64,000 bases of DNA from a virus, in IMG/VR virus record IMGVR_UViG_3300021197_001521, positions 1 through 64,000 of that record; one strand, written 5' to 3'. Numbering within the stretch: position 1 is the first letter of the stretch; each line of letters opens with the position of its first letter. Positions 1-64,000 of the stretch are shown here, in pieces. The position numbers and the translations under genes are program-made. The notes under the pieces are model-generated. The model was not told the DNA's origin. It ran no database searches and saw only the letters and a list, made by a program, of their open reading frames with translations.

Positions 1-1
1 G

Positions 2-436
2 AAGGAAGATTTACCGTTTGAAAGATTATATTTCAGGGATTCTGTCAGCAGAGATATAATAGGCAGGGGAGATATAGTGCCAGATTTAGCGCTAGGATTT
101 GATTTTCCAGAAGTTATTTGCGAAAAAAGTGGAGATGAAACATTTCTTAGAAAAACCGGAGAAACTGTATTTCAATATATACCACCTGCCGAAAGAAAAG
201 ACCCTTCTTTCTTTTGTCATACACCCCAGCAATACTGGGAATATGCAGCAACATTATCTTCCGTAAAAACCGATAGGCTTCATTTTGCTATTTGTTCTTT
301 AGCTATGGGGGTAAAAACTACCCTACTTCCTGTATACTACCACAAGAATAAAACTATGCACAATGAGTATTTAAACGATCTTGGCTGTTTTTGGTCAGAT
401 TCAGTGTATACTACTAATAGTAACTCAATTTTATAA
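2..436 (+). CDS. Polysaccharide pyruvyl transferase-like protein, C-terminal part (cut by left edge)
   Basis: The frame is open from base 2 with no stop, so the gene almost certainly starts to the left of the window; the GTG at 77 is internal. The visible 144 residues look like the C-terminal half of the polysaccharide pyruvyl transferase family (PF04230). An RDSVSRDIIG segment leads into VPDLALGFD, as in the family's acceptor-side half, and TDRLHFAICSLAMGV followed by YYHKNK matches the family's conserved R-L-H-x-A-I...G...Y-x-x-K region. Members add ketal pyruvate to sugars or act as related GT-B sugar-modifying enzymes. It reads rightward and lies 10 bases upstream of a virion-type gene, far from the leftward glycan cluster. 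Family assignment is by pattern only; enzyme activity is inference. Confidence 0.6.
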   Translation, partial: KEDLPFERLYFRDSVSRDIIGRGDIVPDLALGFDFPEVICEKSGDETFLRKTGETVFQYIPPAERKDPSFFCHTPQQYWEYAATLSSVKTDRLHFAICSLAMGVKTTLLPVYYHKNKTMHNEYLNDLGCFWSDSVYTTNSNSIL

Positions 437-446
437 GGAATAAGTT

Positions 447-743
447 ATGGCAGAATTTAGAGTAGAAATTGCAGACGCAGATGTGGGTAGAGTTTTAACA
501 TCTTTGGCTAAAAATTATAGCAGACCAGATCAGATTGCGAATCCAGACTTTAACTCAACTCAACCGATTTCTGATGATAACCCAGAAATGATTGACAACC
601 CAGAAACCCTTGCCCAGTTCGGCAACAGAATGGTGAGAGAGTTTTTATCAGCAAATGTGTCAGCGTATGAGGTTAGACTTGCAAAACAGCAAGCAGCTAA
701 CTCTGTAGATACAAGCGTTACTATTAACGATCCGGCGGCATAA
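447..743 (+). CDS. Small phage protein of unknown function (98 aa)
   Basis: ATG start with an AAGGA-type ribosome site 7-8 bases upstream. No recognised family. The protein is soluble-looking, with no membrane segment. Its middle is rich in Asn, Pro and Asp (residues about 25-55), followed by a helical-looking stretch with ETLAQFGNRMVREFL. The stop codon overlaps the next start (TAATG at 741-745), so the two genes are probably translationally coupled. It heads the run of small structural-type genes, so a role in virion assembly or head-tail joining is likely from position only. Confidence 0.6.
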   Translation: MAEFRVEIADADVGRVLTSLAKNYSRPDQIANPDFNSTQPISDDNPEMIDNPETLAQFGNRMVREFLSANVSAYEVRLAKQQAANSVDTSVTINDPAA

Positions 744-982
744 TGTTTATTGGGACTTGTTATAGCGAATTTCCGCTCTGTACGTCTGAAGAGATGACCA
801 AGACGTTCAATGGAGAAGTTGTAGAGTATGACATATCAATAGACCAGCAACTTCTTAAAGATATTCACGTTAACCAAAAACATAGCGATATCGTGTATAT
901 TAATACAGGGGAATCATTTACTACAAGTATAGATAAACAAGTAAAATACGACATTTATATAGATCGGCAATTAAAACTATAG
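743..982 (+). CDS. Small protein with a duplicated YDIxIDxQL motif (79 aa)
   Basis: The start overlaps the preceding stop (TAATG). No family is recognised. The sequence contains the same motif twice: EYDISIDQQLL near residue 28 and KYDIYIDRQLKL at the C-terminus, which suggests an internal duplication of a beta-strand unit. There is no signal peptide or membrane segment. Neighbours are small virion-type proteins, so a structural or connector role is plausible but unproven. Confidence 0.55.
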   Translation: MFIGTCYSEFPLCTSEEMTKTFNGEVVEYDISIDQQLLKDIHVNQKHSDIVYINTGESFTTSIDKQVKYDIYIDRQLKL

Positions 983-995
983 TTTGGAAAAATAA

Positions 996-1313
996 ATGGC
1001 TAGTGAAATACATAAAGACGACATAGGGACTAGATTCTTGCTTACGGTGAAAGATGGCTCAGATGTTGTAAATATTTCTGGCGCTACTGCACTACAGGTG
1101 GACTTCAGAAAACCAAGCGATACTGTTATAAATAGATCTGCTCTAAGGTTAGATGACGGAAGTTCGGTTTCTGGCGTAATGCATTACGATGCGGTTGCGG
1201 GCGATTTAGATGAAGCAGGTAACTACAAACTCCAAGGAAGAGTCTTTCTTGGCGGGGGTAGCGGGACTTTTTATACAGATATTCACACATTCAAAGTACA
1301 CTGTAATTTATAG
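996..1313 (+). CDS. Putative baseplate/fibre beta-sandwich protein, BppU N-terminal-like (105 aa)
   Basis: A short protein with an all-beta pattern resembling the N-terminal domain of phage upper baseplate proteins (BppU_N type). It begins IHKDDIGTRFLLTVKDG, continues with a predicted strand VNISGATALQVDFRKP, then SGVMHYDAVAGDLDEAGNY, and ends in a strand with FKVHCNL. In the family this Ig-like fold helps attach receptor-binding proteins to the tail. The ATG at 996 follows GGAAAAATAA, a weak ribosome site. The similarity is recognised by layout, so the assignment is tentative. Confidence 0.45.
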   Translation: MASEIHKDDIGTRFLLTVKDGSDVVNISGATALQVDFRKPSDTVINRSALRLDDGSSVSGVMHYDAVAGDLDEAGNYKLQGRVFLGGGSGTFYTDIHTFKVHCNL

Positions 1314-1321
1314 AGGTAAAT

Positions 1322-1840
1322 ATGAGCTGGCAAGGTCAAATGTCTACAATAGTTAGACACTTAGTAAATGATTTAGATCCCGATACTTACAAATATAGTG
1401 ATCATAGAATAGAAACTTCTATATTGGTTGCGTCACAATTAATGATAATGAACGTTGATTTTAACAATACTTACGATATAAACGTAGAGACTTGCTTACT
1501 TTCCCCTGATCCAACGGACGAGGGTACAAAAGACAATCCGTTTATAACACTATCTTCCTTGCGGGCTGCGTGTATAATTATAGGAAGTGAAATAAGAAGC
1601 GAGTCCGGGAACGCAATATCTATCAAGGACGGACCTTCTGCAATTGACCTTAGAGGTGTAACACAAACCCTCACGGTTTTATACAAAGATTTGTGTGAAA
1701 AGTACGAAAATTTACTTTTAGAATATAGAGCTGGAAGCAGTATCGCTGGTCATGCAATACTTGGACCTTATGCCCCCGGTTCCGATTTGATAACCAGAAA
1801 CAATACAGACCACAGATCCGGTGGTTATTTTAATTATTAG
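1322..1840 (+). CDS. Putative head-tail connector/neck protein (172 aa)
   Basis: ATG start with GAGGTAAAT upstream. The N-terminal part is helical (QMSTIVRHLVNDLDPDTYKYSD...ETSILVASQLMI). It is followed by beta and helical segments with FITLSSLRAACIIIGSEIRSE and a second long helix VTQTLTVLYKDLCEKYENLLLEY. This alpha-helical layout and its place among small genes upstream of the tail tube are typical of head-tail connector proteins. No diagnostic motif was seen, so this is a positional inference. The C-terminus is Gly/Ser/Asn-rich and likely flexible. Confidence 0.4.
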   Translation: MSWQGQMSTIVRHLVNDLDPDTYKYSDHRIETSILVASQLMIMNVDFNNTYDINVETCLLSPDPTDEGTKDNPFITLSSLRAACIIIGSEIRSESGNAISIKDGPSAIDLRGVTQTLTVLYKDLCEKYENLLLEYRAGSSIAGHAILGPYAPGSDLITRNNTDHRSGGYFNY

Positions 1841-1851
1841 GAGAGATAAAA

Positions 1852-2850
1852 ATGACTTGTGACTCAAGAACACCGTCTCAACTGAACTCCGGTCAGTTAA
1901 TTGATAGTATAAAGTGCGATTTAGCAGACAATAACGCCGGTTTAATATCTGCCGCAGATGTTAGAGAAAATATGGAGGATATTGCATTTTCCATAAATAA
2001 AGTTGTTGCCAGCGGGGACACAGAGACTGCATTTCCTTTCTTTAATGCTGTAAAAGCAACGACAATATCAGGCGGGTCTGGAATGTTTATCCCAGAATCT
2101 GGTATTTCTTTCCCTAATTCTCCGGTTGAGTCTGAAAGAACTAAACTTCAGGTGAGACCTTGGTTGGGTCCAGAGGGAATAAACCATGACGAACTTTCTG
2201 GTAGAAGTTCTAGTGATAACGCACATACTCAATATCTTCCAAGAACTGGGTCTAAAAAGATGCAGGGCAATCTTGGAATGGATAATAACTGGATTAACTC
2301 TTCCGGCAGCGTTCTAGATGATGGTTCGCCCTATAGTTACTCAGATAGAGGGTTTAGATTTGTATCAAATTTAGATTCTGACACAAATTACCAGTATGAC
2401 GATGTTGAGATTGGAACTTCCGGCAGTTTGAAGTTCAACAAGGATCTTTCAAGTACTGATAGTTTTCATGGAGTTGCTAAAGCTTGGTTGAGATTTACAG
2501 CTTCTGCAACCCCAGAGGTTTTAAGTTATCATAATATTAGCGGTATAGAAAGAACAGCTCAGGGTAAATACACTATAACATTTACCAGCGGCACTTTTAT
2601 GAACAATAATTATGTTGCCGTAGCAAACTCAAACGCTAGAAGTTCTGCTTCTAACGGAGATGACTTTGACTTGAATACAGTTGGTTGTTTTTACAGAACT
2701 GGGGACGACGGAACGACCCTAAGAACAATTTCCTACCATATACAAAAAGACGACAATAGTTTTGTAGATGGATCGGTTTGTGATCTCGTATGCTATGGAT
2801 TTGAACCGGGATCTAGATCTGGCACTCCTCCAACTGTAACTGTCTCCTAA
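1852..2850 (+). CDS. Phage tail fibre-like structural protein (332 aa)
   Basis: A strong GGAGAG ribosome site precedes the ATG. Residues about 111-150 carry a segment widespread in phage fibres: NHDELSGRSSSDNAHTQYL followed by RTGSKKMQGNLGMDNNWI, a 'H..Y...G...M.G.L.M....I' pattern. The C-terminal third (about 220-325) resembles fibre knob domains in which a W or F is followed by a Y-x-I-T-F strand (GKYTITFTSGTFMNNNYVAV). The protein is rich in Ser, Gly and Asn. Its stop overlaps the next start (TAATG). It is probably a virion appendage protein; the receptor is unknown. Confidence 0.55.
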   Translation: MTCDSRTPSQLNSGQLIDSIKCDLADNNAGLISAADVRENMEDIAFSINKVVASGDTETAFPFFNAVKATTISGGSGMFIPESGISFPNSPVESERTKLQVRPWLGPEGINHDELSGRSSSDNAHTQYLPRTGSKKMQGNLGMDNNWINSSGSVLDDGSPYSYSDRGFRFVSNLDSDTNYQYDDVEIGTSGSLKFNKDLSSTDSFHGVAKAWLRFTASATPEVLSYHNISGIERTAQGKYTITFTSGTFMNNNYVAVANSNARSSASNGDDFDLNTVGCFYRTGDDGTTLRTISYHIQKDDNSFVDGSVCDLVCYGFEPGSRSGTPPTVTVS

Positions 2851-3800
2851 TGTCTATAATCATACTAAATGACAGAATAAAAGAAACCAGTAGGGATACT
2901 GGTACGGGGCATCTTACGTTAGATGGCGCTGCTCAAGGTTTTAGTAGTTTTGACAGCGCTTATTCATCTGGAGATATTCTTTATTACGCTATTTCAGACG
3001 GCACGAATTATGAAGTGGGGTCCGGTGTCTTTCATACCGATGGAGTATATGATCGACTAGAAAGGTCTGCTCACAAAAGCACAAACAGTAACAATAATGT
3101 TAATTTTTTAGCGGGTGTAAAAGAAGTATACGTCACTCATCCCGGAAAATTTTCCGTATTTACTGCAAGTGGGGTTCAAGACTTCAAAGAACCTAAGAGT
3201 AGCGGATTAGCGTTTTGGGAGTCTAGTCAGATACTGAATTACGACGAGAATATAATATGGAACTCAGATTCTAACCTTTTAGGAATAAGAAAAAGTTCTC
3301 CTACTTATGCTGTTGATATAGGTGGTCCTCAAGAGTATTCTCAAGTAAATACTTCTGGTTTAATAGTTGGTAATTCTGGGGTTATGTTTTCTGGAGAAAA
3401 TGTAGCAGTCAGAGGTAGACAAACAATCCCCTTTCAACAAAACGAATTCATAGACACGGAAACTACAAATATTGAAGAATGTCTTCAATTAAGCGGTGTT
3501 GTAAATGAGTACATAGGGTTTAAAAAGCAACCGCCCGCTAGAGTTTTTGCTGGACCTTCTGGAACCTGCGGTTGTACGGAAGACTATCCTTCATTTAGAC
3601 CCCTTAGATTTGATGACATACAAGGCGTAACTCAAATAATAAATAGTAGCGGAAATTTAGCGATACCTACATTCGCTAATCAAGCGGCAGTTATAAGTAA
3701 TATATCGGCGGATCAGGCAGGAGTATTAGCATTTAGCACTAGTGACAATTATTTGATGATAGCTAATGGCACAAGTTGGGTCAAAATTCAATTATCGTAA
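2850..3800 (+). CDS. Phage tail fibre/virion structural protein (316 aa)
   Basis: The start overlaps the stop of the upstream fibre-like gene. Residues 1-110 match a common phage structural module: LNDRIKETSRDTGTGHLTL, a GFSSF segment, YYAISDG...YEVGSGVF, and a closing VKEVYVTHPGKF. The middle has repeated SG-containing strands typical of this phage's virion proteins, and a Cys-rich turn TCGCTEDYP (near residue 246). The last 40 residues end in LMIANGTSWVKIQL, the usual C-terminal strand of such proteins. Likely part of a tail fibre or head fibre. Its exact place in the virion is unknown. Confidence 0.55.
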   Translation: MSIIILNDRIKETSRDTGTGHLTLDGAAQGFSSFDSAYSSGDILYYAISDGTNYEVGSGVFHTDGVYDRLERSAHKSTNSNNNVNFLAGVKEVYVTHPGKFSVFTASGVQDFKEPKSSGLAFWESSQILNYDENIIWNSDSNLLGIRKSSPTYAVDIGGPQEYSQVNTSGLIVGNSGVMFSGENVAVRGRQTIPFQQNEFIDTETTNIEECLQLSGVVNEYIGFKKQPPARVFAGPSGTCGCTEDYPSFRPLRFDDIQGVTQIINSSGNLAIPTFANQAAVISNISADQAGVLAFSTSDNYLMIANGTSWVKIQLS

Positions 3801-3815
3801 CAATCGGAGAGAAAA

Positions 3816-4025
3816 ATGTCAGACGTACTAAAACCCGTCATTAATTCAAACTCAATAAAGAATGGATCAATGGTGGTATACCAAACAAAAAGTCAAACTT
3901 CAATTAGTTCGACTTCTAAGAGAGATCCAGATTTAAATTCATTCGTTCCTTCTGGTACTTTACATACGAGACTAGACACTAGATTTGATGATGTAAGATA
4001 CTATAGTGGCGACACTGCAAACTAG
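3816..4025 (+). CDS. Small hypothetical virion-block protein (69 aa)
   Basis: Preceded by a good GGAGAG ribosome site, which supports expression. The protein is polar and rich in Ser, Thr and Asp, without membrane or metal-binding signatures, and looks largely disordered in the middle (QTSISSTSKRDPDL). No family is recognised. It sits between fibre-like genes and the connector-like genes and reads in the same direction. Confidence 0.55.
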   Translation: MSDVLKPVINSNSIKNGSMVVYQTKSQTSISSTSKRDPDLNSFVPSGTLHTRLDTRFDDVRYYSGDTAN

Positions 4026-4035
4026 GACTAATTAG

Positions 4036-4509
4036 ATGCCAATTACTATACCTCAATCAGTTTTCGACAAATACTATGACGTTGTTGACTCCACATTTAA
4101 TATATTTGGAGTTACATGTCAGTTAGTATATATTGAAAAAGTTGAAGTAATTGATAATTCATATGATAATATCCCAGACAATAGATCTATAAATTCTCAT
4201 AGAAGGAGGGGCGGCAATCATAAGAGAGCAGACAAAACCTTCAGAGAAGTGGAGAAAGTAGAAGATATCAAATTAAAGGTTTACTGGGATAGTAAAAGTT
4301 GGGTAAATCCGGGTGGCAATATTGTTTTGCCGGAAAGGGGGGTTCAAACTATTTTCTTTGCTACAGACCTTCCTAAGATAATGAGAGCAAAAGAGATAAT
4401 TGTACACAAAAATATAAAAGAACTGAGAGAGTTTAGGTTCCAGAAAAAAGGCGAACCGTTTCCAATGGGTATAGGGCAAGAAAGATACTTCGGCTGTTTC
4501 TGGGAATAA
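4036..4509 (+). CDS. Putative head-tail joining/neck protein (157 aa)
   Basis: The start codon follows AGGACTAATTAG. A mixed alpha/beta protein with a basic, probably disordered loop (SINSHRRRGGNHKRADK, near residues 51-67) that could contact DNA or a partner. The C-terminal half contains VYWDSKSWV, a strand FFATDLPKIMRAKEII, and a closing FGCFWE. Size, position before the tail-completion candidate, and one-base spacing to the next gene fit a head completion or stopper protein. No family signature was recognised; the function is inferred from order only. Confidence 0.4.
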   Translation: MPITIPQSVFDKYYDVVDSTFNIFGVTCQLVYIEKVEVIDNSYDNIPDNRSINSHRRRGGNHKRADKTFREVEKVEDIKLKVYWDSKSWVNPGGNIVLPERGVQTIFFATDLPKIMRAKEIIVHKNIKELREFRFQKKGEPFPMGIGQERYFGCFWE

Positions 4510-4510
4510 C

Positions 4511-5143
4511 ATGATAACTTTAAAACTATTAGGTAGCGATGCTAGTATAACCAAAACCATACATGCTGCAATCGCTAAGTCTATAAACGAAATAATATCA
4601 AAGAAAAAAAGAAAAGTAGAAGCTAAACTTAAAAGAGCAGTTCGTTTCTGGATTACGGCAACGCCAGAGATTCAAAGTCTAATGGAAAAAGGAATTCCTA
4701 ATAGTCTTAACTCTCAATTTGGATTAAGAAACATAGACGCACAAGCTGCTGTCGAGGCGATAGTTAGTAGTGTTGTTAACTCCGCAGAAATAAGAATATC
4801 AAAAATAAACAACAAACTTAATGGCAAAATAGAGTTTAATTTTCAACCATCAGACCTTCGCAATTTACTAGGACTACCAGAAGGTCATGTGATGACAGAA
4901 AAAGGGCAAGACTTACACTGGTTAGACTGGTTGCTGACAAAAGGTAACACAACTGTTATTATAGGATATACCTATTCTACTTCCGGTGACGGAAGGTCTG
5001 GTGTAGGTTCTATGAAAAAAGGAGGTTCCTTTAGGGTTAATCCCCAGTTTTCCGGTACTGTCAATAATAATTTTATAACGAGATCTCTGGTTTCCAGAGA
5101 ACAAAAAGTTATAAGTATTTTAAGCGAGGTGTTAAGTGCCTGA
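4511..5143 (+). CDS. Putative tail-completion/neck protein (210 aa)
   Basis: The N-terminal 60 residues are helical and very basic (a run of Lys and Arg near residues 32-42). The central part holds a Leu-rich segment LRNLLGLPEG and LHWLDWLLTKGNTTVIIGY. The C-terminal part has GSMKKGGSFRVNPQFSGT and NNNFITRSL. This basic-helix plus beta arrangement is common in neck and tail-completion proteins of long-tailed phages. The gene begins one base after the preceding stop and overlaps the next gene by 8 bases. The specific role is inferred from position. Confidence 0.4.
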   Translation: MITLKLLGSDASITKTIHAAIAKSINEIISKKKRKVEAKLKRAVRFWITATPEIQSLMEKGIPNSLNSQFGLRNIDAQAAVEAIVSSVVNSAEIRISKINNKLNGKIEFNFQPSDLRNLLGLPEGHVMTEKGQDLHWLDWLLTKGNTTVIIGYTYSTSGDGRSGVGSMKKGGSFRVNPQFSGTVNNNFITRSLVSREQKVISILSEVLSA

Positions 5144-6110
5144 TTATTTGAAACTAAAAGGTATAACAGACATAAAAGAAAGCACCTTGAATAATGAAAT
5201 TCAGGATGGGATTATAGAATACTTTGATTGGGCATTGTTGGGTGTTGGTAATTATTATAATGTCACATATGCTGAACAATCGCCTTATGACCAAGATTAC
5301 AGTAAACTAAGACTATCTTCTGATCCTAATTATTTTGAGGGGCAGGTATGGGAAGGTTTTAGATCAAACTGGGTTTGGCAAAGTGGTGTTGACTATTCGC
5401 CTGCTCCACTAGTTAGTTCGGATAATACAAATCCCGGAGTTTCTGGTATTTATGTAGATGGAGTTTTTCACGCAAATGATTCTACTGGTACTTATGCTCA
5501 CCACATAGATCATTACAACGGAAAAGTTATTTTTGATAGTGCTATACCTACAGGTTCGGTGGTTCAAGCTGAATTTAGTTATAAGTGGATAAATGTTGTT
5601 TATGCTAATGATGTTCCTTGGTTGAGAGAAGTTCAGACCGATTCTATGGAACCTACTAGCAGTTTTTACGAAAAAGACAAAGGAGATTGGAATATACCGC
5701 CAGAAGCAAGACTTCAACTTCCTGCCGTGGCGGTAGAAATAGTCCCAATGAGATCTTTCAAAGGATTTAGACTAGGAGGTGGTCAGTGGGTTTACACAGA
5801 TGTGATATTCCATTGTATAGCAGAGGACGAAATGACCAGAAACAAACTTGTGGATATTATATCACTTCAGAGCAATAAAACTATTTTCTTGTTAAATAGT
5901 AATTCTGTTTCTGCTAGTGGTGATTATCCCTTAGATTACCGTGGTGTGCCAGTTTCCGGCGCTTTGAGATATCCAGATCTGCTTGTAAAGCATGTAGGAT
6001 TAAGACTCAGGTTCACAGATACTACAGTGGAAAACATGACCTCGGTGGCATCAGATATCTATGGTGGAATTGTTAGATTTAAGACAGAACTGATAAATCT
6101 AAAAATATGA
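5136..6110 (+). CDS. Putative tail terminator or connector-associated virion protein (324 aa)
   Basis: Starts with GTG at 5136, chosen because GAGG lies 6-7 bases upstream. No other well-placed start is seen. The first 60 residues resemble a short helical unit, then a Trp-rich segment (VWEGFRSNWVWQSGVDY), and a beta-rich part HIDHYNGKVIFDS and VQAEFSYKWINVVY that looks like an insert domain. The C-terminal third (about residues 195-320) returns to an alpha/beta fold with VYTDVIFHCIAED. It is the last gene before the tail tube promoter, the usual place of a tail terminator. The family was not recognised with certainty. Confidence 0.4.
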   Translation: MPDYLKLKGITDIKESTLNNEIQDGIIEYFDWALLGVGNYYNVTYAEQSPYDQDYSKLRLSSDPNYFEGQVWEGFRSNWVWQSGVDYSPAPLVSSDNTNPGVSGIYVDGVFHANDSTGTYAHHIDHYNGKVIFDSAIPTGSVVQAEFSYKWINVVYANDVPWLREVQTDSMEPTSSFYEKDKGDWNIPPEARLQLPAVAVEIVPMRSFKGFRLGGGQWVYTDVIFHCIAEDEMTRNKLVDIISLQSNKTIFLLNSNSVSASGDYPLDYRGVPVSGALRYPDLLVKHVGLRLRFTDTTVENMTSVASDIYGGIVRFKTELINLKI

Positions 6111-6116
6111 CCATTT

Positions 6117-6131
6117 TTGTGTATAATAAAT
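6117..6131 (+). promoter_or_regulatory. Candidate late-type promoter for the tail tube gene
   Basis: In the 50-base gap before the tail tube gene, TTGTGTATAATAAAT lies about 30 bases upstream of the start codon. It shares its TGTATA plus A/T-rich core with sites at 7272 and 43331. No TTGACA-like -35 box is present at the normal spacing, so it resembles a phage late promoter (-10-like core only) more than a full sigma70 promoter. Transcription start not tested. Confidence 0.5.
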
Positions 6132-6160
6132 AGAAACTTCTTTTAATATGGAGAGATAAC

Positions 6161-7210
6161 ATGGCTGTGACACAAAACCAAAGAATCATATATTCCTGTC
6201 AGGCGGTGGGGGTTGGTCCTACCGGGGTTGACTTGACCACTGTAATTCCCGTTCACGGTGTTCAAAGTGTTGGTATTACCACCAACTTCAATCTTGAGCA
6301 AGCTTTCGAGTTGGGTCAGATTGAAATCTATGAAAACATAGAAGGTGTACCTGACGTTGAAATCACTATGGAAAAGGTGCTAGACGGTTATCCGCTTATA
6401 TATCATCTTGCGACAACGGGTGTCTCAGCTGGTGGTGGAGAAGGACTCCTCAACAGACTCAAGCAAAGATGTAATGTTGCTCTTGGTATCTTTGCGGAAG
6501 CTTTTGATAATGTTGCTTCAGCAGAGGCTAGTGGTGACGTTAGTTCTCAAGTTAAGTGTACTGGAATGTATGTTTCTAGTCTCTCCTATTCTTTGCCAAC
6601 TGAAGGTAATTCTACAGAGAGTATTACTTTTGTTGGAAACCACAAAGAGTGGATTACAGATGGTAGCATATTTAACAGCGGATCTGCTGCTGACATAGTA
6701 GATTTTAATGGTGAAGATGAACCTCTTGCGCTTAGTAGTGACGGCGTTAACGCATCCGGTGGTATCCAAAGAAGAGAAGACATACTAATTTCTAGTTCCA
6801 GTCTTCCTGCTTCGGTTTTTGGTGGTCAAGCCGCTCACATCCAAAGTGTCTCAATTAGCAGTGACTTTAATAGAGAAGAAGTTTTCGAGTTGGGTGCTAA
6901 GATTCCTTACTATAGACCGGCACAATTCCCTGTTGAGGTTAGTTGTGAAATTGAAGCAATTTCTGTTTCTGGTGATTTTATTCAAGCGATTGAGACTGGA
7001 GACCCAACCTTATATTCAACTAAGGCCTCTGGCAATAATACTTCCGAAGAAACAATCATGTTCCTGACTCGCGCTGGTTATAAATTCGATCTAGGTAGTA
7101 AGAATAGACTCCAAAGTGTTTCTTATGGTGGAGGAGACGCAACCGGAGGAAACGCAACGATGACCTATAGTTTCATTAACTTTAACGACCTCAACGTTTC
7201 ACAAGTGTAA
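6161..7210 (+). CDS. Major tail tube protein with internal duplication (349 aa)
   Basis: The ATG has a clear GGAGAGAT ribosome site. The protein contains the same unit twice: GVQSVGITTNFNLEQAFELG (residues 33-52) and HIQSVSISSDFNREEVFELG (226-245). Each is followed by a P-x-x-V-E-I/V-x... strand (VPDVEITMEKV and FPVEVSCEIEA). The FELG turn followed by a strand is typical of tail tube subunits, and two-domain tail tubes are known in long-tailed phages. It lies before the chaperone-like genes and the tape measure gene, the usual tube position, and has its own promoter, fitting a high-copy protein. No sheath gene is next to it. The tube call is strong inference, not proof. Confidence 0.7.
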   Translation: MAVTQNQRIIYSCQAVGVGPTGVDLTTVIPVHGVQSVGITTNFNLEQAFELGQIEIYENIEGVPDVEITMEKVLDGYPLIYHLATTGVSAGGGEGLLNRLKQRCNVALGIFAEAFDNVASAEASGDVSSQVKCTGMYVSSLSYSLPTEGNSTESITFVGNHKEWITDGSIFNSGSAADIVDFNGEDEPLALSSDGVNASGGIQRREDILISSSSLPASVFGGQAAHIQSVSISSDFNREEVFELGAKIPYYRPAQFPVEVSCEIEAISVSGDFIQAIETGDPTLYSTKASGNNTSEETIMFLTRAGYKFDLGSKNRLQSVSYGGGDATGGNATMTYSFINFNDLNVSQV

Positions 7211-7271
7211 AACCACTTATAGCGATAGCTTTTAGGACAGCGAGTTTTTGTGGTAAGGAAAGGATAAAAAA

Positions 7272-7286
7272 TGTATATAAATAAAT
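7272..7286 (+). promoter_or_regulatory. Candidate late-type promoter before tail-assembly genes
   Basis: The 94-base gap between the tail tube gene and the next gene contains TGTATATAAATAAAT, with an exact TATAAATA at 7276-7283, which is the T4-type late promoter core. It lies 19 bases upstream of the chosen ATG. A true -35 box is not apparent. The same TGTATA core occurs at 6117 and 43331. Confidence 0.4.
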
Positions 7287-7304
7287 CCCGCCATGAGGTT
7301 TTGT

Positions 7305-8339
7305 ATGAAGCAACATGAGCGGGATTATTTTGTATCTAGGATAAGAAATGGAAAGTATAGGATTCAAATTTTTAAGCAAGAGTTAGAAATATTGAGTCCG
7401 ACAATAGAGGATGAATATTATATAAATAAAGCGTATATGGATGGTATGGAATCTTCTTTAGACGAAGGTTTTAAGACTAACGAAGAGATGGTTTTTTGGA
7501 TGGTAGAAAAAAATCTGTGGTCTTACAATGAAGACGCTGATTTAAAAATGTATCAACAAAAGGTAAAAGATTTAAAAATAGATATATACAATGCAAGAAA
7601 CTCCATAAAATTAAGAGAACGAGTTAGATCTGAAATTAGGAATACAGAACTTGAGGTTAGCAAACTAAATCAAAAAAAGTCAGCATACTACAATAACACT
7701 TGCGAAGGAATAGCAACAGTAGAAAAGATATCAGAGTTTTTAAAAAGATGCACATTTTGTAAGGGTGAGTTGTATGATTTTGAAGAATTGCCAGTAGATT
7801 TAGTTTCTGGTAAATACTATTCTTTATTTCTAACAGAGCAGCAGATAAGAGAATTAGCAAGAAATGAACCTTGGAGAACCATCTGGAGTTTAAACGATAC
7901 TAATTCAGTTTCGCTTTTTAACAACGGAGGCAGGGAACTTTCTCACGATCAAAAAAATATAATGGTTTGGTCTAAGATGTATGACAACGTACAAGAGTCT
8001 ATGGACTGCCCACAAGACGATATTATAAAAGATGATGATATGTTAGACGGTTGGTTTTTAGTTCAGGGGAAAAAGAGAGACGAAGAAAGGTCTAAAAGTG
8101 AGGTTGATAACTTAAACTCTAAAGTTGCTGCGTCTCAAGAAGTTTACTTGATGGCAAACTCAAAAGAAGACAGAAGAAGAATAGATAGTTTAAATTCATT
8201 TGAAAGTACGGTAATCAAAAAACAGAGAGAACAAGTTATCAAAAAACAAGGAAGCGCAAAGCAACTCGATTTTCCAGACGAAAAACTAAAAGCACAAAGG
8301 ATGCAAACAGAAGGTATGAGAAATCAATTTAGGAGATGA
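7305..8339 (+). CDS. Probable tail-assembly protein, paralogue of the gene at 8700 (344 aa)
   Basis: The start is set at ATG 7305 because GAGG lies 6 bases upstream; the in-frame ATG at 7293 has no ribosome site. Largely alpha-helical and charged. The N-terminal half aligns with the gene at 8700: a lead-in with T-x-E-E, an LW/IW-x-x-N-x-D segment, a D-L-x-x-x-I-Y segment, a second helix, and a Cys-Thr pair (CTF) followed by G-E. This suggests an ancient duplication. The C-terminal 100 residues are a highly charged coiled-coil-like region. The gene order tail tube, these genes, tape measure is where tail-assembly chaperones are normally encoded. No frameshift fusion signal was seen. Function is inferred. 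Confidence 0.5.
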   Translation: MKQHERDYFVSRIRNGKYRIQIFKQELEILSPTIEDEYYINKAYMDGMESSLDEGFKTNEEMVFWMVEKNLWSYNEDADLKMYQQKVKDLKIDIYNARNSIKLRERVRSEIRNTELEVSKLNQKKSAYYNNTCEGIATVEKISEFLKRCTFCKGELYDFEELPVDLVSGKYYSLFLTEQQIRELARNEPWRTIWSLNDTNSVSLFNNGGRELSHDQKNIMVWSKMYDNVQESMDCPQDDIIKDDDMLDGWFLVQGKKRDEERSKSEVDNLNSKVAASQEVYLMANSKEDRRRIDSLNSFESTVIKKQREQVIKKQGSAKQLDFPDEKLKAQRMQTEGMRNQFRR

Positions 8340-8340
8340 T

Positions 8341-8703
8341 ATGGATGATTATAACAATCTAATTAGACAACACGCAGAATACAAGAAAGTAAAACAAGAG
8401 AAATTCGGCGTTGAGTCTAAAGATAGGTTGTCTAAAATTTTAAAGAAAAAAGTAATCACTACGATGATAGGTTCTTTAAGTTCTATAGAGAAACATTTTG
8501 GTTTTCTTTGGGAAGGAGACCCAGAATCTCTAACACCAGAACAAAGAACGATGTACGATATTTATCAAAAGACTAGGGAAGAGATTTTAGACAAAGGCAA
8601 TACTCAGGCAAAAAATGTTGATGCTGAACTAAGTCAGTATGAAATTAAATGGTTAAGGTATAATAGTAATATTCCAGTTAAAATTAAAGAGGATAAGGAA
8701 TGA
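8341..8703 (+). CDS. Small helical protein between the paralogous assembly genes (120 aa)
   Basis: AGGAG lies 5 bases before the ATG, and the stop overlaps the next start (ATGA at 8700). Strongly helical and charged. A conserved-looking core reads VITTMIGSLSSIEKHFGFLW followed by LTPEQRTMYDIY and REEILDKGNTQAKN. I believe similar short proteins occur in other phages, but I do not know a function. Its position just upstream of the tape measure suggests a tail-assembly partner. No nucleic-acid or enzyme motif is seen. Confidence 0.5.
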   Translation: MDDYNNLIRQHAEYKKVKQEKFGVESKDRLSKILKKKVITTMIGSLSSIEKHFGFLWEGDPESLTPEQRTMYDIYQKTREEILDKGNTQAKNVDAELSQYEIKWLRYNSNIPVKIKEDKE

Positions 8704-9539
8704 AAAAAGAAACAAAGGTCCAAGTGGGCGACAAGCAAGTTGGTATATACGTCACTTCTCCAAACGGCAATGTTGTGGGAAGGGCAGATAGATACAAGGC
8801 AAAAATATTCACAGAGTGCATTGAAGACGGAATTAAAACTAAAGATGAGTTGAGTTCTTTCTTGAGTGATAGGGGGATATGGACAAAAAATCACGACAAA
8901 AAACAAGCAGAAATCACACAAAAACTACTGGACTTAGAAAAAGAAATTTATCTAGGAACGGGCAAGAAAAAACTACCCCTGTCTGATGGGGTGAAAAAAG
9001 CAATAGAAATGAGGTCTTTGAGAATAGAACTCCAGCAGTTGATGGTAAAAAGAATAGAAATGGAGCAAAATACCGCAGAGTCACTTGCGGATAATGCCAG
9101 ATTTGATTTTCTGGTTGCGAACTGTACTTTTTACGAAAACGGAGAAAGAGTGTATAATGGTATAGACGATTTCAGTAGTAAATCGGCAGACGATATTGCT
9201 TTTTCTGCTGGTTCGCTTCTAGCAGAGATGATTCATGGTTATGATTCCAGCATAGAAGATTCCCTGCCAGAAAATAAGTTTTTGAAGCATTTTGATCTAC
9301 TGAATGAAGACGGAAGTCTCGTTGACGAGAAAAAAGAACTTGTTGACACAGAAGGTAGAAGAATAAATGAATTTGGTCACTATATCGACGAAAAAGGAAA
9401 TAGAATTGATATAGAAGGAAACCCAATGGACAAAGATGGTAATTATATAATTCAAGTAGACTATGAGAAAGTGAAAAAACCTGCGGCAACTAAAAAGAGG
9501 GTAACAAAGAAAAGGACCACCCCCGCAGCCAAAGGTTAA
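8700..9539 (+). CDS. Probable tail-assembly protein with C-terminal 7-residue repeats (279 aa)
   Basis: Coupled to the previous gene by an ATGA overlap. Residues about 45-150 parallel the gene at 7305 (T-K-D-E-L, GIW-T-x-N-x-D, LDLEKEIY, NCTFYENGE). Residues 202-250 consist of seven consecutive 7-residue units of the type D/N-x-x-G-x-x-I/V, such as DEKGNRI and DKDGNYI. The last 20 residues are rich in Lys, Thr and Ala (KKRVTKKRTTPAAKG), a basic tail. As the last sizeable gene before the tape measure gene it is a good candidate chaperone for that protein. This is inference from order; no family was recognised. Confidence 0.5.
   Translation: MKKETKVQVGDKQVGIYVTSPNGNVVGRADRYKAKIFTECIEDGIKTKDELSSFLSDRGIWTKNHDKKQAEITQKLLDLEKEIYLGTGKKKLPLSDGVKKAIEMRSLRIELQQLMVKRIEMEQNTAESLADNARFDFLVANCTFYENGERVYNGIDDFSSKSADDIAFSAGSLLAEMIHGYDSSIEDSLPENKFLKHFDLLNEDGSLVDEKKELVDTEGRRINEFGHYIDEKGNRIDIEGNPMDKDGNYIIQVDYEKVKKPAATKKRVTKKRTTPAAKG
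9303..9449 (+). repeat. Seven tandem 21-base/7-residue repeats
   Basis: Protein-level tandem repeats in the gene at 8700: NEDGSLV, DEKKELV, DTEGRRI, NEFGHYI, DEKGNRI, DIEGNPM, DKDGNYI. All have exactly 7 residues, with no gaps, and most have Gly at position 4. The DNA has drifted, so this is an old repeat kept by selection on the protein rather than a recent slippage product. Confidence 0.75.
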
Positions 9540-9593
9540 ATGGATAGTCTGGTCATAACACCAAGAGAAATTAAATGGCTAGATTTTTACTAA
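9540..9593 (+). CDS. Possible 17-codon leader ORF overlapping the tape measure start
   Basis: ATG 9540 directly follows the stop of the previous gene, with AAAGG four bases upstream. It encodes MDSLVITPREIKWLDFY and stops at 9591-9593, 19 bases inside the tape measure gene. The tape measure start itself has only a weak ribosome site. Translation through this short frame could feed ribosomes to the large gene by coupling. It may equally be chance, so confidence is low. Confidence 0.25.
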   Translation: MDSLVITPREIKWLDFY

Positions 9594-12500
9594 CCGCTCA
9601 GTTACAGCTTAGAGCTCCATCAAACACTCGACAAGTTGTCTCTCAAATGCAGAGGCAGCTCAGGGGTGTTAATGTAAATGTAAACGTAAGAACAGCAGCA
9701 GCATCTAGACAAGTTAACACTCTAAATTCTGCTACTCAGAAACTAAACAAAAGCGGTGCGAATATAGGGAAAACTTTTGCCGTATCTCTTAGGAGATTCG
9801 CGGCATTCTCTATTGCAACTAGAGCAGTTACTCTCTTCAGCAATAAACTATCTGCTGGCATAGAAGATGCTATACAGTTTGAAAGAGAGTTAGTCAAGAT
9901 TTCTCAGGTCACTGGGAAAACTATTACTCAGTTAAACGGTCTTTCTTCTACGATTACTAGACTTTCTACAAGTTTAGGTACTTCCAGTAAATCATTGCTT
10001 TCTACTGGTAGGATTCTTGCTCAAGCAGGTATTCAAGCAAAAGACCTAGATACTGCTTTGGATGCTCTTGCAAAAACAACTCTTGCTCCTACGTTTGATG
10101 ATATAACAAAAACGGCAGAGGGCGCAGTTGCTATTCTGGCACAGTTTGGAAAAGGTGTTGGCGCTCTTAAAGAGCAGTTAGGTGCTATCAATGCGGTTGC
10201 TGGTCAGTTTGCTGTGGAATCTGGTGACTTGATTTCTGCTGTTCGCCGTACTGGTGGTGTGTTTAAATCTGCGGGTGGTGAACTTAATGAACTCATAGGT
10301 TTGTTCACAAGTGTTCGTGCAACAACCCGTGAAAGTGCAGAAAGTATTGCAACTGGTCTTAGAACTATCTTTACACGTATTCAACGTCCTAAGACTATAG
10401 AATTTCTTAAACAGTTTGGTGTTGAACTTACAGATCTAAACGGTAAGTTTGTTGGACCTTTTGAAGCAGTTAAAAGACTGAGCGCTGCATTTAAAGGGTT
10501 AGAAGAAGGTGATATTACTTTTGTTAGAGTCGCGGAAGAACTTGGTGGTTTCCGTCAGATTGGTAAAGTTATACCACTTATTCAACAGTTTGAAGTTGCT
10601 GAACGAGCAAGGGCAGCAGCAGTAAAGGGTGCAAACTCTCTGGATAGAGATGCTGCTACCGCACAGCAAGCATTAGCAGTTCAGTTTGAGAAAACAAGAG
10701 AAAGATTTCTGGCATTGATTCGTGATATTGCTGGAAGTAATTCTATTCAAACTCTCGTTCGTAGCACTCTTAGTTTAGCAGAATCCCTTACTAAAGTCTT
10801 AGAAGCGCTTAAACCAATTATACCTTTGCTGGGTGCTATGGCCGGCGTAAAACTTGCCGGTGTACTGGGCGCTGGAGCAAGGGGTTTAGGTGGAGCGCTT
10901 GCTAGAAGAAATGCTGGCGGTCCTATAGGATTGAATCGCGGAGGTATGGTTCCCGGTACTGGGAATACAGATACAGTTCCGGCAATGCTTACTTCTGGTG
11001 AGTTTGTAATTCGCAAGAATAGTGTTAGAAAAATAGGCGCTGATAATCTTGCTCGAATGAATGCTACAGGTTTTGCTGCTGGAGGTCAAGTTGTAAGGGG
11101 TAGACATGGTTATGGTCCTCAATCTCCTACTTTAAGGGAAGCAGTAGCAGCACGAAAAAAACAAGCAGTGGCAGACCCAACTAAAACGATAACAGGGGGC
11201 AAAAAAGGCGTAGGAACGATGACGCCACTAACTTCCGCTCAGAGAAAAGCGGAATTAAAAGCAAGCAAGTTTGCAGATGAAGATATTTACGCTGCTGCAT
11301 TTTTAACGCCAGAGGGTAGAGATCAACAATATAAAGGGTTCATTAAAAAAGACAATCTACAGAAAGCGATTAGAGCATCCCTTCCCGCAGGAATGGTTAA
11401 TTTTACCAAATCGAAGAAAAAGGGGCAATTAACAGGGGCTAACTATCAAGCTGTTGCTGAAAAATATGCTAGAAGAAACACTTTTAGAATTGATGCTGGA
11501 TCACTTGAAAAGGTAGCTGCAAACAAACTAGAAGATACTCTTTTAGACGGAGTTGTTAGTACTACCAGAAAAGGCGCAAAACAAATAAATAATTCCTTGG
11601 GAATACAAGGTACTGAAAACATAGCAGATGCTTTAAAGAGCTCAAACATAGATCAGGTTATGGGAAACCTGTTTGAATTAGTTTTAACCAATGCTGGCGC
11701 ACCATTTGGCGTACCTGACACAGATCCTCCTAATGCTCCTTTTGATTTTCCTCAAGGTTTAGGTTCTTCTATAGCAAAACAGTTTGGGATAGGTTCAAAA
11801 TCTAAAACTGACGCAAAGTCTTTCTTTAGTACTCCAAACTTAGCGTCTATGAACAAAAAAGTTCAAAACGAACTTGCAAATGAAACTATAAAAGAATTAA
11901 CACCTATATTTAAAGAATTGCAGGTGTCAGAAAAAAGAGCAACCGCTACTCTAAACTCTGGTGGTCCTACTCCTAAGTCCGATGTTGTTCCTGCTATGCT
12001 AACTCCGGGTGAGTTTGTTATAAATAAAGGCGCTGCCAAGCAGATCGGCATGGGCAACCTAAATAGAATGAACAAACACGGGGTTGCTGGGTTTGCTGCT
12101 GGTGGAGTTGTTAGAAGTGGTAGAAATAATTATGGTTCCGACGCAGGCATGGGTATGCAAATCAGGACACCCGGAGGAGGATCTATTAGTGCTGGCGCAA
12201 GCAATGCTTCAATAAGTTCAGCGATGGGAACTAAAGATGCAACACAAGCGTCTACAAAAGCAATTAACGATCAGACTAAGGCAACCGAGAAATTAACGAA
12301 GGGTCATAACGATCAAGAGAAGAAGATAAAAAGTAACAATGCTGGCATGAAGACGATGGGACTTGTTATGGCAGCAAGTATGATTCCTCGTTTTGAAGAT
12401 GCTGACAGTGGAATAAAAGCTGCTGCAAACTCTATGCTTGATTTATCAATGCAAGTTGGTGTTGTTATGATGGCACTTGATGCCTTTGGGGTAAAGTTGA

Positions 12501-15500
12501 ATTTTAGCGGTGCTAATCCCGGAATGTCTAAAAAGGGTTTTGGTCAGTCTGGCGGGTTTAGTCAAAGAGGAATGGCCGTAAGAGGTCAAGCGGGTGGGAC
12601 AAGGTTTGGAAATTTCGCCAGTGATAAGTTGAAACTTAAAGAAGGTGGAAAGCTTCGGGGTGGAATAACTAAAGGTTTTGCTAAATCAGGGCGTGCAGCG
12701 GGCGCCGTTACTGGAGGGATTCTAAACCCAGCAAGTGGAGCTGGCGCAATTACGGGTGCTATTGGACCAATTGTGGCAGTTGCTGCTGCTGCTGGCGCAT
12801 TGGGAATGGCTATGGATGCGCTATCGGGTGTTCACAAAGAAGCAGAAGTAGCAATCAGGTCGGGTAATGCTGCTAGGGCAGAGGATACTGCTCTTGCTTC
12901 TGCAAATGCAAAGTCAAGTACTATGATGGCTGCTGGAGGTGCTGCTGCTGCTGCTGCAATAGCTGCACTCGCAGGCGCGACATTACCTGTGGTTGCTATC
13001 ATTGGAGGAGTTGCTGCGGCAGGTTTATTACTTATGAAAGCATTTAATGCGTTAGATCCTGCTGTTGAAAAATTTAGAAACTTTATGGTTCTGTTTGGCG
13101 GTGCTTCGTCTGAAACAATCAAAGCTCAAGCAGCATCTAAAGCAACTATAGTCGCAGAAGAAAAAACAAGAAAGAAAGCCAATATTGCATTAGCTGCTTC
13201 TATGAAAAGAGGCGATAGAGCTGGTGCTGCTCAAGCAGCAAAAGATATTGCAGCATCTGGAGACAGAGAAGCAAAAGCAAGAATGAAAGCTTTGCAAAAA
13301 GAAGAAGCAGACGCAATGAGAGCAGCCTCAGGCGGCGGGTTTATGGGACTGGGTGGTGATGGTGGATTAAAAGAGGTTCAAGCAAAAATAGCAGAAGAAC
13401 AGGAAAAAGAAAGAACCCGAAGAGGTGCTGGTCTAGGAAACGTAATGCAATTAAATCAGGACAGAATAAAAAGAGCAGGAGCAAGGGGTCAAGTATTAGA
13501 CGCAGATGCACTTGCGGCAGACTTTGATATAAATCTCTCTCAAGCAGGTGAAGCAGGAGTTCAGTTTAGAAAAGATGTTATTGCTATGGCAAAGGCAGCA
13601 AAGACAAATGCCGACCAACTCAAAGCATTAAACTTTGGTCTTGCGGGAGCGTCTGCTGCTGCTCAAGGTGCTGCATCTGAACTAGATAGATTTTTAGCAT
13701 CTAGAGAAACAGGCACTTTTGACGCAACTTCCATTTTAGAACAAGCATTAACTTCTTCTGCTGGTTCTCTGAACCCTCGCGATTTAGCAAGAGCGCAAGG
13801 TCAGTTAGGAGCATCAATGAGATCGGTGGGCGCTACTGATGCTCAGATTGCAGAAAGCACTCAGTCTATCGGAGCGTTAGCAAAAGTCCAACAAGTTGGA
13901 GAGTCAATATTTAAAAGGGTTGCTTCAACTGCTGAAGAAAGAGGTAGAGGCGGTCCACAAGAGATATTGGAAGATTTCCGACAGCAGTTACGTTCTCAAT
14001 TAGGAGGGGTTCCCAAGGCGATACAGGACAAGGTGCTGACAGGCATCACTAAACCAGACGGGGATGCGTTAACAGATGCCTTAGACTCTCAAGATTTTTC
14101 TAAAGTATTCCAAGGTTCACTAGATGCAGTTAAAACATCACTAAAAGACGGTGCGATAGGCATACAAAAAACAAATCAAGAAAATAATAAAAAGTTAGCA
14201 GGTTTATATAAAGAAAGAATCGCTAACGAGTCACAATTCATAGAAGCACAAAAGAAAAGCATACAACTACAATCAGAAGCAGCAGAACTTATAGCAGAAT
14301 TTTCTGGCAAAGAGTTTACTACTCAACAAAAAACAGGTTTTGCAGAAAGAGAAGCAAGAGCAGGTTTGGGTGCGGGCGCTGACTTGTCGGCAAGTGGACT
14401 TATTGCTAGGTCTAGACTTGCTTCGCAGCAGGTAATTGCCGGTAGACAAGTTTTAAGTAGACCTAGTTTTAGTGATCCTAGACAAGCAGCTGTTGCCGCT
14501 GGACAAGTACAAAACGCAGAAGGCGATCAGCAAGAAATACTTAAATTTGCAAGAGACAGGATTAAAATATATAAAGATGAGATTTCGGCAGCGAAAGATA
14601 AACTAAAGTTAGATCAAGAGGCAGCAAAAGCAGCATTGTCGGGAGATCAACAGGGTCAGTTTGAAGCAACATTAGCGTCCATTGCCGCAAGTGCGTTTAG
14701 AAGCGGCAACGCTGGTCTTTTAGGTCAAATTGAAGGAGACGCAAGACTTAAAGGATTTGAATCGTTATCAGACAGTGAGAAAAAGGCATCTGAAGGCACA
14801 CTGAAAGCACTTGGATTAAGCAGTTCACTCGCAGAATCTCTTGCTGAATCAACTCCTGAACTTGATAAACTTCAATCCGCAGCAGCGCAGACTGCTCAAG
14901 TAATAGCAGAAGTTGGAAAGAACCTAGAATCAATAGCAAAAGGTAAATTTGATCAAACCACAATGGATATAAAACAAGCAACAATACGTATTGGTCAGAG
15001 TGTACAAAGACAAAATCAACCTCAACAGTTTAGAGGTCAAGGATCGCCTGCTCCGCAAACTAGATCGCGAGGTGGAATTATATATGCTAGTAACGGAATG
15101 TTTGTACCAAGAGGCACAGACACTGTTCCTGCCATGTTGACACCCGGAGAGTTTGTTGTTAATCGCGCAGCAGTTCAGCGTGGTAATAATTTACAAGTAT
15201 TAAGAGCAATGAATAATAGTGGGTCATCTGCTGGTGAGGGTGCAGCATACATGAATGCGGGCGGTCCAGTAAGATATAGAAATGGAGGTTCAAGCGGACC
15301 AGAAGCAGGTGGAGGAATGTTTGGTGGATTTAGCGAGTCTATAACTAAATTTACTAACTCTTTATCTAGTTTTAGTACATCTGTAGAAAAACTTATTGGG
15401 TTTGAGTTTAAGTTAAAGCTAGATCCGGTAAATATAACTGTTAGTATAAACGAAGGTTCACTAAAGAAAGATGTCAAAGATCAAGTGCTAATGGCAGTTG

Positions 15501-15550
15501 TAGACGAAATTCAAATTAATCAACTAGGACAATTAGAGAAGAAGGCATAA
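9575..15550 (+). CDS. Tail tape measure protein (1991 aa)
   Basis: The longest tail-region signature is clear: the N-terminal 300 residues match the TP901-type tape measure core, with repeated ISQVTGKTI, LSTGRILAQAGI, VAGQFAVESGDLISAVRRTGG and GLFTSVRATTRESAESIATGL. Two Ala/Gly-rich hydrophobic segments at about residues 1055-1085 and 1110-1165 could insert into the host membrane. The rest is rich in Ala, Lys and Gln helices. A motif of the form D-x-V-P-A-M-L-T-P/S-G-E-F-V occurs three times (near 466, 803 and 1849), each flanked by Gly-rich turns. Tape measure length sets tail length, about 0.15 nm per residue, giving roughly 300 nm. The stop overlaps the giant gene's start. Confidence 0.9.
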   Translation: MARFLLTAQLQLRAPSNTRQVVSQMQRQLRGVNVNVNVRTAAASRQVNTLNSATQKLNKSGANIGKTFAVSLRRFAAFSIATRAVTLFSNKLSAGIEDAIQFERELVKISQVTGKTITQLNGLSSTITRLSTSLGTSSKSLLSTGRILAQAGIQAKDLDTALDALAKTTLAPTFDDITKTAEGAVAILAQFGKGVGALKEQLGAINAVAGQFAVESGDLISAVRRTGGVFKSAGGELNELIGLFTSVRATTRESAESIATGLRTIFTRIQRPKTIEFLKQFGVELTDLNGKFVGPFEAVKRLSAAFKGLEEGDITFVRVAEELGGFRQIGKVIPLIQQFEVAERARAAAVKGANSLDRDAATAQQALAVQFEKTRERFLALIRDIAGSNSIQTLVRSTLSLAESLTKVLEALKPIIPLLGAMAGVKLAGVLGAGARGLGGALARRNAGGPIGLNRGGMVPGTGNTDTVPAMLTSGEFVIRKNSVRKIGADNLARMNATGFAAGGQVVRGRHGYGPQSPTLREAVAARKKQAVADPTKTITGGKKGVGTMTPLTSAQRKAELKASKFADEDIYAAAFLTPEGRDQQYKGFIKKDNLQKAIRASLPAGMVNFTKSKKKGQLTGANYQAVAEKYARRNTFRIDAGSLEKVAANKLEDTLLDGVVSTTRKGAKQINNSLGIQGTENIADALKSSNIDQVMGNLFELVLTNAGAPFGVPDTDPPNAPFDFPQGLGSSIAKQFGIGSKSKTDAKSFFSTPNLASMNKKVQNELANETIKELTPIFKELQVSEKRATATLNSGGPTPKSDVVPAMLTPGEFVINKGAAKQIGMGNLNRMNKHGVAGFAAGGVVRSGRNNYGSDAGMGMQIRTPGGGSISAGASNASISSAMGTKDATQASTKAINDQTKATEKLTKGHNDQEKKIKSNNAGMKTMGLVMAASMIPRFEDADSGIKAAANSMLDLSMQVGVVMMALDAFGVKLNFSGANPGMSKKGFGQSGGFSQRGMAVRGQAGGTRFGNFASDKLKLKEGGKLRGGITKGFAKSGRAAGAVTGGILNPASGAGAITGAIGPIVAVAAAAGALGMAMDALSGVHKEAEVAIRSGNAARAEDTALASANAKSSTMMAAGGAAAAAAIAALAGATLPVVAIIGGVAAAGLLLMKAFNALDPAVEKFRNFMVLFGGASSETIKAQAASKATIVAEEKTRKKANIALAASMKRGDRAGAAQAAKDIAASGDREAKARMKALQKEEADAMRAASGGGFMGLGGDGGLKEVQAKIAEEQEKERTRRGAGLGNVMQLNQDRIKRAGARGQVLDADALAADFDINLSQAGEAGVQFRKDVIAMAKAAKTNADQLKALNFGLAGASAAAQGAASELDRFLASRETGTFDATSILEQALTSSAGSLNPRDLARAQGQLGASMRSVGATDAQIAESTQSIGALAKVQQVGESIFKRVASTAEERGRGGPQEILEDFRQQLRSQLGGVPKAIQDKVLTGITKPDGDALTDALDSQDFSKVFQGSLDAVKTSLKDGAIGIQKTNQENNKKLAGLYKERIANESQFIEAQKKSIQLQSEAAELIAEFSGKEFTTQQKTGFAEREARAGLGAGADLSASGLIARSRLASQQVIAGRQVLSRPSFSDPRQAAVAAGQVQNAEGDQQEILKFARDRIKIYKDEISAAKDKLKLDQEAAKAALSGDQQGQFEATLASIAASAFRSGNAGLLGQIEGDARLKGFESLSDSEKKASEGTLKALGLSSSLAESLAESTPELDKLQSAAAQTAQVIAEVGKNLESIAKGKFDQTTMDIKQATIRIGQSVQRQNQPQQFRGQGSPAPQTRSRGGIIYASNGMFVPRGTDTVPAMLTPGEFVVNRAAVQRGNNLQVLRAMNNSGSSAGEGAAYMNAGGPVRYRNGGSSGPEAGGGMFGGFSESITKFTNSLSSFSTSVEKLIGFEFKLKLDPVNITVSINEGSLKKDVKDQVLMAVVDEIQINQLGQLEKKA
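10970..11017 (+). repeat. Tape measure motif DTVPAMLTxGEFVI, copy 1
   Basis: First of three copies of the same protein motif (DTVPAMLTSGEFVIRK), at residue about 466. It follows a Gly-rich turn (GGMVPGTGN) and is followed by a helix with RKIGADNLARMN. Copies 2 and 3 are at 11981 and 15119. Confidence 0.8.
11981..12031 (+). repeat. Tape measure motif DVVPAMLTPGEFVI, copy 2
   Basis: Second copy at residue about 803. It is again preceded by GGPTPKS and followed by KQIGMGNLNRMN and a GFAAGG turn, so the repeat unit extends about 40 residues beyond the core motif and matches copy 1 over that length. Confidence 0.8.
15119..15166 (+). repeat. Tape measure motif DTVPAMLTPGEFVV, copy 3
   Basis: Third copy at residue about 1849, near the C-terminus. 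It is preceded by a GG-x-x-Y-x-S-N-G turn and followed by NRAAVQRGNNLQVLRAMN. It is the copy closest to the distal tail end of the protein. Confidence 0.8.
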
Positions 15551-18500
15551 TGTTACAGTTAAGTTGTTCATGCGACGGTCTATCTCAAGAGGCAATTGCC
15601 GAAGGTGTTATATCCGCACAAACATCCATGAGGATGGCGGCAGACACTAAGGTTAAAGCAATGGGTAGACTACAGTCTCCCATATTAAAACCTGATTACG
15701 AAAAGTGTTTACCTGTAACGCTCATAGAAACTGCTGTGGGTGAAGGTCCGATATACGACATTGAAATAGATCCTTATCAGTTTGGAGATTGCGATTATGA
15801 TAGTTCTTATTACAACACAAACGATTACTGTGACTTAGAAGACGGTAAAATAAAAGAAGAAATATTAGAGTACATTGTAAATGACGGTCAAGCAGTAATA
15901 GATTATGATATTGGTGTTCAACCAACCTTCTTTAGCGGTGCTATTGGCGAAGAGGTAATTTGGATATCTCCTGCTCTGGTCGATAAAAACTATGAGAAAG
16001 AGTATGATGTCTCTTATGATTATTCTACTTTACCAAGCGATCCTCTAGATATCTTTGACCCTGATTATATCTGTTGTGATAGTATTAATCTCACAGATCC
16101 TAACAGAAAAAAAATTATAGATATAATTGATCCCGATTATACTGCCCCCTGCGATTGCTGTCCTAGACCAAGACCCGGACAAAGAGCTGAGGCAATTAGA
16201 CCAAAACACAATGTGTTAGATTCTCAATTATCTAAAGATGGTAAGCATTATGCTTTTGCTTACAAAAATCTTTTTAAAAATGAGATAATTATAGAAGTAC
16301 ACGATAGAACCGAAGAAAGTTGGGCATACTTAGCTAAGATCAAAACAGAGCTCACAAACTTTGGCGCTTTCACTCTTAATGCAGACGCGACATTGATTGC
16401 CGTTTCTGACCACGAAGAAAGTTCTGTTCACGAAAAGTCCGGTAGGATTAAAATATACCAATTTGACGCTCTTGATAAACAGTACGTTAGAGTAGATCAA
16501 TTAGGTTTTGATACTGGTATTGCAAAATCGTTTACACCATCTGGATTTGATTTTAATTATCAAGATGACATAAGAACGCCCAGAAACTTTATTATACAAA
16601 GACAAGACGATGAAGTTTTTGTGCTGGGTGAATTTCCTCAAATGTTCAGCGACTCTTTTGCTGAAGTATCTGAAGACCTTATTGATGTTGACAGAATATT
16701 CAACACAACCAACGAAGATGACTTCTTCGCACTCTTAGGCGCTAATACTTTTGATAATTACGTAGCAATACTAAAAGACAAAACAATAAGAACTTGGGGT
16801 AATATATTTCTGCCTGATGGAGTTGCTAAATCAGTAAACGGAAAAGCAGAAGACATAGTGTCTAGCAAGAAGGCATTTGCTCTATTAACAACAGACAGTA
16901 AGGTAGAGTGCTGGGGTGATGTAGAAAAGTTTTCTTGGAGAAAGATAGACGAAGTAGACGGAGAGCATTACGATGTTTCTGACAGTCTTACTGACGTTAA
17001 AAAAATATTTTCTAACTCAGATTGTTTTGCTGCTCTTAAAAACAACGGTCAGGTTGTAAGCTTTTCAAAAAGATTTGGAGATCACCTACTAGGAGGAAGT
17101 CCGTATGTGTGGTCTGAGTTTGAAGTTACACCTAGATCTGAAGTAGATTTATCTAACATTGAAACAATAGTTGGCGGTAAACAGTGTTTTGCTGCAATAA
17201 CTAAAAATATTCCTGAAATAAAAAGAAATACTCTTGCTTGTTGGGGTAATGAAAAATTTGGCGGCGATGTAGATAGAAACTTATTTGGTTCTAAAATAGG
17301 TATTGAGACAATAGAATCAAACAGGTCTGGATTTGCTGCAATAGGAAAAGATAAAAAAATAACCACTTGGGGTTCTACAGATGTAGGCACAGAGGATCAG
17401 CAGTCTAGTTTAGCTCAGGATGATAATTTTAAGACACATATTCATCCCTCTATATCAGATGCAGGTAATCCAGCATACCAGCAAAGTCAATATGTAAAAT
17501 CGAAACTTGGGTCGGAAGCATTTTCAAAAATAGTTCCTTCTCTTTTTTCTTTTGCTGTTTTAACAGAGGGCGGTCTGGTTGTAACTTGGGGAAATCCTTA
17601 TGCGGGCGGTTTGTCGTTTTTAGATGATTCTTCTGGACTCAACAGTTTAATAGCATTACCAGACAATGTGACACTATTAAATTCTGAGTCAGATCTTACT
17701 GGTGTATCTGAAATATATGCTACAGCAGCTGCCTTTGCTGCACTGAAAACAGACGGAACCATTGTTACTTGGGGCAACACACAATTCGGTGGAGACTCAT
17801 CTGGTATAAGTCTTAATAATATTGCCAAGGTAGCGAGTACGGTAGGCGCTTTTGCTACTATAAATAAAACGGGAGGAATTGTCGCTTGGGGTGATAAGGA
17901 ATTTGGTGGTCAAACAAGTTTTAATAATACAGATCCAGCAATAGACCTAAGTTCTGGGTTTACGGAAATATACGCAACAAAAAGTGGGTTCTTAGCATTT
18001 AAAGCTGATGGAACAGTTGTTGGTTGGGGTGATGACGCTAACTTTAAGGGTATAAAAAGTTTAGAATTCACAGGTTTGTTTGGTAGATCTAAAAACTTCG
18101 GACTAGGTTATTCGCTTTCGTTTAATGATGCGGGCGACAAATTAATATGTGGAAATAAAAAGAGAACATACCTCAGTACTTCTTTTGAGGTAGGATCTAT
18201 CAAAGCGTATCAAAGAAATCCCACGACTTTAAGGTGGAGAAGATTTGGTCAAGAAATAAAGACCGCTACCGCTTTTGACATGGCAATGGGAAGAATGGTT
18301 AAGTCTGATTCTACTGGTAATCGACTTGCTGCTTATGAAATAGTAAGCTCAGATAATGAATTCCCATCAAAACTAGGTATATATGAATATGATGCCGGTT
18401 CTTGGAAAAGGTCTGATCGAGTAAACTTGTTTCCTCACAGCAAAACATACTCTCCATTTATAAATAAAAGCAAGAACATTAGAATACCACACGGTATAGA

Positions 18501-21500
18501 TATTAGTTCTGACGGAAAAACAGTCGCTTTTGGTTCTGTTAGTCCAGAGGGTGACGACCTAAACGGCAAGGTGCTTGTTGCTAAGTTTGATGAAAACACT
18601 GGTCGATATAGTAACTCTGGCGTTATCAATCCAGACCCAGTAATAACCACTGCAAGCGATGGTATTAACAAGAACTGGAATCCCTCTAGATTGTTTGGTG
18701 AAAATGTTTCACTTTCTCATGACGGTAACAAGATCTTGGTTTCTAGTAGAGAATCTGCCTCTATATATGAATACTCATTAATATTAGATTACAATCTAAC
18801 AAACGACTGGACAAAAGTCTCTCAAGTTTACTCTTACGACGACCCTAAAAGAAAAACATTCTACCAAGCGTCCGATTCTAATTCTGATTTTGGTAGACTC
18901 ATATCTGCTCACATGAGTTCTGGAGCAGACTTTGTTTCTTCTACACATTTTGATGACAGCGTATCCACGAAACAGTATGGTCACTATGTTTACAAAATTG
19001 ATCATTCTAAACCTATAGACAGATTTGACTACGATCATAAAAATAACTATCTGTCTTTCATGAACGCGACGATACAAAAGTCTGGAATTTATTCTCAAAT
19101 ACTTTACAGTAAAGATTCTTCTATAGCAGATACTTCAAGCAATTTGGGATCTAAGCAATCCATAGCGATTGGCAAGAAGTCTAACACGGCTGCCTCAACC
19201 TATGCATTTTGGTCAGATGTAAAACTGAGAACCACCGGGGCAGAAATACTGAAAGTAGGCAATCACAAAATATCATTAAAAGTAACATCTAAAAGTTTTG
19301 ATAGAAAAAGACAAATAGAAGTTATCTTTAATGGAAGTTCTGTCAATAAAACTTTTAAGGGTAGTTTAATACCTAGTAATGAATATGACGACCTATTTCA
19401 TTTTGCTATCACTGTAGATACCACAAATAAAGTAATTCAATTCTACGAGGCGGGAAGATTATTAGAAACATTTAAAGATGACAACATAACTCTTTCTACA
19501 AACAAGACCGATTCTTACATCGGAGGATTCTCAAATAACAATACTCCTTCACAAAGTATTTTGGACGATATTAGAGTTTTCTCTAAGATTCTTTCCAGAG
19601 ATGAGATTTTTAAACTAGCAAACCATAGAAAAATTGCATTCAGATTAGATCAATACTACTATGATGTTGTTAGCGCTAATTGCAATTCATTTAGACTAGA
19701 ATTTACCAGCGGAACCTACCTAGATGTTCCAATTAAAAATCTTTGCCAAGAGACTATAGAGAGAAACGATTGCGGAAAGGTTATAAGTTCTGGTTGCGTA
19801 GTTGACGCAAAAGTTAAGTTTTGCTACTACACAGGACTTCCGCATCCTACCTACGTAAAATCATTTGGTAGATCAAGAGACGAGGATACTGCATATTTAA
19901 AGAATCCATATCTAAATGAAGTTATAACATCTCTTAGCGGAACATGCGAGACGGTTAATGAGTTAGACGAAGCCTTCAATGTTTATGGAAGCGATTTCTT
20001 TATCTGGGGTTCTTCTCCAGTGCCTCCTCCTTTCGACAATCAGGTTGTAGAAGGTTCTGGTTCTCTCTTAGGTTTTGTTAACAAGGTACACAGTCCCGGC
20101 AAAGAATTAGAGGGAATTGCTTTAATACAGTCTAGATCAAATCTAGACTTTGGTCTTGCTGTCTCAGGTTTTGAGAATGCGACTCTAACAACTTCTTCAA
20201 AATGGTTAGAGAAGTTTAATGGCGATTTTGGTAATTGGACTGCAAATCAAGTAATATACCCTAAAGAAGATGTTAGTTCTAGTGGGTTCATCAACAAGTC
20301 TAAGGAGTCCACAAATCTTTACCAAAGTATTGACGAAGGTGTTTTTGTTGGCAATTCTTATTATAGCAAAGACTATAGTATTGTTGCAGATGATTCCACC
20401 TCTTACATAACTGCATCTTCTATAAATACAGAGTTTGAAGCAAACTATAAGTTTAAGTTTACGGATTTACTTGTTAGACCAGCAGAAAACAGACTTAGAA
20501 TAAAAATGTCTGGTCCGTTGAAAAACTATGAATCAGATTTACCTCCTAAGTTTCACTTTACTGACGTAAAGATGGAAGATCCTTCTGGTGGTCTTATTTG
20601 TGAATACGAGGACTTTACTTTTATTGGCGATTCAAACCAATATATAGACGACGCCAACTTTGTAACATACTCGCTAAAACCATCTCTCAACTATGCAGAG
20701 AGGTATCAGTGGCAAGATAACTATCCAAATCTTTATGTAACCTCTGGTCACACGCTTTCATTCAACGTGACATCAGAAGACATGGGGCATCCATATTCAA
20801 AATCTGCGTACACATTTGGTTTTAAAGGCGATAATGACTTTGTTGCATCTGATCAAGAATACAAAGACTTTTTCAGTGTTAGTGGTATAAATCCAAGTCT
20901 AAGAATAACGGCGATAGAACTCTATGCAAGTGGAAGAAAGATCCCTTACAAAGAGAACTTCATGAACACCTATATCTTAGGTCAGACACAAGGAGGAAGA
21001 GTAGAAAGAGTAATAAAACCAACAGCGTTCTTGTTGTCAGATTTTGATACTGGTATTCGTCCTGCTGCGTCTTCCATCTGGGAGGGTTCTCATGGTAGAA
21101 ATAATTCTAGCAAACTAGGCGCTTTAGAACTGCTTTCTAACATAAGGGGTTCTGGATATGACAAATATATAACTACTCACAATGATGCAAGTCAGTCTGG
21201 TAAACTTATTCTTCAATTTGGTCATCAGCGTGACGATACTTTCTACGAAGTTAAACCAGATTCGTTCCTTCAAAATTCTTTCTCTAATATTTTCTCTAGA
21301 TGGTTTGATGAAGATCAGGGAGTATTTAATGCTAAAGACAAGTTAACACCTCATCAAGACGGGTTCTTTAAAGTAGAAGATATTAAACTAAGAGTCTTGG
21401 CAAAGAAAAATGTTGGTGCTGCAAATTATGTCTTAGATGTTGTTGGTTATAGCGATGACTGCATAATTCATGTAACTCCTGCTATGGGAGGATTCTTACA

Positions 21501-24500
21501 AAATACTCCTAGTCAAGACGTTGTAGACTATTCTGATGATAGTATTACAACTTTTTCTCCGCAGGGAACTGTACCAACGGATTCTGGATTTGGAAATGTT
21601 GATGATCTAGGTCTTAGTACTGAACCTGTTTCAAATAAAGATCAATACTTTGAAGACAACACTAGCAACAATCTCGGTGGCGACCATGATCTGATTTCTA
21701 CCTATCCTGTTGTGTCAGCAACAGAATTTAAGTGGTATGAGATACCGTTAAGAATATATAAAGATGATGTTGAACTAGGCAGAATAATAGACTATACTCA
21801 AAGCACATACCTAGAAAAACTATTTTTGGATATTTATCCTTTACCTAGTGGCGCTTCAATCGGCGCAATAGAGTTGGCGGTTAGGTATAGACCTCAGTCA
21901 GCGCTTGAGATGATTGTAGAAGGTGGTGATTATAGAAAGATACAAGACGGCAGAACAGAAGGGTCGTTCTATCCTGTTGCTAGACAGGTCTCTACAGATC
22001 CTATATTTAATGCTGGTTCTGGATTCGCTCCGCTTTCTAGGATCGAAAATATACCTCATGCGTATGCTTCGCCTGATACAATAAAAACAAACTATGCTAG
22101 AAGATGGAGAGGTGTTAACGGTGTTGCTGGACATGCATTCCAAATAGATCAATTTAGCAGGGCGTTTGACGAGAGACGAATAAACACGCCATTCTTAATG
22201 TCTCACGTAGACTTTAGCAACTTGGAAGACGATGCGCCCACTTCTGTTAAGTTCTCTTCTGAGAAAACCTTTGAAAACGTTCACATGACGTTAACTGAGA
22301 ACGGAACACCAACAAGCCCAGACATACACCAAAACGTTGGAATGAGATTTAGTAGCGGAACAATGTTTGGTTCTCTATTGCCATCCTACTCTGGTAACTA
22401 TAAAACAGCAGACTGGACATCTTTAATTAATGGTTCAAATAACTTTACAGACCATGAGCTTTACGGACAAATATTTGATGGTTACGATAGGGTCGTAAGA
22501 TTTTCAACTAAGACTACCCTAGAGTTAGGAGAAAACATTAATCCTTCTAGTGGTGTTTCTGCATTCATTAGGTTTATACCAGATGCTAACGCAAGCGGAA
22601 TTGGTTACAATTTCTATAACTCTAGTACACTGTTTAGCACTCAGTTTGCTTCTATTCCTAGTCGATCAGGTTTGGTGGTAGGTTTTAAAGATGGTTATCT
22701 TTTTGCTTCCGGTCACACCACCACTTCAAATTTCCTTATACAAGATACTATAAAGTATAGCGGTTATCAGTATCCATTGTCCGTATTGTTTACTTACGAC
22801 GAAAATGGCGACAATAGAGCAAGGTTGTATACCGACAACGAACTATACCAAGGTGATTTCCAAAACATTAGGGCGTCGAGTGAACCTATCCAGATGGAAA
22901 ATCTGAGCGATAAGTTTACCTTTGGTTATGCAGGATCTTCTGTTTCTGGTATGCCTATGTTGATCAGCGAAGTCGGCGTAACAAACAGTGGAAATATTCT
23001 TAACTCTGGCGCCCAACTCCAAGACAATCAAGTAAGCATAACTGAGTTCTTTGATAATATAAGGGTTAAGTTCTTTAATCCTAACGAAAGCATAAGTAAC
23101 GATAACTTTAAACTTTGGTCGTATGTTGATGAAAATACTTATACAGATTGGTATTTAGGTGCATTTAAATCCTGCGAGTACAATTTTGAGTTTGATTCAC
23201 TAAATAGCATCAAGGGTAAAAAAGCAGGCAGAGACCTTATAAACTTTAAGTTTGATTCTGATGGATCTGCATACTCTACCTACGCAACCAAGGATATGCC
23301 TAACACCGTAAACTCTGGTGTTGCTTATCACAGTCAATTGGAAAATGACTTCCTTAGATTCTACTTGTCAGACGCTTCTTCCAACTTCTACGCAACTCAT
23401 AGAAGGGTTGCAAAAAGTCTACCTAGAAACTACGACTTTGCAGAAAAAGCATTGGTTGTAGAAAGCATTATTGAGCATAGCTCTAGCGGAAGTATGGTTT
23501 GGGATGATGGAAATGTCGGTCCTAAACTGATAGTAAGTTTGTATACCAAGAACAAAGAACCTTATTACGTAACAGATGATCCTAACTGGGGTCTTATTAA
23601 TAGACATTATCACTACCTGCAACCATCCAGTTGCTTTACCAGACTAGATAGCACGTTTACGTATGGTGATTACTGTGACGACACAGAAAAGTGGGCATTG
23701 TTCCCAGAGGAGAAAAAACTTTCAGAGTTGACAGAAAAGTTTTATTCTAAAGATATAGATGATATGTTTGTTCAATATGATATAGCATATCCTTCTGGTT
23801 CTTCTCTTCGCTCAAATCTTAATGTTCACACTGTTCATGTTAGAGCAGAGGATGCTTGGGTTAAACCAACGGCAGATTCTGGTTCACTGAATTTGACGAC
23901 AAGTGGTAATATTGTTGAATCCGTGAAGATGGACATGTATATGTTTGGGGTGTCTGGTTCTTTGAATGACACTCTTGGTCTTTGTATGAGCGGTGTGAAA
24001 CCCGTAAAGGCATCTGGAGACTTTATACTTTGTGTTAGTGGCGCTAAAGCAACAAACGATACCCTTGGACTATACACATTAGACTATGGAACAATAAACA
24101 ACTCTGACGGAAACGTTGTATCTTCATTGCCTCCTTATCTTGATTTTGTTGTAGGAGACCACGATCCGGGTCAGTTTGGATTCTTCTTGGTTACGTCTGG
24201 AGCGCCAGAACCAGTTATAACAACTTTAAACAATCTGTCTGGAACAAATGGTTCTGGAATGGGCATGTTTATAGAAGGACTAGGATTTACCAGCGGTATC
24301 CTGCCTTTATCTGTAGCGAACGATCAGCAAGCTAGTTCCGATAGCGGTGTACTTAAAATGTCTGTATTTGCTGATTCTGGTGTTCCAAGAATTCAGAGTC
24401 AGATGCCAATATTCTTGTTACAAGAACAGTATTTTGCAGAATCTGATAGTGATTTTGGCGATACGTCAGGCAACTTTAATTTGTCTCTTGTTGGCGCTGC

Positions 24501-27500
24501 CATAAACAACAATACTATTAGCGAGACCGCAAACTTGTATCTTGAGGGTCAAGAGTCTCTACAAGTAAGTGGACTCATGAACTTGTTCCTAGACGGACCT
24601 CCTGACCCAACTATTCAAAGTGGAATATTAGAGTTATTAATTAGAAATAATAATCTAAGATCAGAAAGTAATGTTCCCGGAAATCCTCTTGTTTTCTGGA
24701 ATGGGGAAAACTATGGAACCTCCATAGATATTCAAGATAATATTTATGCCACGTTTAGCGCAGACGACGAAATAAGAGGTGTAGATTTATTTGGGTTTGG
24801 TTTCTGTGATAGCGACAGTCCAGACAAAGCGTTTGATGAAGCGCTCGTTGTTGACGATGTTGTTTATAGAGACAGAGTTTGTAATGATGGCGGGATATTT
24901 AGAGCAACTGCAACATACACAAATGAGGCAGCGGGATATCAAGACAATTATTACGGAATAAGAAAATTAACTGGACTCAAAAAAGGACGACCATATCTTG
25001 TAAACCTAAAAATAACAACCGGAAACACAGATCCTATTCCTGTGCCTAATGATTGGGAAGAATGGGAATATGGAATTTGTGACCCAGCATTTGATAGTAT
25101 GTGTTGCACTAGAGATTGTGACCAAGCACTTGCGTTTAGTGGTGTTAAACTTATTGGTGATTATCCATATCTTAGTGGTAATTCGAGTCTTATAGATGTA
25201 AGCGGAAGGCAAGCGGGCGACAACTACGGAAAGAGCATGAGGGTCAAGAAAGACTTGCTTGCAGTAGGTGCGCCTAACCACAATGTAAACGATGCTAGTG
25301 GTTATTATCTAGAAGACGCTGGCGCTATATTCCTATACAGAAGAGATCAAGAAGTAGCAGGCAAAAAAGCAGATTGGCAACTAGAAGAGAAATTACTTCT
25401 GCCTCTTGGGGCGAGAAGAGACTTTGTAAGTAGAAAAACAGGAACTCTAGTAAACTTTGGAAACTTCTCCATAGCGGGTCAACAATGGGAGATTGGTCAA
25501 GAGGGTAGAGAATTAGGATTCTCATTAGATGTCTGTCAAAGCGGAGAAAGAGAAGTTGTTGTTGCTGGTGGACCGGGAGGCAAATGGTCTAGAACATTCC
25601 CAACCGTTGTAACTTCTGGTGTCCCAGTATTTATGATGCTCTTTACGGACAAGTTTACTTACAACAGAACCAAACTAAAAGAAATAGTTAGAACTGCCAG
25701 AAAGTATGACATACTGTATAAGTATTTCTCTGCTCCTTGGGGTACTTCTCCAGATGAATGGCATCCTGAATTAGATGTAAACCTTCTAATATGCCAGATG
25801 TTTACTAGTGATAACATAGACGACCTTCCGTCTGTTCCAAACACTAGAGAGCCTTGGTTCAATCATATGTACTTGAACGATGTTCTTGATCCAGATATAA
25901 ACAAAAACGAAGCAATTAATACTGGTGTTAGCGGTGTTATTTCTAAATTTAAAGAAATATTCCCACATAGAAATGCCCTACACAGTGGTGTACCTCCAAT
26001 AGTAGGTATTTTTGGTGACAACACATTCTCTACAAACTTTACCAACTCGTTTAAACCTATACTAGATCAATTCGTAGACTTCTATAATGACTACTCGCTT
26101 GCCAGCGGCGTTTACGATGCGGTAAACTCTAATCCAAGTAAAGGTTATGTAAATCAGATATTTGACGACGCATTTAATTGGGATCAAGCATCTGTAGAAA
26201 TATTGAACAAAACACTAGACAGTGGTAATTTGATACTCACAGATAATCTTAAATTTATCACAAGCGGCGTTGGTCAAGAATATGCGAGAGATGATTCTGT
26301 TGAATTCCAATCTCCACCTGAGTCTGGCGGAAGGGTCTATATATTCGAGAAAGAGTATGGAGACTGGAACCTTATCCAAGATATAATATCACCAGAAGAA
26401 GAAGCTCTTAACGGAAGTTACGACACAGACGACTTCATTCCGGGTTATGGCGATCAGAAACCTATGGATAGATTTGGCCATGCCGTTTCTATCAGCGACA
26501 ACAGTGAAATCATTTCTGTTGGTTCGCCATATATCAACGAAGCATGTCAGATTTACGAGAGAGACGACTCAGAAAATACCAGAATGTACACAGTTGTTCT
26601 AGACTGGTTGACTGAAACTCATGATCCGTTTACCAAGGATCTTCAGTCTCACATTGATCGTTACAATGAATTATTGGCAGCGTCAGGAGCTACTGTCGCA
26701 AGACTGGAAGTTTATAAAGATCTTAGTAAATTAGATAAATTCTTGCTTAGAAAAAATAAAGACATTAGACTTTACAGAAAAGTCTTTAACTATGATTATA
26801 CAGACATTAAGTACACGGGATCGTGGGGTGTTATACCTCAAGAGTTTGCTGGTACTTCTAGATTAGGATTTAGCACTGCTATCGACGAAGAAGGTGATGT
26901 AGTGGCGTTTGGCGCTCCTACTGACTCCTTTAATGAGTTTGATGACTACAACGTTTGGTATGGTGGTGTTAGAAGTAGAACAAATTATCCTAAAAACAAC
27001 ACTTGGGCATCTTATACAAATGCCGGTGCTATTAGAGTCTTTGAGTCAAGAAAATACTTCAAGCACAACAAAGCGGTTGAGTTCTTTAAGTTTGGTAACT
27101 TGGATAGAAGTGTTCATCAAGATATTGATAACCTTAGTTTGTATTATAATAACCTTGGCACGTTCTTTGATGTTGATGGTGTTTCGTTTGAAAGAACGCA
27201 GTTTGAAGATATAGAAATACCAACAGATGCTGGTCTTGCATTTATTATTACGCCGGAACTAGATGCCGCTAGTGATGAGATTGTAGATAATATTAAGTCT
27301 TGGTTGGCTTTGGGTGATAGAACGTTAGTGTTAGTTGGTAATGACCCTCTGTACGAAGAAAATGGACTGTATGAAAAGTCTAACGATATAATTAACAAAA
27401 TATTGAAAAAACTCGGTTGTAGAATGAGAATTGTTCCGGCGAGAAACAGAGAAGAATCTCTTGCCGCTGGAGTTACTAATTCTGGTGTGTCTAGTTTGAG

Positions 27501-30500
27501 ATACAATACAGTTCCAGCGAGACTGCCTAGATTCTTACATGAATCTCATGCGATTAGAGGAAATATCTTTGCTAGTGGTGTTGGTGACATTAAAATAGAT
27601 CTTTCTGATTTAGGTCAAGAAGATTTTTATATTTATCATCCTTGCGACCCAGATACGTTTGATAGATGTGGACTGCCTCTTAAACATATGGGAGACATAA
27701 GAGCAGGTTGGGAATCTAAGTGTGATCCAAAAATAGAATACGAAACAAATTGGGGATTCCATTTTGACACACCTAATCCAGCGCAATCTTGCGAGAGATA
27801 CCCGCAAATACCTAAACCTCTTCTGGTTGTTCCTAATAATGAAATAACACCTGTTATAGCAGCGGCAGAATATAAACCGCAACCTCCAATAATCATAGAG
27901 GCAGACAGTGGTACTGAAGAAAGGTGTACTACGATACGGACTGGAACTAGAACGGAAACTATAACCCAAGGAACTACGACCTATAGCTTTGGAACAGAGA
28001 CGGTTGGCGAACCAGTATTTAATATTCAAGATACAGCCTCTGGTATTAGCGGTATATACAACTCATTCAATCATGTTAAGTCTGAGTACAAAGAAGGATT
28101 CTTCTTCAATCCAGATAAAGAAAATACTAGAGATGGAATCATTCAGGCGAAGGGTACATCTTTCTATGGAGAACCTGCCTCTTCAAGAAGAAAGGTTAGT
28201 GACTTTAGTATTTATGTTGCAGAAGAAATATTTACAGATAACGATAGCAACAAGTTGTACATGATCGCCTCCATGCTTCCAGAAAATGGTTGGAGCATGG
28301 GAGACTTGTTTGGAGATGAGTTTGATCCAAGGAATAATGACCAAAATATAGCATTCTACAACAACTTGGTTATGGAAAATTGCACATCTAGGGCAAACAT
28401 TTATCAACTAGGCGACTGGACTGGTAGATCATCCCTAGAAAATGCTTTCTCAGATTCTGTTGTTGAAAAAGTATTGAAGAAAAATGGTCATTTTGTTGTA
28501 AATAATGCTACAAATATTCCTAGTGTTTGTAATGTGCTTTGGATAGCAGATCCGCTAAATGCTCCTACTGACGACAACATGAAAGCAATCAAAGATTGGT
28601 TGGCAGAAGGAGATAAAAAGATTGTCGTAACCTACGGCAAAACACAGCAATCCGCAGACAATGTTGCCATACTGTGTGATAAACTTGGTATCGGAACTAA
28701 ACCTTTCTTTGTTGAGGGGGATGACAATAAGTATTATGTTCAAGATACAGATATAATCAGAGAGTCTAACTTGACTTCATGTTGCCCAGTGGAAGGAGAT
28801 GATACCAGTAAATTACAGTTATTAGACGATTCTAACATTGCAATATCAGGTTGCGAAACATACACTTGGGCTAATTCTTACGGAGTTAACACGAAGGTTG
28901 ATAAACTTTCTGCAATACCTAACGGTGCAGATCCAATAAACCTTGAGGTTGAATTTGACCCAGAGGGCGATGGGTTTACCGACTACGCATATATTCCTAT
29001 TAAACTTGGTCCAAGCGGAACCTCTGTAGTCAAGTTTAGAGATCCTATATACGAAAATTTCACAGAAAATCCAGATTTATTCTGGAAAATAGTAACAAAA
29101 GAAAGTAGCATAGAGTTCCCCGTAGTACAAAACTCAGGTTACAGATTATTTGCGGAATGGGTATCTGAAACAGATGAAGAAAAGTACGACATACTTGCTT
29201 GTGTTGATGACTTGACTGTTAAGTTCTCTCCAGAACCCGGAAATGAAAGCACAAACCCCGGAGATTACGCAGACAAGTATCTGGACAAAACTCCAAAATA
29301 CAGCAAGAAAACTGCAACTTGGGACTTTAGAGTTAAAGAAGGTTTTGATTCTGTTAAGATCAAGTTTGACACAAAAGAGTGGCATGTTCCTAGAATATCT
29401 AGCGAGGGTCAACCAACTCCATTTACACCTAGAGTGTTGGCAATATCTGGATACCTTATTCCTATCCTCGCTGAGTATAACGAGACAACAACCACTAAGG
29501 ATTATCCAATATTTGAAACTATATGTAGTGGTATAGATTGGTACTCGCCAGCAAGGACGATAGAGCAACCAGATATATTCAGACCAATTTCTACTAATCA
29601 TAGAAAGTATTGTCCTCCAAATGTAGAACTTTGCTCTGGTTTGAATCCTAATCTGGACGTAGAAGATGGTCCTGTGATCGTTGCAGACGAACTAGAACAC
29701 TTCACAAACTTTGATCAAGGTCTAAACAGGTCTAGAATTATTCTTGTTACAGACTCTACAATTATTCAGGGTCAGTCTCCACACTTTAGATCTGATCCAA
29801 ACTCAGAAAATGGTTTGTTTATTAGAAGTCTATATCCTTCAAGTCCAGAAAAAGAACTTGGATATGAGGGCGAGCTAGAGATATCACCTAAAGGAAGAAG
29901 ATTTGAGTTCAAGCAAAAACTTCGCGCGCCAGAAAAAGGAAGTCCCGCGAAATACTTTGCTGCCAGCGGAATGCAAAACTTGGTAGACAGATTCGGTTAC
30001 AACGGAAAAGCGGGACAACTTGAAAATTACACAGACCAAGAAGATACTTTCGTCTTAGGTGATGTTCTTAGATTAAAGAGTCCTATAAAACCAATAGAGA
30101 TAGAGCAGGCAATAGAATTCTTTGGAGAAGAAGTCATACCTGATTACGGCGTATTCCCAAGATTTAGTGGTATGTACGGAGAAGCGACCGATACATATGA
30201 TCCTAAGTACATAGACGCCGGAATTAAGGGTGGTATTTCTCGCTATCAAGAAGAAAGAGGTCATGATTACTTAGAGTTTGTTGCTATGAACTCTGGTTAT
30301 CCGGGAGATTTGTTTGGTTGGTCTATAGACATATACAAAAACAAACTGGTTGTTGGAGCTCCATTCAATGGATTCAACAGTGGTGATTTGGTTAGTTGGT
30401 CCGGTGTTACTGAGGCATACAATGCTTCCAATGTTGCTTCTGGTTTGAAACTTGGAAAGAATGGTGGTGGGGGTTCAGCATTCTACTATGAAAGAACGGG

Positions 30501-31713
30501 TCGCGGAACAAATGCTGTTTCTGAGTTCCTTCCTTGGGAGTTTAAGCAAAAACTTAAACCTAATGATAGTGTAGGCGTTGGTTCAGATTCTAGCGAGAGC
30601 GGAAGTTTCCCAGACAGATTTGGATACTCTGTTGCTATTAATTCTGATTTTATAGCAGTGGGTTCTCCTTGCCATGATTACGAAATGTTACATCATCATA
30701 TCTACAGCGGAACCTCTTCGTTTATAAGAAAAGAGTTTACATCTCAGTTTGCAATACCTGATCACAAGATGTACGATTTAGGAGTTTCTGGTATTCGTGT
30801 TGATAGATTTAATAATCTTAGTGGTAACATGATTATGAACAATGGTGCTGTTTACACCTTTAGGCACAAGACGCAGAACTTTGAAGATAAACCTAAAACG
30901 TGGGAGTTCGTAGAAAAGAAAAATGCTCAAGGATACCTAGACAGAACATCTGCCGTTGGAGCAACAAGCGGAACAGACGGAGACTTCTTTGGTTATTCTA
31001 TTGCGCTTGATAAACCCCTAAGAACTGACGGCGACTATATTCTAACGGTAGGTTCTCCAGAGCATTTATTCTCAACTAGCGGTAATCATATTACAGCAGC
31101 AATTTCCGGCGCGGGTTCTGCATATACGTTTGACGCAATGTTAAGAGAACAACCTGCTTCTATACCGAATCCGGGTAGTTACATAAAAGCGACAACTTTT
31201 GGTTTAGATGGAGAAACAGACTCTAGATCAGAACTATCCCAAACAGTATTCCAAAATGTTGTGGGTGAACCGGTATCTTACACATTAAGCGGAATAGTTT
31301 ACGCCAACCTAAACGGAGATTTGTTCTTGGAGGTTTCTGGGGTTGATCCTGCTTCTCAAGGTTTTGTTTCCCATAGACCGTTTGTGGAGTCTATAATAGG
31401 TGAAGCTTTAGGCGGAACAGAAATTGACGAAGAAATGGGACTAAGAACTATAGGTAAAGTTCCTGAGTCCACGGGTGTCTTACCCGTCAGTATTTTAGGG
31501 GCAGATTCAGCAATTGTGTATAATAATATGGACTTGTACCTATTAAGCACAGAAAGCGAGCAGGCAGGCAGCGGCACAAGTCCACTTAATTTGTTTGTGT
31601 CAGGTTTAGATATTTATTCTTCTGGAAATCTTGGGTTGACTACTAGCGGTATAGGTCTTTTGCAAATAGGTTCTGGAACAAACCCATTTAATCTTAGAAT
31701 TAGAGGTAAGTAA
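15550..31713 (+). CDS. Giant multi-domain tail protein, probable tail adhesin (5387 aa)
   Basis: One uninterrupted frame of 16.2 kb, a quarter of the window, encoding roughly 590 kDa. It starts in a TAATG overlap with the tape measure gene. Visible segments: residues about 395-835, eight clear RCC1-like units ending in W-G (for example FAALKTDGTIVTWGN) plus one degenerate unit; about 1165-1360, a LamG-like jelly roll; about 2310-2485, a second LamG-like region; about 2775-3035 and 5250-5387, repeated SG-x-L-x-L strands; several FG-GAP-like units near 3200-3345, 3640, 3775, 4920, 5025 and 5145; two Rossmann-like segments near 3838-3978 and 4266-4400. No signal peptide and no catalytic site was identified. 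Gene order and the adhesive domains suggest a tail-tip or fibre protein; function is inference. Confidence 0.75.
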   Translation: MLQLSCSCDGLSQEAIAEGVISAQTSMRMAADTKVKAMGRLQSPILKPDYEKCLPVTLIETAVGEGPIYDIEIDPYQFGDCDYDSSYYNTNDYCDLEDGKIKEEILEYIVNDGQAVIDYDIGVQPTFFSGAIGEEVIWISPALVDKNYEKEYDVSYDYSTLPSDPLDIFDPDYICCDSINLTDPNRKKIIDIIDPDYTAPCDCCPRPRPGQRAEAIRPKHNVLDSQLSKDGKHYAFAYKNLFKNEIIIEVHDRTEESWAYLAKIKTELTNFGAFTLNADATLIAVSDHEESSVHEKSGRIKIYQFDALDKQYVRVDQLGFDTGIAKSFTPSGFDFNYQDDIRTPRNFIIQRQDDEVFVLGEFPQMFSDSFAEVSEDLIDVDRIFNTTNEDDFFALLGANTFDNYVAILKDKTIRTWGNIFLPDGVAKSVNGKAEDIVSSKKAFALLTTDSKVECWGDVEKFSWRKIDEVDGEHYDVSDSLTDVKKIFSNSDCFAALKNNGQVVSFSKRFGDHLLGGSPYVWSEFEVTPRSEVDLSNIETIVGGKQCFAAITKNIPEIKRNTLACWGNEKFGGDVDRNLFGSKIGIETIESNRSGFAAIGKDKKITTWGSTDVGTEDQQSSLAQDDNFKTHIHPSISDAGNPAYQQSQYVKSKLGSEAFSKIVPSLFSFAVLTEGGLVVTWGNPYAGGLSFLDDSSGLNSLIALPDNVTLLNSESDLTGVSEIYATAAAFAALKTDGTIVTWGNTQFGGDSSGISLNNIAKVASTVGAFATINKTGGIVAWGDKEFGGQTSFNNTDPAIDLSSGFTEIYATKSGFLAFKADGTVVGWGDDANFKGIKSLEFTGLFGRSKNFGLGYSLSFNDAGDKLICGNKKRTYLSTSFEVGSIKAYQRNPTTLRWRRFGQEIKTATAFDMAMGRMVKSDSTGNRLAAYEIVSSDNEFPSKLGIYEYDAGSWKRSDRVNLFPHSKTYSPFINKSKNIRIPHGIDISSDGKTVAFGSVSPEGDDLNGKVLVAKFDENTGRYSNSGVINPDPVITTASDGINKNWNPSRLFGENVSLSHDGNKILVSSRESASIYEYSLILDYNLTNDWTKVSQVYSYDDPKRKTFYQASDSNSDFGRLISAHMSSGADFVSSTHFDDSVSTKQYGHYVYKIDHSKPIDRFDYDHKNNYLSFMNATIQKSGIYSQILYSKDSSIADTSSNLGSKQSIAIGKKSNTAASTYAFWSDVKLRTTGAEILKVGNHKISLKVTSKSFDRKRQIEVIFNGSSVNKTFKGSLIPSNEYDDLFHFAITVDTTNKVIQFYEAGRLLETFKDDNITLSTNKTDSYIGGFSNNNTPSQSILDDIRVFSKILSRDEIFKLANHRKIAFRLDQYYYDVVSANCNSFRLEFTSGTYLDVPIKNLCQETIERNDCGKVISSGCVVDAKVKFCYYTGLPHPTYVKSFGRSRDEDTAYLKNPYLNEVITSLSGTCETVNELDEAFNVYGSDFFIWGSSPVPPPFDNQVVEGSGSLLGFVNKVHSPGKELEGIALIQSRSNLDFGLAVSGFENATLTTSSKWLEKFNGDFGNWTANQVIYPKEDVSSSGFINKSKESTNLYQSIDEGVFVGNSYYSKDYSIVADDSTSYITASSINTEFEANYKFKFTDLLVRPAENRLRIKMSGPLKNYESDLPPKFHFTDVKMEDPSGGLICEYEDFTFIGDSNQYIDDANFVTYSLKPSLNYAERYQWQDNYPNLYVTSGHTLSFNVTSEDMGHPYSKSAYTFGFKGDNDFVASDQEYKDFFSVSGINPSLRITAIELYASGRKIPYKENFMNTYILGQTQGGRVERVIKPTAFLLSDFDTGIRPAASSIWEGSHGRNNSSKLGALELLSNIRGSGYDKYITTHNDASQSGKLILQFGHQRDDTFYEVKPDSFLQNSFSNIFSRWFDEDQGVFNAKDKLTPHQDGFFKVEDIKLRVLAKKNVGAANYVLDVVGYSDDCIIHVTPAMGGFLQNTPSQDVVDYSDDSITTFSPQGTVPTDSGFGNVDDLGLSTEPVSNKDQYFEDNTSNNLGGDHDLISTYPVVSATEFKWYEIPLRIYKDDVELGRIIDYTQSTYLEKLFLDIYPLPSGASIGAIELAVRYRPQSALEMIVEGGDYRKIQDGRTEGSFYPVARQVSTDPIFNAGSGFAPLSRIENIPHAYASPDTIKTNYARRWRGVNGVAGHAFQIDQFSRAFDERRINTPFLMSHVDFSNLEDDAPTSVKFSSEKTFENVHMTLTENGTPTSPDIHQNVGMRFSSGTMFGSLLPSYSGNYKTADWTSLINGSNNFTDHELYGQIFDGYDRVVRFSTKTTLELGENINPSSGVSAFIRFIPDANASGIGYNFYNSSTLFSTQFASIPSRSGLVVGFKDGYLFASGHTTTSNFLIQDTIKYSGYQYPLSVLFTYDENGDNRARLYTDNELYQGDFQNIRASSEPIQMENLSDKFTFGYAGSSVSGMPMLISEVGVTNSGNILNSGAQLQDNQVSITEFFDNIRVKFFNPNESISNDNFKLWSYVDENTYTDWYLGAFKSCEYNFEFDSLNSIKGKKAGRDLINFKFDSDGSAYSTYATKDMPNTVNSGVAYHSQLENDFLRFYLSDASSNFYATHRRVAKSLPRNYDFAEKALVVESIIEHSSSGSMVWDDGNVGPKLIVSLYTKNKEPYYVTDDPNWGLINRHYHYLQPSSCFTRLDSTFTYGDYCDDTEKWALFPEEKKLSELTEKFYSKDIDDMFVQYDIAYPSGSSLRSNLNVHTVHVRAEDAWVKPTADSGSLNLTTSGNIVESVKMDMYMFGVSGSLNDTLGLCMSGVKPVKASGDFILCVSGAKATNDTLGLYTLDYGTINNSDGNVVSSLPPYLDFVVGDHDPGQFGFFLVTSGAPEPVITTLNNLSGTNGSGMGMFIEGLGFTSGILPLSVANDQQASSDSGVLKMSVFADSGVPRIQSQMPIFLLQEQYFAESDSDFGDTSGNFNLSLVGAAINNNTISETANLYLEGQESLQVSGLMNLFLDGPPDPTIQSGILELLIRNNNLRSESNVPGNPLVFWNGENYGTSIDIQDNIYATFSADDEIRGVDLFGFGFCDSDSPDKAFDEALVVDDVVYRDRVCNDGGIFRATATYTNEAAGYQDNYYGIRKLTGLKKGRPYLVNLKITTGNTDPIPVPNDWEEWEYGICDPAFDSMCCTRDCDQALAFSGVKLIGDYPYLSGNSSLIDVSGRQAGDNYGKSMRVKKDLLAVGAPNHNVNDASGYYLEDAGAIFLYRRDQEVAGKKADWQLEEKLLLPLGARRDFVSRKTGTLVNFGNFSIAGQQWEIGQEGRELGFSLDVCQSGEREVVVAGGPGGKWSRTFPTVVTSGVPVFMMLFTDKFTYNRTKLKEIVRTARKYDILYKYFSAPWGTSPDEWHPELDVNLLICQMFTSDNIDDLPSVPNTREPWFNHMYLNDVLDPDINKNEAINTGVSGVISKFKEIFPHRNALHSGVPPIVGIFGDNTFSTNFTNSFKPILDQFVDFYNDYSLASGVYDAVNSNPSKGYVNQIFDDAFNWDQASVEILNKTLDSGNLILTDNLKFITSGVGQEYARDDSVEFQSPPESGGRVYIFEKEYGDWNLIQDIISPEEEALNGSYDTDDFIPGYGDQKPMDRFGHAVSISDNSEIISVGSPYINEACQIYERDDSENTRMYTVVLDWLTETHDPFTKDLQSHIDRYNELLAASGATVARLEVYKDLSKLDKFLLRKNKDIRLYRKVFNYDYTDIKYTGSWGVIPQEFAGTSRLGFSTAIDEEGDVVAFGAPTDSFNEFDDYNVWYGGVRSRTNYPKNNTWASYTNAGAIRVFESRKYFKHNKAVEFFKFGNLDRSVHQDIDNLSLYYNNLGTFFDVDGVSFERTQFEDIEIPTDAGLAFIITPELDAASDEIVDNIKSWLALGDRTLVLVGNDPLYEENGLYEKSNDIINKILKKLGCRMRIVPARNREESLAAGVTNSGVSSLRYNTVPARLPRFLHESHAIRGNIFASGVGDIKIDLSDLGQEDFYIYHPCDPDTFDRCGLPLKHMGDIRAGWESKCDPKIEYETNWGFHFDTPNPAQSCERYPQIPKPLLVVPNNEITPVIAAAEYKPQPPIIIEADSGTEERCTTIRTGTRTETITQGTTTYSFGTETVGEPVFNIQDTASGISGIYNSFNHVKSEYKEGFFFNPDKENTRDGIIQAKGTSFYGEPASSRRKVSDFSIYVAEEIFTDNDSNKLYMIASMLPENGWSMGDLFGDEFDPRNNDQNIAFYNNLVMENCTSRANIYQLGDWTGRSSLENAFSDSVVEKVLKKNGHFVVNNATNIPSVCNVLWIADPLNAPTDDNMKAIKDWLAEGDKKIVVTYGKTQQSADNVAILCDKLGIGTKPFFVEGDDNKYYVQDTDIIRESNLTSCCPVEGDDTSKLQLLDDSNIAISGCETYTWANSYGVNTKVDKLSAIPNGADPINLEVEFDPEGDGFTDYAYIPIKLGPSGTSVVKFRDPIYENFTENPDLFWKIVTKESSIEFPVVQNSGYRLFAEWVSETDEEKYDILACVDDLTVKFSPEPGNESTNPGDYADKYLDKTPKYSKKTATWDFRVKEGFDSVKIKFDTKEWHVPRISSEGQPTPFTPRVLAISGYLIPILAEYNETTTTKDYPIFETICSGIDWYSPARTIEQPDIFRPISTNHRKYCPPNVELCSGLNPNLDVEDGPVIVADELEHFTNFDQGLNRSRIILVTDSTIIQGQSPHFRSDPNSENGLFIRSLYPSSPEKELGYEGELEISPKGRRFEFKQKLRAPEKGSPAKYFAASGMQNLVDRFGYNGKAGQLENYTDQEDTFVLGDVLRLKSPIKPIEIEQAIEFFGEEVIPDYGVFPRFSGMYGEATDTYDPKYIDAGIKGGISRYQEERGHDYLEFVAMNSGYPGDLFGWSIDIYKNKLVVGAPFNGFNSGDLVSWSGVTEAYNASNVASGLKLGKNGGGGSAFYYERTGRGTNAVSEFLPWEFKQKLKPNDSVGVGSDSSESGSFPDRFGYSVAINSDFIAVGSPCHDYEMLHHHIYSGTSSFIRKEFTSQFAIPDHKMYDLGVSGIRVDRFNNLSGNMIMNNGAVYTFRHKTQNFEDKPKTWEFVEKKNAQGYLDRTSAVGATSGTDGDFFGYSIALDKPLRTDGDYILTVGSPEHLFSTSGNHITAAISGAGSAYTFDAMLREQPASIPNPGSYIKATTFGLDGETDSRSELSQTVFQNVVGEPVSYTLSGIVYANLNGDLFLEVSGVDPASQGFVSHRPFVESIIGEALGGTEIDEEMGLRTIGKVPESTGVLPVSILGADSAIVYNNMDLYLLSTESEQAGSGTSPLNLFVSGLDIYSSGNLGLTTSGIGLLQIGSGTNPFNLRIRGK
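16750..18050 (+). repeat. RCC1-like beta-propeller repeats inside the giant protein
   Basis: Eight units of about 40-110 residues, each built as A-F/V-A-x-L-x-x-D/N-G-x-(V/I)-x-x-W-G. The W-G pair is encoded near 16795, 16912, 17240, 17376, 17585, 17770, 17887 and 18022. Another unit near 17040-17090 lacks the Trp. In known proteins 5-8 such units close into a seven-bladed propeller that binds a partner. Confidence 0.7.
19030..19630 (+). other. LamG-like jelly-roll domain within the giant protein
   Basis: Residues about 1165-1360 show the concanavalin-like layout: YLSFMNATI, an FW strand with KLRTTG, F-x-I-T-V-D-T-T-N-K, YEAGRLLETFKDD, and a closing SILDDIRVFSKILSRDEI, which is the usual last strand and loop of LamG_3-type domains. 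Such domains commonly bind glycans. Confidence 0.55.
23870..24650 (+). repeat. SG-x-L-x-L-x-x-SG strand repeats within the giant protein
   Basis: A run of short strand-turn units such as SGSLNLTTSG, MYMFGVSG, LGLCMSG, FILCVSG, LYLEGQ and MNLFLDG, spaced about 15-40 residues apart. The same pattern returns at the very C-terminus (31290-31713: LFLEVSG, LNLFVSG, LGLTTSG, FNLRIRG). It looks like a stacked beta structure, suited to a fibre shaft. Confidence 0.55.
25155..26530 (+). repeat. FG-GAP-like (integrin-type) repeats within the giant protein, first group
   Basis: Units of the type G-x-x-x-G-x-S-(V/M/L)-x-x-x-x-(D/E)-x-(V/I)-x-V-G-(A/S)-P: DNYGKSMRVKKDLLAVGAP, RELGFSLDVCQSG...VVVAGGP, DRFGHAVSISDN...ISVGSP. 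They are followed by strands such as IFLYRRDQ and IFEKEYGDWNLIQ, the usual context of FG-GAP propellers. Further units occur at about 26855, 30300, 30610 and 30975. Confidence 0.6.
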
Positions 31714-33500
31714 TGCCGATAAAAGTTAAACACAAGAACGCAGAGTGGTGTACTATTAGACCAACACCATTGATCTCTATGTCTGCCAACGTTTTGAAAA
31801 CGGGTGGTTCAGAAGCTTTTGGTGTAACATATCAAATAACGCTTACTGGTAAGTTATTAGCGAATCAAGGCAGTCCGTATGCTGCGAATATCTTGGGTAC
31901 TAGAAATGCATATTCTCTTGGCGTAACCCCTAACTCTGTTGGCCCATACGGCGCGTTTGATAACAACACTAGTCATTTTCACGATGCTGCACAAAATAGA
32001 CCCACGCCTCAACTGGTTTCTAACGAAGAGGCATTATCTGCCATTCTCTTTAAACAAAAGGCAATCAGGGGATTGTTTGAAAAAGATTTCTATGAAGTAG
32101 AAATCACAGACTGGAATGATGACTCTGCTACTGCTGTCAGATTTTTTCCAAGGGTAATTAGTGTAGATTTTGCTGAAGGTATTTATGTAGACACATGCGA
32201 TTACACAATTGTTCTTGAGGCAGACACTCTTCTTGATGCTAACAATAAAGTGGACACAGAAGCTTCTGTAGCAGCATTGCAGGGAGGTGGGATACACAAG
32301 ACCGAGAAAGAAATACTAGAAGATTTTGATGGCGCGTTTATAAACTCCTTTAGTGAAGACTGGTCTATTGAGATAGACGAATCACTTGGAGAGACAAAAA
32401 ACTCAGACTTAAATATCTACATGCCACAGGCATATAGAATCACAAGAAATCTATCCTGTACAGGTAAGAGTCACTACGAACCTCAAGAGACAAAAACTTA
32501 TGAAGCATGGGAGATGGCGCGTAAGTTTGTAACAGATAAACTAAAAAAAGAAGAAACTGAGTACGCTACCGACCCTCATAGTTACTATCCTAATGCTGGA
32601 CATACAGCATTGATGGTTCCCTTGAGAAATCTTGCCAGCGGAACAATGGACCTGATAGAAAACTACAGAGGGTACAATCACGCAAGAACAGAGCAAGTCG
32701 GAAAATCTGAGGGTAATTTTTCTATAACGGAATCTTGGTTGCTCGCAACCGGCAATACGTATGAGAACTATCAAATGTCTCTTACAAATTCGCTGGACAA
32801 TCCGTTTATTGATATTTCTATTAATGGTACTATAAAAGGATTAACGTCTAAGAAACAGAAAGATTATTCAGGTCAACTTCCTTCTGGTCACGTTCTATCT
32901 GATGAAGGTAGATTTAAACGAGCAATAGGAAAATATTACCAGATTTCTAACAGTGGATTATTTGGAGTTGGTTGCGATGTATATAAAAGAGCAAATAATT
33001 CTGTTGCAGTAGAATTAAACTCTCAACCAAAGTCTGTAACCCTTGGGACTAATGAATTTACTGGCGAAATAACTTACAGTTTATCGTTTGACAATAGACC
33101 TACCAATATAATCTCTGGAGTTCTTGCTGAACAAATTTCCGTGAACGACACTTATCCCGGAGATGTTATAGCAGTCATACCAGTACTAGGAAGAAAGACA
33201 GGACCGGTCTTACAATACATGGGTGGAAGAACAGAATACACAAGGGATGTTAGTATAAATTTAGTTATGGATTACACAAAACTCGCTTATGGTAAAACTA
33301 GAGATCCTTTGCTTCTAAAAAAACCAAGCATTGTTAACCCCACAGCAACTCAAATTCAAAACTTGCTTTTGGAACTTAGTCCGTCTAACGAACCGGGAAT
33401 AAGAAAGTACTTTTTAGCTACCCCTCCATCGGAAAGTTGGAGTCCAAAGGATGGTAATTACAGTATTAATTTATCTTGGGTTTATGAACTAGATAAGTAG
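31713..33500 (+). CDS. Putative tail-tip/baseplate structural protein (595 aa)
   Basis: The ATG at 31713 follows AGAGGTAAGTA just after the giant gene's stop codon. A beta-rich protein in two halves: an N-terminal part with EAFGVTYQITLTGKLL and FYEVEITDWN, and a second part with GNFSITESWLLATGN followed by MSLTNSLDNPFIDISINGTIKG, a layout like the ring-forming domains of distal tail and baseplate hub proteins. It contains a helical insert TYEAWEMARKFV. There is no enzyme motif. Position directly after the giant tail gene and before the hub-like gene supports a tail-tip role. Confidence 0.5.
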   Translation: MPIKVKHKNAEWCTIRPTPLISMSANVLKTGGSEAFGVTYQITLTGKLLANQGSPYAANILGTRNAYSLGVTPNSVGPYGAFDNNTSHFHDAAQNRPTPQLVSNEEALSAILFKQKAIRGLFEKDFYEVEITDWNDDSATAVRFFPRVISVDFAEGIYVDTCDYTIVLEADTLLDANNKVDTEASVAALQGGGIHKTEKEILEDFDGAFINSFSEDWSIEIDESLGETKNSDLNIYMPQAYRITRNLSCTGKSHYEPQETKTYEAWEMARKFVTDKLKKEETEYATDPHSYYPNAGHTALMVPLRNLASGTMDLIENYRGYNHARTEQVGKSEGNFSITESWLLATGNTYENYQMSLTNSLDNPFIDISINGTIKGLTSKKQKDYSGQLPSGHVLSDEGRFKRAIGKYYQISNSGLFGVGCDVYKRANNSVAVELNSQPKSVTLGTNEFTGEITYSLSFDNRPTNIISGVLAEQISVNDTYPGDVIAVIPVLGRKTGPVLQYMGGRTEYTRDVSINLVMDYTKLAYGKTRDPLLLKKPSIVNPTATQIQNLLLELSPSNEPGIRKYFLATPPSESWSPKDGNYSINLSWVYELDK

Positions 33501-33507
33501 GATTATC

Positions 33508-33975
33508 GTGAAAGAATACAAATTAAATTCATCGGATGAAAATTACGACATACCAGACAGTGGAGACAAAAAGATAGTTTCTCCCCAGTTGATACCTTCT
33601 GGAGAAAGTCTATTTTTTGATACCGCTCAATCTTCAGGTTATCCTAATTATCCTAGTCCTAGTCCTAGCGGTACTTATGGCGAGTTAATAGTAACGCAGG
33701 AAGTAGAAATTAGCGGAGTTGAACAACCTCCGGTTTTTAATTTTAACGAACTTACAAGTACATTCTCAAAGACAGAATTATTAGAAGACCCAATAACTTT
33801 TAATAATCCTTATGTACATTACGTACCTAGAGTTTATAAAAATAGTCAAGGAAAAAGAAAGAAGCAGGCTGTTTATATAAATTATTTAGCAGATTATAAG
33901 ATTACTACAATTGTACCTAACCCTTATGCTGCTGCAATACAGAGTATTTTAGACAAGATTAATAATCAGGAATAA
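33508..33975 (+). CDS. Small tail-block protein with a Pro/Ser-rich linker (155 aa)
   Basis: GTG start at 33508, with AGGATTATC upstream. The N-terminal half is low-complexity and contains YPNYPSPSPSGTYGEL, encoded by a short CCTAGT repeat (33652-33668). The C-terminal half has basic patch SQGKRKKQAVYINYLADY and a closing helix AAAIQSILDKINN. No family is recognised. Spacing to both neighbours is under 10 bases, so it belongs to the tail-tip operon. Confidence 0.55.
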   Translation: MKEYKLNSSDENYDIPDSGDKKIVSPQLIPSGESLFFDTAQSSGYPNYPSPSPSGTYGELIVTQEVEISGVEQPPVFNFNELTSTFSKTELLEDPITFNNPYVHYVPRVYKNSQGKRKKQAVYINYLADYKITTIVPNPYAAAIQSILDKINNQE

Positions 33976-33978
33976 AAA

Positions 33979-36900
33979 ATGGAAGAACATTACGGCATAG
34001 TTCCGCCTACCGGCGTATACGGAAAAGATTGGCCATCTGGAATAACGCCTACTTTACCGCAAGGTATTCATGGAGAATTATCCAAAGGCGGTTGGTCTAA
34101 GGACAACGAGGGGTTTGTTCAACAAACTTTCCTTGGTGCTAGTATATCAAACTTTAATATAAGCGCTGGTTTTGGTTCTTCTAGCACTACTCTTAGCGTC
34201 TCTCTGGTTAATGATGAACACAATAAGTCAGATGAAACAGGTTTAGGTCAAGGTGATGATGTATACCATAACGGTAGAGAAGATTCTTTCATACCGCCCG
34301 TGGTGGGGTCTCCTGTGTACTTTAAGTTTGGCAAGAATCACGCAACTCTAGATCAAGCATACAGAAGAACTTATAACCTTGTTTACGGAACCGACAAACC
34401 AACTTCTATAACTTTAGAAGAAGAAACAATTAAGGGACCAATAAATTCAATCCCAGAAAATTATTTCCTTAAAGAAGAAAGACCCATATCGCAAGACGAA
34501 GAAGAAGAAACAGTATGGGAAGATCAAACGCCAATTAAAGATCCGTCTTATGATTTCAGAGGGTACAACCATTTTGTTTTTGGTGGAATTTTAGCAAACT
34601 ATACAAAGGACGAAGGTTCTTCTAGAACTTTCTCCGCTTCCATTGCAGACCCCAGAGAAATACTGTCAAACGTTCAGGTTATATTAAATGATTACCAAGG
34701 CACTGTATTTAACAATAAAAATATATTAAATGTATATGGATTTTTAGAGTATGACAGATCTAAAGCATTAGAAAATCAAATGGATGCCAATGCTTTCTCT
34801 AAAAATCTAATCACTAGAGATGCGAACGGGTTTTTGATTGGAGGACTTCCAAACCCATTAACCGGAGAACCTACGGCAGATTGCTATCTTTTCAATCCTT
34901 CGCCACTCAGAGAACTTGTTGCTAATGACCCAATATTAAGAGAAATAGTAAACACAGATGCGTTGATAAAAAATCCATGTATCACGGGTGACGACTTCTC
35001 TATGATACACAACATATTTCCCGTTACCGGTCAGGGCATGTCAAGGAGGTGTGATCAGGGTATACCTTGGTATAGAGTTTATCAAGCACTTAAATCTATG
35101 ATGTATTGGACTGGGTATGATCTTGGTTTTGCTCCATGTGAATATACATCTGCTGGTTTTGGAGGCGTTGTAGATTTTAGGGGATTCAACTACGTTGTTG
35201 ACCTGAGCGGTCTACCATTAGATAAAATTCCGCAAATGTATTTTTTGGACACAGATCAAACAGATCTTCTTTCATTAATTCAAGATGTTTGTCAGGCAAT
35301 TAGTCATGATTACGTTGTTTCACTACTACCTGTTCTAGACTCTCCTAGAACAAGAATGTTGTATCAATACAATAGATCTTGCGTAGAGGAAGAAAGGTTT
35401 GGAGATATTGTTACAGGTATAATTCGTGTTGATGCGATAGACAAAACGGTTCAACCTCAATACGGAACCGTAACCAAGTATATAGAAAATCTAGAGGAAA
35501 ATGGAGCATTAGTAGAAACTAAAAACATTGGTTTTGAAACAACAAATGTCACGACTGACAGGTTTATTGCGGGTCATCAAGAAGTTAGCATGTACACGTT
35601 CTCTTCTCACAAAGACTCTGAATTTGCTAACTACTGGGACGATCCAGCTTGTTGGACTTTAAATGATTCTCTTTCTGACCAAATCGTTCCGTTCTATGGG
35701 TTTATAGATCAAAATGAGGAGGTTGTGTCAGTACCTAAAGGTAACGGACCTTGGAAGCAAATAGTTTTAAATGCTCAAGGATTAGATGCCTTTGGGGTTG
35801 GTAATTACTATGTAACCACAGAGTTGGAACTTAGAGCAGCAAAAATTAGTTTTGAAAACTGGTCAAAATTTTTGGCTCATTATTGCTTCAAGTATGGTGA
35901 GTTAGTAAAAAAAGGTAGCGCAGATGACTGCATTAAAAATGTTTTTGATGATCGTAATGTTTATGGAATAACATATGACAAACTATTTGATTATCTCGTA
36001 CCAGATCACCTCAAGAGCGCCGATGCCAACGACCTATTAAAAAGAACGACTTCTGTAATAACTACTCCAAGGTGCGTTTGGCCTTCCGACAGAAACTATA
36101 TATTTGAATTTTCAGATCCCGCTTCGCCGTGTAGTCCTCCGTATGGTTATCCTCTTTATTGGTTGAGGGCATTGAATATAGGACTAAATAACGCCGTGGC
36201 ACTATCGGTTTTAGGAGATTTTGACGCTGCTATTAAAGCAGTTGCAGAGGCAAATATTACTATAGGAGGGGAACTCGATGCAAAAACAAGTATTGATACA
36301 GTTAATTTTGACTTTTTGTTGAAGGGGGGATATCTTAATGACGGAAAATTGACTAACAATGAGGTATTGAGTTACCTTGTAGACCTTTTTGAAAAACGTT
36401 TTGGTAACAGAAATTATCAAAATTTGATAAAAGACAAAGACCCCGACACAGGGAGAGCAAAAAAAGGAGCAGGTATTGATGCTGCCTACAGAAGAAAGGT
36501 TAATATTGCTATAGATATTGATAATTTTGCAGAGAAGATTAGAGCGGGTGCTTTAAAGCCAAATGATCAATTTTTGACAGGTGGTAAACTAAAAGTTTTA
36601 GATAACCATTTACGATTCTTAAAAGCGAATGGGAATATTATAAACAAAATCCAGTGGTTGACAGAAAGGAACGAGCAAAATGCTCTAAAAATATATGAAT
36701 TTGTAAAAGGTGTGGCAGATAAACATTTAGGTAAAACCTACTTAGTGAAAATGCCTAAAAGTTCTAATTTGAATTATTTAGGAAACAAAATAGTAACAGA
36801 AACAAATAAAAGATACGAAGGTTTAGGCGGGTTTCTTGACGATGGACCATATGGATTTCCTCCTATGCCTATAGAGGGTAGACCTTATCCGTTTGCTAAT

Positions 36901-38937
36901 CAGTACCGTAAAACGCCAAAACAAATATATTTAGATGAAGATTATAATAACTCCGCATTCAGTTGGGACAATGGAGCTCTCAGAGTTAGTTTTAATCCTA
37001 TAAATAAAGAGTGGGAATACAACTACAAACCAGAATCTGCTGGTGGTTATTTTGACGTTAATTTGTGGTCTGGTAATGCCAAGGCGCTTGGAATTTATCC
37101 CGTTGATTCGCAACCGTTTGAAGAAAAGGGTAGAATTTCTGCCTATGTTAGATTCCCGTATAGCGAATTCTTAGATTTTTCTAATATAGAACAAGATAGT
37201 ATCTCTTTTGTTGCTAGAGATAGTATTGCTGCTTCTGGTTTTAACTCGCACTATTATGATCCTGCTTTAAAAGTCAGGAATAAAAAAATAGTAAGAGGTG
37301 TAGGAGGCGTAAAAGTTAAATTAGACACAGCATTTGATGACTTATCAGATTCCTATGTTTTTGTAAAATGTGAAATTGCTGAAAGATTTTATCACACACC
37401 TAGAGTTGTTAAAAGAAGAGTAAAGGTTTTTGGCGATAGTGTTTACTCTCCAACGCTGGAGATGCTTAAAAAACGCCCCCTCGCCAACGAATTAAACGGC
37501 ATACCTTTAGGTCCGGGAGACCCAGATCTTGAATATTTTGAGCATAGGAGAAGAAATATTCACATAACAAGAGGGGATATCGCGGGTGGTCATATAGGCA
37601 GAGAAGTTGTAATAGACGATTTTCAAAGAAGTTTTAATGGGTCAGAACCGTTTAAGCAAGAGTTTCTTGACGAAGATGGTAATAAAAAAACACAAAACGC
37701 GCTTGGTCCTGCGGAGAAGTTTTTAGTAAGAAGAGAGTTTTTAAGCACAAATCACGTTTACAGTCTCATAACACTTCCCGGAGAAGTCACAAGAAAAGAA
37801 ATAGTCGGCAAGTCTAGACAAAAAAGACTCGGTGGATCATTCATTTCTTACTCTGAATGCGCAGTGCCAAGAGAGGTGTCTGGGTTAGGTGTACATGAAG
37901 ACAAAAGCATAGTGGGTGGTAAAGAAGTACTGAGTTTAGAGATAGATAAAGACACCGGAGTGCCAATTAAGTCTTTCTCAAATCCAGAGGTAAGAATTAA
38001 CTTTAACTCAAAACCTCCCGTTATTCCTGATATTGCGGTTTTACCTTTAATGTCTAACGAAAGATGCTATGGACCTTGGGTATCTGCTTCTAAGATAGAT
38101 AGTAGTCCAAGTAGATATTCTGACATTGGAGGAAAAGTAGAATATATAAAAGATGAAAACTTGTCACCTTGGAGTTATGGCGGATATGGCGAACTTCAAC
38201 AGGCAGGCATTTTAAAAGCTCAATTTTCAAACAGTTTACTTTTATTCGCAGAGAAAGGTTCGTTCACATTCCCCGGTGCGCCAGCAGGACTTACAATAGC
38301 AACACCTCTTATGAATGCAAGAGGACCACTTGTTACTTCTATAAATGTTAACGTAGGTGACTCCGTAAAAACTACCGTTTCTATGGATTCTTTTTCTCCT
38401 AATTTTGGAAAACTAAAAAAACAACAAGAAGAATTCATTGCAGATCTTGCAAAAGAACGAAGAAGATTGATTGACGAAAGAAATAAAAGAATAAGAAATT
38501 TGGAGAACGATACTTCAGCTAAAACTAGAGCTAGAGTCCTAAGAAAAGGAGACAAAATAAAAGTAGATGTTGGACGCAATAAACTTGAAAAACAAAGTAC
38601 TGCTCAAACAATTTTGTCTGCTACTTCTGTAAAGACCAGCGGGAATACCAATGCTTTAACAGACGACATAACTACGATTACAGATAGCACTATAGGAAAT
38701 GAGGAAGACTTAACTGTTAATTATTTCAACACTGCTTCGTTGACAGACAATCAACAATTTTTAAACTACAGTGCAGGACTACATGAAAACGCCAACGAGT
38801 ACAATAAAATTATTAAAAATACCGCAGTAGAAAATTTAAATAATTTCATAGTGCCATTTGATCATCAACCAGATAATCCAAACATGGCAAATTTTGATTA
38901 TATAAGTAAATATTCTATAGACAGGAGGACCAACTAG
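33979..38937 (+). CDS. Large tail hub/central tip protein (1652 aa)
   Basis: The ATG follows CAGGAATAAAAA. The N-terminal 500 residues carry a hub-like layout: GASISNFNISAGFGSSSTTLSVSL, GSPVYFKFGK, HFVFGGILANYTKDEGSSR, TFSASIADPREIL and LSLIQDVCQAISHDYVVSL, resembling the four-domain cores of baseplate hubs (gp27/GpD type). The middle is long and unfamiliar. Near the end, FTFPGAPAGLTIATPLMNARG and VTSINVNVGDSVKTTVSM precede a charged coiled coil at about residues 1476-1541. No lysozyme or peptidase motif was seen. It is probably the protein closing the tail tube and holding the tip. Confidence 0.5.
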   Translation: MEEHYGIVPPTGVYGKDWPSGITPTLPQGIHGELSKGGWSKDNEGFVQQTFLGASISNFNISAGFGSSSTTLSVSLVNDEHNKSDETGLGQGDDVYHNGREDSFIPPVVGSPVYFKFGKNHATLDQAYRRTYNLVYGTDKPTSITLEEETIKGPINSIPENYFLKEERPISQDEEEETVWEDQTPIKDPSYDFRGYNHFVFGGILANYTKDEGSSRTFSASIADPREILSNVQVILNDYQGTVFNNKNILNVYGFLEYDRSKALENQMDANAFSKNLITRDANGFLIGGLPNPLTGEPTADCYLFNPSPLRELVANDPILREIVNTDALIKNPCITGDDFSMIHNIFPVTGQGMSRRCDQGIPWYRVYQALKSMMYWTGYDLGFAPCEYTSAGFGGVVDFRGFNYVVDLSGLPLDKIPQMYFLDTDQTDLLSLIQDVCQAISHDYVVSLLPVLDSPRTRMLYQYNRSCVEEERFGDIVTGIIRVDAIDKTVQPQYGTVTKYIENLEENGALVETKNIGFETTNVTTDRFIAGHQEVSMYTFSSHKDSEFANYWDDPACWTLNDSLSDQIVPFYGFIDQNEEVVSVPKGNGPWKQIVLNAQGLDAFGVGNYYVTTELELRAAKISFENWSKFLAHYCFKYGELVKKGSADDCIKNVFDDRNVYGITYDKLFDYLVPDHLKSADANDLLKRTTSVITTPRCVWPSDRNYIFEFSDPASPCSPPYGYPLYWLRALNIGLNNAVALSVLGDFDAAIKAVAEANITIGGELDAKTSIDTVNFDFLLKGGYLNDGKLTNNEVLSYLVDLFEKRFGNRNYQNLIKDKDPDTGRAKKGAGIDAAYRRKVNIAIDIDNFAEKIRAGALKPNDQFLTGGKLKVLDNHLRFLKANGNIINKIQWLTERNEQNALKIYEFVKGVADKHLGKTYLVKMPKSSNLNYLGNKIVTETNKRYEGLGGFLDDGPYGFPPMPIEGRPYPFANQYRKTPKQIYLDEDYNNSAFSWDNGALRVSFNPINKEWEYNYKPESAGGYFDVNLWSGNAKALGIYPVDSQPFEEKGRISAYVRFPYSEFLDFSNIEQDSISFVARDSIAASGFNSHYYDPALKVRNKKIVRGVGGVKVKLDTAFDDLSDSYVFVKCEIAERFYHTPRVVKRRVKVFGDSVYSPTLEMLKKRPLANELNGIPLGPGDPDLEYFEHRRRNIHITRGDIAGGHIGREVVIDDFQRSFNGSEPFKQEFLDEDGNKKTQNALGPAEKFLVRREFLSTNHVYSLITLPGEVTRKEIVGKSRQKRLGGSFISYSECAVPREVSGLGVHEDKSIVGGKEVLSLEIDKDTGVPIKSFSNPEVRINFNSKPPVIPDIAVLPLMSNERCYGPWVSASKIDSSPSRYSDIGGKVEYIKDENLSPWSYGGYGELQQAGILKAQFSNSLLLFAEKGSFTFPGAPAGLTIATPLMNARGPLVTSINVNVGDSVKTTVSMDSFSPNFGKLKKQQEEFIADLAKERRRLIDERNKRIRNLENDTSAKTRARVLRKGDKIKVDVGRNKLEKQSTAQTILSATSVKTSGNTNALTDDITTITDSTIGNEEDLTVNYFNTASLTDNQQFLNYSAGLHENANEYNKIIKNTAVENLNNFIVPFDHQPDNPNMANFDYISKYSIDRRTN

Positions 38938-38938
38938 G

Positions 38939-41900
38939 ATGTCAGGATTTAACACAGAACCAGTACTTAAAGGTATACAAGGCACTAGACCTATAACGCC
39001 TGCGCATATATTTACTTCTGAATCTCCACTGATGGAAAGTTGGGGATTATGTTCGTTTACTAAAGATAATCTTGATTTTATCAGTAACTACGGTAATTTT
39101 CAGAAAATTTTTAATAAGGGGACAGTAGGAGATGTGCAAACAAATGTTACCTATAACTCTATCATTGATGACAACAAAGAAGAATACATAAATATTACCG
39201 TATGGAGAAACAAGGGTAGGAACGGCGAGTATATAAAATATGACAAACTAAGCGATTGGCAGTTTGAAGATACAGAGGGTGTTATTGGAGCAAAAGGCGC
39301 AATATACAAAGAGAAAGATCTAGAACTGGATGATTTTATAACAGAAGATGAAGAAGATGGAAGTACTCCAGCTATCAGGTCTAAAATATTTGCCCATATA
39401 CTCATTGCATTAAACGCGCATATAAACACTCTTGACGAAACCGAAGAGTTAGAAACTAAAGACAAGGTTAGAATTGAGTTTTTAACAGACATTATGTCCA
39501 GCAAAGAACGCTGTGTCAGTTGGAACCAAACAATTATCTATTACGATGGAGTTGTTGTTTCCGCAGATCAACCTCCTAATCAAGACGGTTCAACTTCTAG
39601 CGGCGAGGATGAGCTGTCAGAGGGTGATTCTGAAGATGGAAACGCCGATGAACTTGAAGACGGCGTTGGTCCCGACCAAGCGACTTCCGTGAGGGTCGAG
39701 TACACAAAAGAGCAAACTCACGAATGTGAAATAAAACTTTATTTGTATTGCAGTAAAGATGGGGAAATTAAAGATAATAGATCAGTATGCTTAAAGAATT
39801 TAAATTTTACAAATCCCAGAAGCACATACGATTTTGGAGAGTTTCTAAAAAAAGAAGACGGCAAACTTTCTGATCTTCTTGACTCTGACAATCCTAACAA
39901 TGACGTTGCTGCGCCTCTAGATTTACAGTATGTAGAATATCTTGGTAGGTGGGAGTCTGGTTCTGCTCAGATGATTGCTATGATATCAGAAGGTATCCCA
40001 CCGGCAGAAACGATAGACATAGATTACATAGAGAAAAATCCTACAGAAAAACTACTAGATCATGAAACCGGTCAGCAAATTGTTTACGGTTCTGCAATTC
40101 CTATCCATATGCAAAACGGAAATCCTAAGCAGTGGTGTGCCACGTATGATAAAGTAGAAAGTATTAGGGAAACTGATGATTTTCAAAAATCTGCAATTAG
40201 AGTTCATAACTTATCTGACAAGGGGTTTGCAAGAGGTGAACTCGTAGTACTCAACCGGATAGAAGGTTTGTGGTTTCCAATTACGTCTGTTTCTTCCAGT
40301 GGTCTTGGTGGTCTTAAAAAGTTAGAACCAGCAGATCCGCAATGGGAATTTATGTACTTGATGACTAGTGCAGACTTTCATTTCCAAACTGAGGAACACG
40401 AAAAATTAACACCGTTTGATTATGAAAAAGGGTTTTATAGAAATTATTATAAAGCTTTTAGTGACGCTAATTCAGCTATAGAAACTCAAAACCAGAACGT
40501 AAATCTTAATAGACACGCAGAATCGTTCGCAAAATTCGCAAAGGTAAAAAATGAGTATTTCCAAATATCTTCATTTGATTTCGTTAATCCGAATTTAGGT
40601 GGACTTAGAAGTTCTACGCTAATTCAAAAAGATACTACTCCAGTTTTAGACGAAGGTCACGCAATATCTAACACTATCTACGGAGAAGATCTAGACGGAA
40701 CGACTTACGGAAATGGTGAAAAGTTAAAAACATATCCTTTCTTTGGTTGCGTTTTTCCTGAAGGTCATTCGGCAGGTGCTTTTATAGATAAAATTCTTAA
40801 TGCTGATACAAATCCAGCAGATTATGCTGATGTTAAAAACTATGGAAAACCTTATAGTGGATTTAACGCATACTCGCTAATGACAGAGGTGTATTACGGT
40901 GGCAATAAAGATCAGCTATCAGTTAATAATGATGTTAAAGCAGTCCAAGCTGGCGAAACCAAGCAGACATTAGGTCTGCTTTCCAATCTAGCAGATTCAA
41001 ACTTTAAGCATGTGCCTGCCGATATTGCTACGAATGCGGGTCCAAATGGTAGGTGGGGAAGACCTATAGAATGGGTAGGATATTTTGATTTATTGGATGG
41101 TGATATTTATCAGACCCCTAAAGAACACACTAGTTGCGACACCTTTCTTTCTAAGATACAGACTGATGACGGCAAAAGTACAGTTCCGTTAAGAGGTAGT
41201 TTTTTATATGTAAAAGGTCAAGCAGAAGATACTCCTGCAAGTGGCTATGATAATTACTGGTATGATATACAACCTCTAAATCATTATAGCATTCAGTTTA
41301 GACCGCTTTCCAGAGAACTTTATTCGTCTTTTGAGGGGTATGATGATAATGGCGATGGCGGTTACAACTGGACTGCAAAAGGATTGAAAAATGATGGTGT
41401 AGGAAGAGGTGACGTTTCTTACAGAATATATCAAGCTATAGAAGGTTTTATAGGTCCACTGTCTAAAACTTCTTGGCACAGAAATCTTGCTCACTTGCAA
41501 AATAACTTTATTTCAAAAAGTACACCTGATGGTCTTATAGGAAATTACGGTCTTAAATATTCTTCAGACTTGGTTTATAATACGCCATTTGGATCAGATA
41601 ATAGATTATTTAATCTTCCTGCAAACGTTGACGGCACTGACGATGGTTATCCGTTTAAGCACTGGGATTCCGACTGGATGAAAAAAGACGGAGTAACAAT
41701 GAGACCGGGAGGCGCAATTGGTATCATTGGCGCAGTAAAAACTGTACGATCAAGAGACACTATAGCATTTTCTACAGATAATACAATAGGTTTGGGCGAC
41801 CATTTAGTTGTTACGACACCACTAGAGTATGGTTCTACAATGAAAAATGGCGATATCGACGATCAACTAACAACGGCTTTGTATGCTAGGGTTTACCAAC

Positions 41901-43321
41901 ACCATCCTAGACATCTTACTTGGTACGACCCAAGATTTATGGTTGTTCATCACTTTAATCCGGGCGACGGAAGGACTAGTAGTACTAGAAAACACGTTAA
42001 ATTTAGACTAGAGCAAGAAAATGCCAGCACATTGTTTGAAGATGGTATAGATAGGTTTAAAACACAAGAAAACGGTATGTTTAAGTATTATGCAACACAT
42101 GAAAGTGGGGTTATTTTTGAAGATGAACACCCAACTTTAACGAGTCTTACGCAAGACTACGATCCTATAGCAAGCGGATATTTTTTAGTAGATAAAATTG
42201 AATACGGGGTTGATTTTAGAATTCCTACTGATTGGACCAAAAATAACATTCCTGTGGGCAACAAGAGGGTATTTAGTGATTCTACTACAAATTTAACCAC
42301 TAAACTAAGTTCAGTAGTTGGTACTACTGTTGAACAAATGAGAGAGGTTGATCATTGGAACGTAAACAATAACAGGCGATCTAAACTTTTGCCTTATAGT
42401 TATAGGTTTAAGACTATAGGAATAAGTAAATCAAAAGGTGTTCAATTTAGTCAAAATGACGGAAAAGTAAATCTTTCTGCTAATAACACTGCGGTTGTTA
42501 ATAAAGGGTCGGGTTACAAAGTAGGAGATAAATTTGAAGTCATTGGAGGGGTTGGTTTCGCTACAGTGTTTACTGTAACAAGCGTTGGGACGGAAGAGGT
42601 TGACGGGCAAACTCTTGAGGATGTAATCACTGGTATTTCCATAGCAGAAGATGACGAAACGGGCATGAGATACGAACCACAAGACTTCGTTGCTGTTTTA
42701 AAAGAACAAGATGGCGCTTTTGTGGAAAACGAAATATTATGGGATGACGATAACACACCGTCTAGTAGTCTTAGTCTTCAACCGCTTCCTGACGCTGGTG
42801 TTACGGGAACCGGTTTTGAAGCATATGTATTTTACGGAGAAGTGGTTTTAACAACAGAATTGACAGATATAAAACCGCTAGAGGCTCTTGATAGCACTGG
42901 TCCTATTAAATTAACACCAAACATCCCCAGAAACGACCCAAATAGAAATCAGGATCAAATCATTACACCGGTAGGAAACAGTTATCAAATATTGAATACG
43001 CATTTTGATCATAAATATGACATATTCTTGAGATATCATAATGATATATCTCACGTTGCTATGAATGACGTAAATCCACCAAATGCTTCAGAACAGCAAG
43101 TAACCCTAACGGTTGGTGTAAATCTTGGTCAAGCTCCTACTTCAAGTGCTTCTGACCAACTTGGTATGTCGTTTGACTCAAGTGATAATGCTGCTGGAGG
43201 TCTACTGGGAGATATGGGTAACGACCCATTCTCCGATTTTGACGGAGACTCAGCGGCAGACGGCGCTGGATCATTCCTCGGATTTGGCGGTGGAGTTGGA
43301 GGTAACTCCGCTTTTAGATAA
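38939..43321 (+). CDS. Large virion protein, tail-tip block (1460 aa)
   Basis: Begins one base after the hub-like gene; its ribosome site (AGGAGG, 38923-38928) lies inside that gene. The sequence is mostly beta and of mixed composition. Residues about 215-250 form a very acidic Ser/Asp/Glu-rich linker (STSSGEDELSEGDSEDGN). A Cys-containing strand EIKLYLYCSKDGEIKDN follows. The last 60 residues are Gly/Asp/Ser-rich (GLLGDMGNDPFSDF, FLGFGGGVGG) and likely flexible. No known domain is recognised. From position it is a tail-tip or baseplate component; whether it forms fibres is unknown. Confidence 0.5.
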   Translation: MSGFNTEPVLKGIQGTRPITPAHIFTSESPLMESWGLCSFTKDNLDFISNYGNFQKIFNKGTVGDVQTNVTYNSIIDDNKEEYINITVWRNKGRNGEYIKYDKLSDWQFEDTEGVIGAKGAIYKEKDLELDDFITEDEEDGSTPAIRSKIFAHILIALNAHINTLDETEELETKDKVRIEFLTDIMSSKERCVSWNQTIIYYDGVVVSADQPPNQDGSTSSGEDELSEGDSEDGNADELEDGVGPDQATSVRVEYTKEQTHECEIKLYLYCSKDGEIKDNRSVCLKNLNFTNPRSTYDFGEFLKKEDGKLSDLLDSDNPNNDVAAPLDLQYVEYLGRWESGSAQMIAMISEGIPPAETIDIDYIEKNPTEKLLDHETGQQIVYGSAIPIHMQNGNPKQWCATYDKVESIRETDDFQKSAIRVHNLSDKGFARGELVVLNRIEGLWFPITSVSSSGLGGLKKLEPADPQWEFMYLMTSADFHFQTEEHEKLTPFDYEKGFYRNYYKAFSDANSAIETQNQNVNLNRHAESFAKFAKVKNEYFQISSFDFVNPNLGGLRSSTLIQKDTTPVLDEGHAISNTIYGEDLDGTTYGNGEKLKTYPFFGCVFPEGHSAGAFIDKILNADTNPADYADVKNYGKPYSGFNAYSLMTEVYYGGNKDQLSVNNDVKAVQAGETKQTLGLLSNLADSNFKHVPADIATNAGPNGRWGRPIEWVGYFDLLDGDIYQTPKEHTSCDTFLSKIQTDDGKSTVPLRGSFLYVKGQAEDTPASGYDNYWYDIQPLNHYSIQFRPLSRELYSSFEGYDDNGDGGYNWTAKGLKNDGVGRGDVSYRIYQAIEGFIGPLSKTSWHRNLAHLQNNFISKSTPDGLIGNYGLKYSSDLVYNTPFGSDNRLFNLPANVDGTDDGYPFKHWDSDWMKKDGVTMRPGGAIGIIGAVKTVRSRDTIAFSTDNTIGLGDHLVVTTPLEYGSTMKNGDIDDQLTTALYARVYQHHPRHLTWYDPRFMVVHHFNPGDGRTSSTRKHVKFRLEQENASTLFEDGIDRFKTQENGMFKYYATHESGVIFEDEHPTLTSLTQDYDPIASGYFLVDKIEYGVDFRIPTDWTKNNIPVGNKRVFSDSTTNLTTKLSSVVGTTVEQMREVDHWNVNNNRRSKLLPYSYRFKTIGISKSKGVQFSQNDGKVNLSANNTAVVNKGSGYKVGDKFEVIGGVGFATVFTVTSVGTEEVDGQTLEDVITGISIAEDDETGMRYEPQDFVAVLKEQDGAFVENEILWDDDNTPSSSLSLQPLPDAGVTGTGFEAYVFYGEVVLTTELTDIKPLEALDSTGPIKLTPNIPRNDPNRNQDQIITPVGNSYQILNTHFDHKYDIFLRYHNDISHVAMNDVNPPNASEQQVTLTVGVNLGQAPTSSASDQLGMSFDSSDNAAGGLLGDMGNDPFSDFDGDSAADGAGSFLGFGGGVGGNSAFR

Positions 43322-43330
43322 AATAACTTT

Positions 43331-43345
43331 TTCGTGTATAATATA
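43331..43345 (+). promoter_or_regulatory. Candidate late-type promoter before the last rightward gene
   Basis: TTCGTGTATAATATA lies about 30 bases upstream of the ATG, the same distance as at the tail tube gene. TATAAT is at 43337-43342, again with no -35 box. The shared GTGTATAAT core and spacing with the site at 6117 argue for a common promoter class. Confidence 0.5.
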
Positions 43346-43373
43346 ACAGATATTCTTCACAGGAGATAAAACA

Positions 43374-44108
43374 ATGGCGACTATAACATTTCATTCTAAT
43401 AATTTTGCAGGAAACGCATTAGATCTAATTGACCATAATGCCGGTTCAGGTATTGGGTTTTTTGGGGATAGTATCGGTCTTTCTGTGCCAATTACTACGT
43501 ATCAAAACAGTACATATGTCACTAATTCCAACGGAACTAGTACAGATGGTCAAAAATTGAGCAACACAAAGTACGCCAGCACTAGTGGTGCATTCCACAA
43601 TAACAGTGCTACAGAATCAGATCTTAGAGCAATGCCTAACTATTGGGCTCCTCTTAATGTGAGATTTACTCATACTGATGCCGTTGCTACTCAGAATGCT
43701 CAAATGAGAATATTTAACAGGTCCGACATTGATGTTCATGCTACAGATGTTGTGACCAAGGTTTACGAGGTTCGTCACCCAAATCCAGACGATGGTCATG
43801 ATACAGCAGGTTCTACCTATGCGCTAGACCATAGAGGAGTCGATTTTGGTGCTAGTGCGCATACTTGGAAGGAATTTGACCCCGCAGATTCAATGTCTGC
43901 TCTGGTTTGCACTTCAAGTCCCGGTCCTAGTGGAAATAATGGCAACAGTACAGATGCCGGTAGAACCAAAGGCAACAACTGGACAAGCACCTCTGGAACA
44001 GCACTTAGAAGTATGCAGCACGATTGGTATCTAGCACTTAGTGCTAGTCCTGTGACAATTGGAAGTAAAACAGACTTTGGTCTTTATTTTACTCTAGAAT
44101 ATCTATAA
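43374..44108 (+). CDS. Virion structural protein with its own promoter (244 aa)
   Basis: AGGAG lies 9 bases before the ATG. A beta-rich, His/Asn/Ser-rich protein: WAPLNVRFTHTDAVATQNAQ, MRIFNRSDID, VTKVYEVRHPNPDD, and a C-terminal SMQHDWYLALSASPVTIGS followed by FGLYFTLEYL. I believe proteins with this C-terminal pattern are common in marine phages, but I know no named family. Own promoter and ribosome site suggest high expression, as for a decoration or tail surface protein. It is the last gene before the terminator. Confidence 0.55.
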   Translation: MATITFHSNNFAGNALDLIDHNAGSGIGFFGDSIGLSVPITTYQNSTYVTNSNGTSTDGQKLSNTKYASTSGAFHNNSATESDLRAMPNYWAPLNVRFTHTDAVATQNAQMRIFNRSDIDVHATDVVTKVYEVRHPNPDDGHDTAGSTYALDHRGVDFGASAHTWKEFDPADSMSALVCTSSPGPSGNNGNSTDAGRTKGNNWTSTSGTALRSMQHDWYLALSASPVTIGSKTDFGLYFTLEYL

Positions 44109-44111
44109 AAA

Positions 44112-44133
44112 AGAGTCGCCTTTCGACGACTCT
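44112..44133 (-). terminator. Terminator for the leftward operon
   Basis: AGAGTCG and CGACTCT form a perfect 7-base stem with an 8-base loop. On the minus strand the stem is followed by six T residues (complement of A44107-44112), giving a normal intrinsic terminator for leftward transcripts. It lies just past the stop codon of the last rightward gene. Confidence 0.8.
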
Positions 44134-44139
44134 CTAACT

Positions 44140-44170
44140 AGGTCAGTAGTGGTGTGCTACTGGCCTTTAT
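44140..44170 (+). terminator. Terminator for the rightward operon
   Basis: AGGTCAGTAG pairs with CTACTGGCCT (10 base pairs, one G-T wobble) across a 7-base loop, and the stem is followed by TTATT. It is oriented for rightward transcripts. Together with the adjacent hairpin it forms a compact bidirectional terminator between the two blocks. Confidence 0.7.
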
Positions 44171-44502
44171 TCATTTTGACCTGTCTTGGCATTCCACTTG
44201 ACCCAACCACGGTCAGGCAACCAGTTGCCGTCTGCGTCCTTGCGTTTCGGAAATAGGGTTCCACCCTTCTTGTTTACTCCAAACGCCAGACGAGCGCCAC
44301 AGTCTGCGCATCTAAGTTCGTAATATTCGTTTTCGTCTACGGTTCTTACCACAAACTTAACATTATCACTTCCGCATTTACCGCAAACCGTTTCCTCAAA
44401 AACTTCCTGAAACTTTGCGATTTCTGCAAAGATTGACTTTTGATCATCCCCAGTAAGCTCTACGTTAAGACGACCATTTCTTGTTTGATATACTACCTTC
44501 AT
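44167..44502 (-). CDS. Zinc-ribbon protein, probable recombination partner (111 aa)
   Basis: The start is set at ATG 44502 because GGAG lies 6 bases upstream and the codon overlaps the previous stop (ATGA); the TTG 12 bases further upstream is not needed. The protein carries CGKCG near residue 42 and CADCG near residue 67, a four-Cys zinc ribbon. These are followed by ARLAFGVNKKGGTLFPKRKD and a WLPDRGWVKW segment. A short beta part precedes the ribbon. Zinc ribbons in small phage proteins often bind DNA or RNA. Coupling to the annealing-protein candidate suggests they act together. Function is not established. Confidence 0.55.
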   Translation of the reverse strand: MKVVYQTRNGRLNVELTGDDQKSIFAEIAKFQEVFEETVCGKCGSDNVKFVVRTVDENEYYELRCADCGARLAFGVNKKGGTLFPKRKDADGNWLPDRGWVKWNAKTGQNE

Positions 44503-45263
44503 GCGCTTCTCCAATCTTGTTGATAACCAGTAATTGAACTAGGGATTGCCCCTTTGTTTTGTTGATATTCATTGAGTTTCTCAATAGCATCACTTGCTTG
44601 CTTTTTATCAATCTTCTTTGACACAGAGAGATTGAATACTTCCTTAAACAATTTTGCTGGATTGATATCCAGTTGTTTAGATTTACCGTCTACGAACCGT
44701 TCTTGGTTCTCTGTCATTCTACCTGCTGATTGATATTCTCCTTGTGTGCTTTGTATCGCGTTAGTTTGACTAATACTCTTGACAATCTCTGCCGTGTTCT
44801 TTTTAGTAATCTCTTCTGCTGCAACAACTCGCAATCTAAGCGACTTTCTGAGAGCGCGACCTTCCGCCCTAGTTGCTGCTGTAGCAGTGTTAAAAGCGCA
44901 AAATGTGTCGTCTGTGTTGCCTTCCCAGCAATCAGCAACGTCACTAAAAGTAGAACCGTTCTCGAATACAATTTCCCAGATAACTGTAGCTCTACCTACA
45001 CCATTATCATCTTGAGGTGGAAACACTTTTACAGGGCGACTTACCATAATGTTACCAAATAACAACTCTGCAACACGACGAAGACCGTGACAAAGTGGGC
45101 GACCGTCATACATCTCTGACTTATCAAACAGACTTAGAACATAATCGTTCCATTCTGGATCAGTAGTTTTTGGTCTATCTTCTTGAATAACATCTACAAC
45201 GCCAGTGTCGGTATTGGAAGGCGTAGCGAGTTCAACATTTTCAAACAAATCATTATTACTCAT
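44499..45263 (-). CDS. Putative single-strand annealing protein, Rad52/Sak-like (254 aa)
   Basis: ATG start with GAGG 7 bases upstream, coupled by ATGA to the gene before it. The core (residues about 53-150) has a layout like Rad52-type annealing proteins: YDGRPLCHGLRRVAELLFG, a strand GRATVIWEIVFENGSTFSDV, then FNTATAATRAEGRALRKSL, a helix rich in Ala and Arg, and RVVAAEEITKK. The C-terminal 80 residues form a separate helical domain ending near the stop, a common place for partner contacts. The assignment is by pattern; a database profile would decide it. Confidence 0.45.
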   Translation of the reverse strand: MSNNDLFENVELATPSNTDTGVVDVIQEDRPKTTDPEWNDYVLSLFDKSEMYDGRPLCHGLRRVAELLFGNIMVSRPVKVFPPQDDNGVGRATVIWEIVFENGSTFSDVADCWEGNTDDTFCAFNTATAATRAEGRALRKSLRLRVVAAEEITKKNTAEIVKSISQTNAIQSTQGEYQSAGRMTENQERFVDGKSKQLDINPAKLFKEVFNLSVSKKIDKKQASDAIEKLNEYQQNKGAIPSSITGYQQDWRSA

Positions 45264-46039
45264 AATTCAACCTCTATAAATCTTTTAGTCTTTGGTGGAA
45301 ATTCTACCTTAATTCTGCTTAAAATGGATATAATATCAGATGCTAGTTTCTCCTTCTTGTTTAAATTAAGTGAATTCATTGCCTTCACTCTTATTATAGC
45401 ATACCCTCTACTTAAAATCAACCCACTTTTATGTAAATCTGCTTTTATTTGTTTTTGAAGTTTCTCTTCACCCCAAATAGGTAAAAAGTGCGAAGGTCCG
45501 TCTACCTCAATAATAGTTTTTAATTCTGGCAAGTATATGTCGATCTCTAGTTTCTCTGTAGGAATTAGGGTTTTATTATGGAAATCTACCTTGTGACCCT
45601 CTTCCCTCAATTTTTCTACTACAAACTTTTCTAGTTTTGATCCTTCTTTTCCTGCTTTTCTAATTGCTTCTATTGCAAGTTTTGACATTCTGTCTTTTTG
45701 CTCTAGATCCATTTCTTGCCATCGCTTTTTTGCCTGATCTATTCTATGCTCTCGCTGCTCTTTAGACATATCTCCCCAGTGAGTAACCATACCCTTGCTT
45801 ATATTTAATTTCTCTTGGTCAGACCTTTTTTTACCCGCAGTGGGATGATAGCTTCTGCCGTTTTTGAGTGCGTTCTTTTGTGCTTCACTTTTGGTTTTTA
45901 ATTCAAACCCATGCTTAATCAAAGTTCTACGAACCTTGTTTGGATATGTGTCTAGATGTTTTGCAATCTCATATGTACTCTTATCTTCTTCAGTGTACAT
46001 CTCGATTACTTTTTGGTCAAACTGCTTGGTTTTGTTCAT
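45260..46039 (-). CDS. Free-standing homing endonuclease, EDxHD (Vsr-like) type (259 aa)
   Basis: An N-terminal helix-turn-helix (KSTYEIAKHLDTYPNKVRRTLIK spans residues about 17-39) is followed by a basic NUMOD3-like linker (GKKRSDQEKLNISKG) and a second basic helix. The C-terminal nuclease, about 130-225, shows the Glu of SKLEKFVVEKL, DIYLP, and IEVDGPSHFLPIWG, then IKADLHKSGLILSRGYAIIRVK, which fits the Vsr-like EDxHD order. It overlaps the upstream gene by 23 bases and the downstream gene by 4. As a selfish element it would cut a site in related phages lacking it. Target unknown. Confidence 0.7.
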   Translation of the reverse strand: MNKTKQFDQKVIEMYTEEDKSTYEIAKHLDTYPNKVRRTLIKHGFELKTKSEAQKNALKNGRSYHPTAGKKRSDQEKLNISKGMVTHWGDMSKEQREHRIDQAKKRWQEMDLEQKDRMSKLAIEAIRKAGKEGSKLEKFVVEKLREEGHKVDFHNKTLIPTEKLEIDIYLPELKTIIEVDGPSHFLPIWGEEKLQKQIKADLHKSGLILSRGYAIIRVKAMNSLNLNKKEKLASDIISILSRIKVEFPPKTKRFIEVEL

Positions 46040-46469
46040 TTGATATCTCTTTAATTTTATCTATTGTAAACTCTTCTAATAAATAAGGTTTGTTGCCGCA
46101 AACTCTATATATGTAGTCAAAGTCTTCTTTGTTTGTAACAATAAAATCCATATTTTTAAATACATCAATCAATCTTAAAAGATTCTGTTTGTCTCCATCG
46201 TAAACATAACAGCATTGAAATTTGTTTATAATTTTTTTTATCGCATTTGCTTGCTTTAATCCAGAGACTAAAAGGAACCCTGTAAAGTACCAAACGTCAG
46301 TAGAATTAAATGCTCCTGATTTCATGGGCATTGGGTTAAAGTCTATGTCGTCGTAAAAAATACTAGAACTATCAACTTCGTTGTTTTCTACCGCCCTGTT
46401 GAGAAACTCAAAAACTTTTCCGTTAATTTCTGTTAGACCTAGACTTCTAGTGTAATATCCTATGTTCAT
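46017..46469 (-). CDS. Hypothetical glycan-operon protein (150 aa)
   Basis: AGGAAG lies upstream of the ATG. The protein begins MNIGYYTRSLGLTEINGKVF, which resembles the first strand and loop of GT-B glycosyltransferases. It then has VWYFTGFLLVSGL, CCYVYDGDKQNLLRLI and NMDFIVTNKEDFDYI, a Rossmann-like beta-alpha pattern. It is far shorter than a full enzyme (150 aa versus about 350), so it may be a truncated GT-B half or an accessory protein. No active-site residues are recognisable. It lies downstream of the family-2 glycosyltransferase gene in the same operon. Confidence 0.5.
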   Translation of the reverse strand: MNIGYYTRSLGLTEINGKVFEFLNRAVENNEVDSSSIFYDDIDFNPMPMKSGAFNSTDVWYFTGFLLVSGLKQANAIKKIINKFQCCYVYDGDKQNLLRLIDVFKNMDFIVTNKEDFDYIYRVCGNKPYLLEEFTIDKIKEISNEQNQAV

Positions 46470-46477
46470 TTTTCTTC

Positions 46478-47167
46478 CTAGTTAGTGGATGCGGCGATGA
46501 TTGATTTTTGCCAGTTTATATGTTTAGAGTCGTTTGTAGACAAAGAGTTTTGTTGACCGTCTCTATATACCAACACAGTGTCTTTAAGGTTTTCAATCTT
46601 GCAACCTGCTTGCAGACATTTAGACCACAACATAAAGTCTTCTGAAATATGATCTGGAGATTCGTTGTAACCGCCTACTCCTAGTATCTTTTCTTTTTTA
46701 AACATTACTGTTGGATGATTTAGAAAATGGTCTCTATAGTAGAAGATGTTTGGCGGAATTTTTTCTGGCATTATTCTTGACACGACACCTGTAGACATTT
46801 GTGAGCATTGACCACCAAGTATATCCACATCACCTTCTTGCATTTTGCGCAATTGTTTTTCTAGTCTATCTGGTGTCATAATATCGTCCGAATCAAGTCT
46901 TGCCACCAAATCATACTTACAGACTTTTAAACCTGCATTGAGTGCTACCGACAAATTCTTTTTACCTTCTTGTCTTTCGCACTTTAGTACGGTTATCTTT
47001 TCATGGTCATTTAATTCATTCAGAAGCTCTATAAGCTCTGGTACGTCTGATTGATTGTCTATGATAACTATTTCAAAGTTTTGTTCTGTTTGATCTAGAA
47101 CGCTATCAATACATTGTCTCAAATGATTACGTGGCGTGTTATAAACTGGAATTAATACTGAGATCAT
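46478..47167 (-). CDS. Family 2 glycosyltransferase, GT-A fold (229 aa)
   Basis: Typical GT2 start (ISVLIPVYNTPRNHLRQCID, residues 2-21) followed by ILDQTEQNFEIVII-type strands, LNAGLKVCKYDLVARLD, and the metal and nucleotide-binding acidic motif LDSDD at residues 91-95. Later, HPTVMFKKEKILGVGGYNE and SEDFMLW (with ED as the usual catalytic-base region) complete the fold. The enzyme would transfer a sugar from a nucleotide donor. The start has AAGGAG 5 bases upstream and overlaps the fcl stop (ATGA). Donor and acceptor cannot be read from the sequence. Confidence 0.85.
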   Translation of the reverse strand: MISVLIPVYNTPRNHLRQCIDSVLDQTEQNFEIVIIDNQSDVPELIELLNELNDHEKITVLKCERQEGKKNLSVALNAGLKVCKYDLVARLDSDDIMTPDRLEKQLRKMQEGDVDILGGQCSQMSTGVVSRIMPEKIPPNIFYYRDHFLNHPTVMFKKEKILGVGGYNESPDHISEDFMLWSKCLQAGCKIENLKDTVLVYRDGQQNSLSTNDSKHINWQKSIIAASTN

Positions 47168-48102
47168 GATTGCTCCTTAAAGTTTTCGTCTTTTAGAAAC
47201 CATTCTATAGTTTCTTTTAGTCCTGTTTGTAAATCTGTTTCTGCTTTAAAACCTAGTCTTTCTTCTGCAAGTTTTGTATTTAGGCATCTTCTAGGTTGAC
47301 CGTCTGGTTTGGAAGTGTCGTATTTAATTGTTCCGGTGTATCCCATCTGACTGGATATTTCTTCTACCAGATCTCTAATTGATATCTCTTGACCTGTCCC
47401 AATATTGATTGGTTCTAATGGTACATTTTTTTCTATTGCACAGGCAACTGCTTTTGCGCAATCTGGTGCGTACAAAAACTCTCTAGTTGCTTTGCCAGAT
47501 CCCCATATAGTAACTTCTGATTCTCCGTTCTTCATAGCATTATAAAACTTTAGAATCAATGCTGGTATAACGTGACTACTAGTTAAATTAAAATGATCGT
47601 GAGGTCCATACATGTTTACTAAAAGTAAATTTGCGCCTCTCATGCCATACTGCTGCCCGTATAGCTCTAGCAATTTTCCTACCGCCTTTTTTGACACACC
47701 GTATCCAGCGTTCGTTTCTTCTGGATAACCATTCCATAGGTCGTTCTCATTAAACGGAACCGGAGAGTGCTTTGGATAAGAACACACCGTTCCTAGAAAA
47801 ATAAACTTTGGAACCATTTGTCTTCTCGCCGCTTCAACCATGTTAATTCCCATCATCAAGTTCTCGTACATGAACCTTCCGGGATTTTCTTTATTTGCTG
47901 CAATACCACCAACAGAACCAGCGGCATGTACAATCACGTCTGGATTGTAATACTCTACTGCTTTTATACATGCTCTATCTGATCTAAGGTCATAAACTTT
48001 TGATCCTATACCAGCAAAAGTATGATCTTTCAGATTTCGTGGCAGGTGTTTCATTAGGTTTTTTCCTAAGAAACCGCTTGCTCCAGTAACTAGAACTCTC
48101 AT
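47164..48102 (-). CDS. fcl: GDP-L-fucose synthase / GDP-colitose synthase-like epimerase-reductase (312 aa)
   Basis: An extended short-chain dehydrogenase with GASGFLG (residues 7-13). It carries the hallmark residues of GDP-4-keto-6-deoxymannose epimerase-reductases: Cys107 in GTVCSYP, Tyr134 and Lys138 in YGVSK, and His177 in SSHVIPAL, each two positions before the Escherichia coli Fcl numbers. It therefore should catalyse the 3,5-epimerisation and 4-reduction that yield GDP-L-fucose. In colitose pathways the ColC homologue makes GDP-L-colitose with C5 epimerisation only. The gene immediately follows a ColD-type dehydratase, which favours the colitose route. AAGGA ribosome site. Sequence alone does not separate the two products. 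Confidence 0.85.
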   Translation of the reverse strand: MRVLVTGASGFLGKNLMKHLPRNLKDHTFAGIGSKVYDLRSDRACIKAVEYYNPDVIVHAAGSVGGIAANKENPGRFMYENLMMGINMVEAARRQMVPKFIFLGTVCSYPKHSPVPFNENDLWNGYPEETNAGYGVSKKAVGKLLELYGQQYGMRGANLLLVNMYGPHDHFNLTSSHVIPALILKFYNAMKNGESEVTIWGSGKATREFLYAPDCAKAVACAIEKNVPLEPINIGTGQEISIRDLVEEISSQMGYTGTIKYDTSKPDGQPRRCLNTKLAEERLGFKAETDLQTGLKETIEWFLKDENFKEQS

Positions 48103-48103
48103 A

Positions 48104-49249
48104 TTATTCCTTATTTATAATGTCGCAAATTTTTTGAAGATCTTCTCTTGTTAGATCTTGATTATTGGGAACATAAAAACCAAACTTATCTACTAACTCA
48201 GAGTTTGGCATATTGTCAGATCTTCCTTTCCAAAACGGTTTGTTTGCCATAGAACCTGCTATTAGCGGTCTTGTCTCTACGCCATTGCTTATCAAATTTT
48301 GAACAACTTCGTCTCTGTTTTTTGTTACAACTGGATATGCAAAATTAGATACAAAACTTGTTATGGGGTTATCTAGACTCAACATGGTGTTTTTAATATT
48401 CTCCCAATAATACTGGAAGTTTTCTTCGCGCTTCGTAGCAAACAGGTCCAATTTATCTATTTGTGTAAGTCCTATATATGCTTGCAGGTCTGTTGCTCTA
48501 AGATTAAAACCGGGATAAAAGAAACTGTACAAGAAATCAAAATCAGATATTTGGTGTTTGTTTTTATATTCTGCCTGCTTTTGCTTAGACCAATCTCTAC
48601 CCCAACCGTGTGATCTCATAGAGTATATTAGATCACTAATCTCTTCGTCGCTAGTGCAAATAAGACCACCTTCAATAGTGGAAAGGTGATGGCCGTAAAA
48701 CAACGAAAACACAGAAACGTCACCAAATGTTCCAAGGTATTGGTCTTGATATTTAGAGCCCATAGACTCACAAACATCTTCTAGTATAATTATGTTATTG
48801 TCTTTGCATATTTCAACAATTTTTTCCATCTGAGGAACTAACCCAAGTACAGACACTAGTATTAATACAGAAGGGTTTTGCTCTCTGACTATTTTCTTAA
48901 AGTGATTTAGGTCTATAGAAAGATCGTGTAGATTGCAATCGCATAACTCTACATCCATTCCCAGCAACATGGGCGAACTTACGTCCGTTGCCCAACTTAA
49001 AGCGGGAGCAACTACTTTGTTGTTTCTAAGTCTCCCGCTCTCTTTTAGTGCTGCGAGCGCCAGAAGTATAGCAGAAGAACCAGAATTAACATAACATGTA
49101 TTATTAACGCCTATCTTGTCGCTCCACTTGTCCTCAAATTCTAACGTAACCTTATTTTTTGTTAGAATAGGGGTATCTTCTTGTGATAACCAAGCAACAA
49201 GTCTTTTAATGTCATCTTTATTGATAGTATCAGAAACAAGTTTTATCAT
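48104..49249 (-). CDS. colD: ColD-type PLP-dependent GDP-sugar 3-dehydratase (381 aa)
   Basis: DegT/DnrJ/EryC1-family fold: NSGSSAILLALAAL, VVAPALSWATDV, ILEDVCESMGSKY (with the Asp that contacts the PLP pyridine), then FSLFYGHHLSTIEGG. In aminotransferases of this family a Lys sits where the first His of GHH (residue 187) is found. That exchange is the mark of ColD, GDP-4-keto-6-deoxy-D-mannose 3-dehydratase, which removes the C3 hydroxyl. RSHGWGRDW and FNLRATDLQAYIGLTQI complete the family pattern. The start is set at ATG 49249 (GGA 7-9 bases upstream, ATGA overlap); an upstream TTG could add 4 residues. Next to fcl it points to colitose-like deoxysugar synthesis. Confidence 0.8.
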   Translation of the reverse strand: MIKLVSDTINKDDIKRLVAWLSQEDTPILTKNKVTLEFEDKWSDKIGVNNTCYVNSGSSAILLALAALKESGRLRNNKVVAPALSWATDVSSPMLLGMDVELCDCNLHDLSIDLNHFKKIVREQNPSVLILVSVLGLVPQMEKIVEICKDNNIIILEDVCESMGSKYQDQYLGTFGDVSVFSLFYGHHLSTIEGGLICTSDEEISDLIYSMRSHGWGRDWSKQKQAEYKNKHQISDFDFLYSFFYPGFNLRATDLQAYIGLTQIDKLDLFATKREENFQYYWENIKNTMLSLDNPITSFVSNFAYPVVTKNRDEVVQNLISNGVETRPLIAGSMANKPFWKGRSDNMPNSELVDKFGFYVPNNQDLTREDLQKICDIINKE

Positions 49250-49998
49250 ATCGTTGTCCAACTTTCAGGTACAATGTCTCCAGAGTATGTTCCATTCGCA
49301 AACCAGTTTTTAGGCGCAATAACCTTTTTATCAACATTATTGTTTAACCAAGCACCCCACCAACTAAATGATGAGTTTGCAATTATATTATGACTACAAA
49401 GAGACATAGAATATAGATCTATCGTGTTTGTTTGGTTTTCAGAAAAATACATATTGTTATATTTAAAGTTTTCTTTACACCATTTAATATCATCAGAAAA
49501 AACTAGTATATTTGTATCACTTTTTGTAATCAGATCAACTGCCTTGTTGTAATAATCTAAAGTTTGAGACGGATGAACGTGACTTGCTTTAAGATAATCG
49601 CCTCTCCTTACATGCAAAGACACCGTTTCGTCTTTAAGGAAAGGATAGGTGTTCATTATATGATACTTTGTTTTATCGTTAATTTCAAGTTCTTTTCTTA
49701 AAGTATCTTTATTTTTTTCAAAGTATTTTTCAGATTGCCAATATCCATTTAGGTAGCTATCATTAGGAATAGGTTGGTAGTGAAAATCGTCTTGAATTTC
49801 TTCAAAAACAAACAGGTGTTGCTCTAGGATTTTTGGTTTTAAATCAAAATCATACAGGGCAAACTTCCAACTACCTTTGTTCAGGAAGTAGGACGCTACA
49901 TAGTAGCATTCGGTGTTGTGAATCTTAGCTGCTGCCTGAGATGCTGCCCACTGAAATAATTGATTACCCATGCCTCCCATCAAGTTGCATGTTATCAT
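49246..49998 (-). CDS. Family 11 fucosyltransferase-type glycosyltransferase (250 aa)
   Basis: The N-terminus has GGMGNQLFQWAASQA (residues 8-22), the GT11 signature loop. Residues 127-134 read SLHVRRGD, the conserved basic motif that binds GDP-sugars in alpha-1,2- and alpha-1,6-fucosyltransferases. NSSFSWWGAWL near residue 209 is the third GT11 motif. The donor is a GDP-sugar of the fucose type. Because the two flanking genes make such donors (ColD and Fcl), the enzyme may transfer colitose or fucose. In Escherichia coli O55 a GT11-type enzyme occurs in a colitose-containing antigen cluster. Acceptor unknown. Confidence 0.85.
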   Translation of the reverse strand: MITCNLMGGMGNQLFQWAASQAAAKIHNTECYYVASYFLNKGSWKFALYDFDLKPKILEQHLFVFEEIQDDFHYQPIPNDSYLNGYWQSEKYFEKNKDTLRKELEINDKTKYHIMNTYPFLKDETVSLHVRRGDYLKASHVHPSQTLDYYNKAVDLITKSDTNILVFSDDIKWCKENFKYNNMYFSENQTNTIDLYSMSLCSHNIIANSSFSWWGAWLNNNVDKKVIAPKNWFANGTYSGDIVPESWTTI

Positions 49999-50876
49999 AT
50001 CGCCTCCTTAGTTTTTCTTAAAACATCAAGTCTACTTGCGCCCGAAAACGCTTCTTCAAAAGTTATAAGATTTTCTACATTTATTTCTTCGTTGTGAAAT
50101 ATGTTCATGTAGGCAGAGTATCTATGAAGCGCCCAACCAGCATAGAATCTAGCAACATTTTCGTGTCCGTTTTCATGAAAATTCATACCTGACCCTACGC
50201 CAGCAAAATGTAGGAATTTTTTACCGAAGTCATACCAAGTGTTCAGCAGTAAAAATCCATTATCATAACTTTCATTTTCATTAGAGCTTCCATAATCTTC
50301 TGTGTCTAGATAAAATATTTTTCCGTTGTTCATAAGAATATGAAAACTTACTGGATCAAAAAAATCTATAATTGGGATTCTATCTACAGGTTGACCTTGG
50401 CACATATTCTTTAGTGTGTCAAAATTAATTTCATCAGAAATTAAAGATTTATTCACCCCAATGAAGCATGTTCCTACAACGTCTGGCATAGGTCTGTGTA
50501 TAGAATAACTTCTACGTGGACCAACTAGATCGTAACCATCTTCTAGTTTATTCGTTATATCACTGAGGCATTCATCAATAAAAACAACATCGCTGTCAAT
50601 TTGAACTATGTAGTCGTAACCTTCTGAATACTCTCTTATGACTTTTGCCCAAACATAAGCAGTTCCGCTATGACCAGACTTATAGAGATGTTTTATATTT
50701 TCATCAGTTTCAATATTAATAAATTTATTGTTCTCATTACTTGGAATATCCAAGAAGTCTTCAGGTGTACCTATAATGTGAATCTTAACATCGTGAAATT
50801 TATGATAAGTTTCTATGCACTTGTTTGCTATCTTACCACAATTATATGCTATTACGAATACAAAAGTATCATCCAT
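49995..50876 (-). CDS. Putative GT-A glycosyltransferase (293 aa)
   Basis: The first strand TFVFVIAYNCG and a helix with CIETYHKFHDVKIHIIG are followed by an aspartate motif VQIDSDVVF at residues 92-99, the DxD metal and nucleotide-sugar site of GT-A enzymes. Then CFIGVNKSLI and a long C-terminal helical part with GSGMNFHENGHENVARFYAGW. Size and layout fit a family 2-like enzyme but no close family was recognised. AAGGG ribosome site, and the start overlaps the previous gene. Substrate unknown. Confidence 0.6.
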   Translation of the reverse strand: MDDTFVFVIAYNCGKIANKCIETYHKFHDVKIHIIGTPEDFLDIPSNENNKFINIETDENIKHLYKSGHSGTAYVWAKVIREYSEGYDYIVQIDSDVVFIDECLSDITNKLEDGYDLVGPRRSYSIHRPMPDVVGTCFIGVNKSLISDEINFDTLKNMCQGQPVDRIPIIDFFDPVSFHILMNNGKIFYLDTEDYGSSNENESYDNGFLLLNTWYDFGKKFLHFAGVGSGMNFHENGHENVARFYAGWALHRYSAYMNIFHNEEINVENLITFEEAFSGASRLDVLRKTKEAI

Positions 50877-51669
50877 TTATAGCCCTTTCAATAGTTTCCT
50901 TTAGCATTGGTTTTATATCATAATATTTTTTTGATCTTTCGTAATTATCTTCTATGGCTGTAATCATTTTTGAGTACGAGGACTCATCTAGCGAGTTGCA
51001 TTTATTTACAATATCTTTCGCTGAGTTTACAATAATAAATCCGTCTGTATTAAAAAAATCAGAGATGTTACTAGCGCCATAGAAAATTGGAACCGTCTTT
51101 GTTACTAAGCAGTCAATTAATTTCTCTGTAAAAAAATTATTTTGTCTTGTGTTTTCTATGCAAACCGAAAATTGAGAATCGAATAATGGTTCTTTTTTCT
51201 CTCCTATTTCTGGGTTATTGAATGGATTATTTGTTGCTCGTCCTCTGTTGCTAATGTAAAATGATTTTGGTATAGTAATTTTGTCTTGATTAAAATTTAA
51301 CTCATGCCTCATAGCGTGACCCTCTAGCATCAACTTGAATCCTGTTAAGTGAGATACGCTAAAGTTTTTAGGAGGATGTTGATAGTCTTTAACCCACGAT
51401 GTACCAAATGGAAACAAGTGTGCATTTGGAAGTTTTAGAAGTTTCTCGTCATAAGTCAATATTGCGTCGAACATATTTGCTCTAGGTAAAACGAACTGCA
51501 CTATGTTTAATAGAACGGAAGGTTCTCTGGTTAGCAATATATTGGTACAGTCTTCTTCATTTTTATAACCATTAAGATCTTTATCAATAAAAAGCTTTAT
51601 GGGTTTGTCGTGTTCAATAAGTAGATTTGGCCATTCGGGGTACATGCTTGAATTGACTGTTTGTAGCAT
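50869..51669 (-). CDS. Family 10-like fucosyltransferase (266 aa)
   Basis: The start is moved to ATG 51669, where GGAG lies 6 bases upstream; the TTG 12 bases further is weaker. The C-terminal half shows the GT10 alpha-1,3/4-fucosyltransferase pattern: FSVCIENTRQNNFFTEKLID (residues 167-186) followed by TKTVPIFYGASNISDFF and FIIVNSAKDIVNKC. The E-N-x...T-E-K-L part binds GDP-fucose and the last part positions the acceptor. An N-terminal helical region has VKDYQHPPKNFSVSHLTG. It is a second GDP-deoxysugar transferase in the same operon as the ColD/Fcl pair. Confidence 0.65.
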   Translation of the reverse strand: MLQTVNSSMYPEWPNLLIEHDKPIKLFIDKDLNGYKNEEDCTNILLTREPSVLLNIVQFVLPRANMFDAILTYDEKLLKLPNAHLFPFGTSWVKDYQHPPKNFSVSHLTGFKLMLEGHAMRHELNFNQDKITIPKSFYISNRGRATNNPFNNPEIGEKKEPLFDSQFSVCIENTRQNNFFTEKLIDCLVTKTVPIFYGASNISDFFNTDGFIIVNSAKDIVNKCNSLDESSYSKMITAIEDNYERSKKYYDIKPMLKETIERAING

Positions 51670-51670
51670 T

Positions 51671-52762
51671 TTATTCTCCAAGATAATTTCTCTTTGCTTT
51701 TAAAAATAATTTCTTTTCTATTTCAGACATGTAATTAAACGTATCTAACAGCGAGTGCATTTCCCACAGTTTGGGATTTTTGTGAATCATAACCTCATGA
51801 TGCAAGTGAAAAAGATCAACATCTATAGAGGGAAACTCCACAGGTTGAATTGCTTCAATTTTATCCCAAAAGAATTTATCTTCCGGTGAATAACCATAAA
51901 AGAATTCTGGATCATAACCACCAACTTCTATAAACAAGTCTTTACTAATAATAATAGAACCACCCGGAGCGCCAGTCTGAGGTATTTCTATACCATAAGA
52001 ATCTTGGTGGAGTTGATCGACATCTGATTTTTTTAGTTTTATAATAGCTTCTGTTAGTTCTTTTGATAAATTTAAAACCCTTCTATTTGAAAAAGTTTGC
52101 AATGCACCAACACTATACTCTTTCAGATTCAAGATAGTTTTTTCAAAGAAAGAGGTTTGAACTAAAATGTCTATGTCATGGAATAAATAATATTTAGCTT
52201 TGTTTGAATATTTGAACCCACAGTTATGAGCTAAAGATTTATTCATTAGTTTATTTTCAGACGGGATATGAATATAGTTTACTAGACCGCTTGCCTTTTC
52301 CTTGTGATTTGGTTTGTCGTTTTCTTCACACAGGGTGATGCAAATTTTTGCTCCAGAATTCTCTGCTGATTTTTTTAGATGTTCAATACACGGAATAACA
52401 AATTCATCTCTACCTCTAACTGGTAGTATCACGTTTATATCATATTCCTCTTGGTCTATCAAATCTATATAGCAGGTTTCTTTTATTTTTTCATAATCTA
52501 ACCTACCGCTAACATGTAACTGAGAAAATAACATTTTATTTGATGACCTTTGTAAATAATCTTCTTTGTTTTTTAATGATTTGATTGTTTTTGATATCGA
52601 GATTAACTTGGTATCGGAGTCAATTATATTTATTAATTCTCTATAGTATTTTTTTTCTGAATGACCTTTTGAGTTTCCTATTGCGTTTTGGCAGATTTCT
52701 TTTATTTGATTTCTGATTACAATGTCTTCTTTTTTATCACTTTCTTTAAAATATAAAAACAT
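51671..52762 (-). CDS. GT-A glycosyltransferase with C-terminal galactosyltransferase-like domain (363 aa)
   Basis: Residues 1-105 form a helical extension with no known domain. From residue 108 comes a GT-A fold: INVILPVRGRDEFVIPCIEH, LAHNCGFKYSNKAKYYLFHD with DID at 196-198, and APGGSIIISKDLFIEVGGYD followed by FFYGYSPEDKFFWD (residues 285-300), matching the Glyco_transf_7C (PF02709) pattern seen in galactosyl- and GalNAc-transferases. The ED pair in SPED is the likely catalytic base. It overlaps its neighbour's stop (TAATG). Substrate unknown. Confidence 0.7.
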   Translation of the reverse strand: MFLYFKESDKKEDIVIRNQIKEICQNAIGNSKGHSEKKYYRELINIIDSDTKLISISKTIKSLKNKEDYLQRSSNKMLFSQLHVSGRLDYEKIKETCYIDLIDQEEYDINVILPVRGRDEFVIPCIEHLKKSAENSGAKICITLCEENDKPNHKEKASGLVNYIHIPSENKLMNKSLAHNCGFKYSNKAKYYLFHDIDILVQTSFFEKTILNLKEYSVGALQTFSNRRVLNLSKELTEAIIKLKKSDVDQLHQDSYGIEIPQTGAPGGSIIISKDLFIEVGGYDPEFFYGYSPEDKFFWDKIEAIQPVEFPSIDVDLFHLHHEVMIHKNPKLWEMHSLLDTFNYMSEIEKKLFLKAKRNYLGE

Positions 52763-53514
52763 TAAAATTCCACCTCTTTAAAAGAAGGTCTGCTGCAACA
52801 TATTCTATGAACTTTTTCTTGTTCTGCCCCTTCAGTTCTGAACTCACAGGTTGGATTTAAATTGTTGTAAATATAAAGAACTTTATCGTTGTATTTGACT
52901 TTATCCCAACCAGCGATGTCCATAAGAGAAAATACCTGAGCGCAGTCGTAAGCCATTGTAAACCATCTTCCATCATCGTACTTCATTGAGCTTAGTTCTG
53001 GATCTTGGTTCTTAATTTCGTGGAATAGTTTTGCTTTAAAACTTCTAAGGTGAGATACCCACAATGGCATTTGTCTTTTCAGCTCAAAGTGGTACTTACT
53101 AGGAAACGGTTTAGCATTACCTTCTTTTCCGTCTACATATCTTGCTTGACCGTACATCATCAAGCAATTTTCTCTATTGTAAAAACTATTAATATATGAC
53201 AGAACAAATTCGTCTACAAACCAATCATCTCCATCTAGTTGAACAACGATGTCTTCTGGGTCACAATCTTCGTTGATAGCTTTTTGATGATTATAAGTGG
53301 CGTATTTTCGTTCATCTGTTTTAGTGTAAATAATTTTATCTGGATATTTTTCTATATACTCTTGGCAGATGTCATCTGAATCATCAGAAGAATCATCGTT
53401 TACTAATAACACTTTAAAATTTTTATGAGTTTGACCAAAAATGCTGTCTAAACTCTTTCGTAGATATTCTCCAGCATTTCTAAAACTTACTAATATCTTA
53501 AAATTATTTTCCAT
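52762..53514 (-). CDS. Family 2 glycosyltransferase (250 aa)
   Basis: The start is set at ATG 53514, preceded at 6 bases by GGAG. GT-A pattern with KILVSFRNAGEYLRKSLDSI, VLLVNDDSSDDS, VVQLDGDDWF (acidic DGDD at about 94-97), and a C-terminal stretch SSMKYDDGRWFTMAYDCAQ, where the conserved acidic residues lie. The last 20 residues contain two adjacent Cys. It would add a sugar to a growing chain. It overlaps the gene before it by 11 bases and ends in a TAATG overlap with the next. Confidence 0.8.
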   Translation of the reverse strand: MENNFKILVSFRNAGEYLRKSLDSIFGQTHKNFKVLLVNDDSSDDSDDICQEYIEKYPDKIIYTKTDERKYATYNHQKAINEDCDPEDIVVQLDGDDWFVDEFVLSYINSFYNRENCLMMYGQARYVDGKEGNAKPFPSKYHFELKRQMPLWVSHLRSFKAKLFHEIKNQDPELSSMKYDDGRWFTMAYDCAQVFSLMDIAGWDKVKYNDKVLYIYNNLNPTCEFRTEGAEQEKVHRICCSRPSFKEVEF

Positions 53515-54391
53515 TAGATTCTCCAAATCTTTTTATTATGTCTTGCGCCTTGTCTTGATATCCCGCATCTATCATTAATTGACAAACTCTATGTATGCAT
53601 GTATGGTTAGACTCAATCTCTTGTTTAATTTTTTCAATAGAGACTTCTTGTTGATCCTCAGAGAATAGAGCTTTTAAAACTTTTATAAAGTCTTCATTTT
53701 GATCTTCGCGAGGTTTGACGGAAACTTTTTCGCATCTCAGCATACAGTCAAAGAAAATCTGAGAGCAAACAAATTGAATATCTCCGACTAGCGTAACTTC
53801 TCTGTAATTTCTCGCGAGAGATGCTAGATTGTTTATATTGCACTCTAGATCGAATTGGGAGTGTAAGTCTACACCAAAAATCATCCTATGATACTTCTCA
53901 TTATTACTGCATATCTTTTCAAATTCTTCGCTGGTTTCAGTTGAAATAATGCAATTATCTATTTTGTAGTCTAGCATGGGTGGTGGATTTAGAAATACAT
54001 CAATTCCGGGCATAATACAAGAGAATTTTATGTCCTTGCTCTTGTTGTTTACTAGAAAACCATATCCTTCTGAAAAGAACAGTGAGCAATTTACACCCAA
54101 CTCTTTGATCTGACCCTCCAAGTAGTCTATTATTGTTTGATTGCATCTGCTGCAATTAACTACTAGGTTTATGTTTTTATTCTCTGATAGATATTTTAAC
54201 AAAACAGGGTCTAGAATTTTAGCGTTTGCTATTACTAGGTCCGGTTTAAATCCGTCTAAACAGTCGTATACACTTTCTTGATTTACATTCCATAACTTTA
54301 CTTCTACGGAATCTACCATAGACAAGCACTGGTGAACGTAGAAGTTTTGGGTTGACAAAATATCGTTGTAGTTTTGTATAAGTACTCTCAT
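53504..54391 (-). CDS. Unknown glycan-operon protein, possible GT-B-like (295 aa)
   Basis: A Rossmann-like alternation is visible: MRVLIQNYNDIL, KPDLVIANAKIL, INLVVNCSRC, KFSCIMPGIDVFLN, DNCIISTETSEEF, YREVTLVGDIQFVCSQI. Strand three has an odd Cys pair (NCSRC). No donor-site signature is present, and the final 60 residues are helical and charged. It may be an unusual GT-B half or a partner protein. It overlaps both neighbours and so belongs to the operon. Confidence 0.5.
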   Translation of the reverse strand: MRVLIQNYNDILSTQNFYVHQCLSMVDSVEVKLWNVNQESVYDCLDGFKPDLVIANAKILDPVLLKYLSENKNINLVVNCSRCNQTIIDYLEGQIKELGVNCSLFFSEGYGFLVNNKSKDIKFSCIMPGIDVFLNPPPMLDYKIDNCIISTETSEEFEKICSNNEKYHRMIFGVDLHSQFDLECNINNLASLARNYREVTLVGDIQFVCSQIFFDCMLRCEKVSVKPREDQNEDFIKVLKALFSEDQQEVSIEKIKQEIESNHTCIHRVCQLMIDAGYQDKAQDIIKRFGESNGK

Positions 54392-55131
54392 TTTTCTATC
54401 TCTTTCAGTGATTTTAAGTTATTTATTTTAAGTAGTGGTATTCCAGAATTTTTCATAACAGATATTTCTTTTGTTTTATTTAATTCATTTATTGCTTCAA
54501 ATAGAAATTTATTTTTAAAATCAGGATTCGATATGATGTCATAGAATTTTTCTATGGTTTCTCCACCTTTTAAAAACACCGATTCCGTCCAAAAATTATT
54601 TTTCTCTCCTAAACACAAAGATGTTAACTTTTGTTTTTCTGAAATACCTGAAACTTCAAAGTTCATTGTTGGATTCTTGTCCTGAACAACTATTGAAGAT
54701 TTGCTGTAGTCAACTGTAGATAAAAATTCAGGTGTTAGCAAAAGATTACCAGAAACAAACAGAATTCTATTATTCATAGTGTTTCCAACGCACAGTCTGG
54801 CGCTTTCGCAGCAGTTTGAATTAAAATGAACTTGATTTTCTATAACTCTAATGTTCTCATAATTAAGATTTTTTTTGACATACTCTGTTATTTTTTTAGA
54901 CTCAAAACCTGCACACACGATAATCTCATAATTAAGCAGTGTTGCCTGTATTGTTTCAATTTGCCTTTCAATTAAAGTTTTATCCTTAATTTTTATAAGA
55001 GGTATAGAACCATAAGATTTCATTCTATACCCGTGATTCTCAGACAAGATAACAACCGTTACGAAGTCTTTTAATCTTTTCTCCTCCCTATTCCAAGGTT
55101 TGGGAGATGCTATATGTCTTTTTTTTCTCAT
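54388..55131 (-). CDS. Degenerate sugar-nucleotidyltransferase-like protein (247 aa)
   Basis: Residues 25-70 follow the nucleotidyltransferase first-strand pattern: VTVVILSENHGYRMKSYGSI, then PLIKIKDKTLIERQIETIQ, and NYEIIVCAGFESKKITEYV. The signature loop usually reads AAG-x-G-x-R with a following Lys in the PK pair. Here the loop reads ENHGYR and the Lys is replaced (SIPL), so catalysis is doubtful or altered. Later, RILFVSGNLLLTPEFL stands where a metal-binding Asp is expected and shows Asn instead. It may be a non-catalytic relative that binds a nucleotide sugar. Weak ribosome site. Confidence 0.5.
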   Translation of the reverse strand: MRKKRHIASPKPWNREEKRLKDFVTVVILSENHGYRMKSYGSIPLIKIKDKTLIERQIETIQATLLNYEIIVCAGFESKKITEYVKKNLNYENIRVIENQVHFNSNCCESARLCVGNTMNNRILFVSGNLLLTPEFLSTVDYSKSSIVVQDKNPTMNFEVSGISEKQKLTSLCLGEKNNFWTESVFLKGGETIEKFYDIISNPDFKNKFLFEAINELNKTKEISVMKNSGIPLLKINNLKSLKEIEK

Positions 55132-55132
55132 A

Positions 55133-55870
55133 TTATTTTACTTTAACGAAATAATAAAGATTGCGGTTTTTTGACTCAACGATTAACTGTTTTGTCATCT
55201 TGTCATAATCATTATACTCAGGATATGAACTATTTACAACTCTTTTCATTATTATAGAACCATTTTTTGGCAATTCAAAAATCGCAGCGTTCTTCATTTG
55301 ATTGTTTGTGAGGTCATCTATCATCAAAAAGACATCGGAAGGAATTTGTGCATCATGTTCTAGTTTTACAAAATAACTTGCTTTTATCAATTTTTTAAAT
55401 GCTTCAAACTCTTCTTCTTTCTTATCTTTTTTAAAATGAAAATCTACATAGCAATGCCGAAACTTTTGCTTGAGATCATATAGTGCTGAGACGATTTCTT
55501 CTGCTTTGCCTTGGTTTTTACTAGATATAACAATTTTTATTTTGTCTTTGGGATAATCTATTTCTTTTAATTTTTTAATTGTTTCTAGTATTTTGGTATC
55601 ATCATCTTCGGAATCAAATACAGCGATTCCAAAAAGAGGCATAACGTGATTTCTCGCAATATCCAAAGCGTCTTCTTCTTTAGAGAACTGCCAACTTTCT
55701 AATCTTTTTAGGTTACATATCCCATGAATTTTATGAGGATTGTCGGTTATAATTTTATCAGAAAACGCATCAAGTCTTCCTGCGCTGCATTTATTAGAAT
55801 TAGTGTAGAAAATACAATCTTTGCAAGAAGTAGTAGTGGCAGGTTTATTTTCTTCTTGCTGTGATTTCAT
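55133..55870 (-). CDS. Cys-rich N-terminus plus GT-A-like protein (245 aa)
   Basis: Residues 16-55 carry CKDCIFYTNSNKCSAGR and, after about 20 residues, GICNLKR: four Cys that could hold a metal ion. From residue about 78, a GT-A-like alternation follows: MPLFGIAVFDSED, KIKIVISSKNQG, and SYFVKLEHDAQIPSDVFLMI, where an EHDAQ stretch stands in the position of the usual DxD. Such a Cys module joined to a transferase-like part is unusual to me. It overlaps the gene before it by 26 bases. Confidence 0.5.
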   Translation of the reverse strand: MKSQQEENKPATTTSCKDCIFYTNSNKCSAGRLDAFSDKIITDNPHKIHGICNLKRLESWQFSKEEDALDIARNHVMPLFGIAVFDSEDDDTKILETIKKLKEIDYPKDKIKIVISSKNQGKAEEIVSALYDLKQKFRHCYVDFHFKKDKKEEEFEAFKKLIKASYFVKLEHDAQIPSDVFLMIDDLTNNQMKNAAIFELPKNGSIIMKRVVNSSYPEYNDYDKMTKQLIVESKNRNLYYFVKVK

Positions 55871-56261
55871 AGTTAAGTCCAGACATGGTTGATCGTTCTA
55901 TTTGTAGTCCATTTTTTTGAAAGAATTGCTTGACTAAATCTACATCTAGCATACACTTGGACTGTAAAATTAAAGTATTCATTGTAGGTTGAGGTATCAA
56001 ACCATTAAGAACACCCTTACAAAAGAGTCTTGGGTCTATACCACTAACTGTGAGTGTTCCGTTTAGTCTAAGTTTATTAATTAGCAGTCCAAGAAAATCG
56101 AATACGTTTTCCTGACTAAAAAGACTTATTGTGTCTGACGCTAATATTTCTTCGCATTGATTATCTGTTACCTCTTCTGACAAAATATTTAGGTCGCTAA
56201 GGAGGAATGTTTCATAACCCTTTATGGCAGTCCTATCGTCAGTTACTATTTGTAGTTTCAT
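55845..56261 (-). CDS. Short methyltransferase-like protein lacking the SAM-binding loop (138 aa)
   Basis: The layout resembles the C-terminal half of a class I methyltransferase: NQCEEILASDTISLF, then FDFLGLLINKLRLNGTLTVSG (the strand after the core, with a polar turn), SKCMLDVDLVKQFFQKNGLQ, and a last strand LNYEITARRK. No GxGxG motif is present at the N-terminus, so SAM binding is not visible. It could be a truncated relative or a structural cousin. Good AAGGGG ribosome site. Confidence 0.45.
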   Translation of the reverse strand: MKLQIVTDDRTAIKGYETFLLSDLNILSEEVTDNQCEEILASDTISLFSQENVFDFLGLLINKLRLNGTLTVSGIDPRLFCKGVLNGLIPQPTMNTLILQSKCMLDVDLVKQFFQKNGLQIERSTMSGLNYEITARRK

Positions 56262-57233
56262 TTATATCCCCTTGTAAGCTCTATCAAAAACGTTATTCCA
56301 TTTAGTTATAAATTCTTGCTCTGAGAATTTTTCTTCTATAGTTTTTCTTGCCTCCGCACCCATTTTAGCAGCAAGCGGTTTGTCTTCAAGTAATTGCTCG
56401 CAGTAAGATCTAAGATCTTCTTCGTCGTTAGAAATAAATCCATTAACGCCATGTTCGATAAAGTCAGGTATTGCACAAGTCTCTGTTGTGACAATAGCAC
56501 AACCGCAAGACATTGCTTCTAACATAGACGTAGGAACTGGACTCAAAACGCTTGGGTTTATATAAACTAGAGCATTTTGGTATGCTTTGATTAAATGTTC
56601 CACAGATTCACTTTGACTAGAAAGACCTTCTGTTTCCCCTACAACTACCCTGTCTAAACCTTTTGTAATTCTTTCCCAACCTTGATAGTTCAGCGCATAG
56701 TCTCTTTTTATGAAATCATGAGCAACCGTCAGGATCTTACTCCTATCTGCACCATCGTCCGGTTTAAAGATGTTGGTATCTACGGAATGCTCAATTACAT
56801 CGCCGTCCATACCCCATTTTCCTTTAGAGTAATTTGTTATAAAAATATTATAATCACCCCTCATTGATAGAAACTGATTTAGGGTTTCTTGAGGCCACTG
56901 TGGTATAGGAAGCGTATGCTCCAAGGATATCAAAGGTATCTGTAATGTGTCATTTATTTTTTGTGCAACTTGATATTGACCGAATTTACTATGCGAAAGT
57001 ATCATGTCAAAGACTATATTTGGAACATTATTTTTACCTAGTTGGTAGCAGTTTTCCGGCATTTTTCCATGACCTTCATACCAATCTTTTCCTTCTTCAT
57101 GGTTAAATGAATAGAAGTTATGACCCGTTTTTGCCAGTTGAGTTTGGTATCTTTCATGGGCATTGAAGGTTAGTATGTTGTACTTTGTTTTATTTCTGTT
57201 TGCTTTGTCTATAATGCTGATTTGCCTACGCAT
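56262..57233 (-). CDS. Family 4-type GT-B glycosyltransferase (323 aa)
   Basis: A GGAGG ribosome site lies 7 bases before the ATG. The N-terminal Rossmann domain includes NILTFNAHERYQTQL and DMILSHSKFGQYQVA. The C-terminal donor-binding domain includes ILTVAHDFIKRDYALNY, VYINPSVLSPVPTSMLEAMS with the E-A-M-x-x-G region at 239-244, CAIVTTETCAIPDFI, and HGVNGFI. The Glu of MLEAMSCG is the usual nucleotide-sugar contact. Retaining GT4 enzymes are typical of polysaccharide synthesis. It overlaps the next gene by 8 bases. Substrate unknown. Confidence 0.85.
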   Translation of the reverse strand: MRRQISIIDKANRNKTKYNILTFNAHERYQTQLAKTGHNFYSFNHEEGKDWYEGHGKMPENCYQLGKNNVPNIVFDMILSHSKFGQYQVAQKINDTLQIPLISLEHTLPIPQWPQETLNQFLSMRGDYNIFITNYSKGKWGMDGDVIEHSVDTNIFKPDDGADRSKILTVAHDFIKRDYALNYQGWERITKGLDRVVVGETEGLSSQSESVEHLIKAYQNALVYINPSVLSPVPTSMLEAMSCGCAIVTTETCAIPDFIEHGVNGFISNDEEDLRSYCEQLLEDKPLAAKMGAEARKTIEEKFSEQEFITKWNNVFDRAYKGI

Positions 57234-58317
57234 TTAACACCTCCTTTACAGTGTTTCCAAAGGACTCTTGAGAAAATTTTTCTGCTTTTTCTAGTCCCTG
57301 TTTTCTTCTTTCAATATGAATCATAGGATCTTTCAACCAGTCGTCATACAATTGTCTCATCGTTTGTCTCATTCCCATCTCGCAAGGATTGAAAACGAAA
57401 TTCTTTGCGTTATATACGTCTTTCCACATTGAGTCTGATCTTTCTATTGTCTTGTATACAGATTTGACTACCGCCTCATCTGCATACTCTGCCGCATCTG
57501 TTCCTTCTAGCACTACAGGAACGCTTCCTAAGCACAATGCGTCGAATACACTTGAAGGGAGGCATCTTTGATTAGAAGGCGTTACGAAGCAATCTCCGTA
57601 TTGATGAAGTTGATAAATTGATTCAGGGTTTTGACCTCTTTGTACAACCATGTCTAGCAAGCAATCGCTTAGGTCTTCTTGATTACTAATTTTTTTCTTC
57701 AGTTCATGTTTTTTTATGTCTAATGATTGCTGCGTTTCCCCGCCTACTAACTGTAGTATTAGTGCAGTGTTATCGCCCTTGTCGAATTCTGAATGAAAAC
57801 ATCTGAGAATAGTTTCTGTTTGATCGTCATAGGCATCTACCACGGTATAAAACTTAAATTTACCCGTAAGCTCTGGCACTTGAATTTCTTTATAATTTTT
57901 TGTATAAAGACTTTTATCAAAGCAGTGCGGCACTACAACAGTTTTATCTTTTATTTTTTTAGGCATCGAATCTTTCGCTATTTCGCTGGCAACCCAAATC
58001 TGATCTAATTGATTTAGTTGTTCTGCCCAACTAGAATGATCTAATGTTACAAATTCATTTCCAAATATTGCAATATTTTTTTCAAATTTATCTGTTCCTA
58101 CTAGATGTTCTGGAAACACATGTTGAATACAGACATCACAATCGTCCAAGGATTTATCTTCTAGGTGACTTATTTCTTTGGGTGTCTGATTGCCAGAAAA
58201 CGAAATTGCCCTACATACAACATCAAAACCTGCTTTATCAAGCGCTAAAATATTATTGGTGGCATATCTACCCCAATCGCTCGCTTCTCTGTAATATCCA
58301 ATATACAATACCTTCAT
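57226..58317 (-). CDS. GT-B glycosyltransferase, family 4-like (363 aa)
   Basis: The first strand and loop MKVLYIGYYREASDWGRYAT are followed by the first Rossmann domain with CDVCIQHVFPEHLVG and NIAIFGNEFVTLDHSSWAEQ. The C-terminal domain shows FYTVVDAYDDQTETILRCF, YGDCFVTPSNQRCLPSSVFD, and ALCLGSVPVVLEGTDAAEY, the GT4 donor-site layout, with D in place of the usual E of the EAM region. A GGGAG ribosome site lies 6 bases upstream. It is a likely transferase of a hexose or deoxyhexose; donor not known. Confidence 0.75.
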   Translation of the reverse strand: MKVLYIGYYREASDWGRYATNNILALDKAGFDVVCRAISFSGNQTPKEISHLEDKSLDDCDVCIQHVFPEHLVGTDKFEKNIAIFGNEFVTLDHSSWAEQLNQLDQIWVASEIAKDSMPKKIKDKTVVVPHCFDKSLYTKNYKEIQVPELTGKFKFYTVVDAYDDQTETILRCFHSEFDKGDNTALILQLVGGETQQSLDIKKHELKKKISNQEDLSDCLLDMVVQRGQNPESIYQLHQYGDCFVTPSNQRCLPSSVFDALCLGSVPVVLEGTDAAEYADEAVVKSVYKTIERSDSMWKDVYNAKNFVFNPCEMGMRQTMRQLYDDWLKDPMIHIERRKQGLEKAEKFSQESFGNTVKEVLNA

Positions 58318-58331
58318 TAGGCTCTCCCGAC

Positions 58332-59207
58332 TTATAAATGAATAATTTTATTTGTGTCAAAAAAATGGTTCAATACATCTGGTTTTTTCTGGTTTAAAAT
58401 CCAGTCAATATCTTCTCTGTCTATCTCTTCTTTTCTATTGTCTCTTGAGTAAGTGTTTACGGAATTATTTTTCATTCTATAAGATAGAATTGTTTCTCCA
58501 TTGTATAAACAGGTCGCAGGACATCCAATCCAAGTTTCGTGATTATTTACAATAAAAAAGTTAGCAGAACATTTTAAATGAGTAGAAACCCCACCAGCGT
58601 TTCCTAAACAAACAACACAGTTTGAAAGCATAAAATACGAAAGCATTTCACTGTATGTGGTAGTCGATACTTCTTCGTAATTATCACTAAAACTAAGGTT
58701 GGGTTTTTCTATCGTCAAATTAATAACATATGCATCGTTCTGTAAAATTTTTGCTATATAATCTTCAAGCAAATTATTTCTAAATCCCGTTATAGGATTG
58801 TTGATATTTCTAGCGCTTATAACTACTATAGGTTTATCTATTTTTTCTAGTTTGTTCTTTATTAAAGTATAGTCGTGTTCTAAAGGTTTATTTGTTCCAA
58901 ACCCCTTCTCTTGAATCGTTTTATTTATATATGTAAAATTTCTTTTGTAAACATGTGTCTTGTCTTCATCAAAGTCTGCTCTATATGTAACGTTATTATT
59001 ATCATACCAACTTCGTAAATGATTACAAGATGAATTGTTCTTGCCGTCTATTAAGATTTTATCAAACGACTCAAATAAAACTAAAAAGTTATATCCTGCA
59101 TAAGTATAATACTCTTCGTCTATTTTTCTGTTGTGTGATAAAAAATTATTGCTTATGTCGCAGTAATTAAACTCGTCATATGAATACGGAAGCGAAATCT
59201 TATTCAT
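58332..59207 (-). CDS. Putative GT-B-like glycan protein of unknown family (291 aa)
   Basis: The C-terminal half has a Rossmann-like start PIVVISARNINN followed by a polar loop ITGFRNN, then YVINLTIEKPNLSF, and a typical donor-site helix NCVVCLGNAGGVSTHLKCSA and NFFIVNNHETWIG. The N-terminal half is less clear and rich in Asn and Tyr. The pattern resembles GT-B enzymes that use a G-x-x-G-G helix, but no family is identified. The start has only a weak ribosome site and overlaps the DUF5672-like gene. Acceptor and donor unknown. Confidence 0.5.
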   Translation of the reverse strand: MNKISLPYSYDEFNYCDISNNFLSHNRKIDEEYYTYAGYNFLVLFESFDKILIDGKNNSSCNHLRSWYDNNNVTYRADFDEDKTHVYKRNFTYINKTIQEKGFGTNKPLEHDYTLIKNKLEKIDKPIVVISARNINNPITGFRNNLLEDYIAKILQNDAYVINLTIEKPNLSFSDNYEEVSTTTYSEMLSYFMLSNCVVCLGNAGGVSTHLKCSANFFIVNNHETWIGCPATCLYNGETILSYRMKNNSVNTYSRDNRKEEIDREDIDWILNQKKPDVLNHFFDTNKIIHL

Positions 59208-59967
59208 TTTTTAATGGATAGTTTAAAATAAAACTCATCCCCCCTGAATTAAACTCTCCATGAAAACCGAAAGACTCATAACTTATTAGCATGTTTCTTG
59301 CAAAATATCTATACGGCGTTGGGTGTTCTACAGAAAACTGTGCTGCTAACTCAGGCGGGGCAAATCTTATACCTGCTTGTGTCATTCTGTCATAGTTAAA
59401 TACGCATATGTTTAAGTCTTCATTCTTATGTTCCCACCCAAGTTTGGCAGACTCTTCTACAAATTTTCTAGTTCGCAAAGAGAATCCACCATTACCCACA
59501 ACATTTGGAATATTATCTATTCTTCCAGCAACCATGTCCGTTGCTTGGATTATATGCATGGGCCAAGGCGCGCCTATGTAGTCGTAGTCTAAATACTGGT
59601 CTGTCCACTTATTACTATCTATAATAGTAGAATCATGCTGAACATTCAAGCAAAAATCATCTGTAATGTATTTATTTGTTTGTTGAACAAAAGATTCACA
59701 GAAACCTATTCTGTTTTCATCATCGTTTTGTAGGTTGTCATTAAGGTCTACTTTCATGTCGTAGACTTCTATGTTATTCTTGTTGATGATTTTTTCAAAC
59801 AAAGACAACTGAGTTTTACTACTATCTGTAATTAAGACACTACGCTTAAAATCTACCTGATCCATAGCAATCAACATAGATCTAAGAGATTTTTCTACAT
59901 GTTCTGTACCCCAGCAAAATGTAAATACTGTTACGTCTGGTAGTTGTAACTTATTTCCAATAGTCAT
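59200..59967 (-). CDS. DUF5672-type putative glycosyltransferase (255 aa)
   Basis: Matches the DUF5672 pattern: VTVFTFCWGTEHVEKSLRSM near the start, NVQHDSTIID near 108-117 (where a catalytic or metal-binding His/Asp would lie), DYIGAPWPMH at about 129-138, NVVGNGGFSLRTRKF at 155-169, NEDLNICVF, and GIRFAPPELAAQFSVEH near 199-215. Proteins of this family are usually found with sugar-transfer genes and are thought to be GT-A-fold enzymes. AAGGG ribosome site 5 bases upstream. Exact reaction unknown. Confidence 0.75.
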   Translation of the reverse strand: MTIGNKLQLPDVTVFTFCWGTEHVEKSLRSMLIAMDQVDFKRSVLITDSSKTQLSLFEKIINKNNIEVYDMKVDLNDNLQNDDENRIGFCESFVQQTNKYITDDFCLNVQHDSTIIDSNKWTDQYLDYDYIGAPWPMHIIQATDMVAGRIDNIPNVVGNGGFSLRTRKFVEESAKLGWEHKNEDLNICVFNYDRMTQAGIRFAPPELAAQFSVEHPTPYRYFARNMLISYESFGFHGEFNSGGMSFILNYPLKNE

Positions 59968-60970
59968 AAATACCCTTCGTTGTTTCGTAATCCATTACCT
60001 TTTGTTCGCGTTTAGGTTGGGTCATCGCCCACCTGAACATCTCATCAATTGTTTCCTCTAGGTTGGTGTCGTCGCTAAAGCCTAACATTTCTTTTGCTTT
60101 TGCGTGATCGCAATGCGCATGTTTAACTTCGTGCCGACCTTCTACATGTTTTTTATCTGCTTGAAAACCATTTTTTAAAGCTACACGCTGCACTGTATCT
60201 GCCAGTTGGTTTATTGAGTATGCTTTGTCTGCTCCAATGTTAAAAATTTCTTTATCGTGACTATCAATCAGTTTTTCAAAAGGTTCCATGTAGTATTTGA
60301 TATCAGAGAACGCGCGAGTCTGCTCTCCGTCTCCGTAGATTAACATAGGTTCGCCAGCAAGTATACGTCTAATAAAAATACCTACAACGTTACGATATTT
60401 ATCCCAAATGTTTTGGTATATACCTACGACATTGTGTGGACGAACAATATTATAACGAAGACCGTGTTGATCGTGTGCAACCTTTAGGTCCATCTCTACG
60501 GTATATTTTGCAATACCATATGGATCAATTGGCACTGGTCCCATCGTTTCTGTAAATGGAGGATGATGATTACCGTAAACTGCCATAGAACTGGTAAAGA
60601 TCATTTTTACGTCATGATTGATACACGCATTGATTAGGTTAACACTTGCTAAAACATTATTTGTATAATTATAATGTCTGATAAATGGCGACAACCCTTC
60701 TGCTGCATAAGCAGCAAAATGATAACACGCTACAATGTCACGGTTAGGGTCAGCAAAAATATGCTCTAATGCCCTTGGAGTCCCTTCGCTTTTACTGAGG
60801 TGTAGCGGCCAAAACTCAAACTGCTCTAACGTGGTTTCTTTGGGAAGATAATCTTCATAACTGCCGCTAAGATCATCAATACCTATAACCTTGTAACCCT
60901 TTTTGATTAGGTGACGAGTTAGGTGCGAACCAAGCAGTCCTGCGCATCCAGTTATCACAACTTCTTTCAT
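59951..60970 (-). CDS. NAD-dependent sugar epimerase/dehydratase (339 aa)
   Basis: Extended SDR fold: GCAGLLG at residues 8-14 (NAD-binding), MIFTSSMAVYG at 123-133 with the catalytic Ser, and YGIAK at 151-155 (Tyr and Lys). Later NIVRPHNVVG and YGDGEQTRAFSDIKYYMEPF fit UDP-hexose 4-epimerases and similar enzymes (GalE/RfbB group). It supplies an activated sugar, but whether UDP-, GDP- or dTDP-linked cannot be read. The last 35 residues resemble a helix that follows the catalytic core. The start overlaps the GT4 gene before it. Confidence 0.85.
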   Translation of the reverse strand: MKEVVITGCAGLLGSHLTRHLIKKGYKVIGIDDLSGSYEDYLPKETTLEQFEFWPLHLSKSEGTPRALEHIFADPNRDIVACYHFAAYAAEGLSPFIRHYNYTNNVLASVNLINACINHDVKMIFTSSMAVYGNHHPPFTETMGPVPIDPYGIAKYTVEMDLKVAHDQHGLRYNIVRPHNVVGIYQNIWDKYRNVVGIFIRRILAGEPMLIYGDGEQTRAFSDIKYYMEPFEKLIDSHDKEIFNIGADKAYSINQLADTVQRVALKNGFQADKKHVEGRHEVKHAHCDHAKAKEMLGFSDDTNLEETIDEMFRWAMTQPKREQKVMDYETTKGIYDYWK

Positions 60971-62652
60971 TTAGACATCCCCTGCACCTGTTGCATTCTT
61001 TGTATTCTAGCTCTTTCCCATTGATTTCTTCTTTCGCATAGCATCTTCATCTGATCGTATGCTACATCAAAATTAAAAGGTTGCCTAGAATGAACGCCAT
61101 CAAATGCAGCAGAAGATTCGTTAAAGTACATACCGCCCGTTGAGGACGTTGCTTGTTTGTAGGTCAAGTCCCTTGTTAACCTAGACTCCATAAAAGTGCC
61201 TAGTTTATCAGGTTCTCTTAAAACATTTGTTATCAACCATCTTGACAGGTCGCTAGGTTTAATGTTATTGTTAGAAACATCCAACTTTTGATCTGATTCA
61301 ATTACCCTTGGACCTGACCCCCAACTTTGTTCAAGTGGAATTGGATCTGTTTGATCAAAGTAGTTCTCCCATACAGAACCACTTAAATGCCACTGATAAT
61401 ATTTTTCAAAGTTTTCTCTGGTTTGCTTGCCTTCTGCTTCTCTTTCTTCGTCTGATTTGCTGAAAAAATCCAAGAAATAGTTAGCAGCTTCTTGATTGTC
61501 TGGAACCGCACGTAAACATCCAGTTTCTAATTCTTTGTACAAAGCCGCTGGCTTAATGGGGTATCCGCCTAACTTCCTTAAAACACTTTCCATAGCAGAA
61601 TAATCTGTTCCGCAGACGGGAACCCCACAAGCCGCAGCTTCTACTTGAGGTAGTCCAAACCCTTCACAGTTTGCATACTGGGCGTACAGGTCAAACAAGT
61701 TCACCACGTTAGACAAATCTTCGTAACTTAGTCCATTTTTAACATTTGAAAGAGTTGCTCCCCACCTTCCTGTGTACGGAGATTGACATATCGCCCCTTT
61801 GAATGTAGAGGGAAATGGTTTTTTTGTTTCTGGACATATGTAAGTAAATAAAACGTTTGAAGACAGTTTATATTCTTGTATTAGTTCTGGAATCTCCCAA
61901 CCTAAATCTGGATAGGAGGTATGGCAGTACAGATAATACTTTTTGTTTTCTGACATATCCAAGAATTTACGGAAAGCTTCAAACAAATCTGGATACAACT
62001 TGCGTCTTTGGTTACGCATTACTGTTCCAATAATTTTGTACTCTGGATCTAAACCAAAGTTGAGTTTGTGCATACGCTTGTCTTCTACTGGACTGTAGGC
62101 AGGGTGCGCAGACGGAGGCGCGCTTCCAAGGTAATTTATTTTACCTCCAGATTGATTTTCTAATACGCCGCCCGCCCAGTCTGAATAAGTAAGACAGGCA
62201 TCTGCTCCTGCGTAAGTAGCAATCCACTGTCTTGCTTGAGGTCTTGCGTCTACCGTTGGCATTACCACCCATTTAAAAAACGGTCTAAACGGAGATCTTT
62301 CTGCAAAGTCTAGCATCCAGAAATCTCGAATGTCACACACAAAGTCTGGCAAAAAATCTAAGCAGACATGCTCAAACGCCCATTCTCCAAACTGATTTGT
62401 GGGTCTAGAGTTGTATGCTTCCAGTTCTTCTGGGGATGCTTTTGGTTCACAGTTTTGGTTAGGCATTACTCCGTAAAACTTCCAAGGAATGTTCGCTGCC
62501 CTTGGATCATTCTTTTCTCCGTATGCTGCCATCTCAGCAATTTCATACTTGCCAGTGCTGTGCAAATAGTTTAAAATCTCTCTAGTATAAGTTGCATACC
62601 CTGTGTTTAGAAAGGTAGCTTCACTGCAAAACAGAATTCTTTTCTTTCTCAT
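60967..62652 (-). CDS. Large GT-B (family 4) glycosyltransferase with C-terminal extension (561 aa)
   Basis: The N-terminal Rossmann domain starts ILFCSEATFLNTGYATYTRE with the G-x-x-x-Y-T loop. The C-terminal domain has YKIIGTVMRNQRRKLYPDL (residues 205-223) and NCEGFGLPQVEAAACGVPVC (328-347), the classical E-x-F-G-L-P-x-x-E-A region of GT4. About 100 further residues form a helical tail unlike the usual family length. It is the first glycan gene after the SSB. AAGGA ribosome site 5 bases before the ATG. Donor unknown. Confidence 0.85.
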   Translation of the reverse strand: MRKKRILFCSEATFLNTGYATYTREILNYLHSTGKYEIAEMAAYGEKNDPRAANIPWKFYGVMPNQNCEPKASPEELEAYNSRPTNQFGEWAFEHVCLDFLPDFVCDIRDFWMLDFAERSPFRPFFKWVVMPTVDARPQARQWIATYAGADACLTYSDWAGGVLENQSGGKINYLGSAPPSAHPAYSPVEDKRMHKLNFGLDPEYKIIGTVMRNQRRKLYPDLFEAFRKFLDMSENKKYYLYCHTSYPDLGWEIPELIQEYKLSSNVLFTYICPETKKPFPSTFKGAICQSPYTGRWGATLSNVKNGLSYEDLSNVVNLFDLYAQYANCEGFGLPQVEAAACGVPVCGTDYSAMESVLRKLGGYPIKPAALYKELETGCLRAVPDNQEAANYFLDFFSKSDEEREAEGKQTRENFEKYYQWHLSGSVWENYFDQTDPIPLEQSWGSGPRVIESDQKLDVSNNNIKPSDLSRWLITNVLREPDKLGTFMESRLTRDLTYKQATSSTGGMYFNESSAAFDGVHSRQPFNFDVAYDQMKMLCERRNQWERARIQRMQQVQGMSK

Positions 62653-62653
62653 C

Positions 62654-62974
62654 TTATTCCTTATCTAAACAACCAAAATCAAATTCGTTAATTCTAAATG
62701 TAATATCGTCTGTGGCGTCTGTTTTCATTACGCCGTTTCTCGCGGAGGCATAAACAGTCATCTTAGTTCCTTTCTTTCCAAGTTTAGCAATCGTCTCTGC
62801 GCCACTTGCCCACGCTTGCAGCGTGATAGTTGTTGAAACTTTCTTCTTTTCTCCACGTTTATTTTTACGATATTCGTAAGTTATCATTTTTACAGTGCAG
62901 CAGGCTGGTCCGTCATCACCACCCTCTACCTGTGGGTCATGTAAAAGATACCCAGTAAAAGTGCAATTATTCAT
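62654..62974 (-). CDS. ssb: Single-stranded DNA-binding protein, OB fold (106 aa)
   Basis: The start is set at ATG 62974 (GGAG 6 bases upstream); 20 further in-frame codons upstream would overlap the promoter and are unlikely. OB-fold pattern: NNCTFTGYLLHDPQVE (first strand), ACCTVKMITYEYRKNKRGEK, VSTTITLQAWASGAETIAK, and GTKMTVYASARNGV, as in phage and bacterial SSBs. It lacks the long acidic tail of cellular SSB and ends in DFGCLDKE. It would coat single-stranded DNA in replication. It lies between the polymerase gene and the glycan operon. Confidence 0.75.
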   Translation of the reverse strand: MNNCTFTGYLLHDPQVEGGDDGPACCTVKMITYEYRKNKRGEKKKVSTTITLQAWASGAETIAKLGKKGTKMTVYASARNGVMKTDATDDITFRINEFDFGCLDKE

Positions 62975-63005
62975 CAATTTCTCCAATAAGACTGTCTTAC
63001 TTAAT

Positions 63006-63034
63006 ATTATAGTATATAACTTAAAAAAAGTCAA
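63006..63034 (-). promoter_or_regulatory. Near-consensus sigma70-type promoter, leftward
   Basis: On the minus strand a -35 box TTGACT (63034-63029) and a -10 box TATAAT (63011-63006) are separated by exactly 17 bases. It sits right after the polymerase stop codon and about 30 bases before the SSB start. This is close to the textbook consensus, so host RNA polymerase could use it directly. It should drive the SSB and probably much of the glycan operon. Confidence 0.8.
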
Positions 63035-64000
63035 TTATATTTCGTGTATTTTATTAATAATAAACGAACCGTCTTTTTCTACCTCTCCGCAGAATAATAA
63101 GTTAAGACCTTCATCTAGTATATATTTAGTCTTCTCTGTAGTCTCTGGAAAGACCACCACATTATCAATAGAGCAAGTTTCATCTTCCAGTGTCAGGAAA
63201 CACATATCTTTACCTTTGCTCTTGCCTTTTTTGCATTTATATTTCTGCAATCTACTAACATTTGCTACTATACAGATATCTTTACCGTGTTTTCCATTTA
63301 GTATTTCTTTACACGAAGTATTTGAGTGCGATGTGTCAGACGCTTCTACTTTAGACAGCGAGACAGGGCATCCCAAGAATTTCTTTTCTTGTTCCACAAT
63401 CCATTCTGGATCATCCGATAGGTCATAGGGAGGGTTCTCTATAAAGAACATTTCGTTCTCAATGATTTGCTTCCTATCGACCTTACTAGTTCCACCGCCT
63501 TCCTTTTTTGTGGGCGCTAGATCTTTAAACGCATCATAAAGATTGTCCCATTTGCGTACAGGATAATTTATTGTTAACCATTTAAGTTCTGCTTTTGTTA
63601 AGTTTTTAAATATCAAATATTCATAAAGAGCTTTATTCCTAGTAACTCCAATAGACTTGGTGGAAAAGAATCCGACAGAACATAGTGCTTTAAATGCAGT
63701 TGCATTAATTTTAGGAGATAAGTATACAAGAACATCCATCCAGTTAAATTCTTTTGGTTTCTTGTTTATGTCTTTACAGGTTTCTGATACTGCCTTTATG
63801 ACTTTATCGCCATTAACACCCGTTAGCGACTTAATGTCTTTAAGACCGAAGTACAAGTTGTTCTTATAAACTCCAAAAGTCTTGTTAAATAAAGTCAAAT
63901 TAGGAATTTTTACTTCTATGTCAAATAACTTTGCTTCAGATACAAGTTCGTAAACTTCTTGATGTGGGTCTTGCTTTTCATTCGCATAGGTTAGGTATGA
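63035..64000 (-). CDS. DNA polymerase III alpha-like (C-family), C-terminal part (cut by right edge)
   Basis: The frame is open through base 64000, so the gene continues outside; the TTG near 63898 is not its start. The visible part matches the end of DnaE: a lead-in YLTYANEKQDP then EVYELVSEAKLFDIEV, LYFGLKDIKSL with VNGDKVI (the helix-hairpin-helix region), and a C-terminal OB domain with DICIVANVSRLQKYKCKKGK and MCFLTLEDETCSIDNVVVFP. Catalytic residues lie outside the window. A phage-encoded C-family polymerase implies its own replisome. It is followed immediately by the leftward promoter. Confidence 0.75.
   Translation of the reverse strand, partial: SYLTYANEKQDPHQEVYELVSEAKLFDIEVKIPNLTLFNKTFGVYKNNLYFGLKDIKSLTGVNGDKVIKAVSETCKDINKKPKEFNWMDVLVYLSPKINATAFKALCSVGFFSTKSIGVTRNKALYEYLIFKNLTKAELKWLTINYPVRKWDNLYDAFKDLAPTKKEGGGTSKVDRKQIIENEMFFIENPPYDLSDDPEWIVEQEKKFLGCPVSLSKVEASDTSHSNTSCKEILNGKHGKDICIVANVSRLQKYKCKKGKSKGKDMCFLTLEDETCSIDNVVVFPETTEKTKYILDEGLNLLFCGEVEKDGSFIINKIHEI

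Follow-up and report, generated by a model that had tools for sequence, protein, structure and literature searches.

In the chloroviruses PBCV-1 and NY-2A, the viral glycosyltransferases (GTs) are mostly soluble, lack signal peptides and are expressed early, while viral GMD and GMER supply GDP-fucose and a conserved core glycan carries virus-specific decoration (PMC9614988). Among phages, cyanophage S-SCSM1 has a 13-gene sugar cluster (PMC9602691), pelagimyophages have a GT-rich hypervariable host recognition cluster (HRC; PMC7029224), and the moraphages, jumbo phages of aquatic habitats, have a PolB-type polymerase and four GTs in their core genome (PMC12619734). The locus considered here lies at 46478-62652 of a 64,000-nucleotide window, the whole stretch of DNA analysed, which belongs to an 84-kb virus record (IMGVR_UViG_3300021197_001521). 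Bacterial O-antigen loci, among them the colitose loci with ColD, ColC and GT11, have constant borders and an exchangeable centre; the phage locus is like them in its fixed borders, swappable centre, ColD-type dehydratase and GT11, but neither a flippase nor an initiating transferase was found, and none of its proteins is clearly a membrane protein. It shares with the chloroviruses soluble GTs and the lack of lipid-carrier machinery, B736L is the nearest solved fold to its GT561, and, of a GDP-fucose pathway, an Fcl is present in this fragment and a Gmd was seen in relatives. It differs in being a single operon and in belonging to a tailed phage, not to a eukaryotic giant virus, and the sequence identity is low. 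The clusters of cyanophages S-SCSM1 and ACG-2014f likewise combine Gmd/Fcl or epimerases with several GTs and fucosyltransferases (PMC9602691), but belong to T4-like phages of cyanobacteria, and GT561 (zero matches among 50,697) and NTP247 had no match in phage records. The pelagimyophage HRC, flanked by VrlC and gp14, belongs with tail fibres to the structural module, whereas the cassette here sits between fixed sugar genes in a replication operon, the locus being bordered by SSB and HNH in this phage and in relatives; an HRC-type island was rejected on this location. Several core-genome GTs are also a moraphage feature, and an exchangeable cassette is not described in the accessible part of that report (PMC12619734). 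A terminase marks the phage as tailed, and its polymerase is of the DnaE type rather than PolB, which disfavours moraphage membership.

Eighteen consecutive ORFs, and not the 16 genes counted in an earlier note, run without interruption along the minus strand of the locus (Table 1). The same-strand arrangement with overlaps described in that note was confirmed: of the 17 junctions, 13 are overlaps, three more are no further than 1 nt apart and the last is a gap of 14 nt. Sequence or fold support as a GT or sugar-nucleotide enzyme was obtained for about 15 of the 18 genes; g138, g295 and g291 had no convincing match in family and profile searches. With Pfam calls counted as solid above the gathering score, support extends to GT2 (46478 and 52762), GT4 (56262 and 60967), GT10 (50869), GT11 (49246), DUF5672 (59200), the GalE-like (59951) and Fcl-type (47164) epimerases and DegT (48104). 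Support is weaker for the GT7-like assignment at 51671, which is below the cut-off in Pfam and matches a PHROG galactosyltransferase at E=1e-3, and for GT2b, NTP247, g363 and g245. The three sugar-nucleotide enzymes are all real, although the DegT member is a ColD-type dehydratase and not an aminotransferase. Of the capacity suggested in the note, a locus that assembles a glycan in several steps, probably with branches, is well supported. The conserved unit reaches past 46478 to g150, and the whole occupies an early/replication transcription unit, with SSB upstream and an HNH nuclease downstream. SSB starts at the ATG at 62974 and not at the TTG at 63034, as read directly from the ribosome-binding site and ATG and in agreement with the relatives (106 aa). 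A CTA(A/T)(A/T)AT motif, a pattern picked post hoc, occurs upstream of SSB in 39 of 60 relatives against 2.3% of shuffles; retention of the sigma-70 promoter as such was not confirmed (two or fewer mismatches in 8 of 59 relatives against 6% in shuffles).

Table 1. Features of the glycan locus and its flanks, in window coordinates and in the order of transcription; the last column gives occurrence among 18 relatives and identity.
Feature	Position	Strand	Class	Support	Relatives
Putative promoter TTGACT-N17-TATAAT upstream of SSB	63006..63034	-		11/12 match to consensus	
SSB, 106 aa, first gene of transcription unit	62654..62974	-		PF00436 E=5.5e-8	
GT561, 561 aa, GT4-like, GT-B fold, extra conserved C-terminal part	60967..62652	-	core	PF00534 E=4.5e-9	18/18, 68-81%
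GalE-like NAD-dependent sugar-nucleotide epimerase	59951..60970	-		PF01370 E=8e-40; nearest PDB entry, a UDP-glucose 4-epimerase, E=1e-36	subset; close orthologues ~66-82%
DUF5672 protein, paired with GalE	59200..59967	-	accessory	PF18922 E=1.3e-16	6/18, 77-82%, near GalE
g291, GC 29%	58332..59207	-	unique to this phage	no family match	0/18
g363, GT-B glycosyltransferase-like	57226..58317	-	core	PDB glycogen synthase E=1.6e-4, chlorovirus B736L E=2e-3; PHROG glycosyltransferase E=4e-5	18/18
GT4 glycosyltransferase	56262..57233	-	core	PF00534 E=8e-16	18/18, 49-70%
g138, small conserved protein	55845..56261	-	core	PDB methyltransferase E=0.03, faint likeness, not significant	16/18
g245, GT-A-fold protein	55133..55870	-	core	predicted fold	18/18
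NTP247, sugar-phosphate nucleotidyltransferase-like	54388..55131	-	core	NCBIfam nucleotidyltransferase models E=5e-8	18/18, 39-58%
g295, left border of cassette	53504..54391	-	core	nothing significant in family and profile searches	18/18, 27-37%
GT2c glycosyltransferase	52762..53526	-	variable	PF00535 E=5e-17	0/18
GT2/GT7-like glycosyltransferase	51671..52762	-	variable	PF10111 E=8e-6, below cut-off	0/18
GT10 fucosyltransferase-like	50869..51681	-	variable	PF00852 E=1e-7; PDB FucT E=4e-8	1/18
GT2b glycosyltransferase-like	49995..50876	-	variable	PF00535 E=3e-4, below cut-off	0/18
GT11 fucosyltransferase-like	49246..49998	-	variable	PF01531 E=6.5e-29	0/18 full-span
ColD-type PLP 3-dehydratase	48104..49261	-	variable	His191 where aminotransferases have Lys	
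Fcl, GDP-L-fucose-synthase-like, right border of cassette	47164..48102	-	core	see text	16/18, 51-71%
GT2a glycosyltransferase	46478..47167	-	accessory in this phage	PF00535 E=2e-28	2/18, distant
g150, small conserved protein, right end of locus	46017..46469	-	core	no match in Pfam or PHROG	18/18, 28-43%
HNH/homing-type endonuclease	45260..46039	-	flank	PHROG 559 E=3e-10	18/18
Conserved protein, annealing/ssDNA-binding-like by resemblance only	44499..45263	-	flank	no match in family searches	16/18, 54-91%

Comparison of gene content with 18 non-redundant relatives demonstrated a conserved frame around a cassette whose genes are exchanged together, as one block. Nine genes keep a strict order (GT561, g363, GT4, g138, g245, NTP247, g295, Fcl and g150), seven of them in all 18 relatives and g138 and Fcl in 16, while the six genes enclosed by g295 and Fcl (GT2c, GT7, GT10, GT2b, GT11 and ColD) occur in none or one and are essentially unique to this phage. 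This interval holds from 5 to 14 genes depending on the relative, and its 290 non-redundant proteins fall into 120 clusters, the commonest families including GT2, epimerase, DegT, FdtA, FkbM methyltransferase and cytidylyltransferase; different GT11 genes are present in the cassettes of two relatives (L022 and L043). The exchange can be seen directly between 3300036985_006427 and 3300042502_001710, in which flanks of 88-98% identity enclose replaced middle genes. A chance cluster or a chimera was ruled out because the flanks and about half of the genes are syntenic in the 18 relatives. Another possibility is a loose genomic island, in which GT and sugar genes were acquired one by one, have mixed and in part unrelated jobs and do not serve a single product. 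The low GC of the middle of the locus (33% against 38%) and the many small or singleton cassette clusters would fit such an island, but the strict order of the nine core genes, the overlaps along the whole locus and the exchange of a block within fixed borders make it an unlikely one. GT-rich islands in marine phages are already known; the conserved frame with an exchangeable cassette, and ColD inside it, look new. The earlier note was aware of no described phage system with this exact set. This is right for the precise combination, but clusters of several sugar genes in marine phages have been published (PMC9602691, PMC7029224). We note that both the frame around the hypervariable cassette and the ColD-type enzyme had been missed in that first reading.

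The DegT gene matched ColD (2gms) in the PDB at E=4e-54, ahead of a CDP-sugar dehydrase (3e-33) and perosamine synthetase (5e-31). Its FYGHH motif aligns to FYSHH of 2gms, other ColD entries differing at that His, and the catalytic His is also kept in phage ColD homologues of 52-59% identity. With His191 and not the PLP-binding Lys, an aminotransferase was ruled out, and the enzyme is of the ColD type (GDP-4-keto-6-deoxy-D-mannose 3-dehydratase family), the GDP-sugar substrate being assumed. As a ColD-type 3-dehydratase with the catalytic His is encoded, a 3-deoxy sugar, for example colitose, is a probable product of the cassette. ACG-2014f has an enzyme with the ColD-type His too, annotated as 'aminotransferase', and because of this residue some phage 'DegT aminotransferases', in this phage and in ACG-2014f, are probably deoxygenating enzymes. 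Fcl matched NCBIfam GDPFucSynFcl at E=3e-82, with 276 bits against an equivalog cut-off of 500, and a GDP-fucose synthase in the PDB at E=6e-62. The Cys, Y..K and SHVIPAL motifs are retained and Thr occupies the catalytic Ser position; we take these to be the catalytic Cys, Ser, Tyr-x3-Lys and His of GMER. No Gmd was seen in the 84-kb record, which is a fragment, but most related records have one, and in the nearest relative it is encoded upstream of the terminase and completes the predicted GDP-fucose route. A ColD-Fcl-GT11-GT10-GT2 set recurs in other phages of 160-254 kb. A literature search on GDP-colitose in phages turned up no paper dealing with it.

No locus protein has a clear membrane segment by Kyte-Doolittle analysis: 19-residue maxima do not exceed 1.31 except in ColD (1.72) and g363 (1.69), each with a single segment inside the soluble-enzyme match. 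The polyprenol-phosphate initiating transferase (PF02397) and Wzx flippase (PF01943) were absent from all 16 lineage records, although these profiles were detected in 9 and 13 of 14 control genomes. A Wzx/Wzy O-antigen or capsule cluster was ruled out by this absence, as was a Gtr serotype-conversion cassette by hydropathy, which revealed no counterparts of the membrane proteins GtrA and Gtr(type). The main alternative is that in infected cells the enzymes extend or cap lipid-linked O-antigen, capsule or LPS core of the host, which would block superinfection or aid release; the variable cassette would then follow differences in surface type from host to host. Published work interprets the GT-rich islands of pelagimyophages and cyanophages in this way (PMC7029224, PMC9602691). 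An early-operon position would suit it as well, the cassette content is similar to that of O-antigen clusters, and ColD, the E. coli colitose O-antigen enzyme, was matched here; moreover, the missing Wzx and initiating genes leave room for host-surface work since the enzymes could draw on lipid carriers and flippases of the host. However, a host-specific acceptor does not predict a frame kept across a diverse lineage, and in one close pair the cassette was replaced while the adjacent tail proteins were still 72-94% identical, so that we consider host-surface remodelling a genuine possibility but not a probable one. Both readings offered in the earlier note, glycosylated virions and an altered host surface, are still live, and virions are favoured, short of proof, by the lack of lipid-carrier and flippase genes together with a conserved phage-specific GT.

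That GT, GT561, was found in 189 stretches in IMG/VR. The AF2 model (pLDDT 79) has the chlorovirus GT B736L (3oy2) as its best fold match, which reflects the common GT-B fold, with 14% identity. As GT561 is more conserved among relatives than SSB or HNH (median identities 74%, 65% and 60%), a phage-encoded acceptor would suit it. The acceptor could in principle be DNA, some GTs glycosylating modified bases as in T4-like or hypermodified DNA: replication genes surround the locus, the phage encodes a dNMP kinase and DNA hypermodification by phage GTs is known (Pyle et al. 2024, as cited in PMC12619734). We regard this as very improbable, as the thymidylate synthase/hydroxymethylase fold (PF00303) is absent from 15 of 16 records including this fragment and a dozen GTs with a swappable cassette far exceed the needs of base glucosylation; Tet_JBP also gave no match, but its control was equally silent. 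The core protein g245 is GT-A by predicted fold only (AF2 pLDDT 90; best Foldseek matches GT-A enzymes, E ~1e-6, TM ~0.5), with four invariant Cys (16, 19, 28 and 52).

The best reading, to which we give an even chance, is soluble virion glycosylation of the chlorovirus type, with a conserved core and variable decoration. We propose that the locus directs a phage-encoded cytosolic glycan assembly, transcribed with the replication genes, in which Gmd, as seen in relatives, and Fcl would produce GDP-L-fucose, and in this phage ColD would channel the 4-keto-6-deoxy intermediate that both routes share into a 3-deoxy sugar. The latter would probably become GDP-colitose, if Fcl, whose ability is assumed, or a host enzyme reduces it. 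The soluble core GTs may then attach a core oligosaccharide to an acceptor, both of them conserved; the likeliest acceptor is a virion protein of the phage. The cassette GTs (GT2, GT10 and GT11) would add a phage-specific branched decoration with fucose or colitose. The outer sugars would vary as in O-antigen loci, and a conserved core would carry a virus-specific signature as in chlorovirus capsids. More tentatively, this lineage of uncultivated tailed phages may as a whole have its own serotype-like glycan, a conserved, phage-specific virion core oligosaccharide whose outer sugars are switched by cassette recombination within fixed borders, here including a colitose-type 3,6-dideoxy sugar.

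A nucleotide search of the late genes against isolates gave no match. For the host, DUF1501 abundance in one Verrucomicrobiales MAG (119 matches) is suggestive, but no other genome among 59 of its phylum had a match with an E of 1e-120 or lower. The SAR202 matches are on viral-looking contigs. Phage GT genes are usually listed singly, as auxiliary genes for host LPS, but here the comparison of relatives over a broad lineage told a fixed frame apart from a swappable cassette. From the frame, a shared core and acceptor would be expected, and the cassette would indicate which outer sugars differ between sister phages, by which the question of what is glycosylated, and why it is variable, becomes a testable one. 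If true, the serotype-like glycan would give bacterial viruses a counterpart to the capsid glycans of chloroviruses, and phages an equivalent of O-antigen switching.

The main result of the analysis is the comparison with relatives, in which a conserved frame of sugar genes encloses an exchangeable cassette. IMG/VR scans gave 189 stretches encoding GT561, a 561-amino-acid GT4-like glycosyltransferase (GT), from which 80 loci were retained; for the annealing-like gene they gave 32 loci. All records compared are metagenomic contigs, many partial, with the ORFs of relatives called mechanically, and presence was counted in 18 non-redundant relatives that span the region. GT561, g363, GT4, g245, the nucleotidyltransferase-like NTP247, g295 and g150 (g-numbers are protein lengths in amino acids) are shared by all 18, and 16 have g138 and Fcl, always in the same order. 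The interval from g295 to Fcl holds 5 to 14 genes, its content varying by phage: GT2c, GT7, GT2b and GT11 of the present cassette were found in none of the 18 relatives, nor was g291, while GT10 and a distant DegT protein each occur in one, distant GT2a proteins in two and DUF5672 in six. Non-redundant cassette proteins (n = 290) form 120 clusters, and their commonest Pfam families include GT2, epimerases, DegT, FdtA, FkbM methyltransferases, UDP-GlcNAc 2-epimerases and cytidylyltransferases. Between 3300036985_006427 and 3300042502_001710 the flanking genes are 88-98% identical and the intervening genes largely unrelated (one pair, 53%); such close pairs represent cassette replacement, and in a second pair the exchange was partial.

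The window is one part of a record of 84,235 bases. Tail and giant structural proteins belong to the late genes; the 5,387-aa protein is about 42% conserved in the nearest relative, where the 1,991-aa protein is matched in patches. Early genes run leftward, beginning at the record's right end, through an RNR fragment, PhoH, UvsX, DnaB, primase, dNMP kinase, exonuclease, a two-part DnaE polymerase and SSB. The sugar genes, almost all of which abut or overlap, come directly after SSB on the same strand. Beyond them lie g150, the gene of an HNH nuclease, a conserved gene resembling those of annealing proteins, and a small gene. Searches of the locus assigned no family to g138, g295 or g291, and its weak GTs have E-values below curated cut-offs. 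GC content is 33% mid-locus, whereas the locus borders and the late genes have 38-39%. An exonuclease-subunit gene lies between the DnaE genes (556 and about 529 aa), and relatives also have a C-terminal DnaE gene of about 520 aa. CTA(A/T)(A/T)AT, a pattern picked post hoc, precedes SSB in 39 of 60 relatives versus 2.3% in shuffles, mostly 26-29 nt 5' of the gene, and distant relatives have GTTTTTT...GCTAATATAnTAAGAT there; the motif is possibly a phage-specific early promoter. The replication region also encodes sulfotransferase-like, GT8-like and phosphoribosyltransferase-like proteins, the latter two with a common Cys-rich N-terminal motif.

Positions of features (record numbering unless a compared stretch is named)
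Feature	Position	Strand or direction	Remark
Late genes	0-44.1 kb	rightward	
Giant structural proteins	9575-31713		
Hairpin	44,140-44,166		separates the two converging operons
Sugar locus	46,478-62,652	-	18 genes
ColD-type gene	48,104	-	
NTP247	54,388-55,131	-	
GT561	60,967-62,652	-	
SSB-upstream motif	62,990-63,034		
DnaE genes	63,035-66,921	leftward	
Sulfotransferase-, GT8-, phosphoribosyltransferase-like genes	66,990-69,450		L001:2990-5450
Homologues of all three	L142:12,430-14,803		grouped
DUF1501 pair	71,071-73,574		L001:7071-9574
GT2-GT11-GT10-Fcl-ColD	L010, L011: 6,800-11,200		
ACG-2014f 'aminotransferase'	L145:8968-10161		

The DegT gene of the cassette matches ColD best (E=4e-54), the aminotransferase Lys being replaced by the ColD-type His. 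Homologues in other phages (52-59%) retain this His, and in all of them, as here, a GDP-fucose-synthase-like SDR gene (Fcl) adjoins; in L010 and L011, from phages of 160-254 kb, GT10, GT11 and GT2 genes adjoin in addition, the same five gene types as in this phage in a different order. As Fcl is kept in relatives that lack ColD, its basic role is probably GDP-fucose synthesis, to which ColD is an addition in this phage. In the nearest relative, whose DnaE is 96% identical, the gene for a 359-aa Gmd-like protein precedes the terminase gene by 1.6 kb, corresponding to a position left of the present record's start; together with Fcl, the lineage can thus probably convert GDP-mannose to GDP-fucose, and we infer that this phage probably also makes a 3-deoxy product. 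We note that an 'aminotransferase' of cyanophage ACG-2014f bears the ColD catalytic His (FGHHMTTIEGG) and is therefore likely to be a dehydratase; 54 Synechococcus phage records contain homologues, the His having been examined in ACG-2014f alone.

Neither GT561 nor NTP247 had a match among 50,697 phage records, and in binned genomes GT561 was found in three contigs only. Two contigs binned as SAR202 (L138, L139) carry the phage locus, and the DUF1501 matches of the SAR202 MAG are all confined to contigs 7 and 13, which suggests misbinned phage. Here the tandem DUF1501 proteins carry Tat-like signals and are adjoined by a PAP2 phosphatase; the pair is present in about 35 related loci, and the second protein had no match in the 50,697 records. 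A Verrucomicrobiales MAG has 119 DUF1501 matches, a possible clue to the host.

Sugar clusters of marine phages have been published (PMC9602691, PMC7029224) and four core GTs are described for moraphages (PMC12619734), so this kind of locus is already known. In literature mostly outside subscription journals, we found no description of a phage lineage with a DnaE-type polymerase whose replication operon holds a conserved frame of sugar genes around a centre exchanged as a block, or of a phage ColD-type enzyme recognised as such. No locus protein has a clear membrane segment, and neither an initiating polyprenol-phosphate transferase nor a flippase was found in 16 lineage records (control genomes were positive), which points to stepwise transfer of sugars in the cytosol. 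From the genes, we rate glycosylation of the virion an even prospect, and modification of the host surface possible with clearly lower probability. GT561 is among the region's best-conserved proteins (median identity 74% versus 65% for SSB), including a C-terminal part outside the GT4 match (residues about 440-561; R491, R494, D495, G506-Y509, N511, E512). Its closest solved fold is a chlorovirus GT, at an identity (14%) that indicates a shared fold only. The conservation of GT561 suits a glycan in which the acceptor would be conserved and phage-encoded and the outer sugars would vary, the organisation described for chlorovirus capsid glycans (PMC9614988) and proposed for this lineage.

Follow-up and report, generated by a model that had tools for sequence, protein, structure and literature searches.

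Genes of the glycan island

The window analyzed here is a 64,000 nt stretch (positions 1–64,000) of a linear viral record of 84,235 bases. The record also encodes a tape-measure protein and a DnaB-like helicase, and its source is best explained as a tailed phage with a glycan island aboard. ORF analysis of positions 47164–49998 shows three intact, consecutive ORFs on the minus strand that fill this segment, in agreement with the three genes in a row of the first-pass annotation. In order of transcription they encode a GT11 glycosyltransferase, a ColD-like dehydratase of the DegT fold and an Fcl-like reductase of the SDR type (Table 1). The GT11 and ColD-type genes share an ATGA overlap. There is a 1-base gap between the ColD-type gene and the reductase gene, which thus adjoins it, and a second ATGA overlap joins the reductase gene to the next gene, which encodes a GT2 protein. 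The junctions of these four genes display the pattern that a single transcript would have. A longer frame of the ColD-type ORF, starting from TTG, extends to position 49261.

Table 1. Predicted genes of the island, with the basis of each assignment
Feature	Positions	Strand	Basis
GT2 glycosyltransferase adjoining fcl	46478–47167	-	PF00535 E=2e-28; no G002 counterpart
Fcl-type GDP-4-keto-6-deoxysugar epimerase/reductase	47164–48102	-	PF01370 E=1.5e-53; NF047922 276 bits
ColD-type PMP-dependent 3-dehydratase, 381 aa from ATG	48104–49249	-	PF01041 E=4.5e-60; ColD residues, fold, clade
GT11 glycosyltransferase, candidate colitosyl- or fucosyltransferase	49246–49998	-	PF01531 E=6.5e-29
GT2-like protein, same island	49995–50876	-	PF00535 21.2 bits, just under cut-off 23.3; no G002 counterpart
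GT10-type protein (fucosyltransferase C-terminal domain)	50869–51681	-	PF00852 E=1e-7, 32 bits vs cut-off 23.9
Two GT2-type proteins closing lineage-specific island	51671–52762 and 52762–53526	-	PF10111 26 bits, just under cut-off; no G002 counterpart

The 84-kb record is colinear with a sister phage, G002 (167 kb), but matches only positions 146.7–166.8 kb and 1–70 kb of it. Between 46478 and 53526, fcl is the only gene with a G002 counterpart. The gene before the dehydratase had been read as GT11, and this is borne out by a score of 101.5 bits to Pfam Glyco_transf_11 (cut-off 23.9); a PDB sequence search with this protein gave nothing useful. Besides GT11, the GT10-type protein is a candidate for using GDP-deoxysugars. 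The two proteins that close the island show weak matches to GT2-type NCBIfam models, every one of them below cut-off.

The dehydratase and its viral lineage

The closest PDB sequence match of the dehydratase is E. coli ColD (2gms), with which it has 31% identity and a score of 187 bits, followed by E1 (118 bits) and GDP-perosamine synthase (111 bits). The family profile, which a few cellular relatives among its members bias somewhat towards ColD, gives 464, 251 and 187 bits, respectively. The first-pass annotation had noted a His at residue 187, where related aminotransferases have the PLP lysine. This is correct, and His187 (ATG numbering) aligns with His188 of E. coli ColD. Further positions were compared that we take to be the relevant ones in this family. 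Ser58, Trp86, Asp158, Glu161, Ser182, Asn249, Arg251, Glu325 and Arg327 are the same in ColD, and Ser59 is Thr in ColD. An AlphaFold model, computed from an alignment that leaves out the annotated phage and E. coli sequences, has a pLDDT of 91.8. Its best fold match is ColD with bound GDP-perosamine (3b8x), and GDP-perosamine synthase is a close second. A library of viral structures yields remote matches only, with 16–18% identity at best rank. ColD and GDP-perosamine synthase both act on GDP-4-keto-6-deoxymannose.

Unlike E1, ColD has no 2Fe-2S cluster; a His stands where Lys would be, and PMP is restored by means of glutamate [PMC8987622]. E1 likewise has His at the PLP-lysine site, and the homologue in phage S-CAM7 is annotated as a CDP-4-keto-6-deoxy-D-glucose-3-dehydrase. 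An E1-type CDP-sugar 3-dehydratase with a 2Fe-2S cluster and a partner reductase, serving paratose, abequose or tyvelose, is nevertheless extremely improbable. The E1-type cysteines are absent from the cluster-ligand segment of the dehydratase, where the E1-like protein of phage S-B43 has four, and the scores to E1 are below those to ColD; the E1-type reading was set aside on both counts. It is also very improbable that the protein is a 4-aminotransferase making GDP-perosamine, although perosamine synthase ranks next among the fold matches and uses the same substrate. This reading was set aside because His replaces the PLP lysine, in this protein as in each of the 88 viral relatives, and because the sequence score is lower than that of ColD; in addition, native ColD has no transaminase activity according to a review [PMC8987622].

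When viral contigs were scanned with the family alignment, 241 were found to encode relatives, and 80 relatives with 52–67% identity to the window dehydratase were kept; the best cellular relatives in the genome collection are 36% identical. The His-His pair is kept in 88 of 88 viral loci examined. A dehydratase tree, from a quick search with SH-aLRT support only, shows two large groups, one with most of the cellular members, E. coli ColD included, and the other virus-dominated. The window dehydratase is placed in the latter among 44 viral rows (99%), and its nearest row is locus L095 (67% identity). Both groups are found beside gmd and fcl; four cellular members near the viral clade (L015, L016, L017 and L023) lack both gmd and a convincing fcl in their vicinity. 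As a clade test puts the window dehydratase outside the E. coli ColD clade, in the virus-dominated sister clade, it is a ColD-type homologue and not an orthologue. The name ColD given in the first pass therefore stands for the residues and for the nearest sequence and fold, but not for the clade.

The neighboring genes differ sharply between the viral His-type loci and 77 control loci, viral as well, that were retrieved with Lys-type aminotransferases as queries. At equal thresholds, gmd is present in 71 of 88 His-type loci vs 2 of 77 controls, and an fcl-type gene in 67/88 vs 3/77. A GT11 gene is present in 57 of the His-type loci and 2 of the controls. A single Lys-type protein query gave near copies only, and the control scan was broadened. 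The control is conservative, since 11 of its 77 loci themselves contain a His-type gene. The viral loci are related and the counts are therefore not independent; after clustering at 90% identity, gmd is found in 52 and fcl in 51 of 64 loci. Synechococcus phages ACG-2014f and S-CAM7 have gmd, fcl and colD consecutively, with Gmd scores of 557 and 540 bits, respectively (cut-off 415), and E. coli O111 has the same set of gmd, fcl-type and colD genes. The combination of a colD-type gene, an fcl-type gene and a GT11 gene is common in aquatic phages. This company of gmd and fcl ties the dehydratase to GDP-4-keto-6-deoxymannose, and the retention of the His-His pair together with the contrast to the control loci excludes chance. 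A colitose-type 3-deoxygenation of a GDP-linked sugar, accompanied by a GT11 transferase, is a well supported prediction, given the ColD-type residues, the lack of E1 cysteines, the fold match to ColD and the association with gmd, fcl and GT11. The dehydratase very probably removes an oxygen, the C3 hydroxyl, from a GDP-linked sugar.

The reductase and the source of gmd

The best NCBIfam match of the reductase is GDP-L-fucose synthase (NF047922), with a score under the 500-bit cut-off of that model. The first-pass annotation gave this protein all of the Fcl/ColC catalytic residues. Tyr134, Lys138, Cys107 and His177 of that set are present, but the catalytic Ser (Ser107 in K-12 Fcl) is replaced by Thr105, as it is in a sister phage (L176). 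Cys107 and His177 align with Cys109 and His179 of K-12 Fcl, which we take to be the epimerization pair.

The closest relatives of the reductase (66, 65 and 56% identical) are in phages at the equivalent genome position, before a gene for a 150-aa protein and the next two conserved genes. ColD was not found in these three sister-phage loci or in the rest of their records, two of which are short fragments. A quick tree places the reductase with the Fcl of phage loci in which ColD was not found (99% SH-aLRT), outside the E. coli O111 ColC clade and apart from the usual viral ColD partners. The reductase is thus a resident Fcl of the phage lineage; as a dedicated ColC, the other half of its first-pass label, it does not hold up, because it groups with the syntenic Fcl of sister phages without a detected ColD. 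A joint arrival of fcl and colD as a colC-colD pair was rejected on the basis of synteny and tree. Most simply read, fcl was there first and ColD, GT11 and further transferases were gained around it; the alternative is that the sister phages lost them. Elsewhere, ColD is accompanied by reductases of several Fcl/ColC clades, which makes the recruitment of a resident Fcl plausible, and we propose that the reductase serves as the colitose synthase here.

The position of the reductase outside the ColC clade and the Thr in place of the catalytic Ser could point to another GDP-3,6-dideoxyhexose, in which case ColD would work but the reductase would skip C5 epimerization or reduce C4 on the opposite face. 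This is unlikely, as Cys107, His177, Tyr and Lys are kept and several Fcl/ColC clades partner ColD elsewhere. It is quite improbable that the island serves mainly for fucose, with fcl feeding GT11 and GT10 and the dehydratase using another nucleotide sugar. The resident fcl is present in sister phages without detected ColD, one of which also has gmd, and there are further phages in which gmd and fcl occur with fucosyltransferase genes and the annotated neighbors include no ColD. However, the dehydratase lineage is itself accompanied by gmd and fcl at the frequencies given above, and the best fold matches of the dehydratase act on GDP-4-keto-6-deoxymannose.

No gmd had been seen in the window, and a search throughout the record finds none in any of its 84,235 bases. 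The sister phage G002 does have one, at 119.5–120.5 kb, within the half that has no match in the 84-kb record. Three large records from related phages, each with a close ColD relative, have gmd at a distance of about 70 kb from ColD. The first-pass annotation left open a host-derived first step or a gene outside the window, and the latter is favored. The simplest reading is a gmd of the phage's own, located in the stretch of its genome missing from the record; supply of Gmd by the host is possible, but is less simple than an incomplete record given that the colinear G002 has gmd in the uncovered half.

Proposed pathway and comparison with known systems

Colitose is a sugar of bacterial O-antigens and is rare on bacterial surfaces. 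In the proposed pathway, Gmd, probably phage-encoded in the uncovered part of the genome, would make GDP-4-keto-6-deoxymannose. The PMP-dependent ColD-type enzyme would take off the C3 hydroxyl, with His187 acting as base and acid and glutamate restoring the PMP. C5 epimerization and C4 reduction by the resident Fcl-type enzyme of the adjoining gene would then give GDP-L-colitose, and the GT11 enzyme encoded just upstream would move the sugar onto an acceptor, either glycan or protein, that the neighboring transferases build. We give this explanation as a whole a probability of about 0.65. Sequence and fold similarity, active-site residues, neighbors and synteny are the basis in hand, and from it we infer substrate, product, transfer, acceptor and a decoration of virion or host envelope; decoration of the virion is possible.

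Because the dehydratase adjoins sugar-finishing and sugar-attaching enzymes, it is likely that the phage both synthesizes colitose and attaches it. The product with the best support is GDP-colitose, possibly with GDP-fucose in addition: the same reductase can act ahead of ColD, so that some GDP-fucose may form, and a resident reductase outside the ColC clade implies that fucose may be made besides colitose. The synthesis and transfer of colitose suggested in the first pass therefore keep their support as to the 3-deoxygenation and the transferase, but not as to colitose being the sole product.

Phage genes for gmd, fcl and fucosyltransferases are already known, e.g., in S-SCSM1 [PMC9602691]. 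No paper on phage colitose genes was found in the open literature, a search with most subscription journals outside its scope. Public records label the phage homologues as hypothetical protein, aminotransferase or CDP-dehydrase. Bacteria are already known to carry out this chemistry; the new elements are a lineage dominated by viruses and the proposed recruitment of the Fcl already resident in the phage. We tentatively suggest, at somewhat under even odds, that this is a widespread ColD-type lineage through which many aquatic phages make a GDP-3,6-dideoxysugar and attach it by GT11, and that gain of ColD and GT11 can recruit a resident fcl, switching fucose to colitose-type decoration. If so, viruses make 3,6-dideoxysugars themselves, coating their virions or rewriting the host surface during infection, and the above annotations of public phage records would be corrected.

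Among known systems, the E. coli O55/O111 pathway (Gmd, ColD/WbdK, ColC/WbdJ) is similar in the dehydratase family, the catalytic His, the other active-site positions and the adjacent reductase and dehydratase genes. The window differs in the 31% identity, the separate ColD clade, the reductase outside the ColC clade, the phage-borne location and the lack of gmd in the record. We take WbgN of E. coli O55 to belong to GT11. It is an alpha-1,2-colitosyltransferase that also takes GDP-fucose, and provides a precedent for the use of GDP-colitose by an enzyme of the alpha-1,2-fucosyltransferase type [PMC12723683]. The phage fucose pathways (S-SCSM1, S-SKS1, S-SRM01 and DSL-LC03) share phage gmd, fcl and fucosyltransferase genes, but have no dehydratase among the annotated neighbors. 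The ACG-2014f and S-CAM7 cassettes are likewise phage-borne and have a His-type dehydratase directly beside Fcl; they differ in having their own gmd adjacent and an fcl of another clade, and their dehydratases are 33% and 29% identical to that of the window, respectively. IMG/VR viral loci such as L095 and L003 have dehydratases that are 52–67% identical, with an Fcl-type gene adjacent in most and GT11 nearby in many, but their usual reductase is of another clade and gmd is often adjacent.

Conserved genes of the phage and its sister

Several genes outside the variable glycan island have counterparts in G002, the 167-kb sister phage. The giant open reading frame of the structural region is 37% identical to its counterpart there and contains, on inspection by eye, many WG-rich repeats, which resemble those of RCC1 or beta-propeller proteins. 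The GalE-like SDR has 73% identity between the two phages and is one of the conserved glycan genes, not one of the variable ones. The genes that run past the window end look by eye like one split DNA polymerase III alpha-type protein, and an identical layout, including the intervening nuclease-like ORF, is present in G002. Further along the record this phage genome carries a DUF1501 pair, also found in G002; both proteins have twin-arginine-like N termini (RRHFLQ and RRAFLQ).

Features of the phage record and of compared loci
Feature	Position	Strand	Remark
Single ORF, 5387 aa	window 15550-31713	+	structural region
GalE-like SDR	window 59951-60970	-	136 bits to galE, under cut-off
Apparent DNA polymerase III alpha-type protein in pieces, several genes	window 63035 to record 66921	-	named by eye
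Nuclease-like ORF separating the pieces	64587-65264		named by eye
Two neighbouring DUF1501 proteins	L010:7071-9574 (record 71071-73574)		beyond window; 298 and 372 bits
E1-like 3-dehydratase	L014 (Synechococcus phage S-B43) 7803-9098
gmd, fcl and ColD-type gene, consecutive	L180:4965-8087		viral contig

Relatives of the ColD-type dehydratase

Four bacterial loci (L015, L016, L017 and L023) encode His-His relatives close to the viral dehydratase lineage. Neither gmd nor a convincing fcl lies in their neighbourhoods; these enzymes may act on a different substrate, or the remaining pathway genes may be located elsewhere. Phages seem to carry a CDP-type dehydratase as well, since the E1-like protein of S-B43 has a cysteine-rich segment together with the His-His pair. 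In the ColD-type gene of the L180 cassette, the dehydratase site was not among the hits of a simple motif search. The L180 enzyme clusters with those of the Synechococcus phages ACG-2014f and S-CAM7.
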